DNA of 64,000 bases from Baylisascaris procyonis (lineage: Eukaryota; Nematoda; Chromadorea; Rhabditida; Ascarididae), in assembly GCA_037389465.1 (NCBI GenBank), contig JAZARR010000174.1:1674001-1738000 (forward strand), in the 5' to 3' direction. Below, in pieces: positions 1 through 64,000 of this stretch. Both the position numbers and the translations under genes were made by a program. Every line of letters starts with the position of its first letter. Positions within the stretch are counted from its first letter, which is position 1. The notes under the pieces are model-generated. The model did not search any database. It was not told the origin of the DNA and was given only the letters and a program-made list of their open reading frames with translations.

Positions 1-14
1 TGTTGTCAAAAAGA

Positions 15-86
15 CTCCCCGGCCGGGAATCGAACCCGGGTCCCGCACGTGGCAGGCGCGTATACTCACCACTATACTACTGATGA
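15..86 (-). pseudogene. tRNA-Asp-derived copy with GCC (Gly) anticodon, intact anticodon stem
   Basis: The anticodon loop reads CTGCCAC instead of CTGTCAC, giving anticodon GCC, which reads Gly codons, while the stem CGCGC/GTGCG is kept. The acceptor 5' strand is TCATCAG, giving two mismatches with CCGGGGA. The other copies of this monomer at 4,258-4,262 and 6,289-6,293 have the normal GTC, so this is a private change. A tRNA-Asp body with a Gly anticodon is unlikely to be charged with glycine correctly, so I treat it as a pseudogene. Confidence 0.55.
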
Positions 87-734
87 CATCGGTTTTCTGA
101 ACTTTCCAACGACTTTAGATTTCTTGTCGGATCAAAGACTCAATGAATGTTGTAACACTCCCGGAAGGGAATGGAACCCGCGTCTCGCACGTGACAAGCG
201 CGGATACTCACCACTATACTACCGAGGACACAGGTTTTCTGAACTTGATATCAACTCTAGATTTTCATCGCAAGAAAGGGTGAATGAATGTAGTCAAGAA
301 AACTATTCGGCCGGGAAATGAAGCGGTTCTCGCACGCGACAGGCGCGGATACTCACCACTATACTACCGAGGAGACAGGTTTAATGAACTTTCCATCGTC
401 TATAGACTTCTTGTCTGATCGAAGGGTAAATGAATGTTGTCAAAAAGACTCCCCGGCCGGGAATCGAACCCGGTTCTCGCACGTGACAGGCGCGGATACT
501 CACAACTATCCTACTGAGGACACAGGTTTTCTGAACTTTCCAACGACTTTAGATTTCTTGTCGGACCAAAGACTCAATGAATGTTGTAACACTACCCGGA
601 AGGGAATGGAACCCGCGTCTCGCACGTGACAAGCTGGGATACTCACCGCCATACTACCGAGGGCACAGGTTTTCTGAGCTTGCCATCAACTTTAGACTTC
701 TTGTCTCATCGAAGGGTAAATGAATGTTGTAACA

Positions 735-806
735 CTCCCCGGCCGGGAATCGAACCCGGGTCTCGCACGTGACAGGCGCGGATACTCACCACTATACTAC
801 CGAGGA
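735..806 (-). tRNA. tRNA-Asp-GTC: tRNA-Asp(GTC), consensus copy, no T-run terminator
   Basis: Exact consensus 72-mer: acceptor TCCTCGG pairs with CCGGGGA (one T-G), anticodon stem CGCGC pairs with GTGCG, loop CTGTCAC, T stem CCGGG pairs with CCCGG, discriminator G. The 3' flank on the minus strand reads GTGTTAC, so no Pol III stop is present here. Confidence 0.8.
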
Positions 807-1020
807 CACAGGTTTTCTGAACTTTCCATCTTCTTTAGATTTCTTGTCTGATCGAAGGGTAAATGAATGTTGTAATACTCCGCGGCCGGGAATCGAACCC
901 GGGTCTCGCACATGACAGGCGCGGATACTCACCACTATACTAACGAGGACACCGGTTTTCTGAACTTTCCAACGACTTTAGATTCCTTATCGGATCAAAG
1001 ACTCAATGAATGTTGTAACA

Positions 1021-1092
1021 CTCCCCGGAAGGGAATGGAACCCGCGTCTCGCACGTGGCAAGCTGGGATAGTCACCGCCATACTACCGAGGA
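1021..1092 (-). pseudogene. tRNA-derived copy with GCC anticodon (recurrent class example)
   Basis: Representative of about 17 monomers containing gtggcaagctggg, with the gtg at 1055, 3964, 5995, 10779, 11357, 13831, 14558, 17475, 18202, 19663, 24447, 25025, 27499, 28226, 31143, 31870 and 35081. The loop is TTGCCAC (anticodon GCC). The anticodon stem CCAGC/GTGCG has two mismatches, the T stem is broken (GCGGG against CCCTT) and the B box is GGTTCCATTCC. Combined defects argue for non-functional copies. Confidence 0.6.
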
Positions 1093-2765
1093 CACAGGTT
1101 TTCTGAGCTTGCCTTCAACTTTAGATTTCTTGTCTGATCGAAGGGTAAATGAATGTTGTCAAAAAGACTCCCCGGCGGGGAGTCGAACCCGGGTCTCGCA
1201 CGTGACAGGCGCGGATACTCACCACTATACTACCGAGGACACAGGTTTTCTGAACTTTCCATCGTCTTTAGATTTCTAGTCTGATCGAAGGGTAAATGAA
1301 TGTTGGCAAAAAGACTCCCCGGCCGGGAATCGAACCCGGGTCTCGTACGTGACATGCGCGGATACTCACCACTATACTACCGAGGACACAGGTTTTCTGA
1401 ACTTTCCATCGTCTTTAGATTTCTTGTCTGATCGAAGGGTAAATGAATGTTGTCAAAAAGACCCCCGGCCGGGAATCGAACCCGGGTCTCGCACGTGACA
1501 GGCGCGCATGCTCACCACTATACTACTGATGACACCGGTTTTCTGAACTTTCCATCGTCTTTAGATTTCTTGTCTGATCGAAGGGTAAATGAATGTTGTA
1601 ACACTCCCGGAAGGGAATGGAACCCGCGTCTCGCACGTGACAAGCGCGGATACTCACCACTATACTACCGAGGACACAGGTTTTCTGAACTTGATATCAA
1701 CTCTAGATTTTCATCGCAAGAAAGGGTGAATGAATGTAGTCAAGAAAACTATTCGGCCGGGAAATGAAGCCGGTTCTCGCACGCGACAGGCGCGGATACT
1801 CACCACTATACTAGTGAGGACATAGGTTTTCTGAACTTTACAACGACTTTAGATTGCTTATCGGATCAAAGACTCAATGAATGTTGTAACACTCCCCGGA
1901 AGGGAATGGAACCCGCGTCTCGCACGTGACAAGCTGGGATACTCACCGCCATACTACCGAGGACACAGGTTTTCTGAGCTTCCCATCAACTTTAGATTTC
2001 TTGCCTGATCGAAGGGTAAATGAATGCTGTCAAAAAGACTCCCCTGCCGGGAGTCAAACCCGGGTCTCGCACGTGACAGGCGCGCATACTCACCACTATA
2101 CTACCGAGGACACAGGTTTTCTGAACTTTCCAACGACTTTAGATTTCTTGTCGGATCAAAGACTCAATGAATGTTGTAACACTCCCCGTAAGGGAATGGA
2201 ACCCGCGTCTCGCACGTGACAAGCTGGGATACTCACCGCCATACTACCGAGGACACAGGTTTTCTGAGCTTCCCATCAACTTTAGCTTTCTTGCCTGATC
2301 GAAGGGTAAATGAATGCTGTCAAAAAGACTCCCCTGCCGGGAGTCGAACCCGGGTCTCGCACGTGACAGGCGCGGATACTCACCACTATACTACCGAGGA
2401 CACAGGTTTTCTGAGCTTCCCATCAACTTTAGATTTCTTGCCTGATCGAAGGGTAAATGAATGCTGTCAAAAAGACTCCCCTGCCGGGAGTCGAACCCGG
2501 GTCTCGCACGTGACAGGCGCGGATACTCACCGCCATACTACCGAGGACACAGGTTTTCTGAGCTTGCCTTGAACTTTAGATTTCTTGTCTGATCGAAGGG
2601 TAAATGAATGTTGTCAAAAAGACTCCCCGGCGGGGAGTCGAACCCGGGTCTCGCACGTGACAGGCGCGGATACTCACCACTATACTACCGAGGACACAGG
2701 TTTTCTGAACTTTCCATCGTCTTAAGATTTCATGTCTGATCGAAGGGTAAATGAAAGTTGTAACA

Positions 2766-2837
2766 CTCCCCGGCCGGGAATCGAACCCGGGTCTCGCACG
2801 TGACAGGCGCGGATACTCACCACTATACTACCGAGGA
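2766..2837 (-). tRNA. tRNA-Asp-GTC: tRNA-Asp(GTC), consensus copy, no T-run terminator
   Basis: Exact consensus cloverleaf; the flank is of the gtaaca type. Its duplicate is at 4797 (offset 2,031). Confidence 0.8.
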
Positions 2838-3639
2838 CACAGGTTTTCTGAACTTTCCATCGTCTTTAGATTTCTTGTCCGATCGAAGGGCAAATGAATG
2901 TTGTCAAAAAGACTCCCCGGCCGGGAATCGAACCCGGGTCTCGAACGTGACAGGCGCGTATACTCACCACTATACTACTGATGACACCGGTTTTCTGAAC
3001 TTTCCAACGACTTTAGATTTCTTGTCGGATCAAAGACTCAATGAATGTTGTAACACTCCCCGGAAGGAAATGGAACCCGCGTCTCGCACGTGACAAGCTG
3101 GGATACTCACCGCCATACTACCGAGGGCACAGGTTTTCTGAGCTTGCCATCAACTTTAGATTTCTTGTCTGATGGAAGGGTAAATGAATGTTGTCAAAAA
3201 GACTCACCGGCCGCGAGTCGAAACCGGGTCTCGCACGTGCCAGGCGCGGATACTCACCACTATACTACCGAGGACACAGGTTTTCTGAACTTTCCATCGT
3301 CTTTAGATTTCTTGTCTGATCGAAGGGTAAATGAATGGTGTCAAAAAGACTCCCCGGCCGGGAATCGAACCCGGGTCTCGCACGTGACAGGCTCGGATAC
3401 TCACCGCTATACTACCGAGGACACAGGTTTTCTGAACTTGCCATCAACTTTAGATTTCTCATCGCATGAAAGGGTGAATGAATGTAGTCAAGAAAACTAT
3501 TCGGACGGGAATTGAACCCGGGTCTCGCACGTGACAGGCGCGTATACTCACCACTACACTACTGATGACACCGGTTTTCTGAACTTTCCAACGACTTTAG
3601 ATTTCTTGTCGGACCAAACACTCAATGAATGTTGTAACA

Positions 3640-3711
3640 CTCCCCGGAAGGGAATGGAACCCGCGTGTCGCACGTAAAAGGCCGGGATACTCACTGCCAT
3701 ACCACCGAGGA
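3640..3711 (-). pseudogene. tRNA-derived copy with TTT anticodon
   Basis: The loop reads CTTTTAC, anticodon TTT (Lys codons). The four T in the loop would also act as an internal Pol III stop. The anticodon stem CCGGC/GTGCG has two mismatches and the B box is GGTTCCATTCC. The same monomer is at 5671-5742 and 19339-19410, copied by the 2,031-bp and 13,668-bp duplications. Confidence 0.6.
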
Positions 3712-4720
3712 CACAGGTTTTCTGAGCTTGCCTTGAACTTTAGATTTCTTGTCTGATCGAAGGGCAAATGAATGTTGTCAAAAAGACTCCCCGGCCGGGA
3801 ATCGAACCCGGGTCTCGAACGTGACAGGCGCGTATACTCACCACTATACTACTGATGACACCGGTTTTCTGAACTTTCCAACGACTTTAGATTTCTTGTC
3901 GGATCAAAGACTCAATGAATGTTGTAACACTCCCCGGAAGGGAATGGAACCCGCGTCTCGCACGTGGCAAGCTGGGATAGTCACCGCCATACTACCGAGG
4001 ACACAGGTTTTCTGAGCTTGCCTTGAACTTTAGATTTCTTGTCTGATCGAAGGGTAAATAAATGTTGTCAAAAAGACTCCCCGGCGGGGAGTCGAACCCG
4101 GGTCTCGCACGTGACAGGCGCGGATACTCACCACTATGCTACCGAGGACACAGGTTTTCTGAACTTTCCATCGTCTTTAGATTTCTTGTCTGATCGGAGG
4201 GTAAATGAATGTTGTCAAAAAGACTCCCCGGCCGGGAATCGAACCCGGGTCCCGCACGTGACAGGCGCGTATACTCACCACTATACTACTGATGACATCG
4301 GTTTTCTGAACTTTCCAACGACTTTAGATTTCTTGTCGGATCAAAGACTCAATGAATGTTGTAACACTCCCGGAAGGGAATGGAACCCGCGTCTCGCACG
4401 TGACAAGCGCGGATACTCACCACTATACTACCGAGGACACAGGTTTTCTGAACTTGATATCAACTCTAGATTTTCATCGCAAGAAAGGGTGAATGAATGT
4501 AGTCAAGAAAACTATTCGGCCGGGAAATGAAGCGGTTCTCGCACGCGACAGGCGCGGATACTCACCACTATCCTACTGAGGACACAGGTTTTCTGAACTT
4601 TCCAACGACTTTAGATTTCTTGTCGGACCAAAGACTCAATGAATGTTGTAACACTACCCGGAAGGGAATGGAACCCGCGTCTCGCACGTGACAAGCTGGG
4701 ATACTCACCGCCATACTACC

Positions 4721-6751
4721 GAGGACACAGGTTTTCTGAACTTTCCATCGTCTTAAGATTTCATGTCTGATCGAAGGGTAAATGAAAGTTGTAACACTCC
4801 CCGGCCGGGAATCGAACCCGGGTCTCGCACGTGACAGGCGCGGATACTCACCACTATACTACCGAGGACACAGGTTTTCTGAACTTTCCATCGCCTTTAG
4901 GTTTCTTGTCCGATCGAAGGGCAAATGAATGTTGTCAAAAAGACTCCCCGGCCGGGAATCGAACCCGGGTCTCGAACGTGACAGGCGCGTATACTCACCA
5001 CTATACTACTGATGACACCGGTTTTCTGAACTTTCCAACGACTTTAGATTTCTTGTCGGATCAAAGACTCAATGAATGTTGTAACACTCCCCGGAAGGAA
5101 ATGGAACCCGCGTCTCGCACGTGACAAGCTGGGATACTCACCGCCATACTACCGAGGACACAGGTTTTCTGAGCTTGCCATCAACTTTAGATTTCTTGTC
5201 TGATGGAAGGGTAAATGAATGTTGTCAAAAAGACTCACCGGCCGCGAGTCGAAACCGGGTCTCGCACGTGCCAGGCGCGGATACTCACCACTATACTACC
5301 GAGGACACAGGTTTTCTGAACTTTCCATCGTCTTTAGATTTCTTGTCTGATCGAAGGGTAAATGAATGGTGTCAAAAAGACTCCCCGGCCGGGAATCGAA
5401 CCCGGGTCTCGCACGTGACAGGCTCGGATACTCACCGCTATACTACCGAGGACACAGGTTTTCTGAACTTGCCATCAACTTTAGATTTCTCATCGCATGA
5501 AACGGTGAATGAATGTAGTCAAGAAAACTATTCGGACGGGAATTGAACCCGGGTCTCGCACGTGACAGGCGCGTATACTCACCACTACACTACTGATGAC
5601 ACCGGTTTTCTGAACTTTCCAACGACTTTAGATTTCTTGTCGGACCAAACACTCAATGAATGTTGTAACACTCCCCGGAAGGGAATGGAACCCGCGTGTC
5701 GCACGTAAAAGGCCGGGATACTCACTGCCATACCACCGAGGACACAGGTTTTCTGAACTTTCCATCGTCTTTAGGTTTCTTGTCCGATCGAAGGGCAAAT
5801 GAATGTTGTCAAAAAGACTCCCCGGCCGGGAATCGAACCCGGGTCTCGAACGTGACAGGCGCGTATACTCACCACTATACTACTGATGACACCGGTTTTC
5901 TGAACTTTCCAACGACTTTAGATTTCTTGTCGGATCAAAGACTCAATGAATGTTGTAACACTCCCCGGAAGGGAATGGAACCCGCGTCTCGCACGTGGCA
6001 AGCTGGGATAGTCACCGCCATACTACCGAGGACACAGGTTTTCTGAGCTTGCCTTGAACTTTAGATTTCTTGTCTGATCGAAGGGTAAATGAATGTTGTC
6101 AAAAAGACTCCCCGGCGGGGAGTCGAACCCGGGTCTCGCACGTGACAGGCGCGGATACTCACCACTATGCTACCGAGGACACAGGTTTTCTGAACTTTCC
6201 ATCGTCTTTAGATTTCTTGTCTGATCGGAGGGTAAATGAATGTTGTCAAAAAGACTCCCCGGCCGGGAATCGAACCCGGGTCCCGCACGTGACAGGCGCG
6301 TATACTCACCACTATACTACTGATGACATCGGTTTTCTGAACTTTCCAACGACTTTAGATTTCTTGTCGGATCAAAGACTCAATGAATGTTGTAACACTC
6401 CCGGAAGGGAATGGAACCCGCGTCTCGCACGTGACAAGCGCGGATACTCACCACTATACTACCGAGGACACAGGTTTTCTGAACTTGATATCAACTCTAG
6501 ATTTTCATCGCAAGAAAGGGTGAATGAATGTAGTCAAGAAAACTATTCGGCCGGGAAATGAAGCGGTTCTCGCACGCGACAGGCGCGGATACTCACCACT
6601 ATCCTACTGAGGACACAGGTTTTCTGAACTTTCCAACGACTTTAGATTTCTTGTCGGACCAAAGACTCAATGAATGTTGTAACACTACCCGGAAGGGAAT
6701 GGAACCCGCGTCTCGCACGTGACAAGCTGGGATACTCACCGCCATACTACC
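4721..6751. repeat. 2,031-bp tandem duplication within the array, copy b
   Basis: Second copy of the fourteen-monomer block. It overlaps the start of the 13.7-kb higher-order repeat, so the small duplication and the large one are nested or successive events. The copy ends where the spacer changes from gaggaca to gagggca near 6,750. Confidence 0.8.
4797..4868 (-). tRNA. tRNA-Asp-GTC: tRNA-Asp(GTC), consensus copy, no T-run terminator
   Basis: Exact consensus cloverleaf; duplicate of the copy at 2766, with the gtaaca-type flank conserved. Confidence 0.8.
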
Positions 6752-9133
6752 GAGGGCACAGGTTTTCTGAGCTTGCCATCAACTTTAGACTTCTTGTCTC
6801 ATCGAAGGGTAAATGAATGTTGTAACACTCCCCGGCCGGGAATCGAACCCGGGTCTCGTACGTGACATGCGCGGATACTCACCACTATACTACCGAGGAC
6901 ACAGGTTTTCTGAACTTTCCTTCGTCTTTAGATTTCTTGTCTGATCGAAGGGTAAATGAATGTTGTCAAAAAGACCCCCAGCCGGGAATCGAACCCGGGT
7001 CTCGCACATGACAGGCGCGCATGCTCACCACTATACTACTGATGACACCGGTTTTCTGAACTTTCCAACGACTTTAGATTTCTTATCGGATGAAAGACTC
7101 AATGAATGTTGTAACACTCCCCGGAAGTAAATGGAACCCGCGTCTCGCACGTGACAAGCTGGGATACTCACCGCCATACTACCGAGGACACAGGTTTTCT
7201 GAGCTTGCCATCAACTTTAGATTTCTTGTCTGATCGAAGGGTAAATGAATGTTGTCAAAAGGACTCCCCGGCCGGGAGTCGAACACGGGTCTCGCACGTG
7301 ACAGGCGCGGATACTCACCACTATACTACCGAGGACACAGGTTTTCTGAACTTTCCATCGTCTTTAGATTTCTTGTCTGATCGAAGGGTAAATGAATGTT
7401 GTAACACTCCCGGAAGGGAATGGAACCCGCGTCTCGCACGTGACAAGCGCGGATACTCACCACTATACTACCGAGGACACAGGTTTTCTGAACTTGATAT
7501 CAACTCTAGATTTTCATCGCAAGAAAGGGTGAATGAATGTAGTCAAGAAAACTATTCGGCCGGGAAATGAAGCCGGTTCTCGCACGCGACAGGCGCGGAT
7601 ACTCACCACTATACTAGTGAGGACATAGGTTTTCTGAACTTTACAACGACTTTAGATTGCTTATGGGATCAAAGACTCAATGAATGTTGTAACACTCCCC
7701 GGAAGGGAATGGAACCCGCGTCTCGCACGTGACAAGCTGGGATACTCACCGCCATACTACCGAGGACACAGGTTTTCTGAGCTTCCCATCAACTTTAGAT
7801 TTCTTGCCTGATCGAAGGGTAAATGAATGCTGTCAAAAAGACTCCCCTGCCGGGAGTCGAACCCGGGTCTCGCACGTGACAGGCGCGGATACTCACCACT
7901 ATACTACCGAGGACACAGGTTTTCTGAACTTTGCATCGTCTTTAGATTTCTTGTCTCATCGAAGGGTAAATGAATGTTGTCAAAAATACTCCCCGGCCGG
8001 GAATCGAACCCGGGTCTCGCACGTGACAGGCGCGGATACTCACCACTATACTAACGAGGAGACAGGTTTAATGAACTTTCCATCGTCTATAGACTTCTTG
8101 TCTGATCGAAGGGTAAATGAATGTTGTCAAAAAGACTCCCCGGCCGGGAATCGAACCCGGTTCTCGCACGTGACGGGCGCGGATACTCACAACTATCCTA
8201 CTGAGGACACAGGTTTTCTGAACTTTCCAACGACTTTAGATTTCTTGTCGGACCAAAGACTCAATGAATGTTGTAACACTACCCGGAAGGGAATGGAACC
8301 CGCGTCTCGCACGTGACAGGCTGGGATACTCACCGCCATACTACCGAGGGCACAGGTTTTCTGAGCTTGCCATCAACTTTAGATTTCTTGTCTCATCGAA
8401 GGGTAAATAAATGTTGTAACACTCCCCGGCCGGGAATCGAACCCGGGTTTCGCACGTGACAATCGCGGATACTCACCACTATACTACCGAGGACACAGGT
8501 TTTCTGAACTTTCCATCTTCTTTAGATTTCTTGTCTGATCGAAGGGTAAATGAATGTTGTAACACTCCGCGGCCGGGAATCGAACCCGGGTCTCGCACAT
8601 GACAGGCGCGGATACTCACCACTATACTAACGAGGACACAGGTTTCCTGAACTTTCCAACGACTTTAGATTTCTTGTCGGACCAAACACTCAATGAATGT
8701 TGTAACACTCCCCGGAAGGGAATGGAACCCGCGTATCGCACGTGACAGGCCGGGATACTCACTGCCATACCACCGAGGACACAGGTTTTCTGAGCTTGCC
8801 ATCAACCTTAGATTTCTTGTCTCATCGAAGGGTAAATGAAAGTTGTAACACTCCCCGGCCGGAAATCGAACCGGGGTCTCGCACGTGACAGCCGCGGATA
8901 CTCACCACTATACTACTGATGACACCGGTTTTCTGAACTTTCCAACGACTTTAGATTTCTTATCGGATCAAAGACTCAATGAATGTTGTAACACTCCCCG
9001 GAAGTAAATGGAACCCGGGTCTCGCACGTGACAGGCGCGGATACTCACCACTATACTACCGAGGACACAGGTTTTCTGAACTTTCCATCGTCTTTAGATT
9101 TCCTGTCTGATCGAAGGGTAAATGAATGTTGTC

Positions 9134-9138
9134 AAAAA
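9134..9138 (-). terminator. Pol III T5 terminator of type copy
   Basis: On the minus strand TCTTTTTGAC starts two bases after the discriminator of the tRNA at 9141-9212. Runs of four or more T on the coding strand end Pol III transcription. The same element sits 3-7 bases beyond the 3' end of every copy marked as having a terminator. Confidence 0.8.
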
Positions 9139-9151
9139 GACTCCCCGGCCG

Positions 9152-9162
9152 GGAATCGAACC
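9152..9162 (-). promoter_or_regulatory. Pol III B box of type copy
   Basis: GGTTCGATTCC is a perfect match to the B-box consensus GGTTCGANTCC. In the ggaagggaatgg monomer class it becomes GGTTCCATTCC, losing the conserved purine, which should weaken TFIIIC binding. Confidence 0.8.
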
Positions 9163-9194
9163 CGGGTCTCGCACGTGACAGGCGCGGATACTCA

Positions 9195-9205
9195 CCACTA
9201 TACTA
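9195..9205 (-). promoter_or_regulatory. Pol III A box of type copy
   Basis: TAGTATAGTGG at tRNA positions 8-18 fits the internal type 2 Pol III promoter A box. It is altered to TAGTATGGCGG in the cgccatacta monomer class. Confidence 0.75.
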
Positions 9206-10164
9206 CCGAGGACACAGGTTTTCTGAACTTTCCATCGTCTTTAGATTTCTTGTCTGATCGAAGGGTAAATGAATGTTGTGAAAAAGACTCCGCGGCCGGG
9301 AATCGAACCCCGGTCTCGCACGTGACAGGCGCGGATACTCACCACTATACTACCGAGGACACAGGTTTTCTGAACTTTCCATCGTCTTTAGATTTCTTGT
9401 TTGATCGAAGGGCAAATGAATGTTGTCAAAAAGACTCCCCGGCCGGGAATCGAACCCGGGTCTCGCACGTGACAAGCTGGGATACTCACCGCCATACTAC
9501 CGAGGACACAGGTTTTCTGAGCTTGCCATCAACTTTAGATTTCTTGCCTGATCGAAGGGTAAATGAATGCTGTCAAAAAGACTCCCCTGCCGGGAGTCGA
9601 ACCCGGGTCTCGCACGTGACAGGCGCGGATACTCACCACTATACTACCGAGGACACAGGTTTTCTGAGCTTGCCATCAACTTTAGATTTCTTGCCTGATC
9701 GAAGGGTAAATGAATGCTGTCAAAAAGATTCCCCTGCCGGGAGTCGAACCCGGGTCTCGCACGTGACAGGCGCGGATACTCACCACCATACTACCGAGGA
9801 CACAGGTTATCTGAACTTTCCATCGTCTTTAGATTTCTTGTCTGATCGAAGGGTAAATGAATGTTGTCAAAAATACTCCCCGCCCGGGAATCGAACCCGG
9901 GTCTCGCACGTGACAAGCTGGGATACTCACCGCCATACTACCGAGGACACAGGTTTTCTGAGCTTGCCATCAACTTTAGATTTCTTGTCTGATCGAAGCG
10001 TAAATCAATGTTCTCAAAAAGACCCCCGGCCGGGAGTCGAACCCGGGTCTCGCACGTGACAGGCGCGGATACTCACCACTATACTAACGAGGACACAGGT
10101 TTTCTGAACTTTCCATCGTCTTCAGATTTCTTGTCTGATCGAAGGGTAAATGAATGTTGTAACA

Positions 10165-10236
10165 CTCCCCGGCCGGGAATCGAACCCGGGTCTCGCACGT
10201 GACAGGCGCGGATACTCACCACTATACTACCGAGGA
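10165..10236 (-). tRNA. tRNA-Asp-GTC: tRNA-Asp(GTC), consensus copy, no T-run terminator
   Basis: Exact consensus cloverleaf with gtaaca-type flank. It recurs at 23833 in the second large block. Confidence 0.8.
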
Positions 10237-11616
10237 CACAGGTTTTCTGTACTTGCCATCAACTTTAGATTTCTCATCGCATGAAAGGGTGAATGAATGT
10301 AGTCAAGAAAACTGTTCGGCCGGGAATTGAACCCGGGTCTCGCACGTGACAGGCGCGTATACTCACCACTATACTACTGATGACACCGGTTTTCTGAACT
10401 TTCCAACGACTTTAGATTTCTTATCGCATCAAAGACTCAATGAATGTTGTAACACTCCCCGGAAGGGAATGGAACCCGCGTCTCGCACGTGACAGGCGCG
10501 GATACTCACCACTATACTACCGAGGACACAGGTTTTCTGTACTTGCCATCAACTTTAGATTTCTCATCGCATGAAAGGGTGAATGAATGTGGTCAAGAAA
10601 ACTATTCGGCCGGGAATTGAACCCGGGTCTCGCACGTGACAGGCGCGTATACTCACCACTATACTACTGATGACACCGGTTTTCTGAACTTTCCAACGAC
10701 TTTAGATTTCTTATCGGATCAAAGACTCAATGAATGTTGTAACACTCCCCGGAAGGGAATGGAACACGCGTCTCGCACGTGGCAAGCTGGGATACTCACC
10801 GCCATACTACCGAGGACACAGGTTTTCTGAGCTTGCCTTCAACTTTAGATTTCTTGTCTGATCGAAGGGTAAATGAATGTTGTCAAAAAGACTCCCCGGC
10901 CGGGAATCGAACCCGGGTCTCGCACGTGACAGGCGCGTATACTCACCACTATACTACTGATGACACCGGTTTTCTGAACTTTCCAACGACTTTAGATTTC
11001 TTGTCGGATCAAAGACTCAATGAATGTTGTAACACTCCCGGAAGGGAATGGAACCCGCGTCTCGCACGTGACAAGCGCGGATACTCACCACTATACTACC
11101 GAGGACACAGGTTTTCTGAACTTGATTTCAACTCTAGATTTTCATCGCAAGAAAGGGTGAATGAATGTAGTCAAGAAAACTATTCGGCCGGGAAATGAAG
11201 CCGGTTCTCGCACGTGACAGGCGCGGATACTCACCACTATACTAGTGAGGACATAGGTTTTCTGAACTTTCCAACGACTTTAGATTTCTTATCGGATCAA
11301 AGACTCAATGAATGTTGTAACACTCCCCGGAAGGGAATGGAACCCGCGTCTCGCACGTGGCAAGCTGGGATACTCACCGCCATACTACCGAGGACACAGG
11401 TTTTCTGAGCTTGCCTTCAACTTTAGATTTCTTGTCTGATCGAAGGGTAAATGAATGTTGTCAAAAAGGCTCCCCGGCGGGGAGTCGAACCCGGGTCTCG
11501 CACGTGACAGGCGCGGATACTCACCACTATACTACCGAGGACACAGGTTTTCTGAACTTTCCATCGTCTTTAGATTTCTTGTCTGATCGAAGGGTAAATG
11601 AATGTTGTCAAAAAGA

Positions 11617-11688
11617 CTCCCCGGCCGGGAATCGAACCCGGGTCTCGCACGTGACAGGCGCGGATACTCACCACTATACTACCGAGGA
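11617..11688 (-). tRNA. tRNA-Asp-GTC: tRNA-Asp(GTC), consensus copy with terminator
   Basis: Exact consensus; T5 stop at 11614-11610. It recurs at 25285. Confidence 0.85.
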
Positions 11689-12053
11689 CACAGGTTTTCT
11701 GTACTTGCCATCAACTTTAGATTTCTCATCGCATGAAAGGGTGAATGAATGTAGTCAAGAAAACTATTCGGCCGGGAATTGAACCCGGGTCTCGCACGTG
11801 ACAGGCGCGTATACTCACCACTATACTACTGATGACACCGGTTTTCTGAACTTTCCAACGACTTTAGATTTCTTATCGGATCAAAGACTCAATGAATGTT
11901 GTAACACTCCCCGGAAGTAAATGGAACCCGCGTCTCGCACGTGACAAGCTGGGATACTCACCGCCATACTACCGAGGACACAGGTTTTCTGAGCTTGCCA
12001 TCAACTTTAGATTTCTTGTCTGATCGAAGGGTAAATGAATGTTGTCAAAAAGA

Positions 12054-12125
12054 CTCCCCGGCCGGGAATCGAACCCGGGTCTCGCACGTGACAGGCGCGG
12101 ATACTCACCACTATACTACCGAGGA
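12054..12125 (-). tRNA. tRNA-Asp-GTC: tRNA-Asp(GTC), consensus copy with terminator
   Basis: First of three consecutive perfect copies at 147-bp spacing (12054, 12201, 12348); T5 stop at 12051-12047. It recurs at 25722. Confidence 0.85.
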
Positions 12126-12200
12126 CACAGGTTTTCTGAACTTTCCATCGTCTTTAGATTTCCTGTCTGATCGAAGGGTAAATGAATGTTGTCAAAAAGA

Positions 12201-12272
12201 CTCCCCGGCCGGGAATCGAACCCGGGTCTCGCACGTGACAGGCGCGGATACTCACCACTATACTACCGAGGA
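12201..12272 (-). tRNA. tRNA-Asp-GTC: tRNA-Asp(GTC), consensus copy with terminator
   Basis: Exact consensus; T5 stop at 12198-12194. It recurs at 25869. Confidence 0.85.
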
Positions 12273-12347
12273 CACAGGTTTTCTGAACTTTCCATCGTCT
12301 TTAGATTTCTTGTTTGATCGAAGGGTAAATGAATGTTGTCAAAAAGA

Positions 12348-12419
12348 CTCCCCGGCCGGGAATCGAACCCGGGTCTCGCACGTGACAGGCGCGGATACTC
12401 ACCACTATACTACCGAGGA
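12348..12419 (-). tRNA. tRNA-Asp-GTC: tRNA-Asp(GTC), consensus copy with terminator
   Basis: Exact consensus; T5 stop at 12345-12341. It recurs at 26016. Confidence 0.85.
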
Positions 12420-12930
12420 CACAGGTTTTCTGAACTTTCCATCGTCTTTAGATTTCTTGTCTGATCGAAGGGTAAATGAATGCTGTCAAAAAGACTCCCC
12501 TGCCGGGAGTCGAACCCGGGTCTCGCACGTGACAGGCGCGGATACTCACCACTATACTACCGAGGACACAGGTTATCCGAACTTTCCATCGTCTTTAGAT
12601 TTCTTGTCTGATCGAAGGGTAAATGAATGTTGTCAAAAATACTCCCCGCCCGGGAATCGAACCCGGGTCTCGCACGTGACAAGCTGGGATACTCACCGCC
12701 ATACTACCGAGGACACAGGTTTTCTGAGCTTGCCATCAACCTTAGATTTCTTGTCTGATCGAAGCGTAAATCAATGTTCTCAAAAAGACCCCCGGCCGGG
12801 AGTCGAACCCGGGTCTCGCACGTGACAGGCGCGGATGCTCACCACTATACTAACGAGGACACAGGTTTTCTGAACTTTCCATCGTCTTTAGATTTCTTGT
12901 CTGATCGAAGGGTAAATGAATGTTGTAACA

Positions 12931-13002
12931 CTCCCCGGCCGGGAATCGAACCCGGGTCTCGCACGTGACAGGCGCGGATACTCACCACTATACTACCGAG
13001 GA
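12931..13002 (-). tRNA. tRNA-Asp-GTC: tRNA-Asp(GTC), consensus copy, no T-run terminator
   Basis: Exact consensus, gtaaca-type flank. It lies in a run of four monomers (12,789-13,288) where no T-run separates neighbouring tRNAs; the next T5 downstream is at 12,786-12,782. It recurs at 26599. Confidence 0.8.
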
Positions 13003-13216
13003 CACAGGTTTTCTGAACTTTCCATCGTCTTTAGATTTCTTGTCTGATCGAAGGGTAAATGAATGTTGTAACACTCCCCGGCCGGGAATCGAACCCGGGT
13101 CTCGCACCTGACAGGCGCGGATACTCACCACTATACTAACGAGGACACAGGTTTTCTGAACTTTCCATCGTCTTTAGATTTCTTGTCTGATCGAAGGGTA
13201 AATGAATGTTGTAACA

Positions 13217-13288
13217 CTCCCCGGCCGGGAATCGAACCCGGGTCTCGCACGTGACAGGCGCGGATACTCACCACTATACTACCGAGGA
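13217..13288 (-). tRNA. tRNA-Asp-GTC: tRNA-Asp(GTC), consensus copy, no T-run terminator
   Basis: Exact consensus, gtaaca-type flank; the promoter-proximal member of the terminatorless run 12,789-13,288. It recurs at 26885. Confidence 0.8.
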
Positions 13289-13943
13289 CACAGGTTTTCT
13301 GTACTTGCCATCAACTTTAGATTTCTCATCGCATGAAAGGGTGAATGAATGTAGTCAAGAAAACTGTTCGGCCGGGAATTGAACCCGGGTCTCGCACGTG
13401 ACAGGCGCGTATACTCACCACTATACTACTGATGACACCGGTTTTCTGAACTTTCCAACGACTTTAGATTTCTTATCGCATCAAAGACTCAATGAATGTT
13501 GTAACACTCCCCGGAAGGGAATGGAACCCGCGTCTCGCACGTGACAGGCGCGGATACTCACCACTATACTACCGAGGACACGGGTTTTCTGTACTTGCCA
13601 TCAACTTTAGATTTCTCATCGCATGAAAGGGTGAATGAATGTAGTCAAGAAAACTATTCGGCCGGGAATTGAACCCGGGTCTCGCACGTGACAGGCGCGT
13701 ATACTCACCACTATACTACTGATGACACCGGTTTTCTGAACTTTCCAAAGACTTTAGATTTCTTATCGGATCAAAGACTCAATGAATGTTGTAACACTCC
13801 CCGGAAGGGAATGGAACCCGCGTCTCGCACGTGGCAAGCTGGGATACTCACCGCCATACTACCGAGGACACAGGTTTTCTGAGCTTGCCTTCAACTTTAG
13901 ATTTCTTGTCTGATCGAAGGGTAAATGAATGTTGTCAAAAAGA

Positions 13944-14015
13944 CTCCCCGGCCGGGAATCGAACCCGGGTCTCGCACGTGACAGGCGCGGATACTCACCA
14001 CTATACTACCGAGGA
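13944..14015 (-). tRNA. tRNA-Asp-GTC: tRNA-Asp(GTC), consensus copy with terminator
   Basis: Exact consensus; T5 stop at 13941-13937. It recurs at 27612. The 3,644-bp partner near 17588 has one change (ggcgtgg). Confidence 0.85.
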
Positions 14016-14670
14016 CACAGGTTTTCTGAACTTTTCATCGTCTTTAGATTTCTTGTCTGATCGAAGGGTAAATGAATGTTGTCAAAAAGACTCCCCGGCC
14101 GGGAATCGAACCCGGGTCTCGCACGTGACAGGCGCGTATACTCACCACTATACTACTGATGACACCGGTTTTCTGAACTTTCCAACGACTTTAGATTTCT
14201 TATCGCATCAAAGACTCAATGAATGTTGTAACACTCCCCGGAAGGGAATGGAACCCGCGTCTCGCACGTGACAGGCGCGGATACTCACCACTATACTACC
14301 GAGGACACAGGTTTTCTGTACTTGCCATCAACTTTAGATTTCTCATCGCATGATAGGGTGAATGAATGTAGTCAAGAAAACTATTCGGCCGGGAATTGAA
14401 CCCGGGTCTCGCACCTGACAGGCGCGTATACTCACCACTATACTACTGATGACACCGGTTTTCTGAACTTTCCAACGACTTTAGATTTCTTATCGGATCA
14501 AAGACTCAATGAATGTTGTAACACTCCCCGGAAGGGAATGGAACCCGCGTCTCGCACGTGGCAAGCTGGGATACTCACCGCCATACTACCGAGGACACAG
14601 GTTTTCTGAGCTTGCCTTCAACTTTAGATTTCTTGTCTGATCGAAGGGTAAATGAATGTTGTCAAAAAGA

Positions 14671-14742
14671 CTCCCCGGCCGGGAATCGAACCCGGGTCTC
14701 GCACGTGACAGGCGCGGATACTCACCACTATACTACCGAGGA
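14671..14742 (-). tRNA. tRNA-Asp-GTC: tRNA-Asp(GTC), consensus copy with terminator
   Basis: Exact consensus; T5 stop at 14668-14664. Identical partners at 18315, 28339 and 31983. Confidence 0.85.
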
Positions 14743-14817
14743 CACAGGTTTTCTGAACTTTTCATCGTCTTTAGATTTCTTGTCTGATCGAAGGTTCAAT
14801 GAATGTTGTCAAAAAGA

Positions 14818-14889
14818 CTCCCCGGCCGGGAATCGAACCCGGGTCTCGCACGTGACAGGCGCGGATACTCACCACTATACTACCGAGGA
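14818..14889 (-). tRNA. tRNA-Asp-GTC: tRNA-Asp(GTC), consensus copy with terminator
   Basis: Exact consensus; T5 stop at 14815-14811. Partners at 18462, 28486 and 32130. The spacer to its left carries the private change aaggttcaat. Confidence 0.85.
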
Positions 14890-17800
14890 CACAGGTTTTC
14901 TGTACTTGCCATCAACTTTAGATTTCTCATCGCATGAAAGGGTGAATGAATGTAGTCAAGAATACTATTCGGCCGGGAATTGAACCCGGGTCTCGCACGT
15001 GACAGGCGCGTATACTCACCACTATACTACTGATGACACCGGTTTTCTGAACTTTCCATCGTCTTTAGATTTCTTGTCTGATCGAAGGGTAAATGAATGT
15101 TGTCAAAAAGACTCCCCGGCCGGGAATCGAACCCGGGTCTCGCACGTGACAGGCGCGGATACTCACCACTAGGCTACCGAGGACACAGGTTTTGTGAACT
15201 TTCCATCGTCTTTAGATTTCTTGTCTGATCGAAGGGGAAACGAATGTTGTCAAAAAGACTCCCCGGCCGGGAATCGAACCCGGGTCTCGCACGTGACAGG
15301 CGCGGACACTCACCACTATACTACCGAGGACACAGGTTTTGTGAACTTGCCATCAACTTTAGATTTCTCATCGGATGAAAGGGTGAATGAATGTAGTCAA
15401 GAAAACTATTCGGCCGGGAATTGAACCCGGTTCTCGCACGCGACAGGCGCGGATACTCACCACTATACTAGTGAGGATATAGGTTTTCAGAACTTTCCAA
15501 CGACTTTAGATTTCTTATCGGATCAAAGACTGAATGAATGTTGTAAGAACACTCCCCGGACGGGAATGGAACCCGGGTCTCGCACGTGACAGACGCGGAT
15601 ACTCACCACTATACTACCGAGGACACAGGTTTTCTGAACTTTCCATCGTCTTTAGATTTCTTGTCGGACCAAAGACTCAATGAATGTTGTAACACTCCCC
15701 GGAAGGGAATGGAACCCGCGTCTCGCACGTGACAAGCTGGGATACTCACCGCCATACTACCGAGGACACAGGTTTTCTGAGCTTGCCATCAACTTTAGAT
15801 TTCTCATCGCATGAAAGGGTGAATGAATGTAGTCAAGAAAACTATTCGGCCGGGAATTGAACCCGGGTCTCGCACGTGACAGGCGCGTATACTCACCACT
15901 ATACTACCGAGGACACAGGTTTTCTGAACTTTCCATCGTCTTTAGATTTCTTGTCTGATCGAAGGGTAAATGAATGTTGTGACACTCCCCGGCGGGGAAT
16001 CGAACCCGGGTCTCGCACGTGACAGGCGCGGATACTCACCGCAATACTACCGAGGACACAGGTTTTCTGAACTTTCCATAGAGTTTAGATTTCTTTTCTG
16101 ATCGAAGGGTAAATCAATGTTGTCAAAAAGACTCCCCGGCCGGGAATGGAACCCGCGTCTCGCACGTGACAGGCTGGGACACTCACCGCCATACTACCGA
16201 GGACACAGGTTTTCTGAACTTTCCATCGACTTTAGATTTCTTGTCTGATCGAAGGGTAAATGAATGTTGTCAAAAAGACTCCCCGGCCGGGAATCGAACC
16301 CAGGTCTCGCACGTGACACTCCGGATACTCACAACTATACTACCGAGGACACAGGTTTTCTGAACTTGCCATCAACTTTAGATTTTCATCGCATGAAAGG
16401 GTGAATGAATGTTGTCAAGAAAACTGTTCGGCCGATAATTGAACCCGGTTCTCGCGCGCGACAGGCGCGGATAGTCACCGCAATACTACCGAGGACACAG
16501 GTTTTCTGAGCATGCCATCAACTTTAGATTTCTTGTCTCATCGAAGGGTAAATGAATGTTGTCAAAAAGACTCCCCGGCCGGGAATCGAACCCGGTTCTC
16601 GCACATGACAGGCGCGGATACTCACCACTATCCTGCTGAGGACACAGGTTTTCTGAACTTTCCAACGACTTTAGATTTCTTGTCGGACCAAAGACTCAAT
16701 GAATGTTGTAACACTCCCCGGAAGCGAATGGAACCCGCGTCTCGCACGTGACAGGCGCGGATACTCACCACTATACTACCGAGGACACAGGTTTTCTGAA
16801 ATTTCCATCGTCTTTAGATTTCTTGTCTGATCGAAGAGTAAATGAATGTTGTCAAAAAGACTCCCCGGCCGGGAATCGAACCCGGGTTTCGCACGTGACA
16901 GGCGCGGATACTCACCACTATACTACCGAGGAAACAGGTTTTCTGTACTTGCCATCAACTTTAGATTTCTCATCGCATGAAAGGGTGAATGAATGTAGTC
17001 AAGAAAACTGTTCGGCCGGGAATTGAACCCGGGTCTCGCACGTGACAGGCGCGTATACTCACCACTATACTACTGATGACACCGGTTTTCTGAACTTTCC
17101 AACGACTTTAGATTTCTTATCGCATCAAAGACTCAATGAATGTTGTAACACTCCCCGGAAGGGAATGGAACCCGCGTCTCGCACGTGACAGGCGCGGATA
17201 CTCACCACTATACTACCGAGGACACAGGTTTTCTGTACTTGCCATCAACTTTAGATTTCTCATCGCATGAAAGGGTGAATGAATGTAGTCAAGAAAACTA
17301 TTCGGCCAGGAATTGAACCCGGGTCTCGCACGTGACAGGCGCGTATACTCACCACTATACTACTGATGACACCGGTTTTCTGAACTTTCCAAAGACTTTA
17401 GATTTCTTATCGGATCAAAGACTCAATGAATGTTGTAACACTCCCCGGAAGGGAATGGAACCCGCGTCTCGCACGTGGCAAGCTGGGATACTCACCGCCA
17501 TACTACCGAGGACACAGGTTTTCTGAGCTTGCCTTCAACTTTAGATTTCTTGTCTGATCGAAGGGTAAATGAATGTTGTCAAAAAGACTCCCCGGCCGGG
17601 AATCGAACCCGGGTCTCGCACGTGACAGGCGTGGATACTCACCACTATACTACCGAGGACACAGGTTTTCTGAACTTTTCATCGTCTTTAGATTTCTTGT
17701 CTGATCGAAGGGTAAATGAATGTTGTCAAAAAGACTCCCCGGCCGGGAATCGAACCCGGGTCTCGCACGTGACAGGCGCGTATACTCACCACTATACTAC

Positions 17801-18314
17801 TGATGACACCGGTTTTCTGAACTTTCCAACGACTTTAGATTTCTTATCGCATCAAAGACTCAATGAATGTTGTAACACTCCCCGGAAGGGAATGGAACCC
17901 GCGTCTCGCACGTGACAGGCGCGGATACTCACCACTATACTACCGAGGACACAGGTTTTCTGTACTTGCCATCAACTTTAGATTTCTCATCGCATGATAG
18001 GGTGAATGAATGTAGTCAAGAAAACTATTCGGCCGGGAATTGAACCCGGGTCTCGCACGTGACAGGCGCGTATACTCACCACTATACTACTGATGACACC
18101 GGTTTTCTGAACTTTCCAACGACTTTAGATTTCTTATCGGATCAAAGACTCAATGAATGTTGTAACACTCCCCGGAAGGGAATGGAACCCGCGTCTCGCA
18201 CGTGGCAAGCTGGGATACTCACCGCCATACTACCGAGGACACAGGTTTTCTGAGCTTGCCTTCAACTTTAGATTTCTTGTCTGATCGAAGGGTAAATGAA
18301 TGTTGTCAAAAAGA

Positions 18315-18386
18315 CTCCCCGGCCGGGAATCGAACCCGGGTCTCGCACGTGACAGGCGCGGATACTCACCACTATACTACCGAGGA
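18315..18386 (-). tRNA. tRNA-Asp-GTC: tRNA-Asp(GTC), consensus copy with terminator
   Basis: Exact consensus; T5 stop at 18312-18308. Partner of 14671 at 3,644 bp. Confidence 0.85.
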
Positions 18387-18461
18387 CACAGGTTTTCTGA
18401 ACTTTTCATCGTCTTTAGATTTCTTGTCTGATCGAAGGTTCAATGAATGTTGTCAAAAAGA

Positions 18462-18533
18462 CTCCCCGGCCGGGAATCGAACCCGGGTCTCGCACGTGAC
18501 AGGCGCGGATACTCACCACTATACTACCGAGGA
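18462..18533 (-). tRNA. tRNA-Asp-GTC: tRNA-Asp(GTC), consensus copy with terminator
   Basis: Exact consensus; T5 stop at 18459-18455. Partner of 14818 at 3,644 bp. Confidence 0.85.
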
Positions 18534-21500
18534 CACAGGTTTTCTGTACTTGCCATCAACTTTAGATTTCTCATCGCATGAAAGGGTGAATGAATGTAGT
18601 CAAGAATACTATTCGGCCGGGAATTGAACCCGGGTCTCGCACGTGACAGGCGCGTATACTCACCATTATACTACTGATGACACCGGTTTTCTGAACTTTC
18701 CATCGTCTTTAGATTTCTTGTCTGATCGAAGGGTAAATGAATGTTGTCAAAAAGACTCCCCGGCCGGGAATCGAACCCGGGTCTCGCACGTGACAGGCGC
18801 GGATACTCACCACTAGGCTACCGAGGACACAGGTTTTCTGAACTTTCCATCGTCTTTAGATTTCTTGTCTGATCGAAGGGGAAACGAATGTTGTCAAAAA
18901 GACTCCCCGGCCGGGAATCGAACCCGGGTCTCGCACGTGACAGGCGCGGACACTCACCACTATACTACCGAGGACACAGGTTTTGTGAACTTGCCATGAA
19001 CTTTAGATTTCTCATCGGATGAAAGGGTGAATGAATGTAGTCAAGAAAACTATTCGGCCGGGAATTGAACCCGGTTCTCGCACGCGACAGGCGCGGATAC
19101 TCACCACTATACTAGTGAGGACATAGGTTTTCAGAACTTTCCAACGACTTTAGATTTCTTATCGGATCAAAGACTGAATGAATGTTGTAAGAACACTCCC
19201 CGGACGGGAATGGAACCCGGGTCTCGCACGTGACAGACGCGGATACTCACCACTACACTACTGATGACACCGGTTTTCTGAACTTTCCAACGACTTTAGA
19301 TTTCTTGTCGGACCAAACACTCAATGAATGTTGTAACACTCCCCGGAAGGGAATGGAACCCGCGTGTCGCACGTAAAAGGCCGGGATACTCACTGCCATA
19401 CCACCGAGGACACAGGTTTTCTGAACTTTCCATCGTCTTTAGGTTTCTTGTCCGATCGAAGGGCAAATGAATGTTGTCAAAAAGACTCCCCGGCCGGGAA
19501 TCGAACCCGGGTCTCGAACGTGACAGGCGCGTATACTCACCACTATACTACTGATGACACCGGTTTTCTGAACTTTCCAACGACTTTAGATTTCTTGTCG
19601 GATCAAAGACTCAATGAATGTTGTAACACTCCCCGGAAGGGAATGGAACCCGCGTCTCGCACGTGGCAAGCTGGGATAGTCACCGCCATACTACCGAGGA
19701 CACAGGTTTTCTGAGCTTGCCTTGAACTTTAGATTTCTTGTCTGATCGAAGGGTAAATGAATGTTGTCAAAAAGACTCCCCGGCGGGGAGTCGAACCCGG
19801 GTCTCGCACGTGACAGGCGCGGATACTCACCACTATGCTACCGAGGACACAGGTTTTCTGAACTTTCCATCGTCTTTAGATTTCTTGTCTGATCGGAGGG
19901 TAAATGAATGTTGTCAAAAAGACTCCCCGGCCGGGAATCGAACCCGGGTCCCGCACGTGACAGGCGCGTATACTCACCACTATACTACTGATGACATCGG
20001 TTTTCTGAACTTTCCAACGACTTTAGATTTCTTGTCGGATCAAAGACTCAATGAATGTTGTAACACTCCCGGAAGGGAATGGAACCCGCGTCTCGCACGT
20101 GACAAGCGCGGATACTCACCACTATACTACCGAGGACACAGGTTTTCTGAACTTGATATCAACTCTAGATTTTCATCGCAAGAAAGGGTGAATGAATGTA
20201 GTCAAGAAAACTATTCGGCCGGGAAATGAAGCGGTTCTCGCACGCGACAGGCGCGGATACTCACCACTATCCTACTGAGGACACAGGTTTTCTGAACTTT
20301 CCAACGACTTTAGATTTCTTGTCGGACCAAAGACTCAATGAATGTTGTAACACTACCCGGAAGGGAATGGAACCCGCGTCTCGCACGTGACAAGCTGGGA
20401 TACTCACCGCCATACTACCGAGGGCACAGGTTTTCTGAGCTTGCCATCAACTTTAGACTTCTTGTCTCATCGAAGGGTAAATGAATGTTGTAACACTCCC
20501 CGGCCGGGAATCGAACCCGGGTCTCGTACGTGACATGCGCGGATACTCACCACTATACTACCGAGGACACAGGTTTTCTGAACTTTCCTTCGTCTTTAGA
20601 TTTCTTGTCTGATCGAAGGGTAAATGAATGTTGTCAAAAAGACCCCCAGCCGGGAATCGAACCCGGGTCTCGCACATGACAGGCGCGCATGCTCACCACT
20701 ATACTACTGATGACACCGGTTTTCTGAACTTTCCAACGACTTTAGATTTCTTATCGGATGAAAGACTCAATGAATGTTGTAACACTCCCCGGAAGTAAAT
20801 GGAACCCGCGTCTCGCACGTGACAAGCTGGGATACTCACCGCCATACTACCGAGGACACAGGTTTTCTGAGCTTGCCATCAACTTTAGATTTCTTGTCTG
20901 ATCGAAGGGTAAATGAATGTTGTCAAAAGGACTCCCCGGCCGGGAGTCGAACACGGGTCTCGCACGTGACAGGCGCGGATACTCACCACTATACTACCGA
21001 GGACACAGGTTTTCTGAACTTTCCATCGTCTTTAGATTTCTTGTCTGATCGAAGGGTAAATGAATGTTGTAACACTCCCGGAAGGGAATGGAACCCGCGT
21101 CTCGCACGTGACAAGCGCGGATACTCACCACTATACTACCGAGGACACAGGTTTTCTGAACTTGATATCAACTCTAGATTTTCATCGCAAGAAAGGGTGA
21201 ATGAATGTAGTCAAGAAAACTATTCGGCCGGGAAATGAAGCCGGTTCTCGCACGCGACAGGCGCGGATACTCACCACTATACTAGTGAGGACATAGGTTT
21301 TCTGAACTTTACAACGACTTTAGATTGCTTATGGGATCAAAGACTCAATGAATGTTGTAACACTCCCCGGAAGGGAATGGAACCCGCGTCTCGCACGTGA
21401 CAAGCTGGGATACTCACCGCCATACTACCGAGGACACAGGTTTTCTGAGCTTCCCATCAACTTTAGATTTCTTGCCTGATCGAAGGGTAAATGAATGCTG

Positions 21501-22808
21501 TCAAAAAGACTCCCCTGCCGGGAGTCGAACCCGGGTCTCGCACGTGACAGGCGCGGATACTCACCACTATACTACCGAGGACACAGGTTTTCTGAACTTT
21601 GCATCGTCTTTAGATTTCTTGTCTCATCGAAGGGTAAATGAATGTTGTCAAAAATACTCCCCGGCCGGGAATCGAACCCGGGTCTCGCACGTGACAGGCG
21701 CGGATACTCACCACTATACTAACGAGGAGACAGGTTTAATGAACTTTCCATCGTCTATAGACTTCTTGTCTGATCGAAGGGTAAATGAATGTTGTCAAAA
21801 AGACTCCCCGGCCGGGAATCGAACCCGGTTCTCGCACGTGACGGGCGCGGATACTCACAACTATCCTACTGAGGACACAGGTTTTCTGAACTTTCCAACG
21901 ACTTTAGATTTCTTGTCGGACCAAAGACTCAATGAATGTTGTAACACTACCCGGAAGGGAATGGAACCCGCGTCTCGCACGTGACAGGCTGGGATACTCA
22001 CCGCCATACTACCGAGGGCACAGGTTTTCTGAGCTTGCCATCAACTTTAGATTTCTTGTCTCATCGAAGGGTAAATAAATGTTGTAACACTCCCCGGCCG
22101 GGAATCGAACCCGGGTTTCGCACGTGACAATCGCGGATACTCACCACTATACTACCGAGGACACAGGTTTTCTGAACTTTCCATCTTCTTTAGATTTCTT
22201 GTCTGATCGAAGGGTAAATGAATGTTGTAACACTCCGCGGCCGGGAATCGAACCCGGGTCTCGCACATGACAGGCGCGGATACTCACCACTATACTAACG
22301 AGGACACAGGTTTCCTGAACTTTCCAACGACTTTAGATTTCTTGTCGGACCAAACACTCAATGAATGTTGTAACACTCCCCGGAAGGGAATGGAACCCGC
22401 GTATCGCACGTGACAGGCCGGGATACTCACTGCCATACCACCGAGGACACAGGTTTTCTGAGCTTGCCATCAACCTTAGATTTCTTGTCTCATCGAAGGG
22501 TAAATGAAAGTTGTAACACTCCCCGGCCGGAAATCGAACCGGGGTCTCGCACGTGACAGCCGCGGATACTCACCACTATACTACTGATGACACCGGTTTT
22601 CTGAACTTTCCAACGACTTTAGATTTCTTATCGGATCAAAGACTCAATGAATGTTGTAACACTCCCCGGAAGTAAATGGAACCCGGGTCTCGCACGTGAC
22701 AGGCGCGGATACTCACCACTATACTACCGAGGACACAGGTTTTCTGAACTTTCCATCGTCTTTAGATTTCCTGTCTGATCGAAGGGTAAATGAATGTTGT
22801 CAAAAAGA

Positions 22809-22880
22809 CTCCCCGGCCGGGAATCGAACCCGGGTCTCGCACGTGACAGGCGCGGATACTCACCACTATACTACCGAGGA
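22809..22880 (-). tRNA. tRNA-Asp-GTC: tRNA-Asp(GTC), consensus copy with terminator
   Basis: Exact consensus; T5 stop at 22806-22802. Block 2 partner of 9141. Confidence 0.85.
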
Positions 22881-23832
22881 CACAGGTTTTCTGAACTTTC
22901 CATCGTCTTTAGATTTCTTGTCTGATCGAAGGGTAAATGAATGTTGTGAAAAAGACTCCGCGGCCGGGAATCGAACCCCGGTCTCGCACGTGACAGGCGC
23001 GGATACTCACCACTATACTACCGAGGACACAGGTTTTCTGAACTTTCCATCGTCTTTAGATTTCTTGTTTGATCGAAGGGCAAATGAATGTTGTCAAAAA
23101 GACTCCCCGGCCGGGAATCGAACCCGGGTCTCGCACGTGACAAGCTGGGATACTCACCGCCATACTACCGAGGACACAGGTTTTCTGAGCTTGCCATCAA
23201 CTTTAGATTTCTTGCCTGATCGAAGGGTAAATGAATGCTGTCAAAAAGACTCCCCTGCCGGGAGTCGAACCCGGGTCTCGCACGTGACAGGCGCGGATAC
23301 TCACCACTATACTACCGAGGACACAGGTTTTCTGAGCTTGCCATCAACTTTAGATTTCTTGCCTGATCGAAGGGTAAATGAATGCTGTCAAAAAGATTCC
23401 CCTGCCGGGAGTCGAACCCGGGTCTCGCACGTGACAGGCGCGGATACTCACCACCATACTACCGAGGACACAGGTTATCTGAACTTTCCATCGTCTTTAG
23501 ATTTCTTGTCTGATCGAAGGGTAAATGAATGTTGTCAAAAATACTCCCCGCCCGGGAATCGAACCCGGGTCTCGCACGTGACAAGCTGGGATACTCACCG
23601 CCATACTACCGAGGACACAGGTTTTCTGAGCTTGCCATCAACTTTAGATTTCTTGTCTGATCGAAGCGTAAATCAATGTTCTCAAAAAGACCCCCGGCCG
23701 GGAGTCGAACCCGGGTCTTGCACGTGACAGGCGCGGATGCTCACCACTATACTAACGAGGACACAGGTTTTCTGAACTTTCCATCGTCTTCAGATTTCTT
23801 GTCTGATCGAAGGGTAAATGAATGTTGTAACA

Positions 23833-23904
23833 CTCCCCGGCCGGGAATCGAACCCGGGTCTCGCACGTGACAGGCGCGGATACTCACCACTATACTACCG
23901 AGGA
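23833..23904 (-). tRNA. tRNA-Asp-GTC: tRNA-Asp(GTC), consensus copy, no T-run terminator
   Basis: Exact consensus, gtaaca-type flank. Block 2 partner of 10165; the spacers on both sides carry block 2 differences. Confidence 0.8.
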
Positions 23905-25284
23905 CACAGGTTTTCTGTACTTGCCATCAACTTTGGATTTCTCATCGCATGAAAGGGTGAATGAATGTAGTCAAGAAAACTGTTCGGCCGGGAATTGAAC
24001 CCGGGTCTCGCACGTGACAGGCGCGTATACTCACCACTATACTACTGATGACACCGGTTTTCTGAACTTTCCAACGACTTTAGATTTCTTATCGCATCAA
24101 AGACTCAATGAATGTTGTAACACTCCCCGGAAGGGAATGGAACCCGCGTCCCGCACGTGACAGGCGCGGATACTCACCACTATACTACCGAGGACACAGG
24201 TTTTCTGTACTTGCCATCAACTTTAGATTTCTCATCGCATGAAAGGGTGAATGAATGTGGTCAAGAAAACTATTCGGCCGGGAATTGAACCCGGGTCTCG
24301 CACGTGACAGGCGCGTATACTCACCACTATACTACTGATGACACCGGTTTTCTGAACTTTCCAACGACTTTAGATTTCTTATCGGATCAAAGACTCAATG
24401 AATGTTGTAACACTCCCCGGAAGGGAATGGAACACGCGTCTCGCACGTGGCAAGCTGGGATACTCACCGCCATACTACCGAGGACACAGGTTTTCTGAGC
24501 TTGCCTTCAACTTTAGATTTCTTGTCTGATCGAAGGGTAAATGAATGTTGTCAAAAGGACTCCCCGGCCGGGAATCGAACCCGGGGGTCGCACGTGACAG
24601 GCGCGTATACTCACCACTATACTACTGATGACACCGGTTTTCTGAACTTTCCAACGACTTTAGATTTCTTGTCGGATCAAAGACTCAATGAATGTTGTAA
24701 CACTCCCGGAAGGGAATGGAACCCGCGTCTCGCACGTGACAAGCGCGGATACTCACCACTATACTACCGAGGACACAGGTTTTCTGAACTTGATTTCAAC
24801 TCTAGATTTTCATCGCAAGAAAGGGTGAATGAATGTAGTCAAGAAAACTATTCGGCCGGGAAATGAAGCCGGTTCTCGCACGCGACAGGCGCGGATACTC
24901 ACCACTATACTAGTGAGGACATAGGTTTTCTGAACTTTCCAACGACTTTAGATTTCTTATCGGATCAAAGACTCAATGAATGTTGTAACACTCCCCGGAA
25001 GGGAATGGAACCCGCGTCTCGCACGTGGCAAGCTGGGATAGTCACCGCCATACTACCGAGGACACAGGTTTTCTGAGCTTGCCTTCAACTTTAGATTTCT
25101 TGTCTGATCGAAGGGTAAATGAATGTTGTCAAAAAGGCTCCCCGGCGGGGAGTCGAACCCGGGTCTCGCACGTGACAGGCGCGGATACTCACCACTGTAC
25201 TACCGAGGACACAGGTTTTCTGAACTTTCCATCGTCTTTAGATTTCTTGTCTGATCGAAGGGTAAATGAATGTTGTCAAAAAGA

Positions 25285-25356
25285 CTCCCCGGCCGGGAAT
25301 CGAACCCGGGTCTCGCACGTGACAGGCGCGGATACTCACCACTATACTACCGAGGA
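25285..25356 (-). tRNA. tRNA-Asp-GTC: tRNA-Asp(GTC), consensus copy with terminator
   Basis: Exact consensus; T5 stop at 25282-25278. Block 2 partner of 11617. Confidence 0.85.
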
Positions 25357-25721
25357 CACAGGTTTTCTGTACTTGCCATCAACTTTAGATTTCTCATCGC
25401 ATGAAAGGGTGAATGAATGTAGTCAAGAAAACTATTCGGCCGGGAATTGAACCCGGGTCTCGCACGTGACAGGCGCGTATACTCACCACTATACTACTGA
25501 TGACACCGGTTTTCTGAACTTTCCAACGACTTTAGATTTCTTATCGGATCAAAGACTCAATGAATGTTGTAACACTCCCCGGAAGTAAATGGAACCCGCG
25601 TCTCGCACGTGACAAGCTGGGATACTCACCGCCATACTACCGAGGACACAGGTTTTCTGAGCTTGCCATCAACTTTAGATTTCTTGTCTGATCGAAGGGT
25701 AAATGAATGTTGTCAAAAAGA

Positions 25722-25793
25722 CTCCCCGGCCGGGAATCGAACCCGGGTCTCGCACGTGACAGGCGCGGATACTCACCACTATACTACCGAGGA
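25722..25793 (-). tRNA. tRNA-Asp-GTC: tRNA-Asp(GTC), consensus copy with terminator
   Basis: Exact consensus; T5 stop at 25719-25715. Block 2 partner of 12054, first of three consecutive perfect copies. Confidence 0.85.
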
Positions 25794-25868
25794 CACAGGT
25801 TTTCTGAACTTTCCATCGTCTTTAGATTTCCTGTCTGATCGAAGGGTAAATGAATGTTGTCAAAAAGA

Positions 25869-25940
25869 CTCCCCGGCCGGGAATCGAACCCGGGTCTCGC
25901 ACGTGACAGGCGCGGATACTCACCACTATACTACCGAGGA
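25869..25940 (-). tRNA. tRNA-Asp-GTC: tRNA-Asp(GTC), consensus copy with terminator
   Basis: Exact consensus; T5 stop at 25866-25862. Block 2 partner of 12201. Confidence 0.85.
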
Positions 25941-26015
25941 CACAGGTTTTCTGAACTTTCCATCGTCTTTAGATTTCTTGTTTGATCGAAGGGTAAATGA
26001 ATGTTGTCAAAAAGA

Positions 26016-26087
26016 CTCCCCGGCCGGGAATCGAACCCGGGTCTCGCACGTGACAGGCGCGGATACTCACCACTATACTACCGAGGA
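26016..26087 (-). tRNA. tRNA-Asp-GTC: tRNA-Asp(GTC), consensus copy with terminator
   Basis: Exact consensus; T5 stop at 26013-26009. Block 2 partner of 12348. Confidence 0.85.
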
Positions 26088-26598
26088 CACAGGTTTTCTG
26101 AACTTTCCATCGTCTTTAGATTTCTTGTCTGATCGAAGGGTAAATGAATGCTGTCAAAAAGACTCCCCTGCCGGGAGTCGAACCCGGGTCTCGCACGTGA
26201 CAGGCGCGGATACTCACCACTATACTACCGAGGACACAGGTTATCCGAACTTTCCATCGTCTTTAGATTTCTTGTCTGATCGAAGGGTAAATGAATGTTG
26301 TCAAAAATACTCCCCGCCCGGGAATCGAACCCGGGTCTCGCACGTGACAAGCTGGGATACTCACCGCCATACTACCGAGGACACAGGTTTTCTGAGCTTG
26401 CCATCAACCTTAGATTTCTTGTCTGATCGAAGCGTAAATCAATGTTCTCAAAAAGACCCCCGGCCGGGAGTCGAACCCGGGTCTCGCACGTGACAGGCGC
26501 GGATGCTCACCACTATACTAACGAGGACACAGGTTTTCTGAACTTTCCATCGTCTTTAGATTTCTTGTCTGATCGAAGGGTAAATGAATGTTGTAACA

Positions 26599-26670
26599 CT
26601 CCCCGGCCGGGAATCGAACCCGGGTCTCGCACGTGACAGGCGCGGATACTCACCACTATACTACCGAGGA
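26599..26670 (-). tRNA. tRNA-Asp-GTC: tRNA-Asp(GTC), consensus copy, no T-run terminator
   Basis: Exact consensus, gtaaca-type flank. Block 2 partner of 12931, in the terminatorless run 26,457-26,956. Confidence 0.8.
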
Positions 26671-26884
26671 CACAGGTTTTCTGAACTTTCCATCGTCTTT
26701 AGATTTCTTGTCTGATCGAAGGGTAAATGAATGTTGTAACACTCCCCGGCCGGGAATCGAACCCGGGTCTCGCACCTGACAGGCGCGGATACTCACCACT
26801 ATACTAACGAGGACACAGGTTTTCTGAACTTTCCATCGTCTTTAGATTTCTTGTCTGATCGAAGGGTAAATGAATGTTGTAACA

Positions 26885-26956
26885 CTCCCCGGCCGGGAAT
26901 CGAACCCGGGTCTCGCACGTGACAGGCGCGGATACTCACCACTATACTACCGAGGA
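26885..26956 (-). tRNA. tRNA-Asp-GTC: tRNA-Asp(GTC), consensus copy, no T-run terminator
   Basis: Exact consensus, gtaaca-type flank. Block 2 partner of 13217. Confidence 0.8.
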
Positions 26957-27611
26957 CACAGGTTTTCTGTACTTGCCATCAACTTTAGATTTCTCATCGC
27001 ATGAAAGGGTGAATGAATGTAGTCAAGAAAACTGTTCGGCCGGGAATTGAACCCGGGTCTCGCACGTGACAGGCGCGTATACTCACCACTATACTACTGA
27101 TGACACCGGTTTTCTGAACTTTCCAACGACTTTAGATTTCTTATCGCATCAAAGACTCAATGAATGTTGTAACACTCCCCGGAAGGGAATGGAACCCGCG
27201 TCTCGCACGTGACAGGCGCGGATACTCACCACTATACTACCGAGGACACGGGTTTTCTGTACTTGCCATCAACTTTAGATTTCTCATCGCATGAAAGGGT
27301 GAATGAATGTAGTCAAGAAAACTATTCGGCCGGGAATTGAACCCGGGTCTCGCACGTGACAGGCGCGTATACTCACCACTATACTACTGATGACACCGGT
27401 TTTCTGAACTTTCCAAAGACTTTAGATTTCTTATCGGATCAAAGACTCAATGAATGTTGTAACACTCCCCGGAAGGGAATGGAACCCGCGTCTCGCACGT
27501 GGCAAGCTGGGATACTCACCGCCATACTACCGAGGACACAGGTTTTCTGAGCTTGCCTTCAACTTTAGATTTCTTGTCTGATCGAAGGGTAAATGAATGT
27601 TGTCAAAAAGA

Positions 27612-27683
27612 CTCCCCGGCCGGGAATCGAACCCGGGTCTCGCACGTGACAGGCGCGGATACTCACCACTATACTACCGAGGA
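27612..27683 (-). tRNA. tRNA-Asp-GTC: tRNA-Asp(GTC), consensus copy with terminator
   Basis: Exact consensus; T5 stop at 27609-27605. Block 2 partner of 13944. Confidence 0.85.
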
Positions 27684-28338
27684 CACAGGTTTTCTGAACT
27701 TTTCATCGTCTTTAGATTTCTTGTCTGATCGAAGGGTAAATGAATGTTGTCAAAAAGACTCCCCGGCCGGGAATCGAACCCGGGTCTCGCACGTGACAGG
27801 CGCGTATACTCACCACTATACTACTGATGACACCGGTTTTCTGAACTTTCCAACGACTTTAGATTTCTTATCGCATCAAAGACTCAATGAATGTTGTAAC
27901 ACTCCCCGGAAGGGAATGGAACCCGCGTCTCGCACGTGACAGGCGCGGATACTCACCACTATACTACCGAGGACACAGGTTTTCTGTACTTGCCATCAAC
28001 TTTAGATTTCTCATCGCATGATAGGGTGAATGAATGTAGTCAAGAAAACTATTCGGCCGGGAATTGAACCCGGGTCTCGCACCTGACAGGCGCGTATACT
28101 CACCACTATACTACTGATGACACCGGTTTTCTGAACTTTCCAACGACTTTAGATTTCTTATCGGATCAAAGACTCAATGAATGTTGTAACACTCCCCGGA
28201 AGGGAATGGAACCCGCGTCTCGCACGTGGCAAGCTGGGATACTCACCGCCATACTACCGAGGACACAGGTTTTCTGAGCTTGCCTTCAACTTTAGATTTC
28301 TTGTCTGATCGAAGGGTAAATGAATGTTGTCAAAAAGA

Positions 28339-28410
28339 CTCCCCGGCCGGGAATCGAACCCGGGTCTCGCACGTGACAGGCGCGGATACTCACCACTATA
28401 CTACCGAGGA
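28339..28410 (-). tRNA. tRNA-Asp-GTC: tRNA-Asp(GTC), consensus copy with terminator
   Basis: Exact consensus; T5 stop at 28336-28332. Block 2 partner of 14671. Confidence 0.85.
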
Positions 28411-28485
28411 CACAGGTTTTCTGAACTTTTCATCGTCTTTAGATTTCTTGTCTGATCGAAGGTTCAATGAATGTTGTCAAAAAGA

Positions 28486-28557
28486 CTCCCCGGCCGGGAA
28501 TCGAACCCGGGTCTCGCACGTGACAGGCGCGGATACTCACCACTATACTACCGAGGA
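28486..28557 (-). tRNA. tRNA-Asp-GTC: tRNA-Asp(GTC), consensus copy with terminator
   Basis: Exact consensus; T5 stop at 28483-28479. Block 2 partner of 14818. Confidence 0.85.
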
Positions 28558-31500
28558 CACAGGTTTTCTGTACTTGCCATCAACTTTAGATTTCTCATCG
28601 CATGAAAGGGTGAATGAATGTAGTCAAGAATACTATTCGGCCGGGAATTGAACCCGGGTCTCGCACGTGACAGGCGCGTATACTCACCACTATACTACTG
28701 ATGACACCGGTTTTCTGAACTTTCCATCGTCTTTAGATTTCTTGTCTGATCGAAGGGTAAATGAATGTTGTCAAAAAGACTCCCCGGCCGGGAATCGAAC
28801 CCGGGTCTCGCACGTGACAGGCGCGGATACTCACCACTAGGCTACCGAGGACACAGGTTTTGTGAACTTTCCATCGTCTTTAGATTTCTTGTCTGATCGA
28901 AGGGGAAACGAATGTTGTCAAAAAGACTCCCCGGCCGGGAATCGAACCCGGGTCTCGCACGTGACAGGCGCGGACACTCACCACTATACTACCGAGGACA
29001 CAGGTTTTGTGAACTTGCCATCAACTTTAGATTTCTCATCGGATGAAAGGGTGAATGAATGTAGTCAAGAAAACTATTCGGCCGGGAATTGAACCCGGTT
29101 CTCGCACGCGACAGGCGCGGATACTCACCACTATACTAGTGAGGATATAGGTTTTCAGAACTTTCCAACGACTTTAGATTTCTTATCGGATCAAAGACTG
29201 AATGAATGTTGTAAGAACACTCCCCGGACGGGAATGGAACCCGGGTCTCGCACGTGACAGACGCGGATACTCACCACTATACTACCGAGGACACAGGTTT
29301 TCTGAACTTTCCATCGTCTTTAGATTTCTTGTCGGACCAAAGACTCAATGAATGTTGTAACACTCCCCGGAAGGGAATGGAACCCGCGTCTCGCACGTGA
29401 CAAGCTGGGATACTCACCGCCATACTACCGAGGACACAGGTTTTCTGAGCTTGCCATCAACTTTAGATTTCTCATCGCATGAAAGGGTGAATGAATGTAG
29501 TCAAGAAAACTATTCGGCCGGGAATTGAACCCGGGTCTCGCACGTGACAGGCGCGTATACTCACCACTATACTACCGAGGACACAGGTTTTCTGAACTTT
29601 CCATCGTCTTTAGATTTCTTGTCTGATCGAAGGGTAAATGAATGTTGTGACACTCCCCGGCGGGGAATCGAACCCGGGTCTCGCACGTGACAGGCGCGGA
29701 TACTCACCGCAATACTACCGAGGACACAGGTTTTCTGAACTTTCCATAGAGTTTAGATTTCTTTTCTGATCGAAGGGTAAATCAATGTTGTCAAAAAGAC
29801 TCCCCGGCCGGGAATGGAACCCGCGTCTCGCACGTGACAGGCTGGGACACTCACCGCCATACTACCGAGGACACAGGTTTTCTGAACTTTCCATCGACTT
29901 TAGATTTCTTGTCTGATCGAAGGGTAAATGAATGTTGTCAAAAAGACTCCCCGGCCGGGAATCGAACCCAGGTCTCGCACGTGACACTCCGGATACTCAC
30001 AACTATACTACCGAGGACACAGGTTTTCTGAACTTGCCATCAACTTTAGATTTTCATCGCATGAAAGGGTGAATGAATGTTGTCAAGAAAACTGTTCGGC
30101 CGATAATTGAACCCGGTTCTCGCGCGCGACAGGCGCGGATAGTCACCGCAATACTACCGAGGACACAGGTTTTCTGAGCATGCCATCAACTTTAGATTTC
30201 TTGTCTCATCGAAGGGTAAATGAATGTTGTCAAAAAGACTCCCCGGCCGGGAATCGAACCCGGTTCTCGCACATGACAGGCGCGGATACTCACCACTATC
30301 CTGCTGAGGACACAGGTTTTCTGAACTTTCCAACGACTTTAGATTTCTTGTCGGACCAAAGACTCAATGAATGTTGTAACACTCCCCGGAAGCGAATGGA
30401 ACCCGCGTCTCGCACGTGACAGGCGCGGATACTCACCACTATACTACCGAGGACACAGGTTTTCTGAAATTTCCATCGTCTTTAGATTTCTTGTCTGATC
30501 GAAGAGTAAATGAATGTTGTCAAAAAGACTCCCCGGCCGGGAATCGAACCCGGGTTTCGCACGTGACAGGCGCGGATACTCACCACTATACTACCGAGGA
30601 AACAGGTTTTCTGTACTTGCCATCAACTTTAGATTTCTCATCGCATGAAAGGGTGAATGAATGTAGTCAAGAAAACTGTTCGGCCGGGAATTGAACCCGG
30701 GTCTCGCACGTGACAGGCGCGTATACTCACCACTATACTACTGATGACACCGGTTTTCTGAACTTTCCAACGACTTTAGATTTCTTATCGCATCAAAGAC
30801 TCAATGAATGTTGTAACACTCCCCGGAAGGGAATGGAACCCGCGTCTCGCACGTGACAGGCGCGGATACTCACCACTATACTACCGAGGACACAGGTTTT
30901 CTGTACTTGCCATCAACTTTAGATTTCTCATCGCATGAAAGGGTGAATGAATGTAGTCAAGAAAACTATTCGGCCAGGAATTGAACCCGGGTCTCGCACG
31001 TGACAGGCGCGTATACTCACCACTATACTACTGATGACACCGGTTTTCTGAACTTTCCAAAGACTTTAGATTTCTTATCGGATCAAAGACTCAATGAATG
31101 TTGTAACACTCCCCGGAAGGGAATGGAACCCGCGTCTCGCACGTGGCAAGCTGGGATACTCACCGCCATACTACCGAGGACACAGGTTTTCTGAGCTTGC
31201 CTTCAACTTTAGATTTCTTGTCTGATCGAAGGGTAAATGAATGTTGTCAAAAAGACTCCCCGGCCGGGAATCGAACCCGGGTCTCGCACGTGACAGGCGT
31301 GGATACTCACCACTATACTACCGAGGACACAGGTTTTCTGAACTTTTCATCGTCTTTAGATTTCTTGTCTGATCGAAGGGTAAATGAATGTTGTCAAAAA
31401 GACTCCCCGGCCGGGAATCGAACCCGGGTCTCGCACGTGACAGGCGCGTATACTCACCACTATACTACTGATGACACCGGTTTTCTGAACTTTCCAACGA

Positions 31501-31982
31501 CTTTAGATTTCTTATCGCATCAAAGACTCAATGAATGTTGTAACACTCCCCGGAAGGGAATGGAACCCGCGTCTCGCACGTGACAGGCGCGGATACTCAC
31601 CACTATACTACCGAGGACACAGGTTTTCTGTACTTGCCATCAACTTTAGATTTCTCATCGCATGATAGGGTGAATGAATGTAGTCAAGAAAACTATTCGG
31701 CCGGGAATTGAACCCGGGTCTCGCACGTGACAGGCGCGTATACTCACCACTATACTACTGATGACACCGGTTTTCTGAACTTTCCAACGACTTTAGATTT
31801 CTTATCGGATCAAAGACTCAATGAATGTTGTAACACTCCCCGGAAGGGAATGGAACCCGCGTCTCGCACGTGGCAAGCTGGGATACTCACCGCCATACTA
31901 CCGAGGACACAGGTTTTCTGAGCTTGCCTTCAACTTTAGATTTCTTGTCTGATCGAAGGGTAAATGAATGTTGTCAAAAAGA

Positions 31983-32054
31983 CTCCCCGGCCGGGAATCG
32001 AACCCGGGTCTCGCACGTGACAGGCGCGGATACTCACCACTATACTACCGAGGA
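31983..32054 (-). tRNA. tRNA-Asp-GTC: tRNA-Asp(GTC), consensus copy with terminator
   Basis: Exact consensus; T5 stop at 31980-31976. Block 2 partner of 18315. Confidence 0.85.
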
Positions 32055-32129
32055 CACAGGTTTTCTGAACTTTTCATCGTCTTTAGATTTCTTGTCTGAT
32101 CGAAGGTTCAATGAATGTTGTCAAAAAGA

Positions 32130-32201
32130 CTCCCCGGCCGGGAATCGAACCCGGGTCTCGCACGTGACAGGCGCGGATACTCACCACTATACTACCGAGG
32201 A
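32130..32201 (-). tRNA. tRNA-Asp-GTC: tRNA-Asp(GTC), consensus copy with terminator
   Basis: Exact consensus; T5 stop at 32127-32123. Block 2 partner of 18462. Confidence 0.85.
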
Positions 32202-33182
32202 CACAGGTTTTCTGTACTTGCCATCAACTTTAGATTTCTCATCGCATGAAAGGGTGAATGAATGTAGTCAAGAATACTATTCGGCCGGGAATTGAACCCG
32301 GGTCTCGCACGTGACAGGCGCGTATACTCACCATTATACTACTGATGACACCGGTTTTCTGAACTTTCCATCGTCTTTAGATTTCTTGTCTGATCGAAGG
32401 GTAAATGAATGTTGTCAAAAAGACTCCCCGGCCGGGAATCGAACCCGGGTCTCGCACGTGACAGGCGCGGATACTCACCACTAGGCTACCGAGGACACAG
32501 GTTTTCTGAACTTTCCATCGTCTTTAGATTTCTTGTCTGATCGAAGGGGAAACGAATGTTGTCAAAAAGACTCCCCGGCCGGGAATCGAACCCGGGTCTC
32601 GCACGTGACAGGCGCGGACACTCACCACTATACTACCGAGGACACAGGTTTTGTGAACTTGCCATGAACTTTAGATTTCTCATCGGATGAAAGGGTGAAT
32701 GAATGTAGTCAAGAAAACTATTCGGCCGGGAATTGAACCCGGTTCTCGCACGCGACAGGCGCGGATACTCACCACTATACTAGTGAGGACATAGGTTTTC
32801 AGAACTTTCCAACGACTTTAGATTTCTTATCGGATCAAAGACTGAATGAATGTTGTAAGAACACTCCCCGGACGGGAATGGAACCCGGGTCTCGCACGTG
32901 ACAGACGCGGATACTCACCACTATACTACCGAGGACACAGGTTTTCTGAACTTTCCATCGTCTTTAGATTTCTTGTCGGACCAAAGACTCAATGAATGTT
33001 GTAACACTCCCGGAAGGGAATGGAACCCGCGTCTCGCACGTGACAAGCGCGGATACTCACCACTATACTACTGATGACACCGGTTTTCTGAACTTTCCAA
33101 CGACTTTAGATTTCTTATCGGATCAAAGACTCAATGAATGTTGTAACACTCCCCGGAAGTAAATGGAACCCGCGTCTCGCAC

Positions 33183-34210
33183 GTGACAAGCTGGGATACT
33201 CACCGCCATACTACCGAGGACACAGGTTTTCTGAGCTTGCCATCAACTTTAGATTTCTTGTCTGATCGAAGGGTAAATGAATGTTGTCAAAAAGACTCCC
33301 CGGCCGGGAATCGAACCCGGGTCTCGCACGTGACAGGCGCGGATATTCACCACTATACTACCGAGGACACAGGTTTTCTGAACTTTCCATCGTCTTTAGA
33401 TTTCCTGTCTGATCGAAGGGTAAATGAATGTTTTCAAAAAGACTCCCCGGCCGGGAATCGAACCCGGGTCTCGCACGTGACAGGCGCGGATACTCACCAC
33501 TATACTGCCGAGGACACAGGTTTTCTGAACTTTCCATCGTCTTTAGATTTCTTGTTTGATCGAAGGGTAAATGAATGTTGTCAAAAAGGCTCCCCGGCCG
33601 GGAATCGAACCCGGGTCTCGCACGTGACAGGCGCGGATACTCACCACTATACTACCGAGGACACAGGTTTTCTGAACTTTCCATCGTCTTTAGATTTCTT
33701 GTCTGATCGAAGGGTAAATGAATGCTGTCAAAAAGACTCCCCTGCCGGGAGTCGAACCCGGGTCTCGCACGTGACAGGCGCGGATACTCACCACTATACT
33801 ACCGAGGACACAGGTTATTCGAACTTTCCATCGTCTTTAGATTTCTTGTCTGATCGAAGGGTAAATGAATGTTGTCAAAAATACTCCCCGCCCGGGAATC
33901 GAACCCGGGTCTCGCACGTGACAAGCTGGGATACTCACCCCCATACTACCGAGGACACAGGTTTTCTGAGCTTGCCATCAACTTTAGATTTCTTGTCTGA
34001 TCGAAGCGTAAATCAATGTTCTCAAAAAGACCCCCGGCCGGGAGTCGAACCCGGGTCTCGCACGTGACAGGCGCGGATGCTCACCACTATACTAACGAGG
34101 ACACAGCTTTTCTGAACTTTCCATCGTCTTTAGATTTCTTGTCTGATCGAAGGGTAAATGAATGTTGTAACACTCCCCGGCCGGGAATCGAACCCGGGTC
34201 TCGCACGTGA
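33183..34210. repeat. Partial third copy of part of the higher-order block
   Basis: This segment corresponds to 11,941-12,968 of copy 1 and 25,609-26,636 of copy 2, with the same run of seven monomers ending in the ctcaaaaagaccccc junction. It has more private changes than copies 1 and 2 have between themselves (for example ggatattcacc, ttttcaaaaag and actgccgagga), so it is an older or less homogenised copy. Parts of 34.9-38.3 kb also reuse monomer runs from about 14.5-16.9 kb in a shuffled order. Confidence 0.75.
33590..33661 (-). tRNA. tRNA-Asp-GTC: tRNA-Asp(GTC), consensus copy with terminator
   Basis: Exact consensus; T5 stop at 33587-33583, with a G for A between stop and tRNA. Third-copy partner of 12348 and 26016. 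Its two right-hand neighbours have each picked up a change. Confidence 0.85.
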
Positions 34211-34244
34211 CAGGCGCGGATACTCACCACTATACTACCGAGGA
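34173..34244 (-). tRNA. tRNA-Asp-GTC: tRNA-Asp(GTC), consensus copy, no T-run terminator
   Basis: Exact consensus, gtaaca-type flank. It is followed on the right by a monomer run not found in that order in blocks 1 and 2. Confidence 0.8.
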
Positions 34245-34319
34245 CACAGGTTTTCTGAAATTTCCATCGTCTTTAGATTTCTTGTCTGATCGAAGAGTAA
34301 ATGAATGTTGTCAAAAAGA

Positions 34320-34391
34320 CTCCCCGGCCGGGAATCGAACCCGGGTCTCGCACGTGACAGGCGCGGATACTCACCACTATACTACCGAGGA
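34320..34391 (-). tRNA. tRNA-Asp-GTC: tRNA-Asp(GTC), consensus copy with terminator
   Basis: Exact consensus; T5 stop at 34317-34313. The related copy at 16861 has one substitution (gggtttcgc). Confidence 0.85.
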
Positions 34392-35193
34392 CACAGGTTT
34401 TGTGTACTTGCCATCAACTTTAGATTTCTCATCGCATGAAAGGGTGAATGAATGTAGTCAAGAAAACTGTTCGGCCGGGAATCGAACCCGGGTCTCGCAC
34501 GTGACAGGCGCGGATACTCACCACTATACTACCGAGGACACAGGTTTTCTGTACTTGCCATCAACTTTAGATTTCTCATCGCATGAAAGGGTGAATGAAT
34601 GTAGTCAAGAAAACTGTTCGGCCGGGAATCGAACCCTGGTCTCGCACGTGACAGGCGCGTATACTCACCACTATACTACTGATGACACCGGTTTTCTGAA
34701 CTTTCCAACGACTTTAGATTTCTTATCGCATCAAAGACTCAATGAATGTTGTAACACTCCCCGGAAGGGAATGGAACCCGCGTCTCGCACGTGACAGGCG
34801 CGGATACTCACCACTATACTACCGAGGACACAGGTTTTCTGTACTTGCCATCAACTTTAGATTTCTCATCGCATGAAAGGGTGAATGAATGTAGTCAAGA
34901 AAACTATTCGGCCGGGAATTGAACCCGGGTCTCGCACGTGACAGGCGCGTATACTCACCACTATACTACTGATGACACCGGTTTTCTGAACTTTCCAACG
35001 ACTTTAGATTTCTTATCGGATCAAAGACTCAATGAATGTTGTAACACTCCCCGGAAGGGAATGGAACCCGCGTCTCGCACGTGGCAAGCTGGGATACTCA
35101 CCGCCATACTACCGAGGACACAGGTTTTCTGAGCTTGCCTTCAACTTTAGATTTCTTGTCTGATCGAAGGGTAAATGAATGTTGTCAAAAAGA

Positions 35194-35265
35194 CTCCCCG
35201 GCCGGGAATCGAACCCGGGTCTCGCACGTGACAGGCGCGGATACTCACCACTATACTACCGAGGA
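35194..35265 (-). tRNA. tRNA-Asp-GTC: tRNA-Asp(GTC), consensus copy with terminator
   Basis: Exact consensus; T5 stop at 35191-35187. Same local context as 14671 and 18315. Confidence 0.85.
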
Positions 35266-35340
35266 CACAGGTTTTCTGAACTTTTCATCGTCTTTAGATT
35301 TCTTGTCTGATCGAAGGTTCAATGAATGTTGTCAAAAAGA

Positions 35341-35412
35341 CTCCCCGGCCGGGAATCGAACCCGGGTCTCGCACGTGACAGGCGCGGATACTCACCACTA
35401 TACTACCGAGGA
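35341..35412 (-). tRNA. tRNA-Asp-GTC: tRNA-Asp(GTC), consensus copy with terminator
   Basis: Exact consensus; T5 stop at 35338-35334. The rightmost perfect copy that I found; all copies further right carry changes. Confidence 0.85.
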
Positions 35413-38400
35413 CACAGGTTTTCTGTACTTGCCATCAACTTTAGATTTCTCATCGCATGAAAGGGTGAATGAATGTAGTCAAGAATACTATTCGGCCGGG
35501 AATTGAACCCGGGTCTCGCACGTGACAGGCGCGTATACTCACCACTATACTACTGATGACACCGGTTTTCTGAACTTTCCATCGTCTTTAGATTTCTTGT
35601 CTGATCGAAGGGTAAATGAATGTTGTCAAAAAGACTCCCCGGCCGGGAATCGAACCCGGGTCTCGCACGTGACAGGCGCGGATACTCACCACTGGGCTAC
35701 CGAGGACACAGGTTTTCTGAACTTTCCATCGTCTTTAGATTTCTTGTCTGATCGAAGGGGAAACGAATGTTGTCAAAAAGACTCCCCGGCCGGGAATCGA
35801 ACCCGGGTCTCGCACGTGACAGGCGCGGACACTCACCACTATACTAGTGAGGACATAGGTTTTCAGAACTTTCCAACGACTTTAGATTTCTTATCGGATC
35901 AAAGACTGAATGAATGTTGTAAGAACACTCCCCGGACGGGAATGGAACCCGGGTCTCGCACGTGACAGACGCGGATACTCACCACTATACTACCGAGGAC
36001 ACAGGTTTTCTGAACTTTCCATCGTCTTTAGATTTCTTGTCGGACCAAAGACTCAATGAATGTTGTAACACTCCCCGGAAGGGAATGGAACCCGCGTCTC
36101 GCACGTGACAAGCTGGGATACTCACCGCCATACTACCGAGGACACAGGTTTTCTGAGCTTGCCATCAACTTTAGATTTCTCATCGCATGAAAGGGTGAAT
36201 GAATGTAGTCAAGAAAACTATTCGGCCGGGAATTGAACCCGGGTCTCGCACGTGACAGGCGCGTATACTCACCACTATACTACCGAGGACACAGGTTTTC
36301 TGAACTTTCCATAGAGTTTAGATTTCTTTTCTGATCGAAGGGTAAATGAATGTTGTCAAAAAGACTCCCCGGCCGGGAATGGAACCCGCGTCTCGCACGT
36401 GACAGGCTGGGATACTCACCGCCATACTACCGAGGACACAGGTTTTCTGAACTTTCCATCGACTTTAGATTTCTTGTCTGATCGAAGGGTAAATGAATGT
36501 TGTCAAAAAGACTCCCCGGCCGGGAATCGAACCCGGGTCTCGCACGTGACACTCCGGATACTCACAACTATACTACCGAGGACACAGGTTTTCTGAACTT
36601 GCCATCAACTTTAGATTTTCATCGCATGAAAGGGTGAATGAATGTAGTCAAGAATACTATTCGGCCGGGAATTGAACCCGGGTCTCGCACGTGACAGGCG
36701 CGTATACTCACCACTATACTACTGATGACACCGGTTTTCTGAACTTTCCATCGTCTTAGATTTCTTGTCTGATCGAAGGGTAAATGAATGTTGTCAAAAA
36801 GACTCCCCGGCCGGGAATCGAACCCGGGTCTCGCACGTGACAGGCGCGGATACTCACCACTAGGCTACCGAGGACACAGGTTTTCTGAACTTTCCATCGT
36901 CTTTAGATTTCTTGTCTGATCGAAGGGGAAACGAATGTTGTCAAAAAGACTCCCCGGCCGGGAATCGAACCCGGGTCTCGCACGTGACAGGCGCGGACAC
37001 TCACCACTATACTACCGAGGACACAGGTTTTGTGAACTTGCCATCAACTTTAGATTTCTCATCGGATGAAAGGGTGAATGAATGTAGTCAAGAAAACTAT
37101 TCGGCCGGGAATTGAACCCGGTTCTCGCACGCGACAGGCGCGGATACTCACCACTATACTAGTGAGGACATAGGTTTCAGAACTTTCCAACGACTTTAGA
37201 TTTCTTATCGGATCAAAGACTGAATGAATGTTGTAAGAACACTCCCCGGACGGGAATGGAACCCGGGTCTCGCACGTGACAGACGCGGATACTCACCACT
37301 ATACTACCGAGGACACAGGTTTTCTGAACTTTCCATCGCCTTTAGATTTCTTGTCGGACCAAAGACTCAATGAATGTTGTAACACTCCCCGGAAGGGAAT
37401 GGAACCCGCGTCTCGCACGTGACAAGCTGGGATACTCACCGCCATACTACCGAGGACACAGGTTTTCTGAGCTTGCCATCAACTTTAGATTTCTCATCGC
37501 ATGAAAGGGTGAATGAATGTAGTCAAGAAAACTATTCGGCCGGGAATTGAACCCGGGTCTCGCACGTGACAGGCGCGTATACTCACCACTATACTACCGA
37601 GGACACAGGTTTTCTGAACTTTCCATCGTCTTTAGATTTCTTGTCTGATCGAAGGGTAAATGAATGTTGTCAAAAAGACTCCCCGGCCGGGAATGGAACC
37701 CGCGTCTCGCACGTGACAGGCTGGGATACTCACCGCCATACTACCGAGGACACAGGTTTTCTGAACTTTCCATCGACTTTAGATTTCTTGTCTGATCGAA
37801 GGGTAAATGAATGTTGTCAAAAAGACTCCCCGGCCGGGAATCGAACCCGGGTCTCGCACGTGACACTCCGGATACTCACAACTATACTACCGAGGACACA
37901 GGTTTTCTGAACTTGCCATCAACTTTAGATTTTCATCGCATGAAAGGGTGAATGAATGTTGTCAAGAAAACTGTTCGGCCGATAATTGAACCCGGTTCTC
38001 GCGCGCGACAGGCGCGGATAGTCACCGCAATACTACCGAGGACACAGGTTTTCTGAGCATGCCATCAACTTTAGATTTCTTGTCTCATCGAAGGGTAAAT
38101 GAATGTTGTCAAAAAGACTCCCCGGCCGGGAATCGAACCCGGTTCTCGCACATGACAGGCGCGGATACTCACCACTATCCTGCTGAGGACACAGGTTTTC
38201 TGAACTTTCCAACGACTTTAGATTTCTTGTCGGACCAAAGACTCAATGAATGTTGTAACACTCCCCGGAAGGGAATGGAACCCGCGTCTCGCACGTGACA
38301 GGCGCGGATACTCACCACTATACTACCGAGGACACAGGTTTTCTGAAATTTCCATCGTCTTTAGATTTCTTGTCTGATCGAAGAGTAAATGAATGTTGTC

Positions 38401-40269
38401 AAAAATACTCCCCGGCGGGGAATCGAACCCGGGTTTCGCACGTGACAGGCGCGGATACTCACCTCCATACTACCGAGCACACAGGTTTTCTGAACTTTCC
38501 ATAGAGTTTAGATTTCTTTTCTGATCGAATGGTAAATGAATGTTGTCAAAAAGACTCCCCGGCCGGGAATCGAACCCGGGTCTCGCACGTGAAACTCGCG
38601 GATACTCACCGCCATACTACCGAGCACACAGGTTTTCTGAACTTTCCATAGGGTTTAGATTTCTTTTCTGATCGAAGGGTAAATGAATGTTGTCAAAAAG
38701 AATCCCCGGCCTGGAATCGAACCCGGGTCTCGCACGTGACACTCCGGATACTCACAACTATACTACCGAGGACACAGGTTTTTTGAACTTTAGATCGTCT
38801 TTAGATTTCTTGTCTGATCGAAGGGTAAATGAATGTTATCAAAAAGACTCCCCGGCCGGCAATCGAACCCGGGTCTCGCGCGTGACAGGCGCGGATACTC
38901 ATCACTATACTAACGAGGACACAGGTTTTCTGAGCTTGCCATCAACTTTAGATTTCTTGTCTGATCGAAGGGCAAATGAATGTTGTCAAAAAGACTCCCC
39001 GGTCGGGAATCGAACCCGGGTCTCGCACGTGACAGGCGCGGATACTCACCACGATACTACCGAGGACACAGGTTTTCTGAACTTTCCATCGTCTTTAGAT
39101 TTCTTGTCTGATCGAAGGGTAAGTGAATGTTGTCAAAGAGACTCCCCGGCCGGGGATCGAACCCGGGTCTCGCACGTGACAGGCGCGGATACTCACCACT
39201 ATACTACCGAGGACACAGGCTTTTTGAACTTGCCATCAACTTTATATTTCTCACCGCATGAAAACGTGAATGAATGTAGTCAAGAAAACTATTCGGCCGG
39301 AATTGGACCCGGGTCTCGCACCCGACAGGCGCGGATACTCACCGTAATACTACCGAGGACACAGGTTTTCTGAGCTTGCCATCAACTTTAGATTTCTTAT
39401 CCGATGAAAGACTCAATGAATGTTGTAAAAACACGCCCCGGAATGGAATGGAACCCGCGTCTCGCACGTGACAGGCTGTGATACTCACCACTATACTACC
39501 GAGGACACAGGTTTTCTGAACTTTAAATCGACTTTAGATTTCTTGTCTGATCGAAGGGTAAATGAACGTTGTCAAAAAGACTCCCCGGCCGGGAATCGAA
39601 CCCGGGTCTCGGACGTGACAGGCGCGGATACTCACCTCCATACTACCGAGCACACAGGTTTTCTGAACTTTCCATCGACTTTAGATTTCTTTTCTGATCG
39701 AAGGGTAAATGAATGTTGTAAGAACACTCCCCGGAAGGGAATGGAACCCACGTCTCGCACGTGACAGGCGCGGATACTCATCACTATACTAACGAGGACA
39801 CAGGTTTTCTGAACTTGGCATCAACTTTAGATTTCTCATCGCATGAAAGGGTGAATGAATGTAGTCAAGAAAACTACTCGGCCGGGAATTGGACCCGGGT
39901 GTCGCACCCGACAGGCCCGGATACTCACCGTAATACTACCGAGGACACAGGTTTTCTGAGCTTGCCATCAACTTTAGATTTCTTATCCGATCAAAGACTC
40001 AATGAATGTTGTAAAAACACTCCCCGGAATGGAATGGAACCCGCGTCTCGCACGTGACAGGCTGTGATACTCACCGCCATACTACCGAGGACACAGGTTT
40101 TCTGAACTTGCCATCGACTTTAGATTTCTTATCGGATCAACCGTCGAATGAATGTTCTCAAAAAGACCCCGGCCGGGAATCGAACCCGGGTCTCGCACGT
40201 GACACTCCGGATACTCACCACAATACTACCGAGGACACAGGTTTTCTGAGCTTGCCATCAACTTAAGAT

Positions 40270-41551
40270 TTCTTGTCTCATCGAACGGTAAATGAATGTT
40301 GTCAAAAAGACTCCCCGGTCGCGAATCGAATCCGGGTCTCGCACGTGACAGGCGCGGATACTAACCACTATACTACCGAGGACACAGGTTTTCTGAACTT
40401 GCCGTCAACTTTAGATTTCTTATCGGGTCGTCGGGTACATGAATGCTGTCAAAAAGACTTCCCAGCCGGGAATGGATCCCAGATCTCTCAAGTGACAGGC
40501 TCGGATACTCACCACTATATTACCGAGGACACAGGTTTTCCGAACTTTCCATCGACTTTAGATTTCTTATCTGATCCAAGGGTAAATGAATGTTCTCAAA
40601 AAGACACCCCGGCCGTTAATCGAACCCGGGTCTCGAACGTGACAGGCGCGGATACTCACAACTATATTACCGAGGACACAGGTTTTCTGAACTTGCCATC
40701 GACTTTAGATTTCTTATCGGGTTGTAGGGTACATGAATGTTCTCAAAAAGTCTCCCCGGCCGGGAATCGAACCCGGGTTTCGGACGTGACAGGCGCGGAT
40801 ACTCACCACTATACTTCCGAGGACACAGGTTTTCTGACCTTGCCATCGACTTTAGATTTCTTATCGGGTCGTAGGGTACTTGAATGTTGTCAAAAAGACT
40901 TCCCAGCCGGGAATCGATCCCGGGTCTCGCGCGTGACAGGCGCGGATACTCACCACTATACTTCCGAGGACATGAGTTCTCGTGCCTTGCAGGATGAGTT
41001 TAGATTCCATATCGGATCGACGGGTGAACGAATGTTGTGAAAAAGACTCCCGGCGTTAATCTAAGCCGGGCCTCGCACGTGACATGCGTCGATACTCACC
41101 GCTGTACTGCCGAGGACTTCAGTACATGTTCCTTTGCCAGTGAGTCCTCATCAGATCGAACTGTAATAATGAATATTGTCAAAAACACTCCCGATATGGG
41201 AGTGGAACCCTGTCTCGCACGTGACCGGCGCGGATTTTCAACACTGTAACTCCGAAGACTTGAGTGCTCGTGACCTTATCTATGAGATTAGATTCCTTGT
41301 CGGATCGACGGGTGAACGAATATTGCCAAAAGGACTCCCCGGCCTGGAATCGAACCCGGTCTGGCACGTGACAGGTGCGGATACCCATCGCCATACTACC
41401 GGGGATTGATTACTTCTTCTTGCCGAGAGGTTTAGATTCCTCATCAGATCGTTTGTGTAAATGAATATTGTCAAGAATACTCCCCGCCCGGGAGTGGGAC
41501 CCTGATCCCGCATATGACAGGCACGGATACTCGCCACTGTGATACGGAATA
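40270..41551 (-). repeat. Decayed terminal monomers of the array
   Basis: The last nine or so monomers diverge step by step from the consensus. Spacers change (cttatcgggtcg, then gagttctcgtgcc, then cttcttcttgccgagagg) and tRNA bodies accumulate changes; the last recognisable one at about 41,480-41,551 has the T arm gggagtgggaccctg and D arm gatacggaata. The anticodon complement gtgaca or atgaca can still be recognised in most. This is the usual pattern at the edge of a tandem array where homogenisation fails. Confidence 0.8.
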
Positions 41552-42355
41552 ATCGGAACATTTTAAATCAAATGCTGGCTGTAGCTCAGACCATGGTTGA
41601 TCAAATGGTCTGACCTACCGGTAATTTAAAAACCACAAATATTGAAGTACACGAAATGAATACACACCTTCTGCCATTTTCACAAGAGGCAAATCCTTTC
41701 CAAAATTACTCAACAAGCAATTATCTGAAAGGCGGATTCGGGGATATAGCGTAAGAGTTCTGTCCATCAGATTGAAGTGGTGCATTATTATTAAATTGCG
41801 AAAGAATCCGTCGCATGTGTGTCCTCAAACGATCGGCCTGCTATGTAAGACCAAATGAACCGTTTTTGTTCTCTTGCCTGTGGTATGGAGAATAAAATTT
41901 GCCCTGTATACTTCATACCATTTTAAACAGCTCAACGCTCCGATAAAAAAAGAAAGAAGGTATTGAGGTGTTACTTCAGTCGTCAAGACATGTTCACGGT
42001 AATGAGTGTCCATAATTTTGCTCCCTGAGCTCATGCCGAAGCAAATCAACCGGAGCAGGACTCGGTCATCAGGTTGGGAACAGCGAAAATATACTGAAAT
42101 AATACAAACCATCGAATTATTCCACTATTCTGAAAAGATTCTGGGCTTGTTCGAATGAATGTCACATCGACCATTCGATAAAATTTGCAATCTGGTGGTT
42201 AGTTTCTAGATTTTTTTTAGATCTGCATTCAGGTCTATTAGCCTCTAGTTTACATTTTTACGAGAGCAATCGTTAATTTACATCCGATGCAACCATTAAA
42301 CACATTGCGCAATGTCATTCTTAGTTTAAAATTTGAAAGCGGCAGGTCGGGTCTT
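41552..42355. other. Unannotated DNA between array and LINE
   Basis: AT-rich sequence with no repeat monomers. A minus-strand open frame of 95 codons at 41,825-42,112 has no motif that I recognise and no splice or promoter context; I do not call it a gene. Confidence 0.6.
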
Positions 42356-44630
42356 ATTCATTCATTCACTGATCTCCTTTCTTATTCACTTACTCATTCA
42401 TTTATTTCAACGTCCCGAAGTGGGTAAACATTCAAAAGTATATGAGTATTAACAGCAAGGTGCAAAACGCTTGTCAGGCTACAATTAAGCGAAGAGTTGG
42501 AGCAGAAGCAACGGTAGATGGAAATCACTCAATTGCTTCTTGCAAGGTGGAGGATTAGATCGCTTAACGGTATTGGCAGGAAGCAGTTTCCAGAATATAG
42601 TGCGAAAGTGGGAACTATGCAAAACATTGTTTGTACTGCAACACCTTTTGGCGAACAGAAAGTGACGTCCATGTCTGATAAGGGGAGAAGCAAACTGAAA
42701 TATTTCTGACAACATTGTATAGTAGAAGCGGAACACAATTTCATAACAAATAGTTGTGTCAAAATTAAGCCTGCGATATTCCAGTGATTTTAGGTTAAAA
42801 ATTTTCAGCATGGTAGTGTAACTGGATTGATAAGGACTAGTCGTCCAGGTCTCCTTGAGGATCTGCAACTCCTGTCGAGCTGCAGTCAACTAAACTGCTT
42901 GCTTTATAGATATGAGGCGAACAATTTATCACAGGTATACAATAAAGTGACAAACAAGAGGGAGCCCGTTCACAAAGATGCCTTCAATCGTCGCACGATC
43001 CCCGTATTCACACCTTGCGAGCTTAATGCTGCCCCCGATCACTTCACGCGCTCCAGCAACCCCACATAAGTGCACCAGGGCTTACGAACAATCTAGAATA
43101 TGGAATGAATACATAAAAACATGCTGACCTCTTAAATCCTCCCTATCGTATCTGAGGTCACCCTCAAAAAACATGCTGGGCAGTAATTTGTTCTGCCTGT
43201 AAACTTTTGACCTTCGACTTATCTTGCAAGGCGCACTCTTCTCACTGATCTATAACGGACTGGTCTGCCTTATGCAATACAGTGTGATGTAAAGCGGGGA
43301 GAACATAGTTCGCGATTTTTGACGACTTTTCGGCAATAGTGGAACACCGTAACCTCCAGTGACGCTTCCAGTTGATTATAATACCAGTATCACGAACAGC
43401 ACCTGTAGTAGGAAGAATCTCACCTTCTAGCCTGAGAAGATATTCATACCGAAAGTTGATATGAACTGCATGACAATTTTCATATAAAACATTTGACTCC
43501 CATAATTTCCACAGTTAGCGAATGCTTCAAAGTCCTTTTGCAGAATATGAAAGTCGTTGGCAAAATCATATAATTAACAATAAATTTTGAGATCTTCAGC
43601 AAAGAGCTAGGTACTACCCAGAATATTATCAGGGACGTCGTCACTGTATATAAGGGACAAGGCAGAATTCAAGACATTTCTTTGTGACATATAAGAAGAG
43701 TTAGATGTAAAGAGAAGCAACTGTCTCCAATTCTAACCTGAAAACTTCACCCACTTGGGAGTTTTCTGACCTATCTTAGAAAAGAGCCAACGACGCCATA
43801 TTTTTCCCAATTTCAAAGACAGGTTTTCATGACAGACCACTTTAAGAGCTAGATTAGCATAATCAATATACGTAGTTTCGGTCTGAACTCTCTTATTCAA
43901 CAAGGATACCCAGTCGCCTAAGCGCGAAGTAAGTTGCGATACCCTAGACTGAATAAGGACGAAGCCGAACTGGGCAGAGCTTAGATATCTTCATTAGTGG
44001 ATCTTTGACGATTATTTCGAAAATCCTCGCAAACTGAGGAGGTCAGACTTATCGGAGGCAAAAGCTTTCTACCGATGTGACCGATATTTTCCTCACCAAA
44101 GGTGAAACAAACGTACGCTTCCAAAGAGGACGAAAATGTGAACAAGGGGGGGGGGGAAAGCAGAAAAATCATGCTAAGCACCCACGAGATTGCTTGTGGG
44201 ATATGTTTTAGAAACACTGATGAAATACCATCTGCTATGAGTGAAATCTTGTTACTGAGTTTACGAGTAGCCTTCAGAACTGTGCCAGTGCTTACATCAA
44301 CAAAATCCAGATGCTTCTTGCAACGAACAAGGAAGCCGGGCAGTACATCATTGTCTCCCATAAAAACCTTTGAGAAATAGTATGCGAGCATCTTGGATTG
44401 CAGTTGGTTATCGGTGACCATGGAATTACCACGACTGTTTTATAGTGCGCGTAGCATATGGCGCGTTCTCACTTTACTATCAACTGCTTTAGCATTCCTA
44501 CCACATATCACACGTCTTTTACGGATTTTAGGAAGGTTACGCAACGGATTCGTCAGTATTCTGAAGATTGATAAAAATTTTCTAACCCACCCGCCTTATG
44601 GCGGTCAAGCGATGGGAAATGTTTTTTGCC
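42356..44630 (-). mobile_element. 5'-truncated, decayed CR1/jockey-type LINE
   Basis: Read on the minus strand, broken frames carry the reverse transcriptase landmarks of CR1/jockey-like non-LTR retrotransposons in order: an AYYFSKVF block and the SLIADGISSVFLK block at about 44.2-44.4 kb, PPISLTSSVC near 44.04 kb, a YIDYANLALKV block near 43.85 kb, and LFAEDLKIY near 43.59 kb. The last corresponds to the catalytic FADD box with the first D changed to E. The C-terminal segment with LKSLEYRRLNFD is at 42,485-42,889. The 3' end at about 42.36-42.42 kb has short AATGAATAA-like repeats typical of such elements. Multiple stops and frameshifts make it inactive; the endonuclease part is missing. The 5' limit is approximate. 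Confidence 0.75.
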
Positions 44631-45157
44631 ATTAATCATTGAAGGTACGGTGGCAATTGGTGGTTTTTTCTTTTTTTGGAAAGCGTTTTGTTGCAACCGC
44701 CTTTGGTCGCAAGAAAACGCAACTTATCGAATCTACGTGGCTAATTTAAAGAAAAGATGCCCATATTTCATAATTTTTATGCTTGAAAAATAATTTGGGA
44801 AAGCATTCCTTTAAAGATAAAAAGAAAAGAGAAATGACTATCTCTACACTGGATATGAAAAGTTTTATAATGGAAACAGCAAATTTACCGCTGAATCGGC
44901 TGGGTGAGTATGTCAGTTGTAACGGATGGTTCATGCTCCGAAGTCAGCGAGCTTCAGGACTTCTTATGCTTTTTCATTATCTCCCAAAGTTTCTGCAATT
45001 ATGTCACCATTACAGTATCGCAACAGTATCCTTCCAATGTAGTAGCTCGACTATTTAAGAAAAACCTTTACATTATTTAGGGTGTAGTTACACCGCCATA
45101 ATGCGCTAAATTTAGTATTGTGTGGTAAAATTACGATTCTAATGCAAGGTGGGAAGA
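44631..45157. other. Unannotated DNA, probable 5' region of the gene starting at 45,158
   Basis: AT-rich. I see no clear TATA element, no spliced-leader acceptor (no TTTCAG just before the start) and no ORF that stands out. An in-frame TAA lies at 45,140-45,142, just upstream of the proposed ATG. Confidence 0.4.
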
Positions 45158-45314
45158 ATGGCAACTAATCAGAGCGACGATCTTTGGCGATTACCCTGGG
45201 AACCTAGAGATCAAAGATCGCAACCATTTGAGACGATTCATCGAAGCAAATCACGTCGACGAGAGCATAAACGCAAACGTCCTCTACCACCAATATTTAT
45301 GCTTACCGCATCCA
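45158..45314 (+). CDS. Probable first coding exon of a small membrane protein gene
   Basis: ATG at 45,158 opens 52 codons plus one base, ending at a perfect donor (A|GTAAGT at 45,315). The peptide starts MATNQSDDLWRLPWEPRDQR and continues into an Arg/Lys-rich stretch (residues 30-41, SKSRRREHKRKR). The next in-frame codon upstream of a short leader is TAA, which supports this ATG. The exon ends in phase 1, and the acceptor at 57,053 resumes in the matching frame, so the two can be joined through codon A|TA (Ile). I do not recognise the family. Short additional exons inside the long intron cannot be ruled out. Confidence 0.5.
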
Positions 45315-48199
45315 GTAAGTAGATTTAATTGATGGCACTTCGGTAGTTGAAATTGAAGTTGTTTAGACAAAATGAAGTGATGTTTACATTAATGTTCAGT
45401 AAACTGTTTGGAGGGCAATCAGTGCACGCCACTGGGTTTTATTCAAAAATTTCTTTCTGTAAACTTTCAAGGAACTTTTCCTAGTTTAGTCACTTCCTTT
45501 TCGGCTTTCAAAAACAAAAACATCACGAGTTTTCTGATTTCTAAGGAACTAACATTTCTCTGGATAGTACACGAATAGGGTTTGTTTCGTTACAACACGA
45601 TCACACCTTTACCAGTTATGTCTTTTCCTAGTATATCTTTGCACGTACCCTCCGTTCTCTCTTGCATCGAAACCACACCATGTGGGGAAGATATAACATT
45701 CGGTAGCTGATGCAGCGCATTGCGAGGGCTAGGCGAAAGTAATCCGCTTTTCAGAAAAACCCGAAATCTCCATCAGAAATGAAATCCATTGACCTCTTCG
45801 TGCCCTCCTCCCCCCCCCCCCATCTTACACCTCTTCCGCTGCTTCACATAAGAATGTAATGAGTGGTATGCGTTCGGTCCTCGTACCCACATATAGGGGG
45901 TGTCATCTCTCTGCTTCCATTCCCATACAATTGAAAATGAGGACATTTTACCCAACTGGCGAATTTTTTCTTTGCGAGGGTAGTGTGAGGAAAATTTCCT
46001 TATGCAAATTACCACTCACTCAACTCGCGCAAACAACACTCATCAACTTCAATCAGAATCACCCAGCCATCCGTTGTTGCCGGAACCGACATGCTGTTGA
46101 CCATATGTCAGGTTTAACCCCTTAGCGAATCGACCGTCAGTGCTGTCGACTTCGTCACAGAAAAGGGAATTGCTGTTTTTCGACTCAAAGAACAAAAATA
46201 CAAGCCATGGAGCAGGCATCCGGCATCAATGTCACTAAACACTGACATTAAACCCATGCTTGCACGCACCACACTGCGGGCGCAAGAAAGCACATCCACA
46301 TGTGTCCGGAACTGAGCCACCTTCATGTAGATGAAGATTGTAACTTCCTATTTCCTGACCTACGGATGCTTTACGTGAGATCAGCGGTTTCAAAATTCTC
46401 ATAGCTTGGCTAAAATTGAAACATCGCTTGAGAGCAAAACTATGGTTCCACACAAATGTATTATATATGGTTGATTAGCCTCGTCGAGTTGGATCGAATT
46501 ATATTACGCAAAAACCTCAACGCATAGGAGCCCTTGTTCCATTCACCTGAATATCAGAATATCTTTTATCAATAATTTTTACGGAGTAGTTCCGAATACA
46601 AGATATTACAGAAGAAAATGTCCGTCACACCATCGCACCCATATTCCCTATCAGCTTGAGCTCAGTTTTTCGAAACGTAATGAAGACATAAAGAATTTGT
46701 GGAAAACGTAAAGAAATTCATGCCATTTAGCTTCCAAACACCATAATCATGTGCTTTCACATCAGTTTCAGCCAAATCCATACCAACAGAATGAAGACCT
46801 AGGCCGACTGACCTATGAAAAACTTTGACAGCTGAATAAAAATAGACATGTTTCCCTACTTTATCATTTCTGGATTCGCTGAGCAAGGGAAAGATTACAA
46901 GACTGCGAATTTATACACAAACTGGCAAAAAAAAAAATCGGATCCGAAAAATTCCCATGAAAGTTATCGTTGAAGAGCTTTTTCTTGGACTCGAGAAAAT
47001 AACGATCTTCTGTTTTTTTTTTTTTAAGATTAAGGAAAAGAGGAAGAAATATTGTGCACAAAATCACGTTATAGATTTTGTTTATTAGCTCTCTTCAGAC
47101 GAATAAAATCATGATTTTTTCCAAATGTTAGCAAAAAATGTTATATACGCAATCGAAACGATGTATATAGTTCACTATGCTGCTGAATAATAGGGATTGT
47201 TGCTTATTTTATATGATCTTTTGGAAATCATGCACGCTGAATGGTTCTGAAATGAGCTGAGAAAAAAGAATTGAAGAAAAAATAAAGAATTATTCTAGAC
47301 TCGGTCCGGTACATAAGAAAAATTTCAGCAGTAATAACCAATTATTGGCGTGGATATATTTTGAACATATATAATTCTGCTTAGCATCGACAATAAAAAC
47401 AAGGGAGAATAAAATTAAAAAATACGCTTTTCCTTTCAGTGCTACCGTGCGCCTTCCATGAAAGATCCATAATTTATTCAATATTTTTCATGTATATATC
47501 ATGCAACAGTTGCGCCATGCTTTTCTCCGTGCTTGTCCGCCCGTCTGCTTGTCTCTTCGTTCGTTTGATGCTCATGAATTAAAACTTGGCCCATAGTTGC
47601 TATGCCAACAAAGTTACATATGCAGTAACCTTTGCAATTGATCGCTCATTTTTGGCTGTTATTAAATCTTATCATTTTCATAATCTCTTTTAGAAGTAAT
47701 TTTAACGAATTCGACACCAAATGTGTCCACTGAATTCATTATAAGCTCGAAAATTTTCTTCGCATCGTCTATTTCTTTCTCAAAATTTGAACATTTAAGT
47801 TTTTGAGTGGTTTTTTTAAATGTCATACTGCTCATCACGTTCTCAAGTTAGGATCAAATGGAAATTTCGTTCAAATCATGAAACATTTTGTAGTAGTTAG
47901 AGCCATGCAGAATTCTTGGCCGCTGAATTCTTTCTATTCTTTATCGCTTCCTATAATATTCTAGAAAAGTATAAAAAATATAATAGCTGGAAATTTCATT
48001 ACTGCGATAATCGATCAAAAAAGTTAATATCTGAGTAACGGAAAAATATTTCTTCAACTTCTATTTTAAGCGCAAGAAGAGTCATTCCGAGGAGGACGCT
48101 TCTTACGGAAGACATCAAAAAGTAAACCCATACGCAAAAGTGAGTTAAATACTTAACGAATAATGATGAGCTCATTTTGAATTACCGTATAATCCCATA
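45315..48199. other. Intronic or intergenic DNA, nothing recognised
   Basis: AT-rich apart from a mildly GC-richer island at about 45.78-46.45 kb, which begins with a run of 12 C near 45,810. Minus-strand frames of 70 and 72 codons overlap in that island (46,114-46,453) but show no motif that I know. The rest carries poly-A and poly-T runs only. Confidence 0.5.
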
Positions 48200-48254
48200 C
48201 AAAGTGTGAAATTTTATTCACTCTCAATGTACTGACCACCCTTTTTTGTTGATC

Positions 48255-48298
48255 GGTGTGTGTAGTGTGTATGTGTGTATGTGTGTGATGATGTGTAA
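48255..48298. repeat. TG-rich simple repeat
   Basis: Imperfect (TG)n with TATG interruptions, at the distal end of the first LTR fragment. Confidence 0.6.
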
Positions 48299-48385
48299 AG
48301 GTGGTCAACAATTACATTATATAGGACAGTAGTTTATCCCCAAAGATTCGTGAACAAACAATAGAAATGAATAAAACAAGGAAAA

Positions 48386-48595
48386 TTATTGGTTAACAAA
48401 TTGGCCTACGTTCCTGTTGTTCGTTCTCGACTGAACTGCGGCTCGTTTCTTGGTGTCTGCTTTAGTCAGTTCCGAGTTGACGCGTGGCGTTCCTGATCCA
48501 CCGTCACTTTGTCTCTTTTGCCCACTGGCGTTGATCCAATCACGATCACCGCTGGAGTCGACGCACCCGACCACTGAATTCTCGTCTGCGACCAC
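48386..48595 (-). pseudogene. Retroelement leader or gag N-terminal remnant
   Basis: A 69-codon open frame; the matching part of copy 2 (about 52,060-52,215) reads nearly the same peptide (VDSSGDRGWINASGRRR) before it breaks. Conservation of the reading frame between two diverged copies suggests it was coding in the parent element. No known domain is visible. Confidence 0.4.
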
Positions 48596-49092
48596 CCTAG
48601 TTGTCGCGCTACTCCTATTATTGACGACTTCCGCTCGCCAATGATCGCCTTTTGGTTCCGTCAGTTATCCAAGAATATACAATTCACGTTGAGATGGTTC
48701 GTCTTAGAATACCAATATCAGATTCTTCTGGTCCAACCGACTTGTGCACCTCACCACTGCTGTGTGAACCACATCTTAAACTTGGGTAACTAAACCTTCA
48801 TCTGCATTTAAACATGTAAAACGCGACGAAGAAACACTTAATTATCAAAGACGCACATAATACAGTAATGGATTAAGGCGTGATGCACAAAACTCATGCA
48901 TAATTATCGGAGACATATGTGATACTATAATGCATTATAATCACGCACAATTACTAGACCCGAAATAGCATGACACTGGGGCTGGCTCACCACTATACGA
49001 CAGGGAACACACATGTAAGAAAAAACATTGAAGGCGCAACATCGATCCACGTCACTCATTGTACAACAGTTTCCGAAACCTCGGGGTTTTGC

Positions 49093-49102
49093 TTATATAG
49101 CC
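49093..49102 (-). promoter_or_regulatory. LTR TATA box, copy 1
   Basis: TATATAAG on the minus strand within GGCTATATAAG; the same core is conserved in copy 2 at 52,600-52,608, in the expected place for a U3 promoter. Confidence 0.5.
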
Positions 49103-49650
49103 TCCTTGTTGACACCTTCTGATAATTATGGCCCGCCTCTGCTTTGTGTGGTGGCTTGACCCGAAAAGTTGTTTATGGGCTAATTTGGTGTGTAATTTGG
49201 TATGCGCTAACTTTTATGATATGCTTATGGCAACTTGGCGTCTTCATGCGCTTCTTGAAGGCAAAGCGCTCACATGCCGTCTTTGTGCCAGTCACACATG
49301 CCTTCCCTTTTTTGAGCATAACAATTCTGAGTGGCCAGTCAACAACCTCACTTTGATAATCCGTTTGCGCTAATTCGCTGCTCATAACAACTTTTGCGAT
49401 GTATTTATGGTGACTTTGTGGCATCACGCGCGCTTTGAAGACAAAACGCCAACAATTCCTCTTTGTGGCACTTGTGCCGCTCGCTTCTCTTTTTTCTGCA
49501 TAATTTATCTGACAGACAACAACCTCAACTTTTGTTTCCCTTGTTTTTCTCATCACTTTCTCACTTCTGCAAAACTAATTTTTTGCAGCTTAAATCAACT
49601 TTTAATTTATTCATTCCTACACATTCACTCATTCGCGCTTAGCCGCGACA

Positions 49651-51859
49651 CTAAAAAAGAATAATAAAGGTTGGTGGAAGGGAATAGAGGGGGAGGGGTT
49701 AACGCGAAGCCTAATGGCAGCGGAAGAAATGGTGGGCTTCTTCGATGTTGTGATTTCAAAAGATACTTTGTTTTCTGATCCCTTTCTAAGTTGCTTCCAG
49801 CTTTGCATCTGCTGCTTGCAATTTTGCGCTGGTAAGTGACCATCATCGGAAATTAGGCAGTTGACCAGCATTTGGTAAAACTGGTAAGAGAACAAAGCCA
49901 AACTCGTAAATGATCGAACGGAATGAGTCGTAGCCGAAAAATGGTTGAAACGGAATACATTCCGAACTATCGACTGGTTACCATAGACGCGCAATGCGAG
50001 AACCAATTTTGTGTTGCAAGCGAATGAATCTTAAAGATGCCGGTCGCCTACAAATCAAAAGCACTCGGCAAGAATCGGGCTCCGACTGCAATCAAAAAGC
50101 CGAAAAAAGTCCAGACGAGTTTCAGTGGTTACTATCTCTCGTTGAGTTCACATTTCAGGGAAGATATCATGACAGACTCGGTATATGTGATCTTTCTCTA
50201 CGTCGACAAAACCTGTTCTAGGTTATTTAAAAAGTAAATGTAAAGGTATAATTTATAAATGAAATGCATTTAATTATCTTTTGACACTACACTCATAAGG
50301 CAGACTGATCGAATAAATAAAGTACTGCCTAACCAAACGTTATTCCATAGAGTTTCCGAAAATTTATGCAAAAGGTCTGTCGAACAGCGATGAATTGCAT
50401 TTTTTCTAACAGTTCCGTGTCGTTGACTTCTTATCTAACCATTCTATATTTCAAATCATATTCCAGCTTTTTCACAACATCATCATTACTTGGTGAACAT
50501 CTGAGATTGATTCCAATTTAACGTCGCTCTGATGTGGTGGCGAGGGGAAGTGGATCTGCAAACTAGATCCGAACTCATGACTCTTCGTTTTCTGGCAATG
50601 CTCTAATTGAGTCAACTATTGCAGAATTGCTTGCTAGCTCTTTTTTTTTGGTTGTTAATATTGCAAATATTATTATTTCATTAAGCGCATTGTTCACAAA
50701 ATGCGAATCCGTCCGGAAAGCAGCTAACTTATTAGTCTGAGTAACACTTGCCGGTCGCATCGAGATTTCCTTCGTTATATGTTACCATGGAAGTTTTCAA
50801 TTCTATCCTCTAACTGGAAACTTATCAACAGGAATGCTTGGCACATCATTGATGAGAAAAATTGCCCACAATAAAATGCGTGAAAAATCGACTACTTCAA
50901 ATCATCTTCGCAGACGAACACTTGAAAACAGTGAAATGCACGTGCAAAATGATGTTAGCAAAATATCATCACGAACAAAGTTTTTTAATTTTGACTCCGA
51001 ATTTCCAAAACGATTAGGGAAAATGATTTTCACTGAGATAATTATGAATTTATTTGCTTCGCAAAGATTGAACAAATTTGGAAATTTGCCAAGAAAAAAA
51101 TTTTGATTTTTGGGGAAACTAAGTAATATCTGTGATATGCTGTTGGTGGTCAGATGATATTCTTGATATGTTGTTGGTGCTCAGATGAAATCCATAATTT
51201 ATGCATTGATTTTCTATCGTGAAAGTTCAGGTCGCGAAAGAAAAGCAGAAAAATCGAAGAATGGCGTGATTGATACCAAACATGAAAAAAGGGTAAATAG
51301 TCCGCTTTACCTTTTTCAGCTGTCTTCGTCTTGTTTACAAATAAAGCAAGCGATAAGAATTGCCATCTGCCTGAATATCATGTTATAGGCTTTCAAGAAT
51401 ATACTACATACCTGTGAGTTAGGTTTAACCATTAGTAAGGTTCCCATTCCTTTTCAATTTGTGAACATCCCGCGATATTGGGTAATTTGTAAGAATTGAA
51501 AGTCATTTCTGCGAAAATAAGCGTTATTTTTCCAAAATTTCCATTTCTGTAGCTCATGGACGTAGCATTCTTACACTATATCTTCGAAAATTAAGGGTTT
51601 TAGAAGATCATTCACAAAAAAACACAAACCGATAAAATTTAGTTGAGATCTAAGCAGAAAAAATGCTGTGATTTAGCGTTTTCGTGACTTAATTTTGTGT
51701 GATTGTGGTCATATATAGTTTCTTTCATTCTACTGTATGATATGTGCTTGACTGAGGGGAACGTTTAGATATTTGCTCGAATTGTTTTTAATGCAGCTGT
51801 GCATTTAATGCATGTTTTCTTAAATTTATGTACCGCGAAATTCATCATTTCTTCCTTAC
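49651..51859. other. DNA between the two LTR fragments
   Basis: Mostly AT-rich without recognised genes. A GC-richer part at about 49.68-50.20 kb contains short frames in several registers and the candidate exon described separately. Open frames at 49,994-50,237 and 50,834-51,106 show no motif and no convincing splice context. Confidence 0.45.
49714..49831 (+). CDS. Weak candidate first exon next to LTR copy 1
   Basis: ATG in a good context (ctaATGGCAG) opens 39 codons plus one base and stops exactly at a perfect donor (G|GTAAGT at 49,832). Its phase (1) is the same as that of the exon at 45,158, so it could splice to the exon at 57,054 as an alternative start. It begins 64 bp after the LTR terminus. 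The peptide is MAAEEMVGFFDVVISKDTLF followed by a Cys-rich hydrophobic end. The length is short enough to arise by chance. Confidence 0.2.
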
Positions 51860-52377
51860 TCCTCTTGTATTGACCACCACTCTTGTCCTTTCCCTGTCTC
51901 CCGTTGTTGGGTTGGTTGTGTACATTATTATGTACGAAGGTGGTCAACAATAAAAAATAGGATATAGTTTGTCCCCAAAGATTCGTGAACATATAAATAA
52001 ATAAAAGCGAGAAAATCACTATAAAAAATTGAGCCTACGTTCCTTTGTTGTTAGTCTCGACTGAACCGCGGCTCGCTTTCCGCTTCAGTCAGCTCCGAGT
52101 TGATGCGTGGTGTTGCTGATCCACCGTCGCCTTGCCTTCTTCGCCCACTGGCGTTGATCCAACCACGATCACCGCTAGAGTCGACGCTCCCGACTACTGA
52201 ACTCCCGTTTGCGACCGCCGATGATCACCTTTTGGTTTCTGTCCGTTACCCAGGAAAATTTAATTCACGTTGAGGTGGCTCCCCTCATAATGTCAATATC
52301 AGATTCAGCTAGTGCAACCGACTTGTGCACCTCACCACTGCTGTGTGAACCACATCTCAAACTTGGGTAACTAAACC

Positions 52378-52383
52378 TTTATT
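52378..52383 (-). promoter_or_regulatory. LTR polyadenylation signal, copy 2
   Basis: AATAAA on the minus strand about 220 bp downstream of the TATA box, as expected for an LTR R region. In copy 1 the corresponding sequence reads GATGAAGG and the signal is lost. Confidence 0.45.
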
Positions 52384-52599
52384 CACATGTACAAACAATC
52401 AAAACGCGACGAAGAATCAATTATCAGAGACTTAAAGTGACTTAAAACACGCATGTTTGTTGCGCAGGCACATACCACTGGGCAAGTACACAACTACAAG
52501 ATGACAAGGAATAACAGATATAAACAGAAAATCCGTTGGAGGCGCAGTCCCGATCGACGACACTCACTGTACAATAGTTGCCGAAACTTTGGGGGTTCA

Positions 52600-52608
52600 C
52601 TTATATAG
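52600..52608 (-). promoter_or_regulatory. LTR TATA box, copy 2
   Basis: CTATATAAG on the minus strand, aligned with the TATA box of copy 1. Confidence 0.5.
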
Positions 52609-53096
52609 CCTTTTCGTTGATACTTCTGATACTTATTGTGCCTCTTCTTTGTGGCTGACCCCAGAAGTTGTTTATTCACTAATTCGATGTGCATAACAGC
52701 TTTTACGATGTCCATTTGCCTTAATTAGACGAGCGTAATAATTTTTACGATGGTTTATGCTATTTTGGCGTCTTTGTGCGTTTATTGAAGACAAAGCACT
52801 AACATGCCCTCTTTGTGGCTTCGCAGATGCATTCCGCTTTTTGTGCGAAAACATATCTGAGTGACCCGTCAACAAACTCAACTCCATTTGTTCATTTGCC
52901 CTCATCCGACATGCTTAAAAGCTTTTACGACGTTTATATCAGCAACCCAATGTGCATATCCACTTTTATGATCAGTGAATATCCCCAACCCCGCTTGCCT
53001 TGATTTCACCATCACCCACTCACTTCTACAATAAATAACTCTGCAGCTCAGCTTTATTTAACATTCAAATTTATTTATTCGCGCGCAGTCGCGACA

Positions 53097-54136
53097 CCTC
53101 TCTTTTCAGTAGTTATGTAATATTTAAATGAAGTAATTAAATATTTATCTTTTAACCAAAAAAGTTTTCGCATCGACCATCAATATAATTGGCAGAAATA
53201 TTCTGAATATGTGTATAGCAAGATATTTGCCTGCATCTTTGGATTTTGTATTGCTAACGAGAAATTTTATTGGCAAAGAATGCTAAATGCCCGCAAGATT
53301 GATAAGATAATTTGCAGAAGTAATCCCAAACCTTTCAAGGTAGAGAAGAGTTTTCTATCTTTTGTTTCAACCCTTATTGGTTGGATGTAAAATGATTTTT
53401 TAGCCAGTTTTACAGAAATTAATTTTTTTATCAACAAAAAAGTGTTGATAGATCAAACCTTATTTCTAGCCCTAGTGATAATATAAAGTGATCATACTTG
53501 GTATCACCTGGAAGAAATAAATTTTATAGGAAGACGAAACAAGTATTCAAGATTTGCAAATACCAAACTAAGTGATAGAAAAGTTGGAAAAAATACATCA
53601 TGACAAAGGCTCCAGAAATGTTGTCTCGAAACACTTGTTAGTGCTGAATAAACAGCAATAATTAAAAATATTGTTTTGAAATCACCCCTCTTCTGGAAGA
53701 CTTCAGCTTCTTCGCATGGACAATTAACTTATTTTCAAGTAATCCAAACAACAATTTTAGAATTGAATTTTCTTGATATAAACAATTCTCTTTTCTCATT
53801 CCAAGGCAAAATGTACACATTTGATGTCTTTTGATCCTATGTGATACTGTTGAAAATTTACCATTTGCTGTATCGCATGTCGTTTTATGCATACATTAGT
53901 TGAGGTATGCATGTAGTTTGGTTTTTATATTGCTCGTTAGTTCTTTGAAAAGTATTGCTGAAGTTTGTTCATTGTACCGTATTTCTTAATGAACTGTTAT
54001 GATGATATGCGAACAGAACGCAAAACCTTTTTTAGAATTTTATATATCTCCTTGGTACAGGAGTTTTATGCAGCATACGAATTTCAACTGCCCCTTATTC
54101 CCTAGGTAATGATTCATAACCGCACGTCCTTTTATT
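53097..54136. other. AT-rich DNA, nothing recognised
   Basis: No repeat, RNA gene or convincing ORF seen. A minus-strand open frame of 76 codons at 53,662-53,892 has no recognisable motif. Confidence 0.5.
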
Positions 54137-54146
54137 ATACATATAC

Positions 54147-54174
<28 letters not shown>
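54137..54174. repeat. (TATACA)/(TA) microsatellite
   Basis: Mixed TACATA and TA units, about 38 bp, just left of the GC-rich remnant. Confidence 0.8.
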
Positions 54175-54177
<3 letters not shown>

Positions 54178-54216
54178 CCTGGTTTGCTAGCTCTATCTTA
54201 TTAGTGCATCTGCCAT

Positions 54217-54765
54217 ATGAGTGACCTTCCGTTGGGGGTCCGGAAGTCCTGCTTCGATCTCGAAGTATGCTCTTCTCACTTTTTCCAAGCGGGGAAAGTC
54301 TTCAAGGCTGAAGGGGCAGCAACCTTCTTCGGGGGACAGTACTCACAGGTCACAAGGTCGTCCTTTGGCATCTATGATTACATTTTAAGGATTGATCTGC
54401 CGTCACCAAACCCAGCTACGTCCGCGGCTGATTATTCGATACTGCCGCAGCTGGGCGAGGTATCTGCCGGCCGTTCCCCACACGCAGCCATTAGGGACAC
54501 CCCAGTTAACTTCTGTGATGAATTCAGTTTACCAGACGCTCACTGCAGTAACGCATTTCGATGGCGAATCTTTATTATAAATCTATGAGAACTTCGCCGA
54601 GGTTGCCAAACAGTGACCTGAGCACATACCATCGGCGGGCTTCAGGTTGATCAAGACTGCTATCGTTATTTTTGAAGTGACAGGTATTGTTGAGGATGCA
54701 CCTCGGAGGGACGGCTGCGATGTAGCAAATCAGAAGAAAGGAAATCTCAAATTTTAGGCTGAAAA
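54217..54765 (+). pseudogene. GC-rich coding remnant, family not recognised
   Basis: An island clearly richer in GC than its surroundings. A 123-codon open frame runs from 54,217 to 54,588 (start MSDLPLGVRKSC, then FGIYDYILRIDLPSP). A second frame looks coding further right: VMNSVYQTLTAVTHFDGESL, a stop, YENFAEVAKQ, another stop, then PEHIPSAGFRLIKTAIVIFE to about 54,765. The switch of coding-like character between frames and the two stops fit a decayed gene or transposable element fragment. No flanking splice sites stand out. I cannot name the family. Confidence 0.35.
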
Positions 54766-54932
54766 GGTGCGTTGAGCTCCATGATATCCAGGCGGAACTC
54801 CACTGGTCAGAACTTATTGTAATTTAAATTATCATCATTGCCTTCAAATAAATTTTTTTCTTGATTTTCCAAAAAGAGTCAAGTTCGCAGAGTTACATCT
54901 CTGTAAACAGCACACTGCTACTTCTGGGGCAG

Positions 54933-57053
<2,121 letters not shown>

Positions 57054-57292
57054 TATTTTCGATCACAAAGTCACCATTCGAGAGTGGACAAAGCAGCTTC
57101 AGTGAAAGTGTTCCTCCAACAATCTCACCGACTTCAGTAGCAAAGAGCACACCAAAGAAGAAGAAGCGGGCCATTAAAACGACTCGCACTGGCATGAGAT
57201 GTTTATTTTTCATGAGACTTTGGTTCATTTTCTCTTTTATTGGGTTTACTATTTCATTATCTGGTATATTACTTGAATGGAATATTCCTTAG
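57054..57292 (+). CDS. Probable last coding exon of the same gene, with C-terminal membrane segment
   Basis: A strong acceptor (nine T, then GCAG) precedes an open stretch that ends at TAG 57,290-57,292. In the frame set by the exon at 45,158 it gives residues 53-131: a Ser/Thr/Pro-rich part (about 54-84), a basic cluster STPKKKKRAIKTTRTG (about 84-99), then a hydrophobic stretch of about 23 residues (about 102-125, CLFFMRLWFIFSFIG onward) and a short tail LLEWNIP. The basic cluster before the single hydrophobic helix near the C-terminus suggests a membrane-anchored protein with its N-terminus in the cytosol; this is inference. The opposite strand is also open for 81 codons, but it lacks splice signals. 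Confidence 0.5.
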
Positions 57293-60200
57293 CTGTCGCG
57301 CTTATTTCCATTCAGTTACATGTAATTAGATGAATTTTTGAACGTATCCACCATTGTTTACTTCGTTGAAGCAAATCTACTTTCCATTATCATTTCGCAA
57401 TTCTACTAACTTCATAAGATATGCTAACTTCAATATTCGCTGCAAAAATATTCAAAAAAAATCAATCAGTGAAGTCTATTGTAACTGCTTTAAGGATACG
57501 TTCTCTTTATAGCTGAACCTATTTCATTGTTCTTTTACGGCGAATGTTGTGCCACTGATAACGCTGCACACATGTTTATAAGAAAAGTATGACGTCACGT
57601 AGCAGTGCCTTATTCCTCATGCACACACCTGTACAGATATCAACTTACACATGCATACATATGCAGGCTCGGACAGAGACAGACCCATACACACGACCAC
57701 ATCAACGCTCATTCCTTCCATGAAAATAACTGATTTTCGAACATCTATTGCCATAATTGGGCCTTTTTTCCAATTCGACATTTACATATAATTTATCAAA
57801 TTTCTTCCTTTTAACCAAAAAATGCTTAAGCAAGGAACACTTGTAATTGGTGGTTTTTGTTGAATATAAAGGATGTTATAAGAATGTGGCAGAATAATAT
57901 TGAGTTAATATCACCCTTCCTGCACAAAATTTCACATTGCTGATAATTGTAATCGATACAATGTAATTTGTTTATCGCATAATATAATCGGAAAAAATTT
58001 CAGCTTCTTCCAATCTCTAAGTGCGCTTTAGATGTTTTGAAACTAATAATTTTCATATTAAATGAATGCAAAATTTAATCGCAAAAGCGATCAATTTGAG
58101 CTGCTTGTTTTACATAAGAAATCGTCTACCACATCTAAACATCTAGAAAATATGAGATCATTTGTGCTTTTCAACCAGTATGAATGAGTGCTTTATTATT
58201 TCTCTTTCCTTCTTGCTTCAGATTCACGCTGCAATTCCTTATCGCCATCATTCATCAATTACTCTTCATCATGTTCATATTCGTTAAAATATTTATTCAT
58301 TTTTATGACGTAGTAATATTGGAATAATATGTTGTTAAGAATTTATTTTAATTTTGTTAGTAAAATATGTCGATAAATAAACATAATATGAGTATATTGA
58401 TGTGGTTATATGATATATGTCTGAGAAGTTGAAGTATACTTTTTTTTTTTCAGAATAAGAAATTCGTTTGCCTGCGTGTTTTTTGCATCGTGGTTTCATC
58501 GCCAAGTACTTTTTTGTGTGATTTACACATAGGATTAATAATTATTGTTTTGATTTCTTGTTTCAAATATTATTCGATTCTACACATTCTTTTGTAATAT
58601 TTAAATGCCTCAGCGATATACATTAAAAGCTTAGTTAAAAATTGTAAATCAAAGAAAACGTTTGTAATTAACCATTCTCATATTTCTAATGCACTAGTTT
58701 GATATTAGTTCAGCGGTGACACAGACATTGATATGAGGCGATCGACATATACATTGAAAAATTGAGAAGTATTGAAGACATTACTAGAGAGAAGATTGAT
58801 GGTAACTATTGGTGTGATTGGTTAGAGTGAGTGTAAATTAATAATCACAATTATGTTTGCAAGCATTCTCCTCATTTCAGTATGTCAAAAAATGCATTTC
58901 AATATTGTATTTCATTAGTAGGTGGTTATGCTTGGGAGGTGACCAACACCAAGAGAGAGTGTTACGGTATGTTTGGTTGGTAGCGAATAGGATCGTTTCC
59001 ATCACCATTAACTTTTACCGACTGGGAGAAGAGGAACGATATCTGCTCTCTCTCTCTACGGTGATTTCTCCTAGAAGGCGACGTGGATAAATATAACAGC
59101 AAAAAAATTTGAAAGGAAAATTAAATCTGGCTAACATCATCTGCTAAAGCTACAATTCTCAACAAAACAACAGGTTAAAACTGTAAACAGAATAAGTTAA
59201 AGCTCTAACAAAACAAATTATCGATAAAACATAGTTGCAGCGGAATCGATATCATGGCGTTCGAGATTTCTGCATAAAAATTTGTTGCAATTATGACTGG
59301 CACCTGGATTGTTCGTAACTTTTAGCCAAAACCCTTAGGGTTATCAATTTTGTTATGCTTAGGTTACAGCGCAAGTGTTTGGAGCATAATCATACAACAA
59401 GCACTGTGTGTTATCGCCCTGTCGCTGAATATTGCTTTGCACCCTTATATCTAACGTATTTAAAAAGCTAAAAAACAGCTCATTAACTTTGCTTTCCGCA
59501 GTATCTTTCCAAAATCTCATGGGTTATTATATTACACTCATTAGAGTACTGCCTATTCAATTCGATTCTGTTGCCTTTCATAAGATGCGTAAACTCCCTC
59601 ATGAAAACAAAGTTACCATTTGCTGAGCTATGAAAGTCTTGGACAGATGTTTTTATATATACACACGGTTTGCACTTCACATGTGAAACTTACATATTGA
59701 GCAGTATATTCAACAACTTTCAATATATAGCTGTCCAAGTTTGAAACAACCATTAGGAAGTTTTTGAGGCCAAAGAGGTGTCTAGTTTTATGAATCGAAT
59801 CGAGTTGCACCTTTCGACATGCATTTCATTTAAGACTTATTTATGTGAATGTGTCCAACTATTTTGTTTCCTTTGAATGTTGCTGCATTTGTATGTACAT
59901 TCTCTTTCTTTAATTTTCCTACTGATATATTGCAGTGTTGTTCGTTGTTTATGCAGTAATTACTTAAAGCATGTATTTTGTTCGTAGAATGGAGCAATGG
60001 CCTTCCTCCCCCCCCCCCCCGGAGAACAAGAGCGGAAAGGTTAGGTAGCATATCATTCCCAGCCGTATAATTGATATACTGTTTTCTATGGTTATGTTCA
60101 AAGAAGCTGCGATATGTCAATAAAAGATTAAGTAATAAACAACCGTTAGATGATTGCCTTTCATAAGTACATACTACTTTGAATTTTTTTTTATGAAATG

Positions 60201-62263
60201 ATGTATGTGTAAGGGTATTATTTTCGTGGTTTAAACAATAATTTCGATTCTTTGAGCGATTATGGCTTGAAGTTAATTTATCAGTAGCACGCAAGCAAAA
60301 TGCTGTCTTTATCTCTTTGCTAATCTCCAAATTGGAAAACCACTCACCTTTTTCGTTCTCTTGTTGAATATCGTTTACCATTGAATATGCTCAAGTTCAT
60401 TTGCATGCGCTTAAGAAAATGATATGAAATTTTGATTTTTTCATCCCATCCTGTATTCTTAGGTTATGCCAATGCAAGCCGTATCCCTCGACCGCAGAGA
60501 TTATTCGTAAATATCAAGCTATTTAAGGCAATGAGTGAAAATTTCTAAAAGACCTATCGTTTGCCTGCAAGATTTCATTGTATATAAAGATTTATTTGTT
60601 GAGATAATAGATCAGACCTAAAAAGTACTATTGCAATGGAATGTATCCCACTCAGATAATTTCATCTACTTTTCAGCTTGCTCATAATTCAAGCGATCCT
60701 TGCGAACTAGGAACGCTATATCCATGAATAGACTATTATTCGTTCGTTTTGATCGCCAAATGCACAGCCTGAGGGCAAATGAAATGAAATTAGTGGAACT
60801 TAAAACATTGTCTATCTGAGCTTCATTTCTTCTTTTATTTTCAAAATTTCCATATTTGATTGAATAATTTATTCAAATTGACTTTCTTTTGCTATGAATT
60901 TAAAAATTCAAATTAATATCGCAGCAATAAACTACGACAGCAAATCTTTCTAAATGAACATTGATGCGAACTTCCCTGATTATAAGATCATCATGCCTTT
61001 CACCACGTTGCTAAGTTTATATTCATTCCTCTTCCTCTCAGCCTTAATATGTCAAATGTTCAAGGTAGGCGCATAAAGTTTTGTCAATACGCTCAACATT
61101 CTATATTCTTCTACGTGTTTTCTCCAATGGTCTATCGTTATTTATGTGACGCTTAAAACATGCAACTTGTATTTATCGCTCTATTATCGAATAGTTCGGT
61201 TCAAGAGTAATCATCTATAGAAATGCCGTCGAAGCGGTACAGGAATATGCAGTGACCGGCGATGTGACAGTGTTTTTATGTGCTTTGTAAATTTGCAATG
61301 CGCATTATGTCGTTATGCATATCTGCTTACTTGGTAGCTTGAACGCCCAAACTGCACAACATTCGCTGGCCTATTAGATCGATGCAGCGACTTCCAATGA
61401 AGCTACTGGCAGTTAAAAGGGTATTAAAATTTACATGTCCGCAGCGTAAAAGTACAAAAGTTGCAATAAATCGAGCAAGAGTCTGCAGCAGTCGAGTCGG
61501 CAAACGATGATCTGATGCAAAGCTATGTGAGTGACCAGGCAAACTAAAATATGAATGCCTCATTGGGGGATGTTTTATTATTTCCTCTCAATTTATGAAA
61601 TGGATTGCTTGATGAGCGCAATTCGAATCGCGTATGTCATTCACTTTCTCTGGCTAGCTTTTCCACCTATGCGATTTATCCAAGTTGCATCTGCGAAGAA
61701 CATAACAGCAACATATGTAGGTGTCGATCTATTCAGTAGCTTAAGCTCAGGAATCACTGGAACTAGAAACTTGCTTGCATGTAATATAGCATAGGTGAAC
61801 TGCTATAACATATTTCAAATTGATCTGTCAGTTTAAAGGGTTGTGAACATATTAAAAGTATCAGGAAGATTTACATGCATTTCACACCGGTCCTATTTTC
61901 ACCTCCCCTCAGTCGGGATATAAGAAAACAAAGGCGGACAGGCATGCCAAAGTAGCTAGCACAGTATGCGCTTTTGAATTAGCTTTGACAGATCAATAAT
62001 TTTAATGACTGCCACAGAACAATAAATATACAAAAAACACCTCCGTGTTTTAATCGACCAGATGGTTGAAACAAATCTTCTATAAGTGATTCGTTTTTTT
62101 CGCGACCGGACCGATGTAAAATGTAGAGCAGGTGTAAAATTTCTCCATCCTTAAATGCCTATAACTTTTTTAGAGCTGGTAGTTCAGGTCCTTAAAACAA
62201 TTATTTCATTTTGCTTCTACAGCAGAAATTCGTTTCCCTCTGAACACAAGGGTTTCCTTCATT
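57293..62263. other. AT-rich DNA downstream of the gene, nothing firmly recognised
   Basis: This includes the 3' region of the gene ending at 57,292. A minus-strand open frame of 183 codons at 59,830-60,381 is the longest but includes a poly-G-coded glycine run (C12 at about 60,009) and shows no domain. A possible internal exon at 58,881-58,966 (TTTCAG before, GTATGT after) is open in two frames, so its frame cannot be set. No RNA gene seen. Confidence 0.45.
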
Positions 62264-62313
62264 GCAGACATGTGGACCACAGTACAGATATGCCCTCATT
62301 TCTTCTAAGCTAA

Positions 62314-62727
62314 CCATGCGATGACTTTACTGCAAAGTGCTATGGATGGAAGCATAAGAACACTCAGAAAAGACTGGTAATCCTGCCTTTGTGGATGGAT
62401 GAACGAATTTCAGCCATCTGCCAGGAATTTGTTGCAACGCTTGTCATGAACTGCTGCTCAGGTGTATACTGGCATGATGGATTGCAAATGAGACTTCTGC
62501 GAACTGCAAGGGCCAAATTGACCTCGAAATTTGTTTGCTAAGACTTGAACGCCTATGACATTGCACTGAAGAAAACTCACATAGATGACCTAAAATTACT
62601 CATGCACGCATATGCAGTTTTATATACAGATACTGCATCATTTCGAATCCTGATTTACACGAGCAAGGATGCAAACTCTTCCGCTTTGTTAGCGCTGTTT
62701 CTACCACAAAGAATGGAAAAGTACTGA
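62314..62727 (+). pseudogene. Coding-like stretch broken by one stop, family not recognised
   Basis: One frame is open for 137 codons except for a single TAA at 62,539-62,541, ending at TGA 62,725-62,727. Composition differs from the AT-rich flanks and the peptide is rich in ordinary coding residues (for example RLVILPLWMDERISAICQEF before the stop and LNAYDIALKKTHIDDLKLLM after it). In DNA this AT-rich such a run is unlikely by chance. A possible acceptor (CATTGCAG) lies at 62,257-62,264. It may be a decayed gene or transposon fragment. Confidence 0.3.
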
Positions 62728-64000
62728 TGTCCTACTGTTGCTGTATGTACCATAATGCCTAATTATGCTGTTGTATGTAAGCACTGCTTTAGCAGCACAT
62801 TTAGTCTGCGACTGTATCAAATGTTGCATGCAGTTATTGCAGCGCGCAAAATTTTGCAAAACCTACTCCCTGCCTGAACAAAAGCTCTTTCCCTAAATGA
62901 GCCTCATCGAGACTTGGGAAATCTGTAACCTTTGGGGATCGAGATGGTACCAGAAGTAATAAAATAAGTTCTTCTTCAACTAGGCTGGATGTTCCTCTAT
63001 AAAATTCGCAATTTAAATGTTTATAAGTGAATCTTCACGGCATCGAGAAAAGTTATTTACCTGTAGGATATCAGTGAGTGCATAAATGTAATTAATAGCA
63101 GCTTTAAGGATCTTCAGTTTTGAAACTCGCTTTGCATTCGAGCGAATAGAAGGCAGATGATGTTTTAAAATAACGAACGCCTGCAAATGTAAATTTCACA
63201 TCATTCAATTTCACATCAACGGAAACTCTTCGACAAACATTTTAAATGAGAACAGAGAATGATCACAACAATTTCCACTAGCAATTTGTCGATATTGTCC
63301 ATAATTTGCTTAATTACCTAGTAATCTCAGCACTGTTGGCTTTAATGTAGAAATTTGCACAACGAGATTTTTAATTCACAAAACTATGGTTCAACCTATA
63401 AAAATGTTCGCTAATCCATGTAAAAGCGTATTTTAATCCATAACAGTATACTTGAATTCATTTATTTGAAGCCAAAATTAACACTTTCAGTGACTCTATA
63501 TCACAAGAACGTTAAAACTACCAAATTGAAATTTTTGATATTAGTTGCGCTTGAAAACAATTTAGAGGTTCAATCAAGGCGATGGAAGTTGGCAGCGCGT
63601 CAAAAGTGTTAAACCTGAAATTCAGCAGGTTACAGATTTTTAGGTGCCAAATATTTGATACTCGGGATCTGACCAGTGAGATTCTACGCCATTAGAGCGT
63701 ACATTTGTGAAGTCTAAAGCGTTAGGCCAATTTTCGGCGAACACCGAATTCCTGAATTCCTAATTCTTTGGGAATTTTTAACTTGATTTCTAGTGGAATT
63801 TTCGCGATAAATTGTTTTCATTTACGTTCGCTGGTCTTTACAAATAAACACTCAGAGACAGGCAATATCGATTGCACTTTGTGCACAGTTGACTGTGCGC
63901 ACACGTTGGCATAAACTAAGACTGAAGAAGTGAGGCTAACGAAGCTCGATCGGGGTAAATGACTGCAACAGTTCGATCATTCATAAAAACTCAACTATTT
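62728..64000. other. AT-rich DNA at the right edge, nothing recognised
   Basis: No ORF of note, no tRNA-like B box, no repeat seen. Confidence 0.5.

Follow-up and report, generated by a model that had tools for sequence, protein, structure and literature searches.

Tandem arrays of tRNA genes are known from Entamoeba, where almost all tRNA genes are described as arrayed, in units that hold up to five tRNA genes with short tandem repeats between them (PMC2652664). The array of Baylisascaris procyonis described here, in contrast, has one gene per unit and, counting tRNA-Asp alone, leaves six copies dispersed elsewhere in the genome. A closer counterpart is reported from Phytophthora infestans, where a single chromosome carries 271 tRNA-Cys(GCA) copies with a unit length of 513 nt and the authors invoke growth by unequal crossing-over (PMC9584435). 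Both cases involve one tRNA type, one locus and hundreds of copies. According to the same description, some single-chromosome arrays of Phytophthora, such as that of tRNA-Leu, consist of nearly identical repeats, while dimeric and trimeric arrays are more diverse (PMC9584435); the nematode array differs in that its monomer classes, some intact and some degenerate, are intermingled.

In maize, the satellite named tRNASAT_ZM in Repbase forms a 91.95-kb tRNA satellite array on chr4L (PMC10335936). Like the array studied here, which at 74.1 kb is of comparable length, it is a long, tRNA-named satellite found in a single place, although the host is a plant and the likeness is drawn from the published description rather than from sequence. 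The cnidarian Hydractinia shares with our case an animal host and is reported to carry tandem arrays in which tRNAs number from tens to hundreds (PMC11067881). These, however, are described as including tRNAs of all 20 amino acids as well as other RNAs, whereas here tRNA-Asp alone was counted, and its copies show a mean difference of 0.16 of the aligned columns when gaps are counted. In Nematostella and teleosts, tDNAs are reported to form clusters of fifty or more (PMC2888827), and the C. elegans genome is given as having 659 tRNA genes (PMC3715494). Among the matches listed in the open-licence PMC literature, there was no tRNA array from a nematode. The consulted text of the Heterorhabditis genome paper gives 254 tRNA genes and does not mention arrays, and in that of the Baylisascaris and Meloidogyne hapla genome papers tRNAs appear in methods or as mitochondrial tRNAs only.

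The first-pass annotation had put the locus forward as a strong candidate for an undescribed system. This is too strong, since satellite-scale tRNA arrays have been published for maize, Hydractinia and Phytophthora, besides Entamoeba; because comparable arrays are thus on record from a few other organisms, the array is not unprecedented. What sets it apart is that intact and dead monomers are mixed in it with unusual clarity.

The window analysed here is a stretch of 64,000 nucleotides (C172:1674001-1738000) from a genome of 272.8 Mb in 293 contigs. Its features are as follows, in window positions unless the contig is named.

1..41551, minus strand: tRNA-Asp satellite, the right-hand 41.6 kb of the array, with 286 of 510 monomers and the tRNA on the minus strand (Tandem Repeats Finder and nhmmer)
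C172:1641429-1674000: left part of the tRNA-Asp satellite, outside the window
735..806, minus strand: example of an exact tRNA-Asp(GTC), 72/72 against five dispersed genes
11323-11394 and 3203-3274: examples of anticodon-shifted copies
5658..19183, no strand: 93-monomer block, copy one, 13,526 bp
19326..32851, no strand: 93-monomer block, copy two, with one monomer (19184-19325) between the copies
40886..41551, minus strand: decayed right end of the array, the last five profile matches, the final one partial
41552..64000, no strand: right flank without array sequence, no Pfam family above the cut-off in four ORFs tested

Tandem Repeats Finder reported a repeat at window positions 1-41405 with a period of 147, 284.6 copies and 84% matches. 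An iterated nhmmer profile found 286 monomers in 1-41551, all on one strand, the final one ending at 41551. These numbers agree with the initial estimate of about 285 copies over 41,551 bp, and the period with the 147-bp monomer named there. The tRNA had been assigned to the minus strand, where all 197 tRNAs predicted in the window by ARAGORN do lie, and the array had been said to leave the window at its left edge. When an extra 50 kb was fetched leftwards, the profile search placed the whole array at C172:1641429-1715551, 74.1 kb in all, 32.6 kb of it left of the window. There were 511 profile matches in a single orientation, yielding 510 usable monomers after one match, projected to just 14 bases, was dropped. 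No further monomers were found by the profile search in the adjoining sequence on the left (17.4 kb) or on the right (22.4 kb). The array is internal to a contig of 2,339,891 bases, with non-array sequence on both sides. The start-to-start spacing of monomers is most commonly 147 bp (277 times), followed by 143 bp (123 times), and the monomers, mostly 147 or 143 bp long, average 145.3 bp; the 510 monomers of the array comprise 286 distinct sequences. As expected of a satellite, the locus is a long head-to-tail array of one monomer, with all 510 units, or 74.1 kb, on one strand.

The consensus of the array contains a tRNA-Asp(GTC) on the minus strand that is identical at 72/72 bases to five dispersed genes, L001-L005, as a satellite derived from a tRNA gene should be. 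The flanks of these five genes are unrelated to the array spacer; a sixth dispersed gene, L006, has two base differences. The genome contains 57 exact copies of the tRNA, 52 of them in the array and five outside, and 188 copies at up to three mismatches, 182 in the array and six outside. A 37-base piece of the spacer had 402 matches in the genome at up to three mismatches, and all 402 fell inside the array. As far as this 37-mer reaches, the spacer points to a single-locus satellite. Since the piece had no match outside the array at this threshold, we rejected a SINE or transposon reading. A source of the spacer was sought in the dispersed tRNA-Asp loci and the array flanks, yielding only matches of chance size (10-14 bases). 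Nematodes of this kind are holocentric, which bears on any centromere reading of the array.

Clustering of the 510 aligned monomers produced 34 clusters, smaller groups included, among them classes A (178 monomers), B (85), C (81), D (78), E (23) and F (13). The classes are irregularly interleaved, DBCA being the commonest four-letter class word (27 occurrences). Compared with the dispersed genes, and with gaps not counted as differences, the class consensus tRNAs carry no changes in A and D, one in E, five in F, seven in B and nine in C. The first-pass annotation had described a complete tRNA-Asp in every monomer. This does not hold: two of the four main classes, B and C, with 166 of the 510 monomers, are degenerate at the consensus level, while A and D have a perfect consensus tRNA, and exact 72-nt copies make up 34 of the 286 monomers in the window. 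In the class B consensus, three of the seven acceptor-stem pairs are broken, and the class C consensus has an altered B box and no T-run. Termination by RNA polymerase III needs four or more Ts; the class D consensus has just three after the tRNA, and that of class A, which also has an A box and a B box, continues with TCTTTTT, a run of five Ts.

An array maintained as a bank of functional genes should have an intact tRNA in most units. Across the whole array, however, the tRNA is exact in 52 of 510 monomers and within three changes of exact in 182 of 510. By the more lenient test of intactness that ARAGORN provides, there are 352 tRNAs in the array (314 Asp, 17 Gly, 10 Ala and 11 others), and those of the window comprise 183 Asp(GTC), 11 Gly(GCC), two Ala(GGC) and one Glu(TTC). 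The Rfam scan covered window positions 1-20000 and 40000-64000; the tRNA model exceeded its gathering score 92 times in the former, where 138 monomers start, and three times in the latter. Defined by the consensus forms of the boxes, a strict B box is present in 254 of the 510 monomers, a looser one in 312 and an A-box-like motif in 324; a run of four Ts precedes the monomer end in 310. The exact tRNA and such a run coincide in 31 of the 510: in 31 of the 52 exact copies, TTTT begins two bases past the tRNA, and the other 21 have no TTTT within 25 nt.

These counts bear on the possibility that the locus is an amplified functional one, similar to rDNA, which would supply much of the tRNA-Asp and in which selection would act on the number of intact copies and not on each copy. 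Most exact copies of the genome (52 of 57) and most copies at up to three mismatches (182 of 188) are indeed in the array, the class A consensus has both promoter boxes and the five Ts, TTTT follows more than half of the exact copies, the consensus tRNAs of A, D and E are conserved though their spacers have diverged, and exact tRNAs are somewhat commoner than exact spacers (see below). On the other hand, classes B and C are degenerate, 21 exact copies have no nearby TTTT, the anticodon and B box of class A vary as the spacer does, and the six dispersed genes could supply tRNA-Asp. We consider this reading unlikely. A further observation concerns the anticodon: classes A-D together count 422 monomers over the full array, and in these 30 tRNA-Asp bodies have the anticodon GCC and ten have GGC. 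If charged by AspRS, such copies could misread codons. A wider version of the functional reading, with an animal rDNA-like tRNA locus that would supply much tRNA-Asp under selection for the number of good copies while hundreds of degenerate ones are tolerated, a gene family turning into a satellite and GCC and GGC copies possibly causing mistranslation, seems rather doubtful to us.

If the array is a satellite, its tRNA part should diverge like its spacer. Within classes, over 62 spacer columns with the indel-rich ends left out, the divergence of tRNA and spacer was 3.7 and 3.6% in A, 5.8 and 3.6% in B, 3.7 and 2.9% in C, 4.5 and 3.9% in D, 4.9 and 4.2% in E, and 4.6 and 5.2% in F. The shares of segregating sites in tRNA and spacer did not differ significantly in any of the six classes (Fisher p 0.11-0.86). 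In class A, the anticodon diverges by 3.6%, the B box by 3.4% and the spacer by 3.7%; in class D, the anticodon and the spacer both diverge by 3.8%, and the B box by 4.5%. The anticodon is less variable than the spacer in class B (0.8 vs 4.0%) and more variable in class C (11.8 vs 3.3%), and the B box diverges by 10% in class B, more than the spacer, and by 2.5% in class C. Copy-level purifying selection on the tRNA is thus not visible within classes, as expected of a satellite: none of the six classes reveals it, and the anticodons of A and D vary like the spacer.

The same B-box values bear on the proposal that the array is a chromosomal boundary or structural element, in which TFIIIC bound to the B boxes would organise chromatin independently of tRNA output. 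Such a role has been proposed for a tRNA repeat at human 1q23.3 (PMC4041453), and a strict B box survives in about half of the monomers (254 of 510, or 312 with the looser definition). Still, the B box has diverged to a similar extent as the spacer in A, C and D and faster than the spacer in B, and it is changed in the class C consensus. We regard this role as extremely improbable.

Several comparisons point the other way from copy-level neutrality. Pooled over classes, divergence is lower in the tRNA than in the spacer, both in the 475 inner monomers (7.0 vs 9.5%) and in the 35 edge monomers, the first 20 and the last 15, that were set apart (12.5 vs 18.5%). When each distinct monomer is counted once, exact tRNAs and exact spacers number 18 and 11 of 110 in class A (20.6 in a size-matched subsample), 5 and 0 of 35 in class D (5.9 in a size-matched subsample), 5 and 3 of 40 in class B, and 3 and 3 of 34 in class C. 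Copies without any change in the tRNA (52) outnumber those with one change (27). Together with the class B anticodon, the pooled divergence, the excess of exact copies and these last counts lean towards some constraint or conversion.

Consensus sequences were also compared between classes, counting substitutions only. Classes A and D differ at 0/72 positions of the tRNA and 11/72 of the spacer (p = 0.0006), and both A and E and D and E differ at 1/72 and 9/67 positions, respectively (p = 0.0073 each); for the remaining 12 of the 15 pairs, tRNA and spacer did not differ significantly, the p values being uncorrected for 15 tests. Because the differences among A, D and E lie in the spacer and hardly in the tRNA, our reading is that the array passed through an older phase, when some lineages were maintained as genes, and is now in a second, when copies are drifting. 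A gene conversion confined to the tRNA could equally produce this pattern. Moreover, neutrality at the level of copies is compatible with selection that acts on how many good copies there are.

The anatomy of the array resembles that of a satellite growing by exchange, with diverged edges and local duplicates. The mean difference from the consensus is 0.202 in the first ten monomers and 0.162 in the last ten, compared to 0.042-0.126 in the other bins of ten. Monomers at the ends have no close relatives in the array, and those inside usually have a near-identical partner elsewhere in it. The largest duplication is the block of 93 monomers, the two copies of which have 10 differences in 13,526 bp, all of them inside 1.5 kb; smaller blocks, 8-18 monomers long, are repeated at different lags. 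The 13.5-kb internal duplication looks recent. Diverged edges and recurring blocks are the pattern expected from unequal exchange, and the clustering of the block differences may reflect a conversion tract or an effect of assembly.

Duplication in assembly could mimic such a block, present twice with differences in 1.5 kb only, and the array or its length could then be inflated artificially. However, the array lies inside a 2.34-Mb contig and is flanked on both sides, its 510 monomers include 286 distinct ones, its edges are graded, and more than 400 monomers would be left even without the second block. An artefact is therefore very unlikely.

Taken together, the locus is quite probably a single-locus satellite that has grown from one nuclear tRNA-Asp(GTC) gene, or from a few of them in a cluster, with copies that drift and dozens that are probably still transcribable. 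Either one gene or such a cluster would have been the founder, and a unit of ~75 bp of spacer and the 72-nt tRNA gene would have been multiplied in head-to-tail order, both through unequal exchange and through the duplication of multi-monomer blocks, as the anatomy of the array suggests. An older phase would have produced several monomer lineages with diverged spacers, the tRNA being retained in A, D and E but lost from B and C; this contrast suggests that the founders were once selected as genes. Later, copies would have drifted, with within-class variation in the tRNA about equal to that in the spacer. Some dozens of A-type copies appear to keep the internal promoter boxes and a T-run directly after the acceptor stem, and judging by these signals are probably transcribed by RNA polymerase III. 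The initial alternative had been between a functional locus and a satellite that arose from a tRNA gene. The satellite is favoured by the single-locus spacer (402/402), the decayed edges, the 13.5-kb duplication and the like divergence of tRNA and spacer, and of the functional locus there remains partial function, with 52 exact tRNAs. The array behaves as a satellite in which intact genes survive, rather than as a homogeneous set of ~500 genes.

The surroundings of the array and other parts of the genome provided some additional observations. The right flank has 11 ORFs of at least 100 aa, and none of the four tested against Pfam matched a family above the cut-off. Among ten ORFs tested from both flanks, the sole one above the cut-off is an exon of Mpp10, a ribosome biogenesis protein, in the left flank ~14 kb from the array (C172:1627229-1627555, or L009:3229-3555; 30.8 against a cut-off of 29.9 bits). 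By eye, the ORFs adjoining it resemble additional exons. Weaker matches of flank ORFs to Ac110_PIF, PmrD and LEM were below the Pfam cut-off. A perfect (TA)74 microsatellite was found by Tandem Repeats Finder at window positions 54935-55082.

Using the sequence of the nematode SL1 spliced leader as query, we found 981 exact sites genome-wide and none with the reversed control. SL1 copies are spaced ~6.57 kb apart at C78:125220-164639 and occur in pairs on other contigs, and those at C89:535277-551991 are ~1.11 kb apart; the SL1 loci L017 (C3) and L018 (C4) had no Rfam match at the gathering score. COX1 had 46 matches, on contigs C136, C195, C198, C219, C80, C81, C221 and C293. The translation of the C136 copy is nematode COX1: identity was 96% to the best match, 94% to a cluster labelled Rhabditida, 93% to both Litoditis and Caenorhabditis briggsae, and 91% to Ascaridia and Baylisascaris. 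Taken alone, these values lean weakly towards the Rhabditina and away from an ascarid. Several copies on large contigs have TAA or TAG stops, and three on C198 are ~30.5 kb apart, which suggests multiple insertions of mitochondrial DNA into the nuclear genome.

In the tRNA-Asp array of Baylisascaris, gene and satellite are found in one continuous array, with intact and dead classes side by side and the dispersed genes as a reference. These internal controls let the loss of selection on a multicopy tRNA gene be timed, and the array offers a test of whether a satellite can stay a source of tRNA.
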